Source: Rhizoctonia solani
Lineage: Eukaryota > Basidiomycota > Agaricomycetes > Cantharellales > Ceratobasidiaceae
Assembly (NCBI RefSeq): GCF_016906535.1
Contig: NC_057377.1
Coordinates: forward strand, 1,674,001 to 1,738,000
Direction of reading: 5' to 3'
DNA: 64,000 bases
This document shows, piece after piece, positions 1 to 64,000 of this stretch (the stretch's first letter is position 1; every line of letters starts with the position of its first letter). The notes below the pieces were generated by a model that ran no database searches, was not told where the DNA came from, and saw nothing but the letters and a program-made list of their open reading frames with translations. The position numbers were made by a program, and so were the translations under genes.

Positions 1-690
1 ATTCTGGAGAGGAAGTGGCCGACTCCGTGTCTGAGAAGGGGTGATTTGATAAGGTGGAATTCGGGTTCAAGTCGATTCTAAAATATCCTCCATGTTTCTC
101 CGAACAAGACATTCGGTCGTACGTGTAACTTCTTGTGGATGAGCCTTGGTCGTCTACTACGTGATTTTTTACAACACAACCAGAGCCAGGTAGCCGAGGG
201 AGTGGGCAATGCTTATTATCAGCTTGATGGGGACGAGTACCATGGGACAGTCTTACATACCAGAATAATTCCAACCATTCTCATATGTGGGTATTTTATG
301 AGAAGGTGCCTGGATGGCTTTCCAATCCAAGTCATGGTCATAATCTACCTGGTGAATCGACGGTACATGGCTCATCTCCGACATAGATTTCTCGGACATG
401 AGCTGCAAGAGACTTTCGGATGGGCGGACGCGAGCCTGATATTATCGATTCATTATTAGCCTTCATAAAGAGTTAATGGAAAAACAAACGAACTATTTTC
501 GAGGTTGGCTCTATGAGACAGCTTGGGGACATCGGTGAGTCTTTGTAGATTCTTGCATTGTGCGGAGCCTTTATACGGAATTTGAGCAACGCCCACATGA
601 TCCCTTACCGGGACCTGCGTAGAGCATCATCCGCTACTCTATTCTTTTAGTCCATCTCGGGTTACGAAGGAGGACCCGTGTTGTATTTAC

Positions 691-1678
691 TGGCTGACGC
701 AGTGATCCACATAGATCACGCTTCTTTCCGGAGGCATAGCATACACTGAATCAGTGCCACCAAAAGGCAAAACTCGAGTGATATACTGTACAAAAGGACC
801 GTAGGCCGTTGCTTTGGGTGAAGGGTATAGGAAAACATCCGTGGGATACGAGAAACCCTCATTCAGATTGGAACGCCAACTGCAGTATCTGCGATGGTAA
901 GTGAACCCGATATATTATTAGGCAACGGGGGAGGCTAAATATAGCAGTTTGCATGAACTACCATCCACGGTAGACATCCACACGTGGATACTTCTAACGC
1001 CCCAGTTCACCACCTGGCTGGACTCAGGGGCGCAATTAGTTTAGTAAATAGGGTATCGAGGCAAAGTATTTTTGATTGAAGGAGCAAACCTGCATATATA
1101 TTCTACCAATGCTTGAATATTATGTGCACCTAGATAACTTTAAGCTTCCGCATCATTCTGCACACATTAGCTTTCTAGTGAATACTACTGAAAAGTCCCA
1201 GTATTCTCTTTGGTCAATTGTTTCCCAATGCTGCTTGCCGTTGGACACTTGGATAACCACATCGTGATTACGTGTAGACCACATGTTATTAAGGTTATCT
1301 CGGGCTTGTGGCGGCGTTGTATTCAGTTGGGCAGAGCAATGTGGCTGTGACCGAAGGTCCCATGTCTAGCCGTTGCCGGACCAATCATATCTGACGTTGG
1401 GTCAAAGTTCATAACTCAATCGCTTGAATTGGCCCAGATGTCTCCAAGGTATGATAAAACGAGATCGATCTACAGTCCTGCCAATGAAATGTCCGATGAG
1501 TGTTTGAGTTCCCTGAAAGCGAAGGCCTAGCCTATCACTAAGTAGTGCTCACCTGAATAAACAGTGCAGCCCAGTACGGTAGAGCATGTCTTGCCCTATA
1601 ACGGCTGGTAAAACGAAGGTTGAGATACTGTTCTGGTAGTTCGCCTTTCACACGCATGTGTTCATAGCGGTAATAACT
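691..1678 (-). CDS. Candidate exons of an unidentified spliced gene
   Basis: I do not recognise this protein. On the minus strand several open blocks are bounded by good splice signals. Block 1678-1553 begins near SYYRYEHMRVKGEL and ends at a GTGAGC donor. Block 1512-1402 follows a TTTCAG acceptor. A block near 1365-1225 contains the stretch REYWDFSVVFTRK. Block 890-691 follows a CGCAG acceptor, contains NEGFSYPTDVF, and ends at GTAAATAC. The blocks read like real protein, but I could not join all of them in one continuous frame, and the start and the final exon are unknown. More exons may lie at 80-690 and 1,680-2,010. It could be an intact gene with misplaced introns or a decayed one. The VOC gene lies just upstream on the same strand. 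Confidence 0.3.
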
Positions 1679-2310
1679 CAGACTTAAGTTTAGTGAGATT
1701 TGGTCACGTTCCCGGCTGCATGCCGCACGTACACTGCCACCTCGTCCGTCGAGTACTGACTACTTAATTTTATCGCTTATTCATTCCTGGTACTGTAATT
1801 GGTTTGCGATTTCGGTACTCTATGCAAATGATTCAGTAGGGTCCAAATATTCTTCTTCTAGGCTGATCCCAATTGTCAAGTCCACAGGTGTCTCCACATC
1901 GGTACGTACTGGCTTTTGGGGACTCAACCAAGGATGGAAGATCCAGCATCTTCCGATCAGTCTCTAACTATAAACCACTGTGCATTTCAAATCAAGTATT
2001 GCTATATTATACCCAAGTGAAGACATTCCGTTGTGAATGCTAACAAAAATGCTGCTTCTGACAAGCTAATACTCTTCAAATAAGTATCGGCGCCGCCGCT
2101 CAGCCGTACCAGATCAGCACGCGGCTTATAGAATCTTTAGTAGCTCATATGATTCACGCCGGTTCACCAACACCGAATATCACGCCCCCTTAGACGGTTT
2201 GTGATTGTCTACCTGTGGCCCTAAGAATACACAAGAAATGCGCGTAAGACGTATGGGTTTAACAAATTCCCAAGCACAACAAAACTCCTCAAGTCTCGCA
2301 TCCATGGTGT

Positions 2311-2979
2311 CTAATCCTTTTTATAGTTGCTTTCTGTCGGTTTGATGAATCCAAGCTGAACTCCAGCGAAATACCAAATCCATTGCCAGGTTGAGCCATG
2401 ATTGACGACCCTGTAATCACAGGTAGACACATTATCGTAAGCATACCAGCGGCGAAGATCATGGGTGGACCAATTAAGCTCGAGACGAACTTACTCGACG
2501 TTATTACCATCAGGATCTAAGATAAATGATCCGTAATAGAGTGGGTGATATTGCGGGCGGAATCCAGGTGCACCATTACATTTCCCTCCAGCTATGGATG
2601 TAATAACAGTGAATTGGAACTCGATAACCTCTACTCCGGAGCTAAAATACTCGAACCTTGTATAGCCGCCTCATGAAATGCGTGAACTTGTGCCCGAGTC
2701 CCCGCGAACGCAATGTGCATGGTATTCTTTACTTCGCCAGTACGGGACCCGTTGGGGTCAGGGCCCGAGAGCCAAAAGTCTGCTTTGTAAGAGCCAGTAC
2801 CGAACCCAATGGCGTAAGGGGAAATATCATGCTGCGAGCGAAGAGTTCATGGTGAGTTCTAAAAGGATGAGCCCACTTACTATGAGTTTGTAACCTAGTG
2901 GAGCAAGGGCTTTCTCGTAGAAAACCTTTGAGGCTTGTAGATCGCTCACAGAGCCATTGCTGACGTGATCGATGGCCAT
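2311..2979 (-). CDS. VOC-superfamily (glyoxalase/dioxygenase fold) protein
   Basis: This is a small cytosolic protein of the vicinal-oxygen-chelate fold. Family members bind a divalent metal and act as glyoxalases, dioxygenases or resistance proteins; the substrate here cannot be told. Four exons join in frame: 2979-2881, 2831-2657, 2591-2495 and 2410-2311, giving 156 residues. The start MAIDHVS carries the usual first-strand His. The second exon has KADFWLSGPDP and MHIAFAG. The third has NGAPGFRPQYHP and then YYGSFILDPDGNNVE, the classic C-terminal VOC signature with its metal-ligand Glu. The donor of intron 2 (GTTCGA) is weak, but its removal restores the expected AGGKCNGAPG stretch. No single reading frame shows this gene, because every intron shifts the frame or adds a stop. 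Fold assignment is firm; function is open. Confidence 0.8.
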
Positions 2980-3853
2980 TTCGACTGGTGGCTAAGGTCG
3001 CAAGAAATTAGGATCAATACGCGAGAAGTGAAATTATGCAGCCAAGAAGAGCTCGAGACCAGTGACAGAATTTTCGATGCCCGCACTGAATGGCCAGTAG
3101 CAGTAGACCGTGTTACTTAAACGTGTCTCCAGATGTGGTTTTATAGGTGGAAGGTCTGAGGCTATGCAGCACCACGTGACACGCGCCAAGTTCACGCGAT
3201 TGAATTCATTGAGTCACAAGTAATACGTTCCCACCCTTACGCCGGGATCTCCGTTGTGATTGCTTATCACAAGCCCGCACCGAGTGCGGCATACGTATAC
3301 GTCCATATTGACTATAACACAACTGAGGCTTGTCACGGTGCCTTCTATCATGTCCACTCGACATTCCCACCCGCGAATGAGATGGATCAAGCAAATAACT
3401 GAACGAAACAAATGCAGCAAATACTTGAATATGTGGCTATACTATCTTGCCGTGGCCGCGCCGCTGATCAACGTAACCTAATCCCTTGACAATGAACCAA
3501 GCCGCGTTGCTGATTTCGGCTAGAATTAAACGGTAAGTGGTCTAAAGATATTTTAGAGACACCCGACTCAAGAATATAGCAGTTATTTCAGCCTACATGA
3601 CCAGTGGATAAGCTGTGGACAATTTGGCGTGCTCTCTCATCCTACGAAACAAATGTACTCTTAAAGGCAATGCGATCAGTCCAGGGCCTGACCTCCAATT
3701 CGGATTATGGTACCTGATCGTCTTCCGGCTCCGGCACTGCCTCCAAGTCGTCCATGACAGCAGGGCGCCAAATCCAACCCTCATAAAACCCTATGGACTG
3801 TCAAGTCCCATCTCCTTCCTCTGCGACTCGATTCAGTACGATCATATCAACTC
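2980..3853. other. Intergenic, no gene seen
   Basis: Only overlapping ORFs under 100 codons occur on both strands, none with a recognisable motif or a convincing splice chain. The stretch separates the divergent VOC gene (minus) and the first DUF2306-like gene (plus), so it probably carries both promoters. I could not identify a clear TATA box. Confidence 0.4.
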
Positions 3854-5418
3854 ATGTCTAAACCGTCGGACGATAACACGGGGACATATGGTCTCCAGGA
3901 AATAAACCAAGAATACGGAGACTCACACGCAAAATCGGATTCATTGGCACACGTACCTGGCGAACTCGATTGTTCGTCCCGGATCCGGACTCCCACTCTC
4001 GCAAGACCATGGTGGATGCTGGGCTTTGAAAAATGGACCAGCCTTGGTCTTTGTGAGATTTTTTGATTGGTCGCTTTACATTGCATTTCCTTATTCGAGC
4101 ATCCAATAGCGGCCTTTTTCGGTGGTGCTATTATGGGATATTCCTTGGCCAAAGCCCCTATGATGAGTTTTGACGAATTGCTCAAACGATTTGTTCCTGG
4201 TACGATCAAAGGTCTGGATATAAGGTTCCTCTATCTTACAAAATATTGCCATTACAGGCGAAGGATATTGGTTCGAACAGAGGTTTTGGAAGATCAGCAT
4301 AATGATACATATTTTCGCCAGTCTGCGTAAGTAGTGCTCATTGAAAGCCATCACACAAGCGCAGCTGAAATACGGACCGCTTCCAGCTTCCAGTTTCTTC
4401 TCGGTTGCTTGTTTTCTCCCCATTACTTGGAAGGTAACCGCATATTGGAATTTCTGGTAGTGGAGTATATTGATCTGGGAACCAATAGCGTTGGCCAAGA
4501 TTTCACGGGCTCCTTGGATACGTTGTATCAATCCTCCTCGTAATCAGCTGTGTAGGAGCAGGTATTGCGGGCAGGCGAGGACAAGGAGGGGATCTAAATA
4601 CACAATCTGCCTTTTACATGCTGGCTTCTGGGGCAGCATGTGCAGTAATTATAGGATGCGTCGAAGCTAGACGTGGGGCGCTTGACGCTCATCGAGAGTG
4701 GATGATCCGTGAGTTGCAGTATTGAGAGTGATTTAAATGCAACTAAATCTTATCAGGTGCCTGGTTTTATAACGGGGCGCTTGTCACAACCAATATCACT
4801 GCCCTAATCTCTGCTCATGTCATTACTGCAATCAATACTTATTATTCTGTAAGTGGACAAGGAAATAGGTTAGAGATTATGTTGATGACCATGCGAAGTT
4901 ATGGAGATGTGCCGAAGTAGAATACGTCTTAGAGTCGTCCAACGCTCTCGCTCAAGCTTATCCTCAATGCGCAACATCCAATGCACTGTCGAACCCACAT
5001 AATATTTACGTTTCCGTTCATGCTTCATGGAGAGAAGGTCGACTGGGTAGAGGATCAGCCATACGCGCAAGCTATGGGATGGCCCTTTGGATCGCAATGA
5101 TATTACATGGAGTTGGAATCGAACTCTACGTGAGGATCTCATCACCTGGATTCTGTTCTTATTCTAATAACTTCAACGCAGCTACGTATGACCGTTCGTG
5201 AATCAAAGAAATTACGCGAGCTGTCCGAACAAAAGGGAATTGCCCCCGAGCAAACGGAATTGCGGTCACTCCGCAAAACGTCTTGGTATGAGGATCGCTA
5301 TTCGCCGTGCACTTCATTTCTAAATTATCATAAACACCCAGGTAATTTACCAAGGCGCAACTTTCGCTCTTTCTTTTCGGGATGTACTATGACTTCTCAA
5401 ATATTCGGGATTCTGTGA
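3854..5418 (+). CDS. DUF2306-like polytopic membrane protein, copy 1
   Basis: Predicted multi-pass membrane protein of unknown function. Eight exons join in frame: 3854-4052, 4110-4199, 4258-4326, 4387-4433, 4489-4708, 4757-4848, 4899-5129 and 5182-5418, giving 394 residues. A polar N-terminus leads to PWWMLGFEKW, followed by hydrophobic segments FFGGAIMGYSLAK, ASFFSVACFLPITW-like (here PSSFFSVACFLPITW), and a long segment starting RWPRFHGLLGYVVS. GRRGQGGDL and the AHREWMI motif follow. This order (an HR/FHG-type His before a helix, GG-D after it, then H-R-x-W-M) is what I associate with DUF2306. The last exon is charged and may end earlier: a GTATGAG donor lies at the SW codons, so the C-terminal 50 residues are uncertain. 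Exons 2 to 7 have exactly the lengths found in the neighbouring copy. Confidence 0.75.
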
Positions 5419-6567
5419 TTTAAGTGCATTTTGTCCGTGTACCGTTTAGCGGGTTATAAACGAGTTTAAAATGAATAAACACGGTACCACCCAACGCTAT
5501 TCGCGCCACATTAAAGGCTTATTGAGGCATTTAATCGAGCGCAAGACGCCGTCCAGTGAGAATAACCATGCGGAAAGTTGCAAAGGCCCAGAAGATATGT
5601 AAAGTCGGGACCAGGACTCCGAAAACAAGACATCATCGCCTCTTGCCCTCTATGGGTAGGGCATCCATGAAACGCTCTCCTACAGTAACATGTGCCATAT
5701 GGTCGCGCACCTCTGAGAAATCATAAACTAAGCATTTGATAGCACCCGAGTGAACATCCATCAAAAACATGTGTTTCGGTACCTTTCTAGTGTTCTCTCT
5801 TGTTATTCTATTCCCACGAATTTCAAACGTTTATTAGGTGCTTCGATTCAAGACTCGAAGGCACAGAACATGTCCGAGCGCCGATCATGCTACTTCGAAT
5901 TGCAATAGACTTGAAACAGCGTGGCTCTTGAAATTCCAATCATGTTATTCCTATATCTCACTTAAATTCTAGTAGATAGGGGCGAGCCACGGTTGTGAGT
6001 TCGCCGCATGTTGGTCTGGATTATTAGGCTGCGCATTAGAATGAATTGGAGAACAATTGTAGCGTTAGTAATCCTGGGTCCAGCTCGAAAAAAAGTTGAG
6101 TGAAACACTATTACTGCAAGCCTTTGAGTAGACAGCTGTACTTCCATCCATTCCCTGGTGATTTGTTCGAATGGGCACCAAGGCGACTTGTTGGGTGATT
6201 CAGATGTTGAGATGCCTCTAAGCGCCAGGACTGCGGAAATCGGTTGGCGCGCTCATTCGATCGTTCTTCTGACACTAATCCAGAACCATACCCCATCAAT
6301 ATGCAGATAGCCGCTGTATACATCTCGGCGTATATGCCCCATGCGCGCACACACTGCACACTTGACTTAGCGATTAGTAAGAACCCGATGAAGATGGATT
6401 TTGAAGATCATAAAAGCCAGCCAACGACCGTATAGGTTGCACATCCCCAGTCATCTCGGGGTGAGTTCAGATCACGGTTCCGCGAGTCGATTGTATCCGT
6501 AGGGAGCTCGATTGAGGTTGTGATCCTGACGTTCCGAGGATCCCTTGGCACTCGACGCACTGCCACT
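5419..6567. other. Spacer between the two DUF2306-like genes
   Basis: No supported gene. A hydrophobic reading on the minus strand (about 6,450-6,120; MYTAAICILMGYG preceded by a plausible branch point and TGTGCAG acceptor) might be part of an unannotated small gene, but I found no complete frame. The plus-strand promoter of the second DUF2306-like gene must lie here. Confidence 0.35.
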
Positions 6568-8145
6568 ATGATGTCGACCGCTGGCCCACATAAGGAGACG
6601 TCCTGGCCGCTCAGCCCACTATCTACTATGTCAGCAACCTCGCCACACTACAGGTCCCCTCATCCGACCAGTGATGCCTATGGTCCCCCGTATGACCCAC
6701 ATGCATCCCATCAAGCGTTAACAAATGCGAGGGGAGCTAGACCCAAAGAGACATATTCCTCCCCCGAGTATGTGTATACGAATGAGGTGTCAACATATCG
6801 TCGACCATGGTGGATGTTAGGCTTTGAGAAAAAGATGACACCAGTACTTTGTGAGTATGCTGTTATCTCCGCTGGTCTTCTTTGACGTCAACTGCGTTTT
6901 TGTAGTTGTAATATTCGGGGGTGCTATTCTTGGATTTTCACTCTCAAGAACACCCATGTTGAATTTCAATCGGTTGCTTCAGATGACCACGCCAGGTGCG
7001 CCAGTGTGGTCCATTTTTCAATATTCATTAGACTAATCACCAAAGATTAGGGGAGGGATTTTGGTATGAGCAGGCACCCTTCAAAGCCAATATCATAATA
7101 CACATATTCACAAGTTTGCGTCAGTGCTCTTTTCAAGTGATTACGTGCATGATGCTCATAGCCTATGACTACTTGCGTTATTTAGCTGCGAGTTTCTTCT
7201 CAGTCTTCCTATTTTTGCCGATCACTTGGAAGGTGAGAAGCCAGGCACGTTTCGGACATCCTTTTCCGCTCTGACCCGATTCATTGCAGCGCTGGCCTAA
7301 ATTCCATAGCATATTTGGTTATATTCTGTCCCTCCTACTCGTGATCAGTCTCGTATGCGGTTCAATTCTTGGAAGGCGCGCTCAAGGGGGCGACCTCAAT
7401 ATGCAGTCTGCCGTGTACATGCTTGGTTCGGCTTCGGCATACGCAGTCGTCATGGGGTGCTTGGAAGCTAGGCGTGGAGCCATCGACATGCACCGAGAAT
7501 ACATGTTGCGTAAGTAAACAGCTCTTCGAGAACGCCCTCGACTAATCGAAGTTACTCTAGGCGCTTGGTTCTATAATGGAGCCTTCGTCACGACTCGTGT
7601 CACCGCACTCATCTCTGCACATATCATCACTGCCATAAATGGATACTTCTCCGTGAGTTTATTATATAAGTTTGAATCGCGAGCACTCAATTTTTTTTTG
7701 GCGGTAGCTCTGGAAATGTGCCGAAGTTGGTTACGTACTAAAGACCAGAGAGGCTCTCATCCAAGCCTATCCCGAGTGTGGAACTTCGACAGCTCTGGAG
7801 AAACCAAAGTGGACTCACGTCGCGGTTCACGCCTCCTGGAATGAAGGTCCCTTGGGTAGGGGATCTGCGAGCCGCGCGAGTTTTGGTATGGCGCTCTGGG
7901 TAGCCATGTTTCTTCATATTCTCGGAATCGAGCTCTATGTGAGGGTTGATGGATTGGACGCATCAAATAGTTTACTAACATTGTTGCAGTTGCGGTATAC
8001 CCAGGACGAGTCGAAGAAATGGCGTGAGTGGTCTGAGAGGAGAGCTAATGGGCAAGATCAAACGGAGTTACCAAATAGAATGCCTCGGTATGGGGATTGT
8101 TTAATAGATGTCACTCCACTTCTGAAACACTCTAATTCTCAATAG
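6568..8145 (+). CDS. DUF2306-like polytopic membrane protein, copy 2
   Basis: Tandem paralogue of the gene at 3,854. Exons are 6568-6850, 6906-6995, 7051-7119, 7186-7232, 7290-7509, 7561-7652, 7708-7938 and 7990-8145. This gives 395 residues from the first of two adjacent ATGs (6568 and 6571). The N-terminal tail is longer and Ser/Pro/His-rich, then YRRPWWMLGFEKK matches copy 1. The membrane core has IFGGAILGFSLSR, SFFSVFLFLPITWK, RWPKFHSIFGYILSLLLVIS, GRRAQGGDLNMQSA, MHREYML and AWFYNGAFVTTR. A further segment, FGMALWVAMFLHILGIELY, precedes a charged tail. An in-frame ATG at 6520 would add 16 residues; I prefer 6568 because copy 1 begins MSKPS and this one MMSTAG. The tail may be shortened by an intron at GTATGG after NRMPR. 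Confidence 0.75.
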
Positions 8146-8509
8146 ATGATGCATGGCTATCTTAATAATATCGGCAAATCGGACTGTTTTCGAGATGTTT
8201 AGTTCGCGAATTGTTGTATGACTATACTGTAGCTGTGCATGTGTGGCAGTATACACTTGACGTATTAAATTCATTCCACCTTCAGCGCGTATGCTGTTAT
8301 GTAAACATAAAAGGATGATATCATCCGCGCTAAAGAAGTCTGTGTAGTTTCAAAGATCGGGCATGGCTCTGGCCCTCGGTTGCCGTCTCTCGGCGAATGC
8401 GGTGCAAGCGCTCAGATCTGGACCCTGTGTGCATGGTCTTCTCGGAATCGGATGCTTCGCATCTACGGTCCCACAAGAGTGGGGGGTTCTGCCGTTGTTG
8501 TCGACGACT
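8146..8509. other. Intergenic
   Basis: Short spacer with A/T-rich DNA. It holds the 3' end of the DUF2306-like copy and the promoter of the membrane protein at 8,510. An in-frame ATG at 8,363 could extend that protein by 49 residues, but the added sequence does not look like a signal peptide and is not favoured. Confidence 0.3.
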
Positions 8510-9983
8510 ATGTTCTCTTCGCAGCGTATTTCGTACAAAACACCTCTATTCTTATGGATAATCAGCCAAGTTGCGGGCGGAACAAGTGGGCAACAGGTAT
8601 ATAATATCACGTGATAAGCCACTACGATGGGAATTTGACGTGACGATCCTCCAGACAAACGCTACATGTGACAAGTCGTTCGACTGGGTATGTCATGGTT
8701 GAGGACATCAGAGCAAAACGGAATGATGACCAACTCCTTGAATTTGTAGGCGAGCAATTCCAAGGGGCAATCCCCATGTCTGGTCGCTGCATACCTGCAG
8801 GGACAGTGCAATCCAAGCAAACGTGAGTGTAGTAGTTGTGCTTGTAGTTAATTGTATAAGCTCAAAACGACTTTTCAGAATGGAATGTGTCGGCTCTTCC
8901 TGATGGGACCCAATATCTTGCACCTACGAACCACGAAGTAACTGGTTGTGGATGGTGAGTGCCCAGATATCAATGTGGCCACGCTAAAGCATCTGACGCG
9001 TGGCTTGTAGCTCCTCACCCGTATATTCGTTAATGAGCGCCTGTGCTGCATGCCAAGGAGCATCGTATGGAACCTGGGGGCAATGGACCGCCAACTGTCC
9101 TGCCGGGTTAATTAACAATGGAACTTTCCCGTTCCAAGTCCCTGCAGATACCGCTATGCCACAGTGGGCCCTCAAGATGATCGGCCCCGACTCTTATTTT
9201 GATTCCGAGGCTGCAAGAGGCGGAGGCTCGGGTGAGCACTAGACTCGTATTTCAATCAAATTAGTGACTTATGCTCGGGATGCTTTACCAGATTCGTTAT
9301 CTGGAGCGACAGTGTTTTTGATCGCCCTCCTCCCAATTCTCCTTATAGGCATCGCCGGGATCATGGCCTGGGTATGGTGGCAGCGGAGGAAAAGAAGAGC
9401 GCGGAGCGGGAGTATGGCGGGAAAGGAGCCATTATTGCGTTCGGCTGGTTCACGACAAACCATTATCAGCGTCGATACAACATCAGATATACAAATCCAC
9501 CTAACTCGTAAATCGATGGGCTCTTTGCATTCTCAATACGAGTACGACAGACAATATACGCAGCCCTCCCCAGTACCTACGACGCCCGAAAGCGCAGGAT
9601 ATTCTTCCCACCCGTCTCCGGCCGTATCATCTCCGGGCGCCCAATATGCCTATTACCCCGAACCACCAGGTTACCAACCAAATCAACAGTTTTTGGTTCC
9701 TCCATCAGCTGCGACCAGTCTTGGATTCAATCCACAATATCACTCGACCGCCCCTCCACAACCGAACCCACCACTCACTGGCGCCACAGCCCAAACATTT
9801 GCCTCTCAAATAGAATCCGCCCCTGGTCGACGTGCTTCGGAACCGGTAGTAGTCGAGAACGACTCCGGTACCTTTCCACGAACGCCTGTTGAACCTCAAC
9901 TGCGGGCACTACCTTTAGACGATATGCGCCGTTTATTGCCTCCATCTGTTCGAGCTAATGCGCCAAGCAATAATCTCCAATGA
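8510..9983 (+). CDS. Type I membrane protein with Cys-rich ectodomain
   Basis: Protein of unknown function built like a surface sensor or anchor. Six exons join in frame: 8510-8596, 8655-8687, 8750-8822, 8879-8954, 9011-9231 and 9265-9983, giving 402 residues. Residues 1-29 form a signal peptide with core PLFLWIISQVAGG. The ectodomain (about 30-170) has paired cysteines, including NATCDKSFDW, SPCLVAAYLQGQC, a CSS turn, then CAACQG followed by WGQW and NCP. That Cys/Trp pattern is common in agaricomycete membrane proteins. A transmembrane helix (VFLIALLPILLIGIAGIMAW) is followed by the basic stop-transfer WWQRRKRRAR. The cytosolic tail of about 210 residues is rich in Pro, Ser, Gln and Tyr and looks disordered, with many possible phosphorylation sites. 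Start 8,510 was chosen because it begins the signal peptide. Confidence 0.8.
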
Positions 9984-11017
9984 TATGATGTCATATTGCA
10001 ATTGTGTTGGTTTGATTAGGCTACACCCTGAATATTCGATCTGTTTCCACTTTGCTTTCCACTACCATCCACGAACATTGCACCAGTGCGACATATGTTT
10101 TTCTCTCTATGGATCGTTCACTGGAATATACCACTCCTTTTGCATCTCGTTAATTAGGTGATCGTGGCTCGTGCTAGTCTCGTGAAACACGTCCCATTTC
10201 ATAGATTGCTTGTCGACGCAGTGTGTCCAAACTCGGGTGAGCCGACACCGTCGTTGGAACCACATGCCGCATCCCGGAACAAAATAGTAAATATATCGGA
10301 TTTGGTTTACCCTTGATCTCCCCGCTCTCCCCGACGTTGCATAAATCTTTGTCCGAGGCGAATCTAACCAGGTATTCGTTGGGGTTTGGGAGAAGAAAGC
10401 AATTTGGTTAATAGAAGTCAATTCATGAAAATGACAACTATATTTGAAGACAATGTTGGTCCAAGTTTCAACTATATGACTTAAAGAGCGAGTGTCTATT
10501 AAGTATGGTGCGTATCATAGACTAAATGAGCAAACAGTCTAATCAAACCTTTTCTCAGATATCCAAGGCGCGGTGTCATGTTGCGCGGAAGAATGTGGCG
10601 CGCAGGGTTGATTCCTATTAGGGGTAATTAGAGGTACGAGCTGAGCTCGTTCATGACGGAGGTTCTATTTTCTGAAATTTGATAGACTTTTCCCTCGAGC
10701 TATGACTTCATGATCAAAAGGGACATCAACAAGAACTTTTGCTCTTTGTCTGGGTACGATCGATGTTACGTTCGAGCAATGATTTCCATGGTCCTCAGCC
10801 GTACCTTGGCGGATGGTTTGAGCCGAATGTGCCAGGAGTCATTATTGCGGCCGCCGCGCACTGGGGACCTCGGAGACGGTGTTTCCAATACCCAAAGTGT
10901 CCTTGGTGAAGTCTTTCTCCTACCGATGGTATAAAACTTGAAGTCTGTTGGTCGACATTCACCATCACCTCTATCTGTTCTCTATCCAGTTATCCAGGAC
11001 ACCCAACAGCTACTATA
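9984..11017. other. Intergenic
   Basis: No supported gene. ORFs of about 70-105 codons on both strands show no motif and no splice support. The right end carries the tyrosinase promoter. Confidence 0.4.
10930..10935 (+). promoter_or_regulatory. TATA box of the tyrosinase gene
   Basis: TATAAA lies 88 bp upstream of the tyrosinase ATG, a plausible core-promoter distance. Confidence 0.5.
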
Positions 11018-12463
11018 ATGCATCGCGCTTTTGTTTTCACTGCCGCAACGGCCTTGGTCTCGTCTGTTTTGGGGTCTCCGGTCGCCAGGAGCTGCTCGAG
11101 CCCGTACACTCGCAAAGAATGGCGAGAACTGAGCACTACCGAGCAGACTCAGTTCATCACAGCCCTCAAGGTCAGTTCTTAGCGCAGTTATGTTTTTATA
11201 TGCATTGTTTTAATGTACTATTTGCAGTGCTTGGGCGAGCTGCCTCACTCGACTTTAGTCCCAACCAACTACACCGCTGGGATCGTCAGCGTCAATCCCT
11301 CGAGCTCTCGATATGACGATTTTGTCTATGCTCACATGGACACTAACGTCAAGGATCACTTTACTGGTCGTGAGTTGCTTTTATGCTTATTGTTATCTAT
11401 TCGATAGCTGACGATTTGGCGTAGTATTTTTGCCATGGTAAGCACGAACCAGGGTGCACGGGGCTCTACTTAACAATATGTTATACAGGCATCGATGGTA
11501 CCTTACAGCATTCGAAAAGGAACTCAGGACTCAGTGCGACTATACGGGATACCTTCCTTACTGGGATTGGTCTCTAGGTATGGCATATGACAGATGTGCT
11601 TGTTACTAGATCAATCTGACGTTAACTGTGAATTGTAGACTCTGGCAATGTAGTAGCTTCGCCCGTGTTCTCATCCAGCACCACGACTGGGTTTGGCTCA
11701 TTTGGCGTCGCTCCTGGTTACCAAGTCACCGATGGGGCTTTCGCGACCGTTCAGCGCGCGTATCCTACCCCTCATGTTATCGCTCGTAATTTCAAGGCCA
11801 AGGTGCGTTTATATCTCCGCTCTGTGGGCTGTCCAGGCTCTGAGTATATATCAGCCTTTCGAAGAGCAAGTGTTCCCATTCGAGTTTACTACACCCGACC
11901 TACTGGCAGCCGATACATTCACACCGGCAAAGATCACAGAGATTGTTAATGGGTTCTCCGGAGACTTTATTGGATTTGCTGCTCATATGGATGGCGTCCG
12001 CGCCCAAGGAATGCATAATGCTGCCCACCTTATGACGCGCCCTGGGTAAGCTCGCTTTATTTGTCGATGTGCTTATGTTATTAATGAGCGGCCGATCAGC
12101 GATCTGTCTAACCCATCGCACTCTCCTAATGATCCCCTATTTTTCCTTCACCACGCGGTAAGCAATTTCATGATTTCATGTTTCATGTAGACCAACCTGT
12201 CCAAATGGTGCTCATAGAACCTCGATCGCATCTGGGATAAATGGCAACGAAAGTCAACCGCCAACGCTGCTGCTTATGGCGGTGGTAGCGTGCAAGATCT
12301 AGCTGCGTACGACACTTACCCAGTTGGTGCACCTCCAAATGTCGATACAACATGGGCACTCCCGACCTCCGGCCTCGATTCAGCGCTGGCGGTTAGCGAT
12401 GTGATGTCGACTACCGGAGGGTATCTGTGCTTCGTGTACAGTGAATTTACGGGTTCGGCCTAA
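11018..12463 (+). CDS. Secreted tyrosinase (type 3 copper oxidase)
   Basis: Predicted to oxidise phenols to quinones at a binuclear copper centre outside the cell. Eight exons join in frame to 350 residues: 11018-11170, 11228-11366, 11425-11437, 11489-11577, 11639-11802, 11855-12045, 12100-12157 and 12218-12463. Residues 1-23 are a signal peptide (MHRAFVFTAATALVSS). The CuA ligands are His87 (YAHMD), His95 (KDHF) and His103 in PWHRWYLTAFEKEL, followed by GYLPYWDWS. The CuB site has His240 and His244 (GMHNAAHLM), then the FFLHHANLDRIWDKWQ block with the third ligand at 267/268. The chain stops after a short beta-rich tail, so it lacks the large C-terminal shielding domain of long fungal tyrosinases and belongs to the short secreted type. 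Exon 3 is only 13 nt and encodes FLPW. Confidence 0.92.
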
Positions 12464-13175
12464 CGTGTTTACGACGCATATATCACAAGTTTTGTTGGGT
12501 TTTGTGTATTTTTTCTTGGTTTAGCCGATTGTTCTGCAATGAGATGGTTCTTTTAGTCTTGTTAATTTCGCGTGATCATATTGCGTGTTAGGTGCTCTGG
12601 CATCAAAGCGGGACTAGCCTACGGGTTGAATTTTTAGATATTTATTAACTGTATCACGCGCCTGATTGCGAAGAACATTATCTTCGTACGGTGGCTGAGT
12701 CCAGTCCTGAAAAGCAAGCGAAATTAAACGTTAGCATCTAGGTGGCTGTGTGGCAGGGGTGAGCCCCTTGGATCGGGCCCGATCGGGGCACCATGACTTT
12801 ATCGTATCCGCTTCGGTCGTAGTCTGCCCAGGTTTTACCACTTCAAAATATTTATGGTACACTGAAACGAAATTTTTTACCTCTCCTATCGAATAGTTAC
12901 TTAGACCAATGCTGGGGGATTTCATTGCACGGCTTGGGGAAGGGTGTGTGATTAAATGCTGACATCAAAGCAGTGCTACATTTCCCGAGATAAACGACGG
13001 TTATATATACTGTAGGCAAGTACTTCATACCTCAAGGTTTCTTATTCAGGCAAGAGCACAGAACTTGCATATTTCTGTCACACGTTTGTAATCAAATGAC
13101 AAACTCCGATAGATGGACCGATACTTCAACAGGATGACGAGTCGAAGTCATATCCTTCGATCCCGACTATGATCT
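12464..13175. other. Intergenic between tyrosinase and the NLR cluster
   Basis: No firm gene. On the minus strand, 12,925-12,630 holds an ORF beginning MKSPSIGLSNYSIGEVKNF. A textbook branch point and acceptor (GCTAACG then GCTTTTCAG) and a downstream open block follow it. A small two-exon gene is possible but unproved. TATATATA at 13,002-13,009 may serve NLR gene A, 167 bp downstream. Confidence 0.3.
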
Positions 13176-16100
13176 ATGTCGTCTCCTCCTGGAACTCCGA
13201 AGCAGAGAAAGGGACTGCGACTTGGAAAACTACTAAAGGCTCCGTTTGTCAGATCGCGGTCACGTTCGCCTTCACAGTCTCGCCCGCCATCTACGTCAAA
13301 TGAGGGAACTGGGTTGGCTGGTCCTAGCAATGTATACACAGGGGCATCCCAGGCTGGAGTTGACGAGGCTGCGCGCGCCAATGTGCCACCGAGCGCCAAT
13401 ACACCTGAAGGTCCTTTCGTAGCATTGACAACGCCAATAATCGCAGAACCTACCGAGTCTGGTACGCGAGTGATGCAACCAACAGCCATTAACCCTACCC
13501 CGTCACCACAACCCACCAACAATACAACAGACACAGCCTCGCCTATCAAAACTGCCATGAATTCGGGACCGAAGGATCGGAGTACAGTCTGGGATGGGCT
13601 TCGGGGAGCATTACGCGCACTTAAGGATACATCGAGCATTTTCCCTCCACTTTTTTCCGCTGTCGAATCTCTGATCGAATGCATCGATGAGTTGGAGGTG
13701 AGAAAATGGCCGCCTTGATAGGGTCTATATGCTAAGTCGGCTTCCATGTACAGACAACTGCACAAAACCGTGGTGACCTTGAGGAGATTGCTATGGAGCT
13801 GACCGCGCTGGGCAACAGTCTCAATGATGGATTGAATGGACCTTCACCCGCCATCACGTCCGATTCGGTAGCAAGTCTGGCTATGTGAGTCCAGTTTCAT
13901 ATACCATGATACTCGACCAGTAAAACAGGGCCTCTAGTTCGATCAAAACGCAGATAACAGAAGTCAGGGGCAGATTAGACCGTACGAACAGAGGAGGGAT
14001 AAGGGATGCACGGGCGGAAGAGGAAGAGCTTGTGAGACATTACCGGCGGATTGAAGCTTACTTTCGTCAAATTCAGGTAAGAGAACCCAGAGCCAATGCA
14101 ATTAAAAAGAAAAAAAGCTTTCTGATCGCCGAATAGACGAATATAACCATGAGCACCTGGAGTATTGCCAATGAGCATCTAGTGGTGAGCTTATCTTGCT
14201 ATTTCATCCATATATATAACAGCTGACTGGACACCCCAGAACACAAGGCTAGAAGGCCTGAACCCGGTGAAACAGGCTACCTACGACTCAAATTTATCGA
14301 CAGAGATTAACCGGCGATCTTGCACCGAAGGCACACGGGTAGGGGTACTCGACGACCTCGATAATTGGGTATACAATCCCACGAGCCGGTCTGTATACTG
14401 GATGAATGGCATGGCAGGAACAGGAAAGACGACTATTGCATCCACCTTCTGCGATCGAGTCGAAAAACGTAAGCTCCTGGCGGCAAGCTTTTTCTGCACC
14501 CGTAGCTCTTCCGAGTGCAGGAACGTGTCGCGAATCATACCAACGATAGCATATCAACTTGCTCGATACTCCATCCCGTACCGATCGGCGTTGTACAAGA
14601 TACTGGGTCAAAATCCAGACATTGGTTCGAAGAATGTGCTAAAACAGTTTGAACACCTACTAAAGGAGCCGTTACAACAAGTGAAGGGCGCTATGCCTGA
14701 GCACCTTGTAGTTGTGGTCGATGCCCTGGACGAGTGCGATGATCATAGTGCGGCTGTAGTCGTTCTGGATATGCTATTTCGCCATGCAACTGACGTTCCA
14801 CTCAAGTTCCTCATCACAAGCCGACCGGAGCCAGAGATATACAGCAAGATGTCCCTAAATGCACAGTTGCGAGAGGTCATTCACCTCCACGAGATCGAAA
14901 AGTCACTGGTACAAGAAGATATTGCGTTATACCTAAAGACGGAGCTCAAGTCCATGTCTCTCAGTTCGACTGACATCGAGCAGCTCGTAGTTCGGTCCGG
15001 AACCTTGTTTATATATGCAGCCACTCTAGTGCGATACATCCTTCCCGGAAAACAAACTACCAACCCACAAAAGCGGCTGCGGTCCGTGCTGAGCATGACA
15101 CCTGAATCAACAAAGAAGCACGCACAAATCGATGCACTGTATACGGCGGTTTTACAATCTGCCCTGAGCGAGGACGAGCTAGAGGCGGACGAAGCAGAAG
15201 ACATTCGGGTAGTGCTGCGCACCGTTCTATTCGCGCAAGAGCCGATCAGCGTGGGGACAATTGCAGAATTGGCGAATATCGATGACCCGCAACGTGTAGT
15301 ATATGCGCTACATCCGCTGCGCTCTGTGCTTCACCAATCGGAGCAGACGGGCCTAGTATCCACACTCCACGCATCGTTCCTCGATTTCATGTTTAGCAAT
15401 CAACGGTCAGGCGCATACTTTTGCGATGTCGTCGAACACAGCCAGCTTCTAGCGCGACGATGTTTCTCAGTGATGAAGGAGCAACTGAGGTTTAACATAT
15501 GCGACCTTGAATCGTCGTTTGTGTCCGATACCCAAGTTCATAACATGTCTGCTCGAGTTCAGAAAAATATTCCATCTACTCTGGCCTATGCATGTCGCTA
15601 TTGGGCAAGCCACCTCAACTTGGCACCAAAATCAGATGTTCTGTTCGCTACACTCGAAGATTTTCTATCTCATCGACTGTTATTCTGGATGGAGGTACTC
15701 AATCTACGACGAGAAACCGCTCTGGGCATCGAAGGATTGCTAAAAGGGCAGCAGTGGCTAATTGTGAGTAAATCGACGAGTGCTTCGGATCATAACTGAG
15801 CAAGAGTCTAGCATGTGAAATGCACTCTATCCGAGCTTTTATTGCTTGTTGAGGACGCACGTAACCTTCTATCCAGCTTTTCAGCCAGCCCTGCTTCCAA
15901 ATCTACTCCCCACATCTATATATCGTCACTATCTTTTTGTCCCCGCTCCAGCTCTATATATAAGCACTACTGGAAACGTACACAAAACCTCGTTGAGCTA
16001 AAGGGAAGCTTGATGGAGCGTAGGGAGGTTGCACCTCTCGCCACGTGGAATGTCGGTTCATCCGCCTTTTCAGCAGCATACTCGCCTGATGGCGCTCAGA

Positions 16101-17728
16101 TCGTAGTGGGATGTGGCGACGGAAGCGTCAGGATACTCGGCTCATATGGCGATTCGGTTCTCAGTGGCCCACTGGAAGGTCATACCCAGGCCATCTTCTC
16201 AGTTGCGTTCTCGCACGATGGTAGTGCTGTCGCCTCCGCGTCCTATGACCATACGATACGAATTTGGAACGCATACAATGGCGCCCTTATCGCTGGTCCA
16301 CTTCAAGGACACACAGATAAGGTATTTTCTGTCGATTTCTCACCTGATGATACTCGTTTGGTCACTTGCTCATATGACCGTACTATTCGAATCTGGGACA
16401 CGCGAACAGGTGCGCCCGTGAGAGGCCCATTGGAGGGACATACTGAACCAGTCTGCTGTGTGAGATTCTCGCCCAACGGATCATTCATTGCCTCCTGCTC
16501 CAGAGACGGAACGGTTCGTCTGTGGAACGTTCATGACGGCACTGCCACTACACCTCCGCTTGTAGGCCACACCGACTGGGTCTTGTGCGTCTCTTTCGTC
16601 CCCGATGGTTCTAAACTTGTAAGCGCTGGCCAGGTCGATACCATTCGTGTCTGGCAAATTCCCGACGGGTCACATACCGGGACCTCATTTGAAGCGGTGC
16701 CAGAATTTGTCTATTCAGTAGCAACCTCACCCGATGGAACACAAATTGCAGCTGCATCTAGCGATGGCACTGTGCGAGTCTGGAATATCAACCATGGCAA
16801 CCTCATTGCCGGGCCTTTCCGCGGCCATACCGATTGGGTTCGGTCTGTCGCCTATTCACCAGACGGAACTCGGCTTGTCTCTACCTCTCACGATAACACT
16901 GTCCGAGTGTGGAATGTTCGTAATGGTCTGCTCGCTCCTGCATCTTCCGTACCACCCGATGCCTTGACTGATATCAAGTCGCTTTCATTTGCTCTCGACA
17001 ACTCCCGTATTATCTCCATTTATGCCGATAAATCTATTAGGATTTGGGACTTGGGGTGCATATATGCATCTTCGGCGGTGGCCTCGGACCAGGCACAATT
17101 CCCAGATTTGCCAATCTCGAACAACTCGCCTAGTGAACTGTATACAGCTGGGGCTTCGGAGACCGGCAAAGTGCAGATCCTGAGTACGGCTGACGGGTCA
17201 GTCGTTTCTGGCCCGTTCGGAGTCAACTATGATTCTCTCTTTTCGCTTTCGTTCTCATCCGACAACGCCATCGTCGTTATGGGTTGCAAAAACGGCCTTA
17301 TCCACGCCTGGGACTTGGGGACTGGAGAACCCGTAGCTGGCCCATTCGTGGGGCATACTTGGCCGGTCACAGCACTGGCCCAATCTCATGATGGCTCGAT
17401 GCTCGCCTCGTATTCCGAGATAGACAAGGCTATCCGAATATGGAACATGCCAATCGCGACATCCGATCCACAATCTCAGCCTAGGTTCTCACTTGGCTTC
17501 ATGTCAAGCCCCGGGGACGTCGCTGCTCACGATGAATGGACTATCGCGGCTGATGGTTGGATGGTGGACAATGATGGTCGTCTACTGATCTGGCTTCCAT
17601 CCGACGTCGCTGCTCAATGGAAGTCTCCGTATGCTTCTCTCGTTATTACTAGATTCGGTACGTTGCAGATACCGAGGCAAAGGCTTGTTGTTGGGGATGA
17701 GTGGCACCGGTGCTATACGCAAAAATGA
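13176..17728 (+). CDS. NACHT-WD40 NLR-like protein A
   Basis: STAND-class ATPase, in family terms a cytosolic sensor that oligomerises on ligand binding. Exons 13176-13697, 13754-13884, 13938-14076, 14137-14184, 14240-15763 and 15812-17728 give 1,426 residues. Order: basic Ser/Pro-rich tail (1-130); helical domain (about 135-280) spread over exons 1 to 4, with RHYRRIEAYFRQIQ; CTEGTR lead-in; NACHT with Walker A GMAGTGKTT at about 337 and Walker B VVVVDALDEC at about 436; helical region with LVSTLHASFLDFMF; linker from 789 (HIYISSLSFCPRSS); about ten WD40 blades (870-1,333); conserved C-terminal domain (DGWMVDN to GDEWHRC). It is the most diverged member: the WD40 half does not share the near-identity seen among B to G. 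Exon lengths and phases nonetheless match exactly (131, 139, 48 nt for exons 2 to 4). Confidence 0.92.
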
Positions 17729-18433
17729 TTTCACATACAATGATTTGTCACAAATGTGGCCCGAATAGGCCATCTGTACCTGTATTTTTATTTTGTAGTC
17801 CGTACTTCCATTACTATTTATTGCAAAGCAGTCTTGTCGTGACCGTATCTTTTGGTGCAAATCTGGGCTTAGAGCAATTTTCACATCATCATGAATATGT
17901 GAGACAAATGAGAGCAACATCGAGGGTCGGGGTTCAGAAAAGTAGTGGGGAAACAACCAAGTAAGACTGGGTAGCAGTATCAGATTCAGTGACAAATGTA
18001 TTTATTTCGCTTCTTTGAGTGTTTACTGAATAAGAGAGTGGAACTGATGGACTAATTATGATGTTTCTGACTTTATATTCAGGCAAAGTAAAGGATAGCG
18101 TCGATCAGAAACTGGTGGATCTCTCCTGTCACGTGTTCGGCAGATCTCTCTGTTTGATTCTACAACTTGCAAACATTGCGGCGAGCATGCACTAATCGAG
18201 GGAATAATGGTGAGTGTGGCCAAGACGATGAGCTTGCGAGCCGTTTGAATGATAACATGATGATCAGTCCTGATCTACACCATAAGCCGAAGCCCCTTCT
18301 TGCACTTCTTGATCGGATCGGCGAATGCAGTAATGCAGATAATGGCTTGCAACGTGCACCACACGTTCTGACTTGCTATAAATGGAGCACCTTGGTACGT
18401 GAGTACTCTGCTCGACGACCGCCAGCACAGAAT
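17729..18433. other. Intergenic A-B
   Basis: Promoter region of gene B. It has a CACGTG core at 18,130-18,135 and TATAAA at 18,377-18,382. An in-frame ATG exists at 18,167, but the reading up to 18,433 crosses the TATA box and is not matched in paralogues, so it is treated as untranslated. Confidence 0.5.
18377..18382 (+). promoter_or_regulatory. TATA box, gene B
   Basis: TATAAA in the context TTGCTATAAA, 57 bp before the chosen ATG. The same context precedes the starts of C, D and E. Confidence 0.6.
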
Positions 18434-21400
18434 ATGTCGTCGGCAAACAACAAGTCCAAGTCGACACGGAAGAGAATCGGAGGCTGGTTTCGCAAGCGAT
18501 TGGGTGAATCTTCGTCCCGACCGCTGTCCACGTCGTCTCCAGGACTACTATCCGCGTCACATGCATCGCTGACTTCAGGTCCGACTGACGACGGCCAGAG
18601 CAGCACTCCCGACAGACAAAACATCATCGCATCGACGGATAGGCTTTCCCACGCTCCACCATCCAACTCTCTCCCAGCACCATCTGTTCTTAATGCCGTG
18701 GCTGTACCTCACAAGTCTCCATCCTCCCAAATATCTACCCTAATCCCCGAATTAGCCATCGAGCAATCTCATGGACATGACGAGCTGCCTCTAACTAGGA
18801 CCACCACTGAGCCCGTGGGAGATAACAAAGCATGGACCAGTCTACTTGCATCGCTAAAGAAGCTAAAGGGCATGGCGAGACTGATTCCATCGGTCGCAGA
18901 TGCCGCTGGAGTGCTTCTGGATTGCTTCGACACGATTGAGGTATGTCCAAAGAGGTTTATGAATCGGCAGAGCTAACAGAGATAGTTTTACAGGCAGCTG
19001 CCAAGAGCCAGCAAGACTATGAAGACCTGGCGACAGAGCTTGTGGTGCTGAGTGATATCCTGGCCCAGCAGATAGAGGGCATAGGGTCGGAAGCAGTGTC
19101 GAAGTGTGTGTCTGGTGTCGCTCAGTACGTGAGGGTACCTAACACCCAAACCATGACTGACCGAGATGGTAGCGCGATTGAAAGGCAGGCACAAGAAATC
19201 AAGAAAAAGAGGGGGAGAGGAAAGGAGAGACGACTACAGCAGGCGAGTTCGGACGAGGAAGATGTGATGCGACACTATCGGCGAATCGAGTCGCTGTTTC
19301 GGCAGCTGCAGGTCAGTATTCATGCCGTCGTTGGATGCTTTAGCGTATGCTGATAGGATGATAGGCAAACCTGAGCATGAATACATGGAGTGTCGCAAAC
19401 GATCTGATGGTGGTATGCGTGACACTCCCAGAGATGGCTATGTACTTAAACTAGAATGAACAGAACACACGACTGGAAGGTCTGGGACCGGAGAAGCAGG
19501 CGGCATACGACTCGGCACTCTCGGAAACCGTCGGCAGGCGCACATGTACCGAAGGCACGCGCACAAAAGTCCTATCTGACCTAGTGGAATGGGCACACGA
19601 CAAGAACGCACCTGCGATATACTGGATGAACGGCATGGCAGGCACGGGCAAGACGACGATCGCGTACTCATTCGCTGAATGGCTGAAGCAACACGAGCTA
19701 CTGGCGGGGAGCTTCTTCTGCACTCGGACGTCAGCTGCGTGTCGGGACGTGGCGAAGATCGTACCGACGGTAGTATACCAGCTGGCGCGGTACTCGGCGA
19801 CATTCCAATCGATACTATACGATATCCTGAGCGCGGAACCTGATGCAGCAACGAAAAACATAACGAACCAGTTCGAGTCGCTACTGAAAGAGGCACTGGA
19901 AAAAACAAGGGGAAAGGGCAAGGGCGATGCATTCGACAACCTGGTTATAGTCATCGATGCGCTGGATGAGTGTGAAGACCCCAGAGGCGTAGAAACCATA
20001 CTTGACAGACTGTTCCAGTACGCACCTCACCTAGGGCTCAAGTTCTTCGTTACCAGTCGGCCGGAGCCTGGGATATACGCCAAAATGGCGGTCAACGTTG
20101 GGTGCCGGGGCGGGATGGTACTACACGACATCGAGACGTCGCTTGTGAGCAAAGATATCGAGCTGTACCTCGAACAAGAGCTGGCGTCCATTCCACTTCG
20201 TGTTCCCGAGTCGGATCTCAAGCAACTTGTAGATCGATCGGGCGCGTTGTTCATCTATGCGGCCACACTCGTTCGATACATCCGTACCGCAAAACGCAGC
20301 GTCAATCCATACGACCGCCTACAATCGATCCTTGCCTCATCTTCAGGATCCAGTCGGGAACATGCACAGATTGATAAACTATATCTAGCCGTATTGGAGT
20401 CGGCATTGGAGGACGAAGAGCTAGAGCATTCGGAAAGGGAGGCCATCCTAGCGGTGTTGCATACTGTGCTTATGACTCAAGAGCCAATTCGCGTCGAGAC
20501 CATAGCGCTATTAGCCGGGATCGATGGGCCAGAGCGGGTAGAGTACGCGCTTGCCCCACTCCGGTCGGTGCTGCATCAGTCCGAGTCGACGGGCCTTGTG
20601 TCCACTCTGCATGCATCGTTCCCAGACTTCATGTTCAGCCATACACGATCGGGGTCATACTTCTGCGACGTCGACAAACATAGCCCCGGAATGGCCCATC
20701 GATGCTTCACAGTGATGAAGGACCAGCTGCGGTTCAACATATGCGACCTGCCTTCCTCGTTCATACCGGACGAAAACGTCGATAACTTACAAGACCGGAT
20801 CAAACACCGGATCTCGGCGTCACTGGCATATGTGTGCCGGTACTGGGCCAGTCATGTCAGCCTTGCACCTGCGAACGACGATCTACGCGAGGACATGAGT
20901 GTGTTCCTATCGGAGCGACTACTGTTCTGGATGGAGGTCATGAGCTTGCGACGTGAGCTGTTGGCAGGGATCGAAGGATTTCTGGCGCTGAAGCAGTGGC
21001 TGAGGGTGAGTGGGTCAACGCTTTCCGATACAGTGACTGATGTAGCAGTACATAAGAAAACCAACTCTCAAAAACCCGAGGTGGCGATATTGATCGAGGA
21101 CGCCAGCAACTTCTACACCAGCTATGCCTCCAGCCCAGCGTGTCATTGCACACCGCACATCTACATCTCATGCCTTCCATTCTGTCCTCGGTCGAGCACA
21201 GTGTACAAGCACTACTGGCCTCGGATGCAAGGGCTGGTGGAGCTGAAGGGCAGTCTGATGGACCGCAGAGAGACAGCCGCACTGGCCACCTGGAACATTC
21301 ACTCGCCAGTATGGTCGGTGGCGTACTCAGGGGATGGCAGTCGAGTTGCAGTCGGATGCCTGGACGGAACAGTGAGCATACGGAACGCATACGATGGCAC

Positions 21401-22964
21401 ATTGCTTGTTGGACCCTGGAATGCTCACACTGATGTTGTTCGTTCGGTTGTGTTCTCGCCTGATGGCAGACTTGTTGCCTCGGGGTCAGATGATCGCACC
21501 ATCGGAGTGTGGGACGTGCGCACCGGCAGTCCTGTTGCCGGCCCATTCCGCGGACACACCAGCTGGGTCTACTCGGTTTCGTTCTCACCCGACAGCAAGC
21601 GCATAGTCTCTGGCTCCGACGACAACACCGTTTGTATATGGGACACGGCCAATGGCACACTGCTTGTGCGCCCATTGCGCAGTCATACTGACTCAGTCCG
21701 CTTCGTGACGTTCTCGCCCGACGGCACACTCATTGCCTCTGCCTCCAAGGACAAGACTATCCGACTGTGGCGCTCGGACGACGGCACTCCTGCTACTTCC
21801 CCACTTCAAGGTCACACCCACTCTGTCAACTCTGTTACGTTCACGCCCGATGGCACTTGGCTTGTCAGCGGGTCAGACGACGGGACCGTTCGTGTGCGGA
21901 GGGTGTCGGATGGGTCGGCCGTCGCCACTCCATTTCAGGGTCATTCAGGTGGCGTCTACTCGGTGGCAGTGTCACCTGATGGCATGCTTGTTGCATCTGG
22001 GTCTGACGATTGTACTGTGCGAGTGTGGAGGATGAGCGATGGGTCACTTGCTGCCAGTCCATTTGTTGGCCATACTGGTTGGATTGGGTCAGTTGGGTAC
22101 TCACCGGATGGGACGCAAGTCATCTCTGGCTCTGGTGATCAGACCGTTCGTGTTTGGAATGTGCGCGAAGGCATGATGTCCCCTGCCTCCTCAGAAGTTA
22201 CTCTATCCCATATCACATCCCTCTCTTTCTTGCCTGATAGCGCTCATGTGTTGACAGTGTCAGATGAGGACGAGATGCGCATGTGGGATGTCTCGAGTGG
22301 CATATCCCAGCCAGCGCCACCCGACATCCAGGTTCCCCATCCTCCATCTCATGCAGCATCTCCCGATAGGTCCTACACTGCTGAAACTAATACGCATGGA
22401 AAGCTAGTACAGGTTGTGCGGACGGACAACAAGTCTGTGGCTGCTGGGCCGTTTGATCCCACCCCTCGAGTATCGCAATTCTCTCACGACAGTACCTGCG
22501 TCATCGTGGGCTTTTGGGATGGCAGGATTGAGAGGATATGTCTGCGGACTGGGCAGACTGCGTTCCAGTTGCGCCCCGGTGACAACGACTGCGTTAACCT
22601 GATTGCAGAGTGCCCGGATGGTTCACTTCTTGCCTCCATTGAAGACACCTCGTACGACAGTCCCATCCTACGAATCTGGAGCATGGCTGGACCGACACTC
22701 TGTTTTCGAACCTCAGACGATCCCCCTCTCAATCCAGAGCCAGGTCAGACACTCTCTGGACCTTACGACCAATGCCATATCGACAGCGATGGGTGGATGG
22801 TCAACAGCAACAACGACCTGCTTATTTGGCTTCCGTCAGAGATAGCTGCTGCAGGACTGTCTCCGTTCGTGTCGGTGATCGTAACAAAAACAGGAACACT
22901 GCAAGTACCGAAGCAGATGCTGGTAGCCGGACATCAGTGGCATAAGTGTCATGTGTTGGGCTGA
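18434..22964 (+). CDS. NACHT-WD40 NLR-like protein B
   Basis: Exons 18434-18940, 18994-19124, 19173-19311, 19365-19412, 19464-21005 and 21057-22964 give 1,424 residues. The start MSSANNKSKS matches the MSxxNNRS starts of C, D, E and G. Basic tail (KRIGGWFRKRLG), Ser/Thr/Pro-rich spacer, helical domain (about 125-275, with LKKLKGMARLIPSVADAAG), Walker A at 332-339, Walker B VIVIDALDEC at about 435, linker, then WD40 from 864 to 1,332. Seven canonical blades are followed by about four divergent ones and the C-terminal DGWMV to HQWHKC domain. Oddities: blade 5 has VRVRR where all others have VRVWR or VRAWR, losing the WD-motif Trp, and intron 5 (51 nt) contains no in-frame stop, so it could stay in the message or be exonic. 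The NACHT half belongs to the C/D/F subfamily. Confidence 0.92.
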
Positions 22965-23585
22965 GTGTTGCGTGAAAACTCCTGCTTCCTGATTTATATC
23001 GCGAATTGGATGGCTGGGATGATTTGTGGCGCCAAGCTTGAGAATATGATGTACGGACTCCGTGATTGGTCCCCATTGCGTGTAGTACAGATTATATATA
23101 TTTACTGAAACTTATATGACATGCGTGCTTGAGAGGTGAGATTCTTGTGCTCGGGCAGACACGCACGGGTGAGGCGAAACGAGGGACCAGTAACCCTGTT
23201 ATTTGACTGATGATTTGGTATCTATGTGCCGGTCAATTCAGACTTAAGCGCTGGAGCAAAACTCCGGCACACGTATGCAGACGACACCTGGCCCTGCAGG
23301 TGAACATATGCTAGGAACTCAATAGCTAATGTATGATGCCCGTAAAAGAATCACATGTATACTTCAGGTGTTCGCGTGTGTTCACAGATAACTCAAGATC
23401 AATACATATCGACTGTCATTCAAGTACGTCATCTCTGGCAAGAGACTGCCTTGTGATTCACTTACTTGTCACTGTTCAGCACATAGATCGCTTGATGACT
23501 ATTGTTTCTCATAGTCCAGCCGCTTCAGCATTTGAGACTCACAGTAAGCCACTACATCTTACTCTTTGCCATTGAATTCGCCTAA
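22965..23585. other. 3' flank of gene B
   Basis: Unique spacer with no gene seen. It ends where the duplicated C/D upstream segment begins (about 23,586). Confidence 0.4.
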
Positions 23586-24430
23586 CATTATGCTGTTAGT
23601 ACTACCCTCGCACCCGGTAAACATCATCCCATCGCATCCCGCAGCCACGCCGCACTATAGACCTTGGACTTGGGATGCTGTGAAGCTCCGTGACTATTTT
23701 GTCTTGAATTATACTTTTATAAAATAGAATTAAAGTAGAACACCCCGGGCGCAGAGAATGTTACGGATGGAAGACAGGAGATACGAAAGAGACGGGGGCT
23801 AACGGAGAGAAAAATAATCGTATTATCAAGTTTCGATGCTGCAGCGAGCGGTTCCCACTCAGAACTGCCGACACACAACTGAGCTGAAGACATGCTTGGA
23901 AATGCCTTCTAACACACCCGAAATGAAACCCGGCTGTCCAAGGTCTCGTATATGCACCCATCTCGCAGCTGTATACCAATAAGCTAGCTCTATGTGCAAT
24001 TGAGCTAGCCGAAGCCTACATCTATGCTGAAAACGTAGACAGGGGTTGATCGAGCCTCTCTTACAAGTGTCGTGCCGTCAGCTCTGATAGATGTGATGTG
24101 ATAATTCGGGAACCTCTGACTGCGAGGGTACAATGCTTAGCTAACCCCATTCATACTTACCTTTTTGGGGACGAGAGGGAATTCGATTGGAACCAATTGC
24201 AAGCGAGCTTGTTTGGCTAATTGGATGTATCGCGACAACGCTTCGGGCGGGAGTCGTTTTCGGGATCATCGATACATGCGATCGCGCTGGGAGGCTTTGA
24301 TCTTTGACTGTGATGCGAACTACAGTTATATTGTTCTACCACCCAATCAACCACCCAATCACCCAATCAGCCCTATCGAACCGTCGAGTCGAAATGCATC
24401 ACGGCTCATGTTTTCGTTCACCTTCGATGT

Positions 24431-24650
24431 CACTGTGGTGTGATAAGATCCTGAAAATCAGTACATCAGTAAAAGGTTCCTTTTTTCAGTAGGATATGGT
24501 CTGAAAATTACAATGTTAGTATGCCTTGCTCAGCATGAATCAGAGTATGGAAGAATTGATACCTAGAATCAGTATGTATTGATCTTGATTTCAGCTCAAT
24601 TCTCACTTAAACACACGCACTGATTTTCAGCATTATAACCTTGTACAGTG
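24431..24650. mobile_element. CACTA-like MITE, 220 bp
   Basis: Non-coding element with imperfect inverted ends of about 32 bp. Both ends begin CACTGT when read inward, and both contain CTGAAAATCAGT further in. It is flanked on each side by TGT, a 3-bp target duplication. CACTG ends with a 3-bp duplication are typical of the CACTA/EnSpm superfamily. Extra CTGAAAAT motifs lie inside. The paralogous site before gene D (about 34,106) lacks it, which fixes its limits. Confidence 0.85.
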
Positions 24651-25218
24651 TGTGTGCCGCGGTAGCTCGGGCACTATACCATTACATGTCCTTGCAGAGG
24701 GAGCGCGTGTCATAACTGACCGTGTGAGGTTTACCAAAGCAACGCTGAAAGGTTGCGGACGGCGCGTTGAGAAAGGGCTTGCCGTTGATCTGCAGTTTTT
24801 CACCGATTCATCTCAGGCAAACGCTCTTCGCCCGCACGCCGTTCCTTGATATGACTTGTTCATGCAGCAATTGCGTTGTTTACTGACCATCCGCTTAGCT
24901 AGCAGCTACGAATAGAAACAGACTAATGAGATACGTGTGATTGACCGAGAAAGACTGGTGGGTGTAGGAGACTCACAGCTTCATGCATGAGGCGACGTAT
25001 GGCCACTGGTTAGGTCGAGTAGACGGTGTGGCAAGTCGCTTCTCCCATGGTCATGATACCAAGGTCACGAGTATTATCTGCGTTGTTTCTATATTTAGAT
25101 TTATTCTTGATTTAAAAAATACATATACGAATAGCGATAGCAGATTCGAGCGTGTTGGCTTGGTGGAAACTGTGTGAAAAACCAACACCTGCCAATACCG
25201 GTGTTTTGGGGCTGTTGG

Positions 25219-25228
25219 CCACGTGGTC
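25219..25228 (+). promoter_or_regulatory. CCACGTGGTC box upstream of gene C
   Basis: Palindromic CACGTG-core element (bHLH-type binding site in general terms), 330 bp upstream of TATAAA, followed by a conserved CTTTCTGC stretch. Confidence 0.55.
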
Positions 25229-25548
25229 TGCCACTCTTTCTGCCCGACCTTGCCGTTTAAAGTTGTCCAGACCCAACTTTGGTTTCTCTGCGTTATAGAC
25301 CCTGTCGAATACCGCCAAACCTGCTATGATGACTGTACCTATGTGTGTCGTCGACGATTTCGGGACATTTGGACGATGGCTAGGTGGATGACGGTGAGTC
25401 GGACCGGGGTGGTCTCTGCGCACAGTGTTGAGGCATGCTGACCACATCAGACCAATTGCATAAAGAGCGAGTTTATGTGCTTCCAGGCGTGCTGATCATG
25501 TTCTGTGAGTACGGCAGGTTGCAACGTGCAGGCCATGCCTCCTCTTGC

Positions 25549-25554
25549 TATAAA
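25549..25554 (+). promoter_or_regulatory. TATA box, gene C
   Basis: TATAAA 63 bp before the ATG at 25,612, conserved in position in D, E and G. Confidence 0.65.
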
Positions 25555-25611
25555 CGATCCGAGGACGAGCGCTCACTCTCAGTCCATCCAAGGACGACGA
25601 ACACTCGAAAA

Positions 25612-28600
25612 ATGTCGACGAGTAACAACAGGTCAAGAAATAAGAAAGGAAAAGTGCGACGCTGGCTGGATAGTCTCCTCTGCGTGTCGTCGCCCGAGTC
25701 ATCGCCCGCTCCGTCTGCTCATCGAGACTCGACCTCACATCGACCACTCGCTTTGGAACCAGCCAGCAGCGGTCAGAACACCGAACCCAGTAGACAGAAC
25801 ATGATCCCATCGACCAACGAGCCCCGCCTCGCTGTGCCATCCGACTCTCTCCCAGTGCCTTCCGCACTTAGCGCCGAACCCCAAATCCCTCCACCGGTTT
25901 CGACAAGGGCCCATACTCCTGTTCCTGACTCTACTGCCAAAGTGGATGGAGCCAAGGGCACCGAGTCCGGCTCGCCCTTACCGACGCCAAACCCCGAGCT
26001 GGTCGACGATCAATCTCACGCAGTCCACGAGGCGGCCCCAGCTACGACCACGACAGAACCAGCGGAAGCCACGAACAAAACATGGGCTGGGCTACCTGGA
26101 TCGCTCAGAAAGCTGATGAGCGTGGCTGGATTGATTCCCTCGGTTGGGGATGCTGCTAGAGTGCTTCTTGACTGCGTGGACACGACCGAGGTGCGTCAAA
26201 GAGACACTCTGATGAGATGCTTATCAAACACGACTATATAGGTGGCTGCCAACAACAAGCGAGACTACGAAGATCTGGAAACGGAGCTCACCGCGCTGAG
26301 CGACACCCTGGCCCAGCAGATCGAGGGCATGGAATCGGAAGCAGTGTCGAAGTGTGTGTCTGGCGTTGCTCAGTACGTGTCAACTACTATAGCCTATGCC
26401 TTAGCTGACCGAGAGACTAGCGGGATCGAGAAGCAGGCGAATGAGATCAAGAAGAAGAAAGAAAGAGGAACAGCAAGGCCACTGTTGGAGGCAAGCTCGG
26501 ACGAGGAAGATGTGATGCGACACTACCGGCGGATACAGTCGCTGTTTCGGCAGCTGCAGGTCAGTATCCATGTCGTCAGTAAAGACTTTAGCGTATGCTG
26601 ATACGATGATAGGCGAACCTGAGCATGAATACCTGGAGTGTCGCACACGATCTGATGGTGGTATGTGTGACACTTCCTGAGACGCCCATATACTCAAAGC
26701 GTGAACTGGACAGAACACGCGGCTAGAGGGCCTAGGACCAGAGAGGCAAGCTGCATACGACTCGGCGCTCTCGGAAACCGTCGGCAGGCGCACATGTACC
26801 GAAGGCACGCGCACCAAAGTCCTATCTGACCTAGTGGAATGGGTACACGACAAGAACGCACCTGCGATATACTGGATGAACGGCATGGCGGGCACGGGCA
26901 AGACGACGATCGCATACTCATTCGCGGAATGGCTGAAGCAGCACGAGCTACTGGCGGGGAGCTTCTTCTGCACTCGGACGTCGGCTGCGTGCCGGGACGT
27001 GGCGAAGATCGTACCGACGGTGGTATACCAGCTGGCGCGGTACTCGGCGACATTCCAATCGATACTATACGACATCCTGAATGCAGATCCTGACGCCGGG
27101 TCGAAGAGCATACCAAAGCAGTTCGAGGCGCTACTGAAAGAGGCGTTGCAGAAGACAGCGGAAAAGGGCAAAGGCGATGCACTCGACAACCTGGTGGTAG
27201 TGATCGATGCGCTGGACGAATGCGAAGACCAGAGGGGCGTAGAGACCATAGTCGACATGCTGTTCCGTTACGCGCCTCACCTTGGGCTCAAGTTCTTCGT
27301 TACCAGTCGACCAGAGCCTGGGATATACACCAAAATGACGGCGAATGTTGATCTTCGGGGCGGGATGGTGCTGCATGACATCGAGCAGTCGCTGGTGAGC
27401 AAAGACATCAAGCTGTACCTGGAGCAAGAGCTGGCACGCATCCCCGTTGATATTTCCGACATGGACCTTGAGGGGCTTGTGGATCGGTCGGGAGCGCTGT
27501 TCATCTATGCAGCCACACTCGTCCGGTATATTGGCACCGTGAAGGTCGACCCGTACGATCGCCTACAAGCAATACTTCACTCGACTCCGGGGGCCGATCG
27601 GGAGCACCCACAAATCGATGAGCTATATACGGCAATACTAATGTCGGCGTTGGAAGACAAGGACCTGGGCGAGCCGGATAAGGAAAGGATCCGAGCGGTG
27701 TTACGTACGGTGCTTATGGCCCAGGAGCCGATCGGTGTGGAGACCATTGCCCTACTAGCCGGGATCGACAGTTCGAGGCGTGTGGAGTACGCGCTCTTGC
27801 CGCTCCGGTCGGTGCTGCATCAGTCCGAGTCGACGGGTCTCGTGTCTACGCTGCACGCATCGTTCCCAGACTTCATGTTCAGTCCTACACGATCGGGGTC
27901 ATACTTCTGCGACATCGACAAACATAGCCCCGGAATGGTCTATCGATGCTTTGCAGTGATGAAAGACCAGCTGCGGTTCAACATATGCGACCTGCCTTCG
28001 TCGTTCATAGCCGATGAAAACGTCGACAACTTGCAAGACCGGATCAAACACCGGATCTCGCCGTCACTGGCATATGTGTGTCGGTACTGGACCAGTCATG
28101 TCAGCGTTGCACCTGCGAACGACGATCTACTGGAGGACCTGAGTGTGTTCCTATCGGAGCGGCTGCTATTCTGGATGGAGGTCATGAGCCTGCGACGTGA
28201 GCTGCTGGTAGGGATCGAAGGGTTTCTGGCACTGAAGCAGTGGCTGAAAGTGAGTGGCTTGACGCTTTCGGATACAGTGACTGATGCAGCAGTACATAGA
28301 AAACGAAGGGTCAAACATCCGAGGTGGCGATATTGATCGAGGACGCCAGCAACTTCTACACCAGCTATGCCTCCAGCTCAGCATGTCGCTGCACACCGCA
28401 CATCTACATCTCATGCCTTCCGTTCTGTCCTCGATCAAGCACGGTGTACAAGCAGTACTGGCCCCGGATGCAAGGGCTGGTGGAGCTGAAGGGCAGCCTG
28501 ATGGACCGCAGAGAGACAGCCGCACTGGCCACCTGGAACATTCGCTCGACAGTACGGTCGGTGGCGTACTCAGGGGATGGCAGTCGAGTTGCAGTCGGAT

Positions 28601-30207
28601 GCTATGACGGAACAGTGAGCATACGGAACGCATACGATGGCACGCTGCTTGTTGGGCCCTGGAATGCTCACACCGGGGATGTTCGTTCAGTTGTGTTCTC
28701 GCCTGATGGCAGACTTGTTGCCTCGGGGGCATATGATTGCACCATCAGAGTGTGGGACGTGCGCACTGGCACTCCTGTTGCCGGCCCATTCCGCGGTCAC
28801 ACCGACTATGTCAACTCAGTCTCGTTCTCACCCGGCAGCAAGCGCATAGTCTCTGGCTCCGGCGACAAGACCGTTTGTATATGGGACACGGCCGATGGTA
28901 CACTGCTTGTGGGTCCGTTGCACGGTCATACCGGCTCAGTCAACTCCGTGACGTACTCACCCGACGGCACACTCATTGCCTCTGCTTCTGAAGACAAGAC
29001 TATCCGACTGTGGCACTCGGACGACGGCACTCCTGCTGCTTCCCCACTTCAAGGTCACACCGACTTTGTCAACTCTGTTACGTTCACGCCCGATGGCACT
29101 CGACTTGTCAGCGGGTCATACGACGGGACCGTTCGTGTGTGGAGGGTGTCGGATGGGTCGGCTGTCGCCACTCCATTTCAGGGTCATTCAGGTCGCGTCT
29201 TCTCGGTGGCAGTGTCGCCTGATGGCATGCTTGTTGCATCTGGCTCCGGGGATCGTACTGTGCGAGTGTGGAGGATGAGCGATGGGTCACTTGCTGCCGG
29301 TCCATTTCTTGGCCATACTCTTACGATTTTGTCAGTTGGGTACTCACCGGATGGGACGCGAGTCATCTCTGGCTCTTATGATGGGACCGTTCGTGTTTGG
29401 AATGTGCGGGAAGGCATGGCGTCCCCTGCCTCCTCAGAAGCTGGTCCATCATACATCACATCCCTCTGGTTCTCGCCTGATGGCGCTCATGTGTTGACAG
29501 TGTCGGGTCAGGGCGAGAGGCGCATGTGGGATGTCTCGAGTGGCATATCCCAGCCAGCGCCACCCGATACCCAGATTCCTCACCCCCCATCCGATGTAGC
29601 ATCTCCTGATAGGTCCTACACTGCTGAAACCGATACGCGTGGAGAGCTAGCACAGGTTGTGCGCACGGACGACAGGTCTGTGGCTGTTGGGCCGTTTGAT
29701 CGCCCCCCTCGAGTATGGCAGTTCTCTCACGACAGTACCTGCGTCATTGTGGGCTTTTTGGATGGCAGGATTGAGGGGATATGTCTACAGACTGGGCAGA
29801 CTGTGTTCCAGTTGCGCTCTGATAACGACGACTATGTTGCCCTGATTGCAGAGTGCCCGGATCATTCACTTCTTGCCTCTTTTGACAGCAGCGTGTTGCA
29901 TACTTCCCCCACTATACGAATCTGGAGCATGGCTGGACCTACACTCTGTTTTCAATCTTCAGACGATCCCTCTCTCGATCCGGGGCCAGGTCAAACACTC
30001 TCTGGAATTTACGACCAATGCCATATCAACAGGGATGGGTGGATGGTCAGCAGCAACGGCCTGCTGCTGTGCCTTCCTTCGGAGATAGCTGACGCAGGAC
30101 TGTCTCCGTTTGCGTCAGTTATTGTCGCAACGTTAGGAACACTACAAGTATCGAAGCAGATGCTATTGGTCGGGCCGGAGTGGGACAAATGCTACATACG
30201 GGGCTGA
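25612..30207 (+). CDS. NACHT-WD40 NLR-like protein C
   Basis: Exons 25612-26190, 26242-26372, 26421-26559, 26613-26660, 26714-28249 and 28300-30207 give 1,446 residues. The N-terminus MSTSNNRSRNKKGKVRRW and the LDSLLCVSSPES stretch are followed by a Pro/Ser/Thr-rich spacer. Then come a helical domain (about 160-299; SLRKLMSVAGLIPS, DEEDVMRHYRRIQ), Walker A at about 356, Walker B VVVIDALDEC, and a WD40 exon from residue 812. An apparent break after the NACHT ORF is only intron 5 (50 nt, GTGAGT to TACATAG); removal restores the frame to KTKGQTSEVAILIED. Blade 1 reads RSTVRSV, blade 2 GDVRSV, blade 3 DYVNSV, each different from every paralogue. The last residues (LLVGPEWDKCYIRG) and the 3' flank match gene E, not D, F or G. 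Confidence 0.92.
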
Positions 30208-30865
30208 GTGTTGCTTGTTGCTTTTTTCTTCTTAGCACATTGGTATGAATCACAGCAGTAACGTGCACCGTGATACATCGTGTATTTGGGACCCGTGTGA
30301 TATATGCTGTACCGCACCGGGTGTGTATATTCGGGTCTTTCTCATGTATATAGTCAAATTATTCACACATTCATTCATTATTTTTCGTTCTGCTTCGATG
30401 TACTTGTGACGCTTAGTGTATGAGCAAAAGCCTTCGTGATAATGATGATAGCTACTCATTTGTTAGTTCTGCTTGCTTTTTCGCTAGTGGTTTATTACTG
30501 GAGATTTAAGTCTACGACTCCTTATCGGAGAAGTAACGATTATTTCAAGCCGCGCCTGGGCCTAGTAGATCGAGCTGTCCCGTCTCCCTGATAAGGATTT
30601 AGTCTCCCAACTCCTTGTATGTGGATATGACGTTATCTTTGTCTCATCTAACTGCTGACGCTCAGATCGGCCAGCGAGTGATGATTGTGCTAGGAGAGAG
30701 CACAACCTTATCATAAGAAGGGCAAAGTTCATACGACTCCGCCGTGACTTTGGACTCCTGCTTTTCGGCGTAGCCCTGTTTTATTCTCGCTTCACTTGTG
30801 AATTCGACATGGTTTTGTTGGGGTCGCATTGTGAGGGGTTTATCAAATTGCCTGCTCTTGGGATC
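30208..30865 (+). repeat. 3'-flank repeat, copy 1 (after gene C)
   Basis: Near-identical to 47,314-47,967 after gene E. Shared landmarks are the GTGTTGCTTGTTGCTTTTTT start, GGTATGAATCACAGCAGTAA, and GCCTGCTCTTGGGATC at the right end, beyond which the two diverge. Probably includes the 3' UTR and terminator. No gene seen. Confidence 0.85.
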
Positions 30866-31611
30866 GAAGAAGGGTAGATCATCCAGGGGCCAAGATCGTC
30901 GATCACAACAAGAGCCCTGCAAGTGGCTGTGAGCGTGAAATACTGGGAGGCACTGACCTTACCGGGAGTCGAGACCGGTTGGAAATTCAGATAGCTGTTA
31001 TGTCCCCAGCATCGGGGGACCCGCACCCGTTGGTACGCTGAGACTGGCCACCCAAGTCATTGGCGACTGCTTACACTCCAGCTTTGAGCTTCTCATAGCT
31101 ACTCTATGCTATTGCCTGCTGTCTGTCAGATATATATGACGTAGCTTGAGTAGCGACTCGGTTGGGTGAGTAGGTCGCGTTTCTATTGGATGTAGCCGCC
31201 AGGAATCACCAGCCTAAATTCAGACATCGATTCGGAAGACAGGTACTTCAAACCCGAACGAACTGGTATCATTTGTACAAAAAGATTGATAAGATACATG
31301 TGACCACTGAGAAAGACTGATAGGCTTTAGAACTTGCGGGCTCAGAGTTGAGATGACATGCAACCGCTGACCCATGCTGGTAGGGAAACCGGAGGATGAG
31401 TTCCCCCTATCTTCCTGCGGTGAACATGCGGAACAAGATGCCGGTTGATGTATTTTTTCATTTGTTAACTTTGTTAATAGTCTGTCTCACAGCTATCTGG
31501 AAGTCATAAAAAGAAACCACAGGAGAACGACTGTCGTGGATACGAGTAAGAGCAGTCCAGTCGCTTGGTGGGCGATGTGCAAAACATAAAGGGTTCACTT
31601 TCGGCTGGCAA

Positions 31612-31621
31612 CCACGTGGTC
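31612..31621 (+). promoter_or_regulatory. CCACGTGGTC box upstream of the NLR pseudogene
   Basis: Same element as before C, D, E and G, 329 bp from TATAAA at 31,941-31,946 (TGCTATAAAC context), kept although the gene is dead. Confidence 0.5.
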
Positions 31622-31940
31622 AGACGCTACTTCTGCCCAACTTTACCACCTGGAACATCACCATCATCTATTCTCGCTTTTCTGCGCGATGAGCTTTATT
31701 GGCAATGACCAGAAGTGCCACAGCGACTGTAATCAAACCGACCTCGTTTGTGTGTGAGATAAACGAACGACGGGTGTCTGGGCGAATGGCAGTGAGTCTG
31801 ACTGGTATCTCTGCTCATGGCGCGAGACGACTAATCATGTCTACTCAGGACTATCAACCATAGCCTCCGTGCTTCTGGCTACATGCGTTGGGTTGCGAGC
31901 ATGTGGTGCTTTGCAACGTGAACTCCATGTTCCCACCTGC

Positions 31941-31946
31941 TATAAA
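31941..31946 (+). promoter_or_regulatory. TATA box of the NLR pseudogene
   Basis: TATAAA in the TGCTATAAAC context, 54 bp before the lost start codon at 32,000. Confidence 0.5.
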
Positions 31947-31999
31947 CAGCTCGAGCACAAGCGCCCACGGCCGTCCTATTCAACGACGGCGACTGCTTA

Positions 32000-33280
32000 A
32001 GGACATCAACAATAGAAAGCAAGGCAAAGTCTAAGCGAGAGAGGACTTGGCGGTGGATTGGTAGTCAGTTAGGTGGGTGTTTGCGCCAGTCTATGTCGAT
32101 CTGATCACTACGGCTAACGTTGGCGCCACTGTCCTTCAGGCGTTTCGGACCCGGCCAGTGATAACCATGGAGGCACCTCTGGTGAAGAGAACATAACACC
32201 CTACATTAGTCGACTGTCGTTTCGTATCTCGACATTTGACCGTCCATCCGGGGCCAAGGGCGGAGCATGGGCTGGGCTCCGGGTGTTGCTCAAGACGCTG
32301 AGGGAAACTCCCGCCATGTTTGGTCCAGTCGTCTCGGCGGCAAGTATACTGCTCGACTGCCTGGACACTATTGAGGTGTGTCGGCCATACCTGTGCTCCA
32401 CTACCCCCACCGCTAACGCGTACTCATCATAGGCGGTGGCGCGAAATCAACGCGACTACGAGTATCTGGCGACCGAGCTTGGTGCACTCAGCAAATCGCT
32501 AGTGATCACCTATAAGAGAGCTGCACCAGGCTCAGATAGCGACTGCGTGACTGGGATTGCCAAGTAGGTCGACGGACTAGTTATTCATGTTGCATGATGA
32601 CTGACAGGATGCAAAGAGCAACCGAACGAGAGGCAAAAGAAACCGAGAGCAAGACTGAACGGAGGACTGGGAGGCGGATGCTGATGGCGAACGCGGACCA
32701 GCAGGACCTAATGGAACGGTGCAAGCGGATAGAGTCACTGTTTCGGCAGTTGCAGGTGGGTGCATAGCCAATTATCCATGACCGGGCTCGGCGCTTACGA
32801 ATGAGCAGACGAACACTGGGATGAGTACTTGGGCAAACACAAATGAACTAGTGGTGGCGCGTACTGCCTAGCATGGGCGAGAGCGAGTGGTGAAGTCTAA
32901 CTGTCAAGCTTAACAGAACTTCAGACTGGCGGTACTAAACGCGCAGATGAAGGCAACATACGACTCACAGCTCTCATCATCGACCAACAGACGGACATGC
33001 ACAGAAGGCACACGGGTTCAGGTACTCCACAAACTCAAGGGCTGGGCGTACAACACGCGAGGACAAGCAGCATACTGGATGAGCGGTATGGCAGGCACCG
33101 GCAAGACCACGATCGCGTGCACGTTCGCCGAGTGGCTCGAGAGAGAAGCTGCTGGCGCCAAGCTTCTTCTATATGCGGGCCTCTGCCGACTGCCACGACG
33201 TAACTCGGATGATACCTACGGGGGCATACCAGCTCACAGGGTACTCCGTCCCATTCCAGCTTTGGTCAGCCTCTCCTATA
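32000..33280 (+). pseudogene. Truncated NACHT NLR pseudogene (E/G subfamily)
   Basis: Remnant of an E/G-type gene. The start codon appears changed (AGG at 32,000 in the frame that reads ESKAKSKRERTWRW). Exon 1 is rearranged, apparently with an extra intron, up to its intact end (FGPVVSAASILLDCLDTIE). Exon 2 (32433-32563) and exon 3 (32608-32755) are open, with exon 3 9 nt longer than in paralogues. The donor after exon 4 reads GC instead of GT. Exon 5 (from 32,917) keeps the CTEGTR lead-in and Walker A MAGTGKTT, then a one-base shift at about 33,150 breaks the frame. Homology stops at about 33,280, where the D-unit upstream repeat begins, so the rest of NACHT and all WD40 blades are missing. 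Confidence 0.88.
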
Positions 33281-34700
33281 CATTATTCTGTTAGTACTAC
33301 TCTCACACCCTGTAAACATCCTCCCACCGCACCCCGCAGCCACATCGCACTATAAAGCTTGGACTTGAAGCTCCATGATCATTTTGTTTATAGTTTTCAT
33401 TTTATAAAACAGAGTCAAAGTAAAACACCCTGGGCCTGGAAAACGTTATGGATGGAAAAACTAAGATACGCCGTCGTGGGAGACTAGTAGAGAGAAAAAT
33501 AAACCGTTTTGTCCAACTTCTGGTGCTGCAGCGAGCGGTTCCGACTCAGAACTGCCGACACATAACTGAGCTGAAGACGTGCTTGGAAATGCCTTCCAAC
33601 ACACCCAAAATGAAACCCGGCTGTCCAAGGTCTCGTATATGCACCCATCTCGCAGCTGTATACTAATAGCTAGCTCTATGTGCAATTGAGCCAGCCGAAG
33701 TCCCCATCTATGCTGACAACGTAGACAGGGGTTGATCGAGCCTCTCTTACAAGTGTCGTGCCGCCAGCCGTGATAGATGTGATGTGATAATTCGGGAACA
33801 TCTGACTGCGAGGGTACAATGCTTAGCTAACGTCATTCATGTTTACCTTTCTGGGGATGAGAGGAAATTGGATTGGAACCAATTGCAAGCGAGCTTGTTT
33901 GGCTAATTGGATGTATCGCGACAGCGCTTCGGGTGGGAGTCGTTTTCGGGATCATCGATACATGCGATCGTGCTGGGGAGCTTTGATCTTTGGCCGTGAT
34001 GCGAACTACGGTTGTATTATTCCACCACCCAATCAATCACCCAATCAGACCTATCGAACCACCGGGTCGAAAAGCATTGAAGTTCATGTTTCTGTTCGCC
34101 TTCGATATGTGTCGCGGTAGCTCGGGCACTATACCATTACATGTCCTTGGAGAGGGAGTGCCTGTCATAACTGACCGCGCGTGAGGTTTACCAAAGCAAT
34201 GCCAGAAGGTTGCGGACGGCCCGTCCAGGTAAAGACTTGCCGTTGATCTACGTGTTTTCACCCATCCGTCCCAAACAAACGCTCTCTGCCTGCACGCCAT
34301 TCCTTGACATGACTTGTTCATGCGGCGATTGCGTTGTTTACTGACGACCCGCTTGGATATTAGCTATGAATAGAAAGAGGCTGATGAGATACGTGTGATT
34401 GACGGAGAAAGACTGGTGGGTGTAGGAGACTCACAGCTTCATGCATGAGACAACTTATAGCCACTGGTTTGGTCAAGTGGACAATGTGGCGAATTGGTTC
34501 TTCCGGTCATTCTTGTCACGGCGGGTCCATGGTCATGATACCAAGGCCACGAGTACTGTCTGCGTTGTTTTTAGATTCAGATTTATTCTTGATTTAGAAA
34601 ATACATATATGAATGGCGATGGCAGATTCGAGCGTGTTGGCTCGGTGGAAACTGTGTGGAAAGCTAATACCTGCCAATACCGGTGTTTTGGGGCTGTCGG

Positions 34701-34710
34701 CCACGTGGTC
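34701..34710 (+). promoter_or_regulatory. CCACGTGGTC box upstream of gene D
   Basis: 330 bp before TATAAA at 35,031. Confidence 0.55.
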
Positions 34711-35030
34711 TGCCACTCTTTCTGCCCTACCTTGCCGTTTAAAGTTGACCAGACCCAACTCTGGTTTCTCTGCGTTATAGACCCTATCGAATATGGCCAA
34801 AACTGCTATGATGACTCTAACCATGTGTGTCGTCGATGATTTCGGGACATTTGGACGATGGCCAGGTGGATGACGGTGAGTCTGACTGGGGTCGTCTCTG
34901 CGCACAGTGTCGAGGCATGCTGACCGCATCAGACCAATTGCATAAAGAGCGAGTTTATGTGCTTCCAGGTGTGGTGATCATGTTCTGTGAGTACGGCAGG
35001 TTGCAACGTGCAGGCCACGCCCCCTCTTGC

Positions 35031-35036
35031 TATAAA
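35031..35036 (+). promoter_or_regulatory. TATA box, gene D
   Basis: TATAAA 63 bp before the ATG, exactly as in gene C. Confidence 0.65.
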
Positions 35037-35093
35037 CGATCCAGGGACGAGCGCTCACTGTCAGTCTATTCAACGACGACGAACACTCGAAAA

Positions 35094-38000
35094 ATGTCGA
35101 CTCGGAACAACAGGTCAAGAAACAAGAAAGGAAAAGTGCGACGCTGGCTGGATAGTCTACTCTGTGTGTCGTCGCCAGAGTCATCGCCCGCTCCGTCTGC
35201 TCATCGAGACTCGACCTCACATCGACCACTCGCTTCGGAACCAGCCAGCAGCGGTCAGAACACCGAACCAAGTAGACAGAACATCATTCCATCAACCAAC
35301 GAGCCTCGCCTCACTGTGCCATCCGACTCTCTCCCAGTGCCTTCCGCCCTTAACGCCGAACCTCAAATCCCTCCACCGGTTTTGGCAAGGGCCCATACTC
35401 GTGTTCCTGACTCTACTGCCAAAGTGGATGGAGCCAAGGGCACCGAGTCCGGCTCGCCCTCATCGACGCCAAACCCCGAGCTGGTCGACGATCAATCTCA
35501 CGCAGTCGACGAGGCGGCCCCAGCTACTACCACGGCAGAACCAGCGGAAGCCACGAACAAAACATGGGCTGGGCTACCTGGATCGCTGAGGAAGCTGATG
35601 AGCGTGGCTGGGTTGATTCCCTCGGTTGGGGATGCTGCCAGAGTGCTTCTGGACTGCGTGGACACGACCGAGGTGCGTCAAAGCGACACTCTGATGAGAT
35701 GCTTATCAAACACGACTATATAGGTGGCTGTCGACAACAAGCAAGACTACGAAGATCTGGCGACAGAGCTCACCGCGCTAAGCAACACCCTGGCCCAGCA
35801 GATCGAGGGCATGGGATCGGAAGCAGTGTCGAAGTGTGTGTCTGGCGTTGCTCAGTACGTGTCAACTACTATAGCCTATGTCTTGGCTGACCGAGAGACT
35901 AGCGGGATCGAGAAGCAGGCGAAGGAGATCAAGAAGAAGAAAGAAAGGGGAACAGCAAGGCGACTGTTGGAGGCAAGCTCGGACGAGGAAGATGTGATGC
36001 GACACTACCGGCGGATACAGTCGCTGTTTCGGCAGCTGCAGGTCAGTATCCATACCGTCATTGGAGACTTTAGTGTATGCTGATAGGATGATAGGCGAAC
36101 CTGAGCATGAATACCTGGAGTGTCGCAAACGATCTGATGGTGGTATGTGTGACACTTCCTGAGACGCCCATATACTCAAAGTATGAACTGGACAGAAAAC
36201 GCTACTGAAAGACCTAGGACCGGAAATGCAGGCGGCATACGACTCGGCACTCTCGGAAACCGTCGGCAGGCGCATATGCACCGAAGGCACGCGTACCAAA
36301 GTCCTATCTGACCTAGTGGAATGGGTACACGACAAGAACGCACCTGCGATATACTGGATGAACGGCATGGCAGGCACGGGCAAGACGACGATCGCATACT
36401 CATTTGCCGAATGGCTGGAGAAGCACGAGCTACTGGCGGGGAGCTTCTTCTGCACTCGGACGTCGGCTGCTTGCCGGGACGCGGCGAAGATCGTACCGAC
36501 GGTGGTATACCAGCTGGCGCGGTACTCGGCGACATTTCAATCCGCCCTGTGCGACATCCTGAATGCGGCTTCCGACGCCGGTTCGAAGAGCATATCAAAG
36601 CAGTTCGAGGCGCTACTGAAAGAGGCGTTGCAGAAGACAGTGGAAAAAGGCAAAGGCGATGCACTTGACAACCTGGTGGTAGTGATCGATGCGCTGGACG
36701 AATGTGAAGACCAAAGGGGCGTAGAGACCATAGTCGACATGCTGTTCCGTTACGCGCCTCACCTAGGGCTCAAGTTCTTCGTTACCAGTCGACCGGAGCC
36801 TGGGATATACACTAAAATGACGGCGAATGTTGATCTTCGGGGCGGGATGGTGCTACATGACATCGAGAAGTCGCTGGTGAGCAAAGACATCAAGCTGTAC
36901 CTGGAGCAAGAGCTGGCACGCATCCCCGTTGATGTTTCCGACATGGACCTGGAGGGGCTTGTGGATCGGTCGGGAGCGCTGTTCATCTACGCAGCCACAC
37001 TCGTCCGGTATATTCGCACCGTGAAGGTCGACCCGTACGATCGCCTACAAGCAATACTTCACTCGACTCCGGGGGCCGATCGGGAGCACCCACAAATCGA
37101 TGAGCTATATACGGCAATACTAAAGTCGGCATTGGAAGACAAGGACCTGGGCGAGCCGGATAAGGAAAGGATCCGAGCGGTGCTACGTACGGTGCTCATG
37201 GCCCAGGAGCCGATCGGTGTGGAGACCATAGCGCTGCTAGCCGGGATCGACGGTTCGAGGCGTGTGGAGTACGCGCTCTTGCCGCTCCGGTCGGTGCTGC
37301 ATCAGTCCGAGTCGACTGGCCTCGTGTCCACGCTGCACGCATCGTTCCCAGACTTCATGTTCAGTCCTACACGATCGGGGTCATACTTCTGCGACATGGA
37401 CAAACATAGCCCCAGAATGGCCCGTCGATGCTTCGCAGTGATGAAGGACCAGCTGCGGTTCAACATATGCGACCTGCCTTCGTCGTTCATACCCGATGAC
37501 AACGTCGACAACTTACAAGACCGGATCAAACACCGGGTCTCGCCGTCACTGGCATATGTGTGTCGGTACTGGGCCAGTCATGTCAGCGTTGCACCTGCGA
37601 ACGACGACCTGCTGGAGGACCTGAGTGTGTTTCTATCGGAGCGGCTACTGTTCTGGATGGAGGTCATGAGCCTGCGGCGTGAGCTGCTAGCAGGGATCGA
37701 AGGGTTTCTGGCACTGAAACAGTGGCTGAGGGTGAGTGGGTCAACGCTTTTGGATACAGCGACCTGATGCAGTAGTACATAAGAAAACAAAGAGTCAAGC
37801 ATCCAAGGTGGCGACATTGATCGAGGACGCAATCAACTTCTACACCAGCTATGCCTCTAGCGGGGCGTGTCGTTGCACACCACACATCTACATCTCATGC
37901 CTTCCGTTCTGTCCTCGATCAAGCACGGTGTACAAGCAGTACTGGCCTCGGATGCAAGGGCTGGTGGAGCTGAAGGGCAGTCTGATGGACCGCAGAGAGA

Positions 38001-39694
38001 CAGCCGCACTGGCCACCTGGAACATTCCCTCGCCAGTATTGTCGGTGGCGTACTCAGGGGATGGCAGTCGAGTTGCAGTCGGATGCGAAGACGGAACAGT
38101 GAGCATACGGAACGCATACGATGGCACGCTGCTTGTTGGGCCCTGGAATGCTCACACTGACTATGTTCGTTCGATTGTGTTCTCGCCTGATGGCAGACTT
38201 GTTGCCTCGGGGTCAACTGATTGCACCATCGGAGTGTGGGACGTGCGCACCGGCAGTCCTGTTGTCGGCCCATTCCACGGTCACACCGGCGATGTCAACT
38301 CGGTTTCGTTCTCACCCGACAGCAAGCGCATAGTCTCTGGCTCCTTCGACAACACCGTTTGTATATGGGACACAGCCGATGGCACACTGCTTGTGGGTCC
38401 GTTGCACGGTCATACCGCCTCAGTCCGCTCCGTGACGTTCTCGCCCGACGGCACACTCATTGCCTCTGCCTCCAAGGACGAGACTATCCGACTGTGGCGC
38501 TCGGACGACGGCACTCCTGCTGCTTCCCCACTTCAAGGTCACACCCACTCTGTCAACTCTGTTACGTTCACGCCCGATGGGACTCGACTTGTCAGCGGGT
38601 CATCCGACAAGACCGTTCGTGTGTGGAGGGTGTCGGATGGGTCGGCTGTTGCCACTCCATTTCAGGGTCATTCAGATGCTATCTACTCGGTGGCAGTGTC
38701 GCCTGATGGCATGCTTGTTGCATCTGGCTCCAGGGATCGTACTGTGCGAGTGTGGAGGATCAGCGATGGGCTACTTGCTGCCGGTCCATTTGTTGGCCAT
38801 ATTAATCGGATTTTATCAGTTGGGTACTCGCCGGATGGGACGCGAGTCATCTCTGGCTCTATTGATGGGACCGTTCGTGTTTGGAATGTGCGCGAAGGCA
38901 TGATGTCCCCCGCCTCTTCAGAAGTTGATCTATCATTTATTACATCCCTCTCTTTCTTGCCTGATGGCGCCCATGTGTTGACAGTGTCGCGTGGGGGCGA
39001 GATGCGCATGTGGGATGTCTCGAATGGCATATCCCAGCCAGCGCCACCCGACATCCAGGTTCCTCATCCTCCATCTCATGCAGCATCTCCCGATAGGTCA
39101 TACACTGCTGAAACCGATACGTATGGACGGCTAGTACAGGTTGTGCGCACGGACGACAAGTCTGTGGCTGCTGGGCCGTTTGATCGCACCCCTGAAGCAT
39201 GGCATTTCTCTCACAACAGTACCTGCGTCATCGCGGGCTTTTGGGATGGCAGGATTGAGGGGATATGTCTGGAGACTGGGCAGACTGCATTCCAGTTGCG
39301 CTCCGCTAACAATCACCATGTTAGCCTGATTGCAGAGTGCCCGGATCATTCACTTCTTGCCTCTTTTGACAGCGGCTCATTCAATACTTCCCCCACTATA
39401 CAAATCTGGAGCATGGCTGGACCTACACTCTGTTTTCAATCCTCAGACAATCCCTCTCTCGATCCGGGGCCAGGTCAGACACTCTCTGGACTTTACGACC
39501 AATGCCATATCGATAGGGATGGGTGGATGGTCAACAAAAGCAACGAGCTGCTGCTCTGGCTTCCGTCGGAGATAGCTGATGCAGGACTGTCCCCGTTCGT
39601 GTGGGTGATCGTAACAGGGTCGGGGACACTGCAATTACCGAAGCGGATGCTGGTAACCGGGGATCAGTGGTACCAATGCTATGTACAGCATTGA
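35094..39694 (+). CDS. NACHT-WD40 NLR-like protein D
   Basis: Exons 35094-35672, 35724-35854, 35903-36041, 36095-36142, 36196-37731 and 37784-39694 give 1,447 residues. Exon lengths equal those of C except for one extra codon in exon 6. MSTRNNRSRNKKGKVRRW start, Pro/Thr-rich spacer, helical domain, Walker A at about 356, Walker B VVVIDALDEC. Exon 5 begins KTLLKDLGPE instead of the NTRLEGLGPE of B, C and F. Intron 5 is 52 nt (GTGAGT to TACATAAG) and carries a stop, so splicing is required. WD40 blades differ from C mainly after the His-Thr pair and around the Asp of each blade: DYVRS, GDVNS, ASVRS, HSVNS, DAIYS. Blade 7 has HINRI in place of HTxxI. The tail ends MLVTGDQWYQC. The WD40 half and 3' flank resemble F and G. 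Confidence 0.92.
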
Positions 39695-40065
39695 ATCTTT
39701 GTTCTGTGGCTTTTCTTCGTTTGATATTGAAAGCACATCCAATGTTTGGAATGGTCGTAGATCTGATACTCGAGCGCATGTTGTATGTCTTTATCATTAG
39801 CATCAATTCAATCATCAATTGTACAAACATTCCAGCCCGTAGCGCTTTCTCCTGCCTGGCGTAATTAGCACCTAGAAGGGTTGGTAAAAGTTATACAAAC
39901 TAACACTCAATCACTGTGTCAAACCTGCCTATTGATCTCGCTCTATGTGCACCAACTATGGGATTCAATTCCAAGGAGAACACATTATACTACATGTCTG
40001 CACTATAAGCGCAAGACTGCCCAGGTCAAGGCATGGTGAAGCATATAGCTCTATACCAAAAATGT

Positions 40066-40224
40066 GTTGGAATATCGTGTATTTGGCGTCTATTCTGCAT
40101 GTACTGTACAGGACCGGAAGAGATCTTCCAAAGACTTCTCCCCGTGTACTTAAAATTTTTGTCTTACTTTGAATACATTTTGCCCCTCTGCGTTGACGAC
40201 TTTGTGTGTCTTTCAACAAAATGT
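40066..40224. repeat. 159-bp insertion flanked by AAAATGT
   Basis: Present only in the D-E copy of the spacer. AAAATGT occurs just before it and again at its end, while the other two copies have it once. It is either an insertion with a short target duplication or a block lost elsewhere by recombination between short repeats. No inverted ends or ORF seen. Confidence 0.6.
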
Positions 40225-42432
40225 ACTCCGTTTGGGGAAGACCCTGTACTTCACAACCACATTCCATGTATGATCTATTTGTTTTAGGAACAACAGGAGA
40301 GAGAGCGTTCGAATATGCATCAGCAAGGCAGGGTGACTTCACAATTAAATTTGCACAGCATAACACCATATGCAGAAGAGAAACTAAAGTTGAGTATCTT
40401 ACTTGAAAACGGCCGATTTCAGTAGGTTTTGAGCTATCAGTGAACTGGTCAGTGGGTACGGTTTAGCACAATCGTCAAAATGAGTATGACTCATGCCGCT
40501 TCTTACCTCGTATCTCACTGAGAGGCGCGTACGATTTTCGTCTTTCCAGCATCTTTCCCAAACGATCGGGTGTATGCTCGGATATTCGTGTTCATACTGA
40601 TATCAGTTTTCGAAGGTGTCCGTGGATTGCGTATAACAAGTTCACTCACAAATCACCGGTACCATTTGTTACTTCTCATTACGCGTGTCTTTCATTCAAC
40701 TTAGCGCGTCCATCCCATATCTGCAAATTTATCCTGATCTAAGCTGGGTATGCGTATACGTCGAAGAAGTGAGGTCGAAAGCATCGGTGAGACTGCATAC
40801 AAACTCGGTCTCACTACTCATCTTTTGGTATACCATTCGGTCGCCTCCGCCAGAGCGGCCTTAATAATGAGTTGGCCACAAACACATAACTGAAGCGGAC
40901 CTATATATGAAGCAGGAAACACCTCGGTCGGACTCTATGCCCATATAGTATTGATATAGGGTACTCTCGAGCACTACTAAGAGCTCTATGGCAGCCCTAG
41001 GCTTTTCCACGCTTCGGCAACTCAGATTTCTGCTGGGCGGAACTAATCCTGTTCTGCCGGTGGCCGAAGTATCAAACAAAGTATGATCGAGGGTCCGAGA
41101 CTGCTGATCGGGAGTGGAGCTCTGCAGGTGGCTGTGGGTGTGAAATACTGAGTCAAGAGCGAATGACTGCAAGGGTACAGGATGGTGCTTGGCCAACGTC
41201 ATTCACGCTCGCCTTTTGGGTGTGTGTTTATCGAATCCTGGCTCGTCGGGGTGATTTGACTTGTTTTACGACCAGAGTTTGCTATGCGACCAGTCTCCGG
41301 GCTCATCGGCGGATGAGACCTTACCAAACAGCTTTCGTACTCGACCTCCATAACGATCGTTCTATCATATAACCAGTCAGTCAATTGGAGGCGTCGAGCA
41401 ACTGGTACCCAGTTCAGGCATGCTGAATGCCAAGCTCCCATCCATGTCCGACTCTATGCCTTGCCGGATCGGATAGCCTACCAGCACACAGTTTCAGAAT
41501 GAGCACCCAAGTTAAGCCTAACCTTGACTGAGATTAGTGTAAGCGACGTGATACACTTGTGGAAACTTGGAAGCGCGCTCACGTAAAGACTCCTGCTTTC
41601 ATCTATTACAGTTTTCGACATGCAGATCAGGGTCCGTCGATCGCAAATAACCACTCTCGATCGGCACTTGTTGCTCAACATGCCGCGTTTATATCACACC
41701 CACACTGTTTCTCCGACTCTCGGACAGCAGTTGATAGTGTGAGGATCACTTACCGGGGACTACTGAAAACCTGTGTTTGTATGTCATTCTCCTGCCGAGT
41801 ATGCGGGTGTGTGCGATTGGTACTGACAGGATTAGTCATGTAAGTGATCGACATGCCGACTTTCATTTCGACTTGGTTGATCCTGTACCTTGTGCTCGGT
41901 GCTGTGATTCATCATGGATCGGATGTGCATGGCGCGGGAGTTGGAAGGACGACTCGGCTGGGTCAGCGACTCGCGTTTCTGCTCGACATTGCTCAGTATC
42001 GTTTGTCTGCCGTATGTAGCGACCCAGCATGGAGATGTGCAGTGCGAGCGGGGCGGTGGAGCATAGTATGAGCTTTATGAAAGGACCAATGGTATGTATG
42101 TGATGGGCCCAGAAAGTCCGATGGACCTTGAGGCATCAGGTTTATTCCTGAGATGGTGTGTGGCCACTCGTTTGTTCTGGCAGACAATCTGACAATCGGG
42201 GTTTCCCGATCACGTGTGGCCCCGATGAACCCACGGAATATGAGAGCAAACCCATGACTTTTATTTGTTTTTATTCTTATTCTTAGATATGATTATTTCG
42301 ACTTGGGCGTTACCTTTCATATGAGACGGAAAATGCACACAAGAGCGGCAATGGCAGACGGGAGCAAGATTGGTAGGGGTCACTTGGTGGCAAATAGACG
42401 GAAGACCAATAGCTTGAGTTTGAGGCTGTCGA

Positions 42433-42442
42433 CCACGTGGTC
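42433..42442 (+). promoter_or_regulatory. CCACGTGGTC box upstream of gene E
   Basis: Here the full palindrome is GACCACGTGGTC. It lies 331 bp before TATAAA at 42,764. Confidence 0.55.
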
Positions 42443-42763
42443 GGCCAGTCTTTCTGCGTCACTTTACCGCTTGACGTCTCCTGTAGCCAATCGTAGTATG
42501 CCTGCACTATGGTCTCGTTCTGCATCACCAGGGCTGCCAGAAACGACTTGACGTGAATGCGCCGTCGACGGTTACGAGGCATCCGGACGGCGGGTGCTTA
42601 GCTGAATGGCAGTGAGTCTGGTTAGCGTGGGGTTTGTGCACAGTGTTGAGGGATGCTGAGCACACGAGACCAGGGCGACAGAACGCAGCTTATGTGGTTC
42701 TGAACACGCTGATCACACCGGAAGCATGGCAGCTGGCAACGTGCGGACCACGTTCCCTCTTGC

Positions 42764-42769
42764 TATAAA
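42764..42769 (+). promoter_or_regulatory. TATA box, gene E
   Basis: TATAAA in TTGCTATAAACGATCC, 63 bp before the ATG. Confidence 0.65.
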
Positions 42770-42826
42770 CGATCCGAGGATGAGCGCTCACTCCTAGTCT
42801 ATCCAACGATGACGAACAATCGAAAT

Positions 42827-45800
42827 ATGTCGACTGCGAACAACAGGTCGAATAGGAAGAAAGGGAAAGTGCGACGCTGGCTGGATAGTCTGCTCTGCGT
42901 CTCATCGCCCGAGGCTCCAGTCGCGCCATCCACCCAGCAGCGCCCGTCTTCGTATGCCTCGTTCCCTCTAGAACCGATCCAAGACGCCCACACAGGTACC
43001 CCCAATGATGACAACACCGCACAACAAGGGCCTTTGTATGCATCACTCCCTGCAGAACCGACCCAAAGTGCCCACGTAGATTCGGTCAATGACGAGAACG
43101 CACCCCTTCCGACAGCCCGACCGTCAGCTCAAATCAGTACCCCTCCCGATACATCAGGCGTCAAGAGCGGAGCGTGGGCTGGGCTTCGGTTGACTCTCAA
43201 GACCCTGAGAGACACTCCTGCGATGTTCGGCCCACTCGTCTCCGCAGCCAATGTACTTCTCGAATGCTTCGATACTATCGAGGTGTGTTATGCAAGGAAT
43301 ATACTATAGCTCTCGTTGCTGACGCGTACTCTACGATAGGCGGTCGCGCGGAACCAGCAAGACTACGAGCAACTGGCCACCGAGCTTGATGCGCTCAGCA
43401 AATCGCTTCTCAGGACATGCAAGGAGGTCGCACCAGGCTCAGCTGCCGATTGTGTAGCTGGGATCGTCAAGTATGTTGACCGGCTAGCTGTGAGCCTTGT
43501 ACGGTAACTGACAGGGGTGCACAGTACGATCAAACGAGAGGCGAATGGGATCGACAGCAAACTCGAGCGCGGGACTGAGAGACGGGCGCTGATGGCGAAC
43601 GCGGACGAACAGGATCTGATGAGGCGATACCGGCGGATACAGTCGCTGTTTCGGCAGCTGCAGGTGGGTGCATACGTTGTCGTTGATGATTGTGCTCGGC
43701 GCTTATGTATGGACAGACGAACGTTGGGATGAGCACCTGGGCAAACACGAATGAATTAGTGGCGGTGTGTATGACCTGATGTGGCTACACTGTGTACACT
43801 GACCGATCGAGTGAACAGAAATCAAGGCTTGGGGAACTGAACGCAGAAAAGAAGGCAACATACGACTCACAGCTCTCGGGACCGACCAACCGACGGACAT
43901 GCACCGAAGGCACGCGGGTCAAAGTACTCGACGAACTCAAAGACTGGGTGATCGAGGCAGCTGGACAGTCAGTATATTGGATGAGTGGCATGGCGGGCAC
44001 CGGCAAGACCACGATCGCATGTACGTTTGCCAAGTGGCTCGAAGCCGAGAAGCTGCTGGCGGCGAGTTTCTTCTGCACGCGGACCTCTGCCGACTGTCAG
44101 GACGTAACCCGAATCATACCGACGGTGGCATACCAGCTTGCACAATACTCTATCCCGTTCCAGTCGGCGCTATACGAGATCCTTGGCAACAATCGAGACA
44201 TAGGGTCAAAGAACATCGCGGCGCAGTTCGAAAAGCTGATACTAGAACCGCTAAACAGAATGAAGGACGACATACCGGACGGGATGGTAGTGGTGATCGA
44301 TGCGCTGGATGAGTGCAAAGACCAAGGCGGAGTGGGAAAGCTACTAGATATGCTATTCAGGCACGCTGCTCAGCTGCCAGTCCGGTTCTTCGTGACCAGT
44401 CGACCCGAGTCGGGCATCTACGCAACGATGGCGGCGCACGCAGCGTGTCACGAGGCTATACACCTGCACAAGATCGAGGAGTCGCTGGTCAGCGCGGATA
44501 TCAAGCTGTACCTGGAAGAGGTGCTTGCGCCAATATCGCCTCAGGCATCCGACATTGAGGAGCTTGTTCGACGCTCCGGGGTGCTGTTCATCTATGCGGC
44601 CACTCTTTTCCGCTACATCTTGCCCACGGGCCGGAAGGCTAACTCGCAGAAACGGCTCCGAGACATCATGGCCATGGCTCCGGAGGCTGTGATGGGACAC
44701 GCGCAGATTGATTTGCTGTACACGGTGGTGCTGAAGTCGGCGCTAGAAGACGAGGAAACGAACGAGGAAGAGAAGAACGACGTCCGGGCGGTACTTAACA
44801 CCGTGTTGCTTGCGCAAGAGCCGATTGGGATCCAAACCATCGCGGTCCTCGGCGCAATCGGGGATACGTCTCGAGTGGAGTATGCGCTGCGATCGCTGAG
44901 CTCTGTGCTGTACGAGTCGGGCACGGGTCTGGTATCAACCCTACACGCCTCGTTTCCGGACTTCATGTTCGACGAGAAGCGATCTGAGGCCTACTTTTGC
45001 GACACATCCAAGCACAGTCTACCGGTGGCGCGGCGATGCTTCGAGGTGATGAAGAAACAGCTACGAATGAACATATGCAACCTGCCGTCATCGTTCATGC
45101 GCGACAAGGATGTCAAGAACCTGAACGAGCTGATCGAATCGAACATCTCACCCCTGCTCGCATATGTATGCCGCTATTGGGCAAACCACCTCCGGCCAGT
45201 GCTGGAGGTAGATGAAATGGAGGGGGCGCTGGGCGAGTTTCTATTGACGCGACTGCTGTTCTGGATGGAGGTGTTGAGCGTGCGGGGAGATCTATCTACA
45301 GGAGTGGGTACGGTGCAGCTGATGAATGCCAAGCAGTGGCTGATGGTGAGTGAAGCGGCATGCACGTTATCTGTTTGCTGAGGCTTGAGCTGGTAGTCAT
45401 TTGGGCCCCACGGCTCTCGGTCAACGCTGGCAGTAAATACGGAAGATGCTATCAACTTCGTGGCAGGGCACACATCCAGCCCAGCGTCTAAATCAACCCC
45501 ACATATCTACATCTCGTCACTCGCATTCTGTGCCCGATCAAGCTATGTATACAAGCACTACCGGCCTCGGATGCAAGGGCTGGTGGAGCTGAAAGGCAGT
45601 CTGATGGACCGCAGAGAGACAGCCGCACTGGCCACCTGGAACATCCGCTCCGAAGTATGGTCAGTGGCGTACTCAGGGGATGGCAGTCGAGTTGCAGTCG
45701 GGTGTCAGGACGGAACAGTGAGCATACGGAACGCATACGATGGCACGCTGCTTGTTGGGCCCTGGAAGGCTCACACCTTTATTGTTCTTTCGGTTGTGTT

Positions 45801-47313
45801 CTCGCCTGATGGCAGACTTCTTGCCTCGGGGTCAAATGATTGCACCATCGGAGTGTGGGACATGCGCACCGGCACTCCTGTTGCCGGCCCATTCCGCGGT
45901 CACACCAGCTATGTCGACTCGGTCTCGTTCTCACCCGACAGCAAGTGCGCAGTCTCTGGCTCCGACGACAAGACCGTTTGTATATGGGACACGGCCGATG
46001 GCGCACTGCTTGTGGGTCCGTTGCACGGTCATACCGGCTCAGTCAACTCCGTGACGTACTCACCCGACGGCACACTCATTGCCTCTGCCTCTTACGACAA
46101 GACTATCCGACTGTGGCGCTCGGACGACGGCACTCCTGCTGGTTCTCCACTTCAAGGTCACACCGACTCTGTCTCGTACGTTACGTTCACGCCCGATGGC
46201 ACTCGACTTGTCAGCGGGTCATCCGACAAGACCGTTCGTGTGTGGAGGGTGTCGGATGGGTCGGCTGTCGCCACTCTATTTCAGGGTCATTCAGGTGGCG
46301 TCTACTCGGTGGCAGTGTCGCCTGATGGCATGCTTGTTGCATCTGGCTCTTATGATCGTACCGTGCGAGTGTGGAGGATGAGCGATGGGTCACTTGCTGC
46401 CGGTCCATTTCTTGGCCATACTGATATGATTCGGTCAGTTGGGTACTCACCTGATGGGACGCGAGTCATCTCTGGCTCTGATGATGGGACCGTTCGTGTT
46501 TGGAATGTGCGCGAAGGCATGACGTCCCCCGCCTCTTCACAAGTTTCTCTATCCCGTATCGCATCCCTCTCTTTCTCGCCTGATGGCGCTCATGTGTTGA
46601 CAGTGTCGCGTGAGGGCGAGAGGCGCATGTGGGATGTCTCGAATGGCAAACCCCAGCCAGCACCACCCGACATCGAGGTTCCTCATCCTCCATCTCATGC
46701 AGCATCTCCCGATAGGTCCTACACTGCTGAAACCGATACGTATGGAGGGCTAGTACAGGTTGTGCGGACGGACAACAAGTCTGTGGCTGCTGGGCCGTTT
46801 GATCGCCCCCCTCGAGTATGGCAGTTCTCTCACGACAGTACCTGCGTCATTGTGGGCTTTTGGGATGGAAAGATTGAGGGGATATGTCTGCAGGCTGGGC
46901 AGACTGCGTTCCAGTTGCGCTCTGCCGATGACGACTGGGTTGATCTGATTGCAGAGTGCCTGGATGGTTCACTTCTTGCCTCCTTTGGCAGTCATCCACT
47001 CAAAAGTTCCCCCGCTCTACGAATCTGGAGCATGGCTGGACCTACACTCTGTTTTCAATCCTCAGACCATTCCCCTCTCGATCCGGGGCCAGGTCAGACG
47101 CTCTTTGGGCTTCACGCCCGATGCCACATCAACGGAGATGGGTGGATGGTCAACAGCAGCAACCACCTACTTCTCTGGCTTCCGTCAGAGATTGCTCGTG
47201 CAGGACTGTCTCCGTTCGTGTCGGTTATTGTCACAACGTCAGGAACACTACAAGTACCAAAGCATATGCTATTGGTCGGGCCGGAGTGGGACAAATGCTA
47301 CATACGGAGCTGA
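42827..47313 (+). CDS. NACHT-WD40 NLR-like protein E
   Basis: Exons 42827-43282, 43340-43470, 43525-43663, 43717-43764, 43819-45345 and 45397-47313 give 1,405 residues. The first 25 residues (MSTANNRSNRKKGKVRRW) resemble C and D. The spacer then contains a twice-used motif (ASFPLEPIQDAHT, ASLPAEPTQSAHV), and the helical domain is of a second type (MFGPLVSAANVLLECFDTIE). NACHT is the second subfamily: Walker A MAGTGKTT at about 315, Walker B VVVIDALDEC, FVTSRPESGIYATM. After intron 5 (51 nt, ending CTGGTAG) the protein resumes SFGPHGSRSTLAVNTEDAI. From RMQGLVELKGSLMDRR onward it becomes nearly identical to the B/C/D type. The end (LLVGPEWDKCYIRS) and the 3' flank match gene C. Confidence 0.92.
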
Positions 47314-47967
47314 GTGTTGCTTGTTGCTTTTTTTCTTTCTTAGTACATTGGTATGAATCACAGCAGTAACGTGCACCGTGATACATCGTGTATTTGGGAC
47401 CCGTGTGATATATGCTGTACCGCACTGGGTGTGTATATTCGGGTCTTTCTCATGTATATAGTCAAATCATTCACACATTCATTCATTATTTTTCGTTCTG
47501 CTTCCACCTACTTGTGACGCTCAGTGTATGAGCAAAAGCCTTCGTGATAATGATGATAGCTGCTCATTTGTTCTGCTTGCTTTTCGCTAGTGGTTTATTA
47601 CTGGAGATTTAAGTCTACGACTCCTTATTGGACAAGTAACGATTATTTCGAGCCGCGCCTGAGCCTAGTAGATCAGGCTGCTTTGTCTCTCCAATAAGGA
47701 CTTAGTCCCCCAACCCTTGTATATGGACATAACGTTATCTTTGTCTCATCTAACTGCTGACGCTCAGATCGGCCAGCGAGTGATGATTGTGCTAGGAGAG
47801 AGCACAACCTTATCATAAGAAGGGCAAAGTTCATATGACTTTACCGTACCTTTGCACTCTTGCTTTTCGGCGTGGCCCTGTTTTATTCTCGCTTCACTTG
47901 CGAACTCAACACGGTTTTGTTGGGGTCGCATTGCGAGGAGTTGATCGAATTGCCTGCTCTTGGGATC
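47314..47967 (+). repeat. 3'-flank repeat, copy 2 (after gene E)
   Basis: Near-identical to 30,208-30,865. It shows that gene E and gene C share their 3' ends beyond the coding region. Confidence 0.85.
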
Positions 47968-48691
47968 ACACTGGGAGGAGGGTCCCGTTCTTGAGGTGGT
48001 CCAGATGTGTCAAAGATGGAGGTTTTTGTGCACGTCTTGATAAATCCTGTGATTTCTCAAGATGTGACTCAGATTCAACCTTTTGACGCATCTGGTTGGT
48101 GGATCTTGATACGCACGTGAAGCAGATGTGAAATAGCGCTGGGCTCTTGTCGTCATACGATTTATTGTGCAATTATCCGTACTATTCATTGGACCATAAG
48201 TATGTCGTATATTGAGTGATTATATGTACATTATCTCAGATCCGTCCCCCTCATTATGGAATCAGCATAATATTTAATATCAGCCCGGGTCTGGTGCTTG
48301 CGATGAAGCGACCGCTCCCGTTGACTGTGATTTTTGAAATCGTAGTGACGATGAACGATGAATATTGAAAATTGGTGAGTACCTTTTTGCTCCCTTCTAC
48401 GCCCCCATAGGCAATAGTTAGGCTTGCAAGCCGACTCTTGTCAATTTTTGAGGTGCCGGAGCGATTAATTTTACGCAGTTGGGGGTATAAAACAATCTGT
48501 ATAAGTGTAGTCAACTCAAAATTGCCTTCAGCCAACAAAATGAGTGCACAGAACCCACCTGCTCCTCCAACGGCTAGTCGTGCAACCTCTGGTCCGCAGC
48601 AAAACCCCCAAACTCCCTTGGCAAGTTGAACTACGAATCCCGCAATGACGGTGGGGCTTGTTCAATTGATTTTGCGTGTTGAAGGAATCAA
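47968..48691. other. Unique junction sequence upstream of gene F
   Basis: Not shared with any other NLR spacer here. It contains TATAAA at 48,486-48,491 and, 54 bp on, an ATG (48,540) opening a 29-codon frame MSAQNPPAPPTASRATS, rich in Pro and Gln. It lacks the CCACGTGGTC box. It may be the 5' end of an unrelated gene to which the truncated NLR was joined. Confidence 0.6.
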
Positions 48692-51600
48692 TGGTGTGTG
48701 TCTGGCGTTGCTCAGTACGTGTCAACTACTACAGCCTATGCCTTGGCTGACCGAGAGACTAGCGGGATCGAGAAGCAGGCGAATGAGATCAAGAAGAAGA
48801 AAGAAAGAGGGATAGGAAGGCCACTGTTGGAGGCAAGCTCAGACGAGAAAGATGTGATACGGCACTATCGGCGGATACAGTCGCTGTTTCGGCAGCTGCA
48901 GGTCAGTATCCATGCCGTCGTTGGATGCTTTAGCGTATACTGATGCGACGATAGGCGAACCTGAGCATGAATACGTGGAGTGTCGCAAACGATCTGATGG
49001 TGGTATGTGTGACACTTCCTGAGACACCCATATACTCAAAGCGTGAACCGGACAGAACACGCGGCTGGAGGGCCTAGGACCAGAGAGGCAGGCTGCATAC
49101 GACTCGGCGCTCTCGGAAACCGTCGGCAGGCGCACATGTACCGAAGGCACGCGCACCAAAGTCCTATCTGACCTCGTACAATGGGCACACGACAAGAACG
49201 CACCTGCGATATACTGGATGAACGGCATGGCGGGCACGGGCAAGACGACGATCGCATACTCATTCGCCGAATGGCTGAAGCAACACGAGCTACTGGCGGG
49301 GAGCTTCTTCTGCACTCGGACGTCGGCTGCGTGCCGGGACGTGGCGAAGATCGTACCGACGGTGGTGTACCAGCTGGCGCGGTACTCGGCGACATTCCAA
49401 TCGATACTATACGACATTCTGAATGCAGATCCTGACGCCGGGTCAAAGAGCATACCAAAGCAATTCGAGGCGCTACTGAAAGAGGCGTTGCAGAAGACAG
49501 TGGAAAAGGGCAAAGGTGATGCACTCGACAACCTGGTGGTAGTGATCGATGCGCTGGACGAATGCGAAGACCAAAGGGGCGTAGAGACCATAGTCGACAT
49601 GCTGTTCCGTTACGCGCCTCACCTAAGGCTCAAGTTCTTTGTTACCAGTCGACCGGAGCCTGGGATATACACCAAAATGACGGCGAATGTTGATCTTCGG
49701 GGCGGGATGGTGCTACATGACATCGAGAAGTCGCTGGTGAGCAAAGACATCAAGCTGTACCTGGAGCAAGAGCTGGCGCGCATCCCCGTTGATATTTCCG
49801 ACATGGATCTTGAGGGGCTTGTGGATCGGTCGGGAGCGCTGTTCATCTACGCAGCCACACTCGTCCGGTATATTGGCACCGTGAAGGTCGACCCGTACGA
49901 TCGCCTACAAGCAATACTTCACTCGACTCCGGGGGCCGATCAGGAGCACGCGCACATTGATGAGCTATACACAACAATACTAAAGTCGGCATTGGAAGAC
50001 AAGGACCTGGGCGAGCCGGATAAGGAAAGGATCCGAGCGGTGCTACGTACGGTGCTTATGGCCCAGGAGCCGATCGGTGTGGAGACCATTGCGCTGCTAG
50101 CCGGGATCGACGGCTCGAGGCGTGTGAAGTACGCGCTCTTACCGCTCCGGTCGGTGCTGCATCAGTCCGAGTCGACGGGCCTTGTGTCCACGCTCCATGC
50201 ATCGTTCCCGGACTTCATGTTCAGTCCTGCCCGATCGGGGTCATACTTCTGCGACATCGACAAACATGGCCCCGGAATGGCCCGTCGATGCTTCACAGTG
50301 ATGAAGGACCAGCTGCGGTTCAACATATGCGACCTGCCTTCGTCGTTCATACCCGATGAAAACGTCAACAACCTGCAAGACCGGATCAAAAACCGGATCT
50401 CGGCGACATTGGCATATGTGTGCCGGTATTGGGCCAGTCATGTCGGTCTCACACCTGCAAACGACGACCTACTGGAGGACCTGAGTGTGTTCCTATCGGA
50501 GCGGCTACTGTTCTGGATGGAGGTCATGAGCCTGCGGCGTGAGCTGCTAGCAGGGATCGAAGGGTTTCTGGTACTGAAACAGTGGCTGAGGGTGAGTGGG
50601 TCAACGCTTTTGGATACAGCGACCTGATGCAATAGTACATAAGAAAACAAAGAGTCAAACATCTAAGGTGGCGATATTGATCGAGGACGCCAGTAACTTC
50701 TACACCAGCTATGCCTCCAGCGGAGCGTGTCGTTGCACGCCGCACATCTACATCTCATGCCTTCCGTTCTGTCCTCGATCAAGCATGGTGTACAAGCAGT
50801 ACTGGCCTCGGATGCAAGGGCTGGTGGAGCTGAAGGGCAGTCTGATGGACCGCAGAGAGACAGCCGCACTAGCCGCCTGGAACATTCACTCGTCAGTATG
50901 GTCGGTGGCGTACTCAGGGGATGGCAGTCAAGTTGCAGTCGGATGCCTGGACGGAACAGTGAGCATACGGAACGCATACGATGGCACGCTGCTTGTTGGG
51001 CCCTGGAAAGCTCACACCGCTGCTGTTCGTTCGGTTGTGTTCTCGGCTGATGGCAGACTTGTTGCCTCGGGGTCATATGATGGCACCATCGGAGTGTGGG
51101 ACGTGCGCACCGGCAGTCCTGTTGCCGGTCCATTCCACGGTTGCACCGGCAATGTCTTTTTGGTTTCGTTCTCACCTGACAGCAAGCGCATAGTTTCTGG
51201 CTCCTTGGACAACACCGTTTGTATATGGGACACGGCCGATGGCACACTGCTTGTGGGTCCGTTGCACGGTCATACTGGCTCAGTCAACTCCGTGACGTAC
51301 TCACCCAACGGCACTCTCATTGCCTCTGCTTCTGAAGACAAGACTATCCGATTGTGGCACTCGGACGACGGCACTCCTGCTGCTTCCCCACTTCAAGGTC
51401 ACACCCACTCTGTCAACTCTGTTACGTTCACGCCCGATGGCACTCGACTTGTCAGCGGGTCATCCGCCGACACCGTTCGTGTGTGGAGGGTGTCGGATGG
51501 GTCGGCTGTCGCCACTCCATTTCAGGGTCATTCACGTAGCGTCTACTCGGTGGCAGTGTCGCCTGATGGCATGTTTGTTGCATCTGGGTCTGACGATCGT

Positions 51601-52554
51601 ACCGTGCGAGTGTGGAGGATGAGCGATGGGTCACTTGCTGCCAGTCCATTTCTTGGCCATACTGGTTGGATTGGGTCAGTTGGGTACTCACCGGATGGGA
51701 CGCAAGTCATCTCTGGGTCTGGTGATCAGACCGTTCGTGTTTGGAATGTGCGCGAAGGCATGATGTCCCCTGCCTCCTCAGAAGTTGGTCTATCAGATAT
51801 CAGATCCCTCTCTTTCTCGCCTGATGGCGCTCATGTGTTGACAGTGTCGCATGAGGACGAGGTGCGCATGTGGGACGTCTCAAGTGGCATATCCCAGCCA
51901 GCGCCACCCAACATCCAGGTTCCTCATCCTCCATCTGATGCAGCATCTCCCAATAGGTCCTACACTGCTGAAACTAATACGCATGGAAAGCTAGTACAGG
52001 TTGTGCGGACGGACAACAAGTCTGTGGCTGCTGGGCCGTTTGATCGCACCCCTCAAGTATGGCGGTTCTCTCACGACAGTACCTGCGTCATTGTGGGCTT
52101 TGATGATGGCAGGATTGAGGGGATATGTCTGCAGACTGGGCAGATTGCGTTTCAGCTACGCTCCGCTAATGACGACCGGGTTCACCTGATTGCAGAGTGC
52201 CCGGATCATTCACTTCTTGCCTCTTTTGACAGCGGCCTGTTCCATACTTCCCCCACTATACGAATCTGGAGCATGGCTGGACCTACACTCTGTTTTCAAT
52301 CCTCAGACAATCCCTCTCTCGATCCGGGGCCAGGTCAGACACTCTCTGGACTTTACGACCAATGCCATATCAACAGTGATGGGTGGATGGTCAACAGCCA
52401 CATGGATTTACTGCTCTGGCTTCCGTCAGAGATAGCTGATGCATCACTGTCTCCGTTCGTGTCGGTGATTGTAACAGAGTCAGGGACACTACAAGTACCG
52501 AAGCAGATGCTGGTAACCGGGGATCAGTGGCATCAATGCTATGTTCAGGGTTGA
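48692..52554 (+). CDS. NACHT-WD40 NLR-like gene F, 5'-truncated
   Basis: Homology to C and D starts abruptly inside exon 2, at GTGTGTCTGGCGTTGCTCA. Exon 1 and about four fifths of exon 2, with the normal promoter, are gone. The remaining exons keep normal lengths: 48763-48901, 48955-49002, 49056-50591 and 50644-52554. Walker A GMAGTGKTT, Walker B and all WD40 blades are open, so the NACHT-WD40 part (about 1,210 residues) looks intact and may be read from an internal start (for example the ATG at 49,218) or a new 5' exon. I found no in-frame way to splice the 48,540 ORF onto exon 3. Oddities: DEKDVIRHYRR where others have DEEDVMRHYRR, blade 3 HGCTGNV (His of the GH pair lost) and blade 5 SSADTVRVW. 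It could be a pseudogene or a sensor lacking its N-terminal effector domain. Confidence 0.75.
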
Positions 52555-55136
52555 CTCTTTTATTCTCTAATTTTTTTTGTCTCACATTGAAAGCATGTCG
52601 AACGTTTGGAATGGTCGTAGATCTGATATTTGAGCGTATGTTGTATATATTTATCATTAGCATCAATTCAATCATCAATTGTACAAACATTCCAGCCCGT
52701 ATCACTTTCTCTTGCCTAACGTAATTTGCACCTAGAAGGGTTTGTAAAAGTGGGACAAACCAACACCCAATCACCGTGTCAAACCTGCCTATTGATCTCG
52801 CTCTATGTGCACCAGCTACGTATACAAGATTCAATTCTAAGGAGAATACGCTATAGTACATGTCTGCACAATAAGCGCAAGACTGCCCAGGTCAAAGCAT
52901 GGTGAAGCATATAGCTCTATACCAAAAATGTACTCCGTTTGGGGAAGACGCTGTACTTCACAACCACATTCCATGTATGATCTATTTGTTTTAGGAATAA
53001 CAGGAGAGAAAGCGTCCGAATATACATCAGCAAGGCAGGGTGACTTCACAATTAAATTTACATAGTGTAACACCACATGCAGAAGAGAAACTAAAGTTGA
53101 GTATCTTACTTAAAAACGGCTGATTTCAGTAGGTTTTGAGCTACCAGTGAACTGGTCAGTGGGTACGATTTAGCACAATCGTCAAAATGAGTATGACTCA
53201 TGCCGCTTCTTCCTCATATCTCACTGAAAGGGACATGCGATTTTCGTCTTTCCAGCATCTTGTCCTCCCAAACGATCGGGTGTATGCTCGGATATTCGTG
53301 TTCATACTGATATCAGTTTTCGAAGGTGTCCGTGGATTGCGTATAACAAGTTCACTCACACATCACCGGTACCATTTGTTATTTCTCATTACACGTGTCT
53401 TTCATTCAACTTGGCGCGTCCATCCCATTTCTGTAAATTTATCCTGATCTAAGCTGGGTATGCATATACGTCGAAAAAGTGAGGTCGAAAGCATCGGTGA
53501 GATTGCATACAAACTCGGTCTCACTACTCATCTTTTGGTATACCATTCGGTCACCTCCGCCAGAGCGGCCTTGATAATGAATTGGCTACAAACACATAAC
53601 TGAAGCGGACCTATATATGAAGCAGGAAACACCTCGGTCGGACTCTATGCCCATATAGTATTGGTATAGGGTACTCTCGAGCACTACTAAGAGCTCTATG
53701 GCAGCCCTAGGCTTTTCCACGCTTCGGCAACTCAGATCTCTGCTGGGCAGAATTAATCCTGTTCTGCCGGTGGCCGAAGCATCAAACAAAGTATGATCGA
53801 GGGACCGGGGCTGCTGATCGGGAGTGGAGCTCTGCAGATGGCTGTGGGTGTGAAATACTGAGCCGAGGGTGAATGAATGCGAGGGTACAGTATGGTGCCT
53901 GGCCAACGTCATTCACACTTGCCTTTTGGGTGTGTGTTTATCGAATCCTGGCTTGCTGGGATGATTTGACCTGTTTTACGACCAGAGTTTGCTATGCGAC
54001 CAGTCTCTGGGCTCATCGACGGATGAGATCTTACCAAACAACTTTCGTATCTCGATCTCCATAATGATCGTTCTATCATATAACTAGTCAGTCAATTGGA
54101 GGCGTTGAGCAACTCGTACCAAGTTCAGGCATGCTGAAGGCAATGCTCCCGTCCATGTCCGATCCTATGCCTTGCCAACTTCAATAACCTACCAGCACAC
54201 AGTCTCGAAGTGAGTTCCTAAGCTAAACCTAAGCTTGACTGAGATTCGTGTTAGCGACGTGATACACTTGTGGAAACTTGGAAGCCCGCTCACGTAAAGA
54301 CTCCTGCTTTCATCTATTACAGTTTTCGACCTGCAGATTAGGGCCCGTCGATCGCAAATAAGCACTCTCGATCGGCACTTTTTGCTCAACATACTGCGTT
54401 TATATCACACCTACACTGTTTCTCCGATTCTCAAACAGCGGTTGATAGTGAGAGGACCATCGACCGGGGACCACCGAAAACCTGGGTTTGTGTGTCATTC
54501 TCCTGCCAGTATGCGGGTGTGTGCGATTGGTACCGACAGGATTAGTCATGTAAGTGATCGACATGCCGCTTTTCATTTCGACTTGGTCCATCCTATACCT
54601 TGTGCTTGGTGCTGTGGTCCATCATGGGTCAGATGTGCGTGGCGCGGGAGTTGGAAGGACGGCTTGGCTGGGTCAGCGACTCGCGTTTGTGCTCGACATG
54701 GCTCGGTATCGTTTGTCTGCCGTATATAGCGACCCAGCATAGAGATGTGCAGTGCGAGCGGGGCAGTGGAGCATGGTATGAGCTGTATGAAAGGACCAAT
54801 GGTATGTATGTGATGGGCCCAGAAAGTCCGATGGACCTTGAGGCATCAGGTTTATTCCTGAGATGGCGTGTGGCCACTCGTTTGTTCTGGTAGACAATCT
54901 GATAATTGAGTTTTCCCGATCACGTGTGGCCACGGTGAACCCGCGGAAGATGAGAGCGAAGACATGACTTGTATTTATTTTTATTCTTATGTATGATTAT
55001 TTCGACTTGGGCGTTACCTTGCATATGAGATGGAAAATGCACACCAGAGCGGCGATTGCAGACGGGAGCAAGATTGGTCGGGGTCACTCGGTGGCAAATG
55101 GACGGAAGACCAATAGCTTGAGTTTGAGGCTGTCGA

Positions 55137-55146
55137 CCACGTGGTC
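55137..55146 (+). promoter_or_regulatory. CCACGTGGTC box upstream of gene G
   Basis: Within GACCACGTGGTC, 329 bp before TATAAA at 55,466. Confidence 0.55.
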
Positions 55147-55465
55147 GTCCAGTCTTTCTGCGTCACTTTACCGGTTGACGTCTCCTCTAGCTAATCATAG
55201 TATGTCTGCACTATGGTCTCGTTCTGCATCACCAAGGCTTCCAGAGACGACCTGGCGCGAATGCGCTGTCGACGGTTACGAGGCATCTGGACGGCAGGTG
55301 CGTGGCCGAATGGCAGTGAGTCTGGCTAGCGCGGGCTTTGTGCCGTGTTGAGGGATGCTGAGCACACGAGACCAGGGCGATAGAACGCGGCTTATGCGCT
55401 TCTGGACACGCTGATCACACCGGAAGCATGGCAGCTGGCAACGTGCGAACCACGTTCCCTCTTAC

Positions 55466-55471
55466 TATAAA
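55466..55471 (+). promoter_or_regulatory. TATA box, gene G
   Basis: TATAAA in TTACTATAAACGATCC, 63 bp before the ATG. Confidence 0.65.
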
Positions 55472-55528
55472 CGATCCGAGGACGAGCTCTCACTCTCAGT
55501 CTATCCAACGACGACGAATAATCGAAAA

Positions 55529-58500
55529 ATGTCGACTCGGAACAACAGGTCGAATAGAAAGAAAGGGAAAGTGCGACGCTGGCTGGATAGTCTACTCTGC
55601 GTGTCATCGCCCGAGGATCCAGTCGGGCCGTCCACCCAGCAGCGCCCGTCTTCGCATGCCTCGTTCCCTCTAGAACCGATCCAAGACGCCCACACAGATA
55701 CCCCAAATGATGACAACACCGCACAACAAGGGCCTTCACATGCATCACTTCCTGCAGAACCGACCCAAAGCGCCGATGTAGATTCGGTCAATGACGAGAA
55801 CGCACCCCTTCCGACAGCCCGACCGTCAGCTCAAATCAGTACCCCTCCCGATACATCAGGCGTCAAGAGCGGGGCATGGACTGGGCTTCGGCTGACTCTC
55901 AAGACCCTGAGAGACACTCCTGCGATGTTCGGTCCACTCGCCTCCGCAGCCAACGTACTTCTTGACTGCTTCGATACTATCGAGGTGTGTCAGGCAGGGA
56001 ATGTACTATAGCTCTCGTTGCTGACACGTACTCTATGACAGGCGGTCGCGCGGAACCAGCAAGACTACGAGCAACTGGCCACCGAGCTTGATGCGCTCAG
56101 CAAATCGCTTGTCACGACATGCAAGGAGGTCGCACCAGGCTCAGCTGCCGACTGCGTGACTGGGATCGCCAAGTATGTCGGCCGGCTAGCTGTGAGCCTT
56201 GTACGGTAACTGACAGGGGTGCACAGTACGATCAAACGAGAGGCGAATGAGATCGACAGCAAACTCGAGCGCGGGACTGGGAGACGGGCGCTGATGGTGA
56301 ACGCGGACGAACAGGATCTGATGAGGCGGTACAGGCGGATACAGTCGCTGTTTCGGCAGCTGCAGGTGGGTGCATACGTTGTCGTTGACGATGGTGCTTA
56401 GCGCTTATGTATGGGCAGACGAACATGGGGATGAGTACCTGGGCAAACACGAACGAACTAGTGGCGGTGTGTATGACCTGATGTGGCTACACTGTGTACG
56501 TTGACCGATCGAGTGAACAGAAATCAAGGCTTGGGGAACTGAACGCGGAGAAAAAGGCAACATACGACTCACAGCTCTCGGGACCGACCAACCGACGGAC
56601 ATGCACCGAAGGCACGCGGGTCAAAGTACTCGACGAACTCAAAGCCTGGGTGCTCGAGGCAGCCGGACAGTCAGTATACTGGATGAGTGGCATGGCGGGA
56701 ACTGGCAAGACCACGATCGCATGTACGTTTGCCAAGTGGCTCGAAGGCGAGAAGCTGCTAGCGGCGAGCTTCTTCTGCACGCGGACCTCTGCCGACTGTC
56801 AGGACGTAACCCGAATCATACCGACGGTGGCATACCAGCTTGCACGATACTCTATCCCATTCCGGTCGGCACTGTGCGATATTCTCGGGAACGACTCGGA
56901 TATAGGGTCAAAGGACATCGCGGCGCAGTTCGAAAAGCTGATACTAGAACCGCTAAACAGAATGAAGGACGACATACCGGACGGGATGGTGGTGGTGATC
57001 GATGCGCTGGATGAGTGCAAAGACCAAGGCGGAGTGGGAAAGCTACTAGATATGCTATTCAGGCACGCCGCTCAGCTGCCGGTCCGGTTCTTCGTGACCA
57101 GTCGACCCGAGTCGGGGATCTACGCAACGATGGCGGCGCACGCAGCGTGTCACGAGGCTATACACCTGCACAAGATCGAGGAGTCGCTGGTCAGCGCGGA
57201 CATCAAGCTGTACCTGGAAGAGGTGCTTGCGCCAATATCGCCTCAGGCATCCGACATCGAGGAGCTTGTTCGACGATCCGGGGTGCTGTTCATCTATGCG
57301 GCCACTCTTTTCCGCTACATCTTGCCCACGGGCCGGAAGGCTAACTCGCAGAAACGGCTCCGAGACATCATGGCCATGGCTCCGGAGGCTGTGATGGGAC
57401 ACGCGCAGATTGATTTGCTGTACATGGTGGTGCTGAAGTCGGCGCTGGAAGACGAGGAAACGAACGAGGAAGAGAAGGACGACGTCCGGGCGGTACTTAA
57501 CACCGTGTTGCTTGCGCAAGAGCCGATTGGGATCCAAACCATCGCGGTCCTCGGCGGAGTGGGCGATACGTCTCGAGTGGAGTATGCGCTGCGATCGCTG
57601 AGCTCTGTGCTGTACGAGTCGGGCACGGGTCTGGTGTCAACCCTACACGCCTCGTTTCCGGATTTCATGTTCGACGAGAAGCGATCTGGAACCTACTTTT
57701 GCGACGCACCCAAGCACAGTCTACTGGTGGTGCGGCGATGCTTCGAGGTGATGAAGAAACAGCTACGAATGAACATCTGCAATCTGCCGTCATCGTTTGT
57801 GCGCGACAAGGATGTCAAGAACCTGAACGAGCTGATCGAATCGAACATCTCACCCCTGCTCGCATATGTATGCCGCTATTGGGCAAGCCACCTTCTGCCA
57901 GTGCTGGAGGTAGATGAAATGGAGGCGGCGCTGGGCGAATTTCTATCGACGCGATTGCTGTTCTGGATGGAGGTGCTGAGCGTGCGGGGAGATCTATCTA
58001 CAGGAGCGGGTACGGTGCAGTTGTTGAATGCCAAGCAGTGGCTGACGGTGAGTGAAGCAGCATGCACGTTATCTGTTTGCTGATGCTCGAGCTGGTAGTC
58101 ATTTGGGCCCCAAGAGTCTCGGTCAAAGCTGGCGGTGACGATGGAAGATGTTATCAACTTCGTGGCAGGGCACACATCCAGCCCAGCATCTGAATCGACC
58201 CCGCATATCTACATCTCGTCACTTCCATTCTGTGCGCGATCAAGCTATGTATACAAGCACTACCGGTCGCGGATGCAAGGGCTGGTGGAGCTGAAGGGCA
58301 GTCTGATGGACCGCAGAGAGACAGCCGCACTGGCCACCTGGAACATTCCCTCGCCAGTATGGTCGGTGGCGTACTCAGGGGATGGCAGTCAAGTTGCAGT
58401 CGGATGCCTGGACGGAACAGTGAGCATACGGAACGCATACGATGGCACGCTGCTTGTTGGGCCCTGGAATGCTCACACCAAGGACGTTTGTTCGGTTGTG

Positions 58501-60015
58501 TTCTCGCCTGATGGCAGACTTGTTGCCTCGGGGTCATATGATGGCACCATCGGAGTGTGGGACGTGCGCACCGGCAGTCCTGTTGCCGGCCCATTCCGCG
58601 GTCACACCAGCTATGTCCACTCGGTCTCGTTCTCACCCGACAGCAAGCGCATAGTCTCTGGCTCCGGCGACAAGACCGTTTGTATATGGGACGTAGCCGA
58701 TGGCACACTGCTTGTGGGTCCGTTGCACGGTCATACCGACTCAGTCCTTTCCGTGACGTACTCGCCCGACGGCACACTCATTGCCTCTGCCTCCAAGGAC
58801 AAGACTATCCGACTGTGGCGCTCGGACGACGGCACTCCTACTGCTTCCCCACTTCAAGGTCACACCGACTCTGTCTCGTCTGTTGCGTTCACGCCCGATG
58901 GCACTCGACTTATCAGCGGGTCTGACGACGAGACCGTTCGTGCGTGGAGGGTGTCGGATGGATCGGCTGTCGCCACTCCATTTCAGGGTCATTCAGGTCG
59001 CGTCAACTCGGTGGCAGTGTCGCCTGATGGCATGCTTGTTGCATCTGGGTCTGAAGATCATACTGTGCGAGTGTGGAGGATCAGCGATGGGTCACTTGCT
59101 GCCGGTCCATTTCTTGGCCATACTAGTATGATTTTGTCAGTTGGGTACTCACCGGATGGGACGCGAGTCATCTCTGGCTCTATTGATGGGTCCGTTCGTG
59201 TTTGGAATGTGCGCGAAGGCATGATGTCCCCCGCCTCCTCAGAAGTTTCTCTATCAGATATCACATCCCTCTCTTTCTCGCCTGATGGCGCTCATGTGCT
59301 GACAGTGTCGGGTGAGGACGAGATGCGCATGTGGGATGTCTCGAGTGGCATATCCCAGCCAGCGCCACCCGACATCCAGGTTCCTCACCCCCCATCCGAT
59401 GTAGCATCTCCCGATAGGTCCTACACTGCTGAGACCAATACGTATGGACGGCTAGTACAGGTTGTGCGCACGGACGACAAGTCTGTGGCTGCTGGGCCGT
59501 TTGATCCTACCCCTCTAGTATGGCAGTTCTCTCACGACAGTACCTGCGTCGTTGTGGGCTTTTCGGATGGCGGGATTGAGGGGATATGTCTGCAGACTGG
59601 GCAGACTGCATTCCAGTTGCGCTCTGCCGATGACGACTGGGTTGATCTGATTGCAGAGTGCCCGGATGGTTCACTTCTTGCCTCCTTTGACAGCCATCCA
59701 CTTAAAACTTCCCCCGCTCTACGAATCTGGAGCATGGCTGGACCGACACTCTGTTTTCGATCTTCAGACGATCCCCCTTTCGATCCAGGGCCAGGTCAGG
59801 CACTTTCTGGACTTCACGCCCAATGCCATATCGACAGGGATGGGTGGATGGTCAACAACCACAACGACCTGCTGATCTGGCTTCCGTCGGAGATAGCTGA
59901 CGCAGGACTGTCTCCGTTCGTGTCGGTGATCGTAACAACGTTATGGACACTACAAATACCGAAGCAGATGCTGGTAGCCGGGGATCGGTGGCATCAATGC
60001 TATGTACAGCGCTGA
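55529..60015 (+). CDS. NACHT-WD40 NLR-like protein G
   Basis: Exons 55529-55984, 56042-56172, 56227-56365, 56419-56466, 56521-58047 and 58099-60015 give 1,405 residues, exon for exon equal in length to gene E. The start MSTRNNRSNRKKGKVRRW, the ASFPLEPIQDAHT/ASLPAEPTQSADV spacer and the NACHT half are very close to E. Walker A is at about 315, and the region after intron 5 reads SFGPQESRSKLAVTMEDV. WD40 blades carry their own set of variable residues: KDVCS, SYVHS, DSVLS, DSVSS, GRVNS, SMILS. Unlike E, the tail ends MLVAGDRWHQC and the 3' flank is of the D/F type. So E and G share N-terminal and NACHT parts but differ in where their C-termini come from. Confidence 0.92.
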
Positions 60016-62139
60016 GTCTTTTATTCTGTGGCTTTTCTTCGTCTCACATTGAAAGCATGTTCAACGTTTGGAATGGCCGTAGATCTGATACTCGAGCGTA
60101 TGTTGTATGTATTTATCATTAGCATCAATTCAATCATCTATTGTACAAACATTCCAGCCCGTAACACTTTCTCTTGCCTGGCGTAATTTGCACCTGGAAG
60201 GGTTTGCAAAAGTGAGACAAACCAACACTCAATCACCGTGTCAAACCTGCCTATTGATCTCGCTCTATGTGCACCAACTACGAGATTCAATTCCAAGGAG
60301 AACACGTTATACCACACGTCTTCACGATAAGCGTATAACTGTCCAGGTCAAAGCATGGTGAAGCATATAGTCCTATACCGAAAATGTACCTCGTTTGGAG
60401 AAGGCGCTGTCCTTCAAATTCACGTCCACATATAATATTTTTGTGTTAGGAATAACAAGAGAGAAAGCGTCCGAATATGCGTCAGCGAGGTAGAGTGACC
60501 TCATTAAACTTACACAGTATCGCGCCATATGTAGACGAGCAACTAAAGTTCGAGTAACTTACTTGAAAATGGCCAATTTCAGTAGGCTTTGAAATACTAG
60601 TGAACTAGTCAGCGGGTATGATTTAGCATAATCGTTAAAAATGATTATGACTCATGTCGCCTCTTGCCCCACATTTCACGGAAAGGCACGTACGGTTTTC
60701 GTCTTTCCAGCGTCTTGTCCTCCCAAACGATCAGATGTATGCTTGTACATTCGTGTTCATACTGATATGGATTTTCGGAGGTGACCCTGCGTTGTGTATA
60801 ACTAGTTCACCGATACGTCTAGATCTCCGGTATCATTTTATTTCTCATCACACGTGTCCTTCATTCAAGCTAATGCACTCACCCCATATCCGCAAATTTA
60901 TCCTGATGCCAACTGGGTCTGTATATACTTCAACAAAGTGAGACTGAAAGCATGATTGAGATTGCGTACAGACTCAGTTTCATTACTCATCTTTTGGTAT
61001 ACCATTCGGTCACCTCCGCCAGAGCGGCCTTGATATCTAGTTGACTACAAACACATAACCGGTCCTACATATGAACCAGGGAACACCTTGGTAAGACTCT
61101 ATGCCCACATAGCATCGTCATAGGGTACTCTCGAGCATTACTGAGAACTCCATAGCAGCCCTAGGCTTATGCGTGCTTCGGCAACTCAGATCTCTGCTAG
61201 GCGGAATTAATCCTGTTCTGCCAGTGGCCGAAGCATCAAACAAAGTATGATCGAGGGACCGAGACTGCTGATCGGGAGTGGACCTCCGCAGGTGGCTGTG
61301 AGTGTGAAATACTGAGTCAAGAGTGAATGACTGCGAGGGTACAGTATGGTATTTGGCCAACGTCATTCACGCTCGCCTTTTGGGTGTGTGTCTATCGAAT
61401 CCTGGCTCGTCGGAGTGATTTGACCTGTTTTACGACCAGAGTTTGCTATGCGACCAGTCTCCGGGCTCATCGACGGATGAGACCTTACCAAACAGCTTTC
61501 GTATCTCGATCTCCATAATGATCGTTCTATCATATAGCCAGTCAGTCAATTGGAGGCGTCAAGCAACTCGTACCAAGTTTAGGCATGCTGGAGGCCAAGC
61601 TCCCGTCCATGTTTGATTCTATGCCTTGCCGAATCGGATAGCCTACCAGAACACAGTCTCGGAATAAGTACCCAAGTTGAGCTTAACCTTGACTGAAATT
61701 CGTGGAAGCGACGTGATACACTTGTGGAAACTTGGAAGCGCGCTCACGTAAAGACTCCTGCCTTCGTCTGTTACAGTTTTCGACCTGCAGATCAGGGTCC
61801 GTCGATCGCAAATAACCACTCTCGATCGGCACTTTTTGCTCAACATACTGCGTTTATACCACACCCACACTGTTTCTCCGATTCTCGGACAGCGGTTGAT
61901 AGTGCGAGGACCATTGACCGGGGACCACCGAAAACTTGGGTTTGTATGTCATTCTCCTGCCGAGTATGTGGGTGCGTGCGATTGGTACCGACAGGATTAG
62001 TCATGTAAGTGATCGACATGCCGGCTTTCATTTCGACTTGGTCGATCCTGTACCTTGTACTCGGTGCTATGACCCACCATGGGTCAGATGTGCGTGGCGT
62101 GGGCGTTGGAAGGACGACTCGGCTGGGTCAGCGACTCGC
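60016..62139 (+). repeat. Intergenic repeat, copy 3, cut by a retrotransposon
   Basis: Third copy of the D-E/F-G spacer. It follows the others up to GGTCAGCGACTCGC at 62,139, where the copy upstream of E continues GTTTCTGCTCG but this one switches to the LTR. By analogy another E/G-type gene may lie beyond the element. Confidence 0.85.
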
Positions 62140-62446
62140 TGTAAGGAATACCAGATATTCGTATATTTACTCTACTATACGCGAATCCCTTACATAATCG
62201 AGTCGGCTATGCTCACCCGACTTACCACCTCGGCCCACCTTCGCCTTCTTTATTGTTTGTATCTGATTTCTAACTATATACTCTCGTTTGGTTTATTCCG
62301 CTTACTCATGTACGAACCCCGTTGACCTTATAAGGTCCCGGGGGGGATCTTCTGATAACTGTCATTACTTTCAACCACAACAATCGAGTGTTTTACGGAT
62401 TGTCATTACCTCGGCGACACGGTCGCCATCGACGTTCGTATTTACA
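62140..62446 (+). mobile_element. 5' LTR of an LTR retrotransposon
   Basis: The left end is fixed by comparison with the uninterrupted spacer before gene E. The LTR starts TGTAAGGAATACC and ends GTATTTACA, giving TGTAA/TTACA inverted tips over 307 bp. An internal TATAAG in CCTTATAAGG at about 62,325 fits an LTR promoter. The right limit is inferred from the tip sequence, as the 3' LTR is outside the window. Confidence 0.72.
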
Positions 62447-62630
62447 GTAGTGGACGATAAGTGAAACCTTACATTTTTTGACATACTAATTACAACACTC
62501 GTATCGAGTTTATACTCGACGAACTTCGAACGACAGAGTGACGGGTTGGCCTCCGTTGCACTGTCCCATTTTACTTTATTTTAAATCTCTTCAATTGCTG
62601 ATCGATCACAGAGAATAGTACGTACTGAAC
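62447..62630 (+). other. Retrotransposon leader with possible primer-binding site
   Basis: 184-bp leader between the LTR and the first ORF. TGGACGATAAGTGAAACC, starting 4 bp after the LTR, begins with TGG as a tRNA primer-binding site would. I could not match it to a tRNA. Confidence 0.4.
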
Positions 62631-64000
62631 ATGAGCAGGAGGTTGCGCAGCGGACGCAACTACGACGCATCCAAGGTTCCTACCGCCCCCAAGAGGCGGG
62701 CCGATAAGCGCATGGCTCCGAAAGCAGCCAACCGCGTGGAACCCAAGACGTCGAACAAGACCACTGATGAGCAAGCGATTGTACCAGCAGGAAGAGTACA
62801 GCTCACCTTTGGCACCATGCCCCAGGGCGCAAGAGAGCCAGGCGAGCGCATGGTAGTGCTGGGTGTTGGGAAGCGCCAGGGAATAGCCTTCGCCGACACC
62901 GAGGGAGTCAAGTTATCTCCCTCGGCCTATATGGCCCTCACGCAACGAGCCCCACCTATCCGGAAGGTGTTGAGCTGGCCGTTGCCGATTAACGAGGCCC
63001 GCCGAGAAGCGGATGCCCCCATGAACAGGGAAGCGACCTCAGAACGGAGCGTCGAACTCGTCGAGCGAGCGTCGGTCGAGCGGACAAGCGCTCCCGCATA
63101 TGCTGACGACCAGCGAACAACTTCGGAAGTCCCTACGACCCCCAACATGGGTGCGGAAAGTAGGAGGGAATCGGACGACGAGATATTCGTAACGGCTAGG
63201 ACGAGTCGTGTACTAAATGAGAGCATCGTCCTGGATGATGACGGCAAACCCGTGTTAGCGCAATACATAGTCAATGATGAGAGGGAAAGCGAGACACCTT
63301 CCAAGAATAGTAAGCGCAAGCGTACCCGCCGTAAGTCTAAGGGTAAAGGCAAGGAAAAGGAGCTGGATATCAGTGTCAGCACCGAATCCAAGTCCACGGC
63401 TAATCATGAGGGCCTCACCTGGGACGAAGAGGTACGCCGAGCCAATGGCGACGACGGGGGTCCAGGCGATGTTGAGGAACTACCAGACGTTAGCGACTGG
63501 ATTAATCCTAACTGGTCACGATCGGATTACATACCCACGAGTGAAGGAGATTGTACCAAAGCTGAAAGCGGAAACGGAAGCGTTGAAGTAAACGCGCTGA
63601 TATACAAGCTGGCTGACGAGTACGCATTTGATGATGAGGAGTATGCATCAGTACTCCGGAACCTGAGGAGCTCCGAAAGGTCAGAAAGTACTCACAGTCA
63701 GACGAGGGAGGCTGGCCCATCGAGACAACCGCGCGTTACAATCAAGGAAGTCGATAGCGGGTCAGAAGACACAACAACAAGTCGCACCAGGTCACACAAG
63801 AGTAAGGGAAAGGCAAAGGCAAAGGCTAAGGGCAAGAAGAGGAAACGTCCTAGCCTGGGAGCCGCATTGGATGACCTGGAAGGGACGCGGGAGCATCACA
63901 TACGACAAACAGACCCCCAAAGCACGCCAAACGCATACAGGGGCGGGGGATACCTGGAGGGTATCATAGAATCAACCCTGGCCAGGAAGTCTAGTAAGAC
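62631..64000 (+). CDS. Gag-like ORF of the LTR retrotransposon (runs off the window)
   Basis: Open from ATG 62,631 to the last base without a stop: 456 complete codons. The N-terminus is basic (MSRRLRSGRNYDASK). The middle is rich in Asp, Glu and Arg, with DWINPNWSRSDYIP at about 287-300. Two strongly basic Lys/Arg tracts lie near residues 228-245 (KRKRTRRKSKGKGK) and 390-406 (KGKAKAKAKGKKRKR). The protein is hydrophilic with no membrane segment. Position directly after an LTR and leader makes it the Gag precursor, or the Gag part of a Gag-Pol frame. I see no zinc knuckle or protease motif in the visible part, so assignment to Gag rests on context. A host gene captured downstream of a solo LTR is the alternative. 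Confidence 0.62.
   Translation, partial: MSRRLRSGRNYDASKVPTAPKRRADKRMAPKAANRVEPKTSNKTTDEQAIVPAGRVQLTFGTMPQGAREPGERMVVLGVGKRQGIAFADTEGVKLSPSAYMALTQRAPPIRKVLSWPLPINEARREADAPMNREATSERSVELVERASVERTSAPAYADDQRTTSEVPTTPNMGAESRRESDDEIFVTARTSRVLNESIVLDDDGKPVLAQYIVNDERESETPSKNSKRKRTRRKSKGKGKEKELDISVSTESKSTANHEGLTWDEEVRRANGDDGGPGDVEELPDVSDWINPNWSRSDYIPTSEGDCTKAESGNGSVEVNALIYKLADEYAFDDEEYASVLRNLRSSERSESTHSQTREAGPSRQPRVTIKEVDSGSEDTTTSRTRSHKSKGKAKAKAKGKKRKRPSLGAALDDLEGTREHHIRQTDPQSTPNAYRGGGYLEGIIESTLARKSSK

Follow-up and report, generated by a model that had tools for sequence, protein, structure and literature searches.

Diversifying selection within a homogenised WD40 framework in an array of NLR-type genes of Rhizoctonia solani

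In HET-E, HET-D and HET-R of Podospora anserina, positive selection on the WD40 codons falls on 7 and 9, either side of the conserved codon 8, and on 25 and 27, either side of codon 26, the two centres lying 18 codons apart (PMC1805685, in the part drawn on here). A model of HET-E comprises two propellers of seven blades each, the C-terminal blades being degenerate (PMC12222747, in the section cited). According to the cited part of a survey of fungal NLRs, WD40 repeats prevail in basidiomycetes and diversifying selection acts on repeat surfaces, and repeats were flagged when their identity inside a single protein exceeded 85% across 100 residues or more (PMC4986451). Bacterial sensors diversified by retroelements are described, in the portion of PMC10907252 used here, as putative antigen sensors with targeted variation.

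Here, we analyse a row of near-copies of NLR-type genes, B to G, in a window of 64,000 nucleotides of Rhizoctonia solani DNA (the whole stretch analysed), beyond which copies H and I lie on the same contig. Like Podospora HNWD/NWD, these genes encode NACHT–WD40 receptors, with positive selection at codons flanking a conserved Val and a conserved Asp, and with concerted evolution of WD40 between loci and across NACHT clades, although in R. solani a single swap is not rejected by the AU test alone. They also resemble the fungal NLRs of PMC4986451, as far as the cited part describes them, in NLR architecture, WD40 repeats and diversifying selection on repeat surfaces. Unlike in HNWD, no HET domain model matched in the N-terminal sequences scanned, namely the D exon frame and parts of the relatives P0121, P0123, P0125, P0127, P0130, P0134 and P0224. 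Additionally, blade number is fixed in the array: seven recognisable blades without length change are present in 12/12 copies, and blades 1-7 contain no gap codon in any of the copies B to N, so repeat number does not change within the array. Whereas Podospora repeats are near-identical and shuffled within a gene, blades within one R. solani gene share 57-60% DNA identity (12 array copies), and exchange keeps the blade register, with 84/84 blades nearest to the same-position blade of another gene. To our knowledge, no incompatibility phenotype is known for this array, and no published account of it was found in the open-licence papers searched.

Gene array and domain architecture

All features described here lie on the plus strand. 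Copy A marks the left array edge, with a NACHT frame at 14189-15799 and a WD40 segment at 15812..17728; its propeller is diverged (47% identical) and falls outside the homogenised propeller group. Copy B comprises N-terminal exons at about 18434-18952 and 18988-19320 (located by tblastn with a relative, the ends being approximate), a NACHT exon of lineage N-I at 19455..21005 that ends at GTGAGT at 21006, and a WD40 segment running to the stop codon at 21129..22964, with blades 1-7 in 21291-22172. Because the junction intron of B is read through in frame, its NACHT and WD40 parts share one open frame, 19455-22964. In copy C, the open frame with the NACHT exon (26705..28336; lineage N-I; NPHP3_N, PF24883; GTGAGT donor at 28250) precedes a WD40 segment at 28372..30207, which holds blades 1-7 in 28534-29415 and the blade-2 dipeptide codons at 28675-28680. 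The corresponding NACHT-containing frames of D (36187..37767, donor 37732) and F (49047..50627, donor 50592) are also of lineage N-I and are followed by WD40 segments at 37856..39694 (blades 1-7 in 38018-38899) and 50716..52554 (50878-51759), respectively. Those of E (43780..45381, donor 45346; 57% identical to the C NACHT) and G (56482..58083, donor 58048) belong to lineage N-II, with WD40 segments at 45475..47313 (blades 1-7 in 45637-46518) and 58177..60015 (58339-59220). Between C and D lies a relic of an N-II-type N-terminal/NACHT region (32133..33259), at which the genome search gave no WD40 match. The family exceeds the window, since 16 of the 80 NACHT matches scored, out of 129 candidates, lie on contig C8 at 1.688-1.968 Mb.

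PF24883 (NACHT / NPHP3_N) reaches 97-106 bits against a cut-off of 24.8 in all three NACHT frames scanned (B, C and E), and PF05729 lies over its own cut-off in E and under it in C; the NACHT domains of D, F and G are assigned by similarity to C. Likewise, PF00400 is far over its cut-off in the scanned WD40 frames (A, B, C and E), the WD40 parts of the other copies being assigned by alignment. At the N-terminus, HeLo matches 4 of 7 sequences (best E 0.0045) with bit scores, where shown, under the cut-off, and unrelated models score equally or better, including 2OG-FeII_Oxy_6 (E 9.6e-5, one sequence) and Gp23 (E 0.0018, two sequences). MLKL_N matches one N-terminal sequence (E 0.015), and a PDB profile search for the N-terminal fold returned nothing convincing (best E 0.024). 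A true frame break between NACHT and WD40 in C to G was rejected, as a short intron fits best, and B and I simply read through it. At this junction intron, AG stands at the aligned acceptor place in 13/13 copies, and the donor is GTGAGT in 9/13 (A to I) and GCAAGT or GCGAGT in J, K, M and N.

Variable positions in a homogenised propeller

The earlier note had described a near-constant WD40 framework in B to G, which the WD40 exon alignment bears out and which holds also for H and I. The blade-2 dipeptides DV, GD, DY, FI, AA and KD that it listed for B to G were reproduced exactly in the alignment and codon listing. The identical codons said to flank them hold in 6/6 copies for CAC, two codons upstream, and for GTT, immediately downstream, but the intervening Thr codon alternates between ACT and ACC. 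Overall, five motif positions vary: three in HTxxVxSV, namely the pair ahead of the Val and the residue behind it, plus the residue on each side of the Asp in SGSxDxT. We presume a 42-residue blade count in which Val is position 13 and Asp position 31. The proposal that both Asp-flanking residues vary stands in that these motif positions are among the hypervariable ones, yet position 32, after the Asp, is clearly less so (mean 2.43 residue kinds per site in B to G).

Columns with at least four residues are confined to these motifs. Specifically, such columns number 20 of 294 across blades 1-7 of the eight copies B to I, and 20/20 are among the 35 motif sites (hypergeometric p 6.6e-22), position 11 being one of the five positions and chosen from this finding itself; the 28 Podospora-type sites alone hold 17/20 (p 1.4e-17). 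When the site set is moved by -6 to +8 codons, the mean number of residues per site falls from 3.69 to 1.17-2.43. The 35-site haplotype is distinct in each of the six window copies, with a mean of 23.3/35 differences per pair. The suggested correspondence to the selected sites of HET-E/HET-D/HET-R holds by spacing for four of the five positions (Val13 to Asp31 is 18 codons) but not for the fifth, as the R. solani array varies at two positions before the Val and Podospora at one. WD40 top-face hotspots have been defined from 36 crystal structures (PMC3419727). By that published sequence rule, in the part cited, the idea that the variable residues share one face applies to positions 12, 14 and 30, which correspond to R1-2, R1 and D-1, whereas 11 and 32 lie outside the rule.

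Genes of two NACHT lineages, N-I (B, C, D, F and I) and N-II (E, G and H), share a framework between these sites that has been homogenised. For the same 15 pairs between the lineages, pS is 0.61-0.68 in NACHT (H compared over the 281 codons upstream of its stop) and 0.045-0.110 in the WD40 framework, and identity jumps from about 65% to more than 90% near the WD40 exon start. The paralogs have recombined: four-gamete clustering is significant in B to I with the variable sites masked (p 0.0005) and weaker with J to N added (p 0.059). NACHT and WD40 trees conflict. N-I, N-II and J to N each form one side of a branch in the NACHT tree (support 100/100), whereas the WD40 trees set J to N apart (100/100) and mix N-I with N-II, each of which forms one clade in 0/200 bootstrap trees. 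The AU test does not reject a single clade of N-II propellers (p 0.105 and 0.097; combined 0.064), so a single swap followed by divergence is compatible with that test. A conversion block around the sites was also considered, but the raised synonymous divergence that it predicts within three codons is not significant (0.086 vs 0.060, p 0.12).

Relatives and selection tests

We consider it probable that these genes encode NLR receptors in which conversion keeps the propeller scaffold and diversifying selection acts at four to five likely top-face positions per blade. The allele sampling proposed in the earlier note was approached through public proteins. Fifteen relatives were compared, picked for closeness to the array from the best 120 of 6492 and the best 120 of 1642 matches, with the close proteins P0001, P0122, P0123, P0127, P0128 and P0131 left out of the count. 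Each was paired with the copy of closest NACHT, or of closest WD40 where the NACHT was unassignable (P0002, P0015 and P0147); several of the gene models are partial or poor. The relatives are probably from other strains, judging from their lack of a match to the array copies and, for some, their names, and two of them, the N-II proteins P0125 and P0126, whose nearest copy over 269-281 residues is H, may represent separate loci.

Differences are enriched at the sites in 9 of the 12 relatives tested (Fisher p < 0.01 each), namely P0121 (NACHT 95.5% to B; 16/35 sites vs 21/259 framework positions), P0125 (26/35 vs 19/259), P0126 (25/35 vs 23/259), P0129 (25/33 vs 31/240), P0132 (22/35 vs 15/259), P0149 (17/35 vs 20/259), P0015 (12/33 vs 21/236), P0002 (3/13 vs 2/105) and P0004 (20/35 vs 22/259). 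The other three lack a significant excess: P0124 (B type; 3/30 vs 8/225, p 0.13), P0130 (N type; 0/35 vs 4/259) and P0147 (M type; 0/35 vs 0/259). Counts given without a Fisher test are 12/15 vs 7/113 for P0011, 12/32 vs 58/244 for P0014 and 0/15 vs 4/118 for the M-type P0068.

The identical sites kept by M- and N-type relatives speak for a divergent specialisation, in which the propeller of each paralog has a fixed endogenous partner of its own after one-time selection without an arms race or allorecognition, and positive selection among paralogs alone fits this equally. We nevertheless regard it as unlikely, since the sites differ in relatives whose NACHT is of B, D, H or J type, though some of these relatives may be other loci and not alleles, and since the framework is homogenised across NACHT lineages. 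Two relatives also speak against it: P0124 has B residues at 27/30 compared sites with the F triple in blade 3, and P0002 has C residues at 10/13 sites with the five H residues in blade 6 (at its start, two residues that by eye are not those of C stayed outside the alignment). Separately, the tail of P0124 seems wrongly framed, as 16/26 residues differ past blade 7.

Selection for replacement acts at the sites. By NG86 on the eight copies, pN is 0.417 and pS 0.192 at the 35 sites, against 0.036 and 0.087 at the 259 framework codons. FEL identifies 8/35 sites and 1/259 framework codons as positive. Fixed-sites codon likelihood gives omega 8.8 at the sites and 0.48 in the framework (LRT 238 vs omega = 1) for eight copies, and 7.4 (LRT 363) for 12. 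These fits come from short optimiser runs, and the 12-copy omega with the sites' own synonymous rate is unused because that fit was unconverged, its likelihood being worse than that of the simpler model. Recombination conflicts with the single tree that the codon models assume; across trees, site omega is 9.3 on a star, 12.4-13.2 on three random trees and 4.1-22.0 on seven per-blade trees (LRT 7.2-41.3). The dN/dS check suggested by the earlier note thus leaves its claim of diversifying selection unrefuted, with site omega between 4 and 22 on all trees tried, per-blade trees included.

Because recombination is supported and synonymous divergence, 0.087 in the framework, reaches 0.192 at the sites, one may ask whether the pattern is an artefact of recombination and saturation, in which conversion lowered framework divergence while old alleles persisted at the sites, inflating dN/dS without diversifying selection. 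This reading is very improbable: the sites themselves have a pN above their pS, omega stays at 7.2 when the sites have their own synonymous rate (eight copies), and the star and per-blade trees are concordant. At codon positions 1, 2 and 3, divergence is 0.472, 0.415 and 0.218 at the sites and 0.040, 0.037 and 0.073 in the framework. The third bases of the variable codons thus change least, about half as much as the others, which, unlike in DGR-type bacterial sensors, points to selection on residues more than to a mutational hotspot. A targeted hypermutation or cassette process at these codons, DGR- or AID-like, would suit codon pairs that differ at most bases beside identical neighbours (all three bases differ in 82/980 pairwise comparisons of sites), but this third-base deficit, the absence of synonymous divergence at positions 13 and 31, each between variable codons (B to I), and the lack of a significant rise within three codons leave it a scant chance.

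A proposed receptor repertoire

Under diversifying selection on a conversion-kept scaffold, each gene would encode a receptor of the NLR (STAND) type that begins with a probably helical domain, continues with a NACHT switch and ends in a WD40 propeller domain. Neighbouring genes would exchange propeller sequence by gene conversion, blade for matching blade and irrespective of NACHT lineage, which would keep the propeller an interchangeable scaffold, and diversifying selection at four to five likely top-face positions per blade would give each gene a different contact surface. Binding of a ligand by the variable residues may then trigger NACHT oligomerisation and a cell-death-type response. The ligands would be non-self, either proteins of another individual met in hyphal fusion or those of a parasite. 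As every copy has its own site combination, the array looks like the recognition repertoire that the earlier note had supposed, with different targets for different receptors.

We propose, with about even confidence, that this is a distinct mode of building a repertoire, in which a pool of fixed-length propellers is used across NACHT switches, conversion in blade register shuffles patches and selection diversifies them. If true, this mode does not depend on near-identical repeats inside one protein, and it may therefore be widespread in basidiomycete NLR clusters and overlooked by internal-repeat searches. Blades within an R. solani gene are far less alike than the criterion given in the cited part of PMC4986451, which such a repertoire would escape; we suggest that counts of hypervariable NLRs come out too low when searches rely on internal repeat conservation. 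The Podospora principle appears in a basidiomycete array by a codon test in the same register, with a different mode of exchange. Additionally, eight near-identical scaffolds that differ per pair at about 23/35 likely contact positions make the targets of fungal NLR propellers directly testable.

The seven canonical blades and the divergent C-terminal part may, by analogy, resemble the two-propeller model of HET-E. From blade 8 to the end, replacement change continues (pN 0.114, pS 0.198), and FEL finds 3/273 sites individually positive beyond blade 7 in B to I and 6/273 in B to N.

Diversifying selection at the predicted propeller face

With the Val of HTxxVxSV numbered 13 and the Asp of SGSxDxT numbered 31, positions 11, 12, 14, 30 and 32 are variable in each of blades 1–7, giving 35 sites that are set in a framework of 259 codons. 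Among the eight homogenised NACHT-WD40 copies (B–G of the window, and H and I further along the contig), all 20 columns with at least four residues lie within these 35 sites, which bears out the earlier note's claim that variation in the near-identical propellers is concentrated near HT and beside the Asp; restriction to the four Podospora-type positions captures 17 of the 20. Across 12 copies, Arg, Asn, Tyr, Leu and Trp are commonest at position 14, and Asp, Tyr, Gly and Glu at position 30, and residues of these types are often found in contact surfaces. Positions 12, 14 and 30 correspond to R1-2, R1 and D-1, respectively, which a survey of 36 structures gives as hotspots of the WD40 top face (PMC3419727). 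In Podospora, homology modelling assigned the equivalent residues to an interaction surface (PMC1805685, PMC2873952). A top-face location of the variable positions is predicted here from the published hotspot rules and the register.

Among B–I, pN and pS are 0.417 and 0.192 at the 35 sites, 0.036 and 0.087 in the framework, and 0.114 and 0.198 from blade 8 to the end. Likelihood estimates by our own implementations (neither HyPhy nor PAML) put omega at 8.8 for the sites and 0.48 for the framework (LRT 238 versus omega = 1), and at 7.2 for the sites once these have their own synonymous rate. Because recombination is present, the estimate was repeated on other trees, giving 9.3 on a star tree, 12.4–13.2 on three random topologies and 4.1–22.0 on seven per-blade trees (weakest in blade 4, LRT 7.2), and omega at the sites, the quantity on which the earlier reading depended, exceeds 1 on every tree tried. 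FEL, likewise our own implementation and of little single-site power with eight copies, returns 8/35 sites as positive, together with 1/259 framework codons and 3/273 beyond blade 7. A mutational hotspot behind the variable codons would be expected neither to spare third codon bases nor to leave the codons between them free of synonymous change; however, the share of comparisons that differ at bases 1, 2 and 3 is 47, 42 and 22% for the sites, versus 4.0, 3.7 and 7.3% for the framework, and pS is 0 among B–I at the intervening positions 13 and 31.

Exchange between genes in blade register

Two NACHT lineages alternate along the array, N-I (B, C, D, F and I) and N-II (E, G, H and O), the N-II NACHT being 57–58% identical to that of C at the protein level. 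Over the 15 N-I/N-II pairs (O left out), pS is 0.61–0.68 in NACHT versus 0.045–0.110 in the WD40 framework, the latter being no higher than within lineages (0.057–0.116; O left out). Identity shifts abruptly near the WD40 exon start, from about 65% to 92% between C and E. In the NACHT tree, built from 12 copies including O but not H and with midpoint rooting only, N-I, N-II and J–N, the last being further copies on the contig, each occupy one side of a branch (100/100), and by distance N-II is closer to J, K and M (NACHT pS 0.41–0.56) than to N-I. In the WD40 trees, J–N separate at 100/100, whereas N-I and N-II are intermixed, and none of 200 bootstrap trees recovers either of them as a single clade. 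The four-gamete analysis of B–I, run after masking of the variable codons, shows clustering of compatible pairs of informative sites (p = 0.0005; p = 0.059 with J–N added). Because the AU test on the WD40 data does not reject a single N-II clade (p = 0.105 and 0.097; combined 0.064), the argument for repeated exchange is built on the four-gamete result and the low divergence.

The nearest neighbour of each blade is the same blade position of another gene in 84/84 blades (12 copies × 7), mean identity being 0.871 for the same position in different genes versus 0.543 for different positions in the same gene. Strictly matching blades within a gene are 0.57–0.60 identical in the 12 array copies, and 0.51–0.60 in the 17 loci, out of 27, that have at least two such blades. 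Exchange here keeps the blade register, unlike in Podospora, where repeats are described as exchanged within and between genes with changes in repeat number (PMC1805685, PMC2873952). Synonymous divergence in the framework of blades 1–7 does not reach half the value of the later blades, either among B–I (0.087 versus 0.198) or between B–I and J, K and M (0.20–0.27 versus 0.46–0.59). Conversion or codon constraint may be stronger in blades 1–7.

Turnover among relatives

The site-by-site comparison was extended to 15 proteins that correspond to none of the copies identified in the genome and probably come from other strains; Fisher tests were applied to 12 of them. The excess at the sites is significant (p < 0.01) in 9/12. 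P0121 has the NACHT of B (95.5%), yet differs at 16/35 sites versus 21/259 framework residues; in its later blades it is closer to I (19/263 differences) than to B (56/263). An excess of this kind, measured against the NACHT partner, also occurs in P0125, P0126, P0129, P0132 and P0149 (p ≤ 1.2e-8). P0124 carries B residues at 27/30 compared sites, the other three being a blade-3 triple identical to that of F; the fragment P0002 carries C residues at 10/13, the other three belonging to blade 6, whose five residues all match those of H. At the protein level, both patches look like short transfers between paralogs. As a proxy for the allele sampling that the earlier note called for, these proteins show the excess in nine cases and no significant excess in P0124, P0130 and P0147. 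Neither P0130 (N type) nor P0147 (M type) differs at any of 35 sites, P0068 (M type) differs at 0/15, and the excess in P0124 falls short of significance; part of the family is therefore not turning over, at least in these comparisons.

Gene anatomy, possible function and family

Copies A–G follow one another from left to right in the window, and H, I, O, N, J, K and M lie elsewhere on the contig. In copy B, N-terminal exons at about 18434–18952 and 18988–19320 precede NACHT and WD40. In C–G, the frame change from NACHT to WD40 falls at a short intron-like stretch, whose donor is GTGAGT in 9/13 copies (A–I) and GC-type in J, K, M and N, with an aligned AG acceptor in 13/13; in B and I the stretch is open and the frame reads through. 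Both exons are open in B–G. Three copies on contig C8 are probably damaged: the NACHT frame of H (1794059–1797550) is interrupted by a stop codon 281 codons in, N (1939851–1943084) is without the last propeller part, and O (1811013–1814509) is split into two WD40 frames. An N-II-type N-terminal/NACHT relic lies between C and D (window 32133–33259), and a long open frame with low-complexity charged sequence (62619–63998) continues beyond the window end.

The likeliest reading, drawn from sequence, is an NLR array whose sensors would bind different ligands, conspecific or parasitic, via the propeller face; NACHT would act as the switch, and the N-terminal domain would provide the output. In the N-terminal exons (window 13173–13718, 18434–19320, 42827–43663 and 55529–56365), a low-complexity linker is followed by a conserved domain. 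The relatives' copies of this domain have weak, non-specific similarity to the HeLo and MLKL_N cell-death domains: HeLo matches 4/7 sequences (best E 0.0045), while an unrelated oxygenase model scores E 9.6e-5 in one sequence.

NPHP3_N/NACHT and WD40 domains are present in the frames scanned, and the nearest proteins are from Rhizoctonia solani, several among the matches listed being named 'Vegetative incompatibility protein HET-E-1'. In the genome searched (40.7 Mb, 16 contigs; the window is C8 1674001–1738000), with the NACHT exon of C as query, C8 1.688–1.968 Mb holds 16 of the 80 matches that were scored out of 129 candidates. Many more NACHT-WD40 matches occur on other contigs (e.g. C2, C3, C6, C9, C10, C14 and C15). 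Many relatives among the matches listed come from Ceratobasidium theobromae, which suggests large NACHT-WD40 expansions in that species too.
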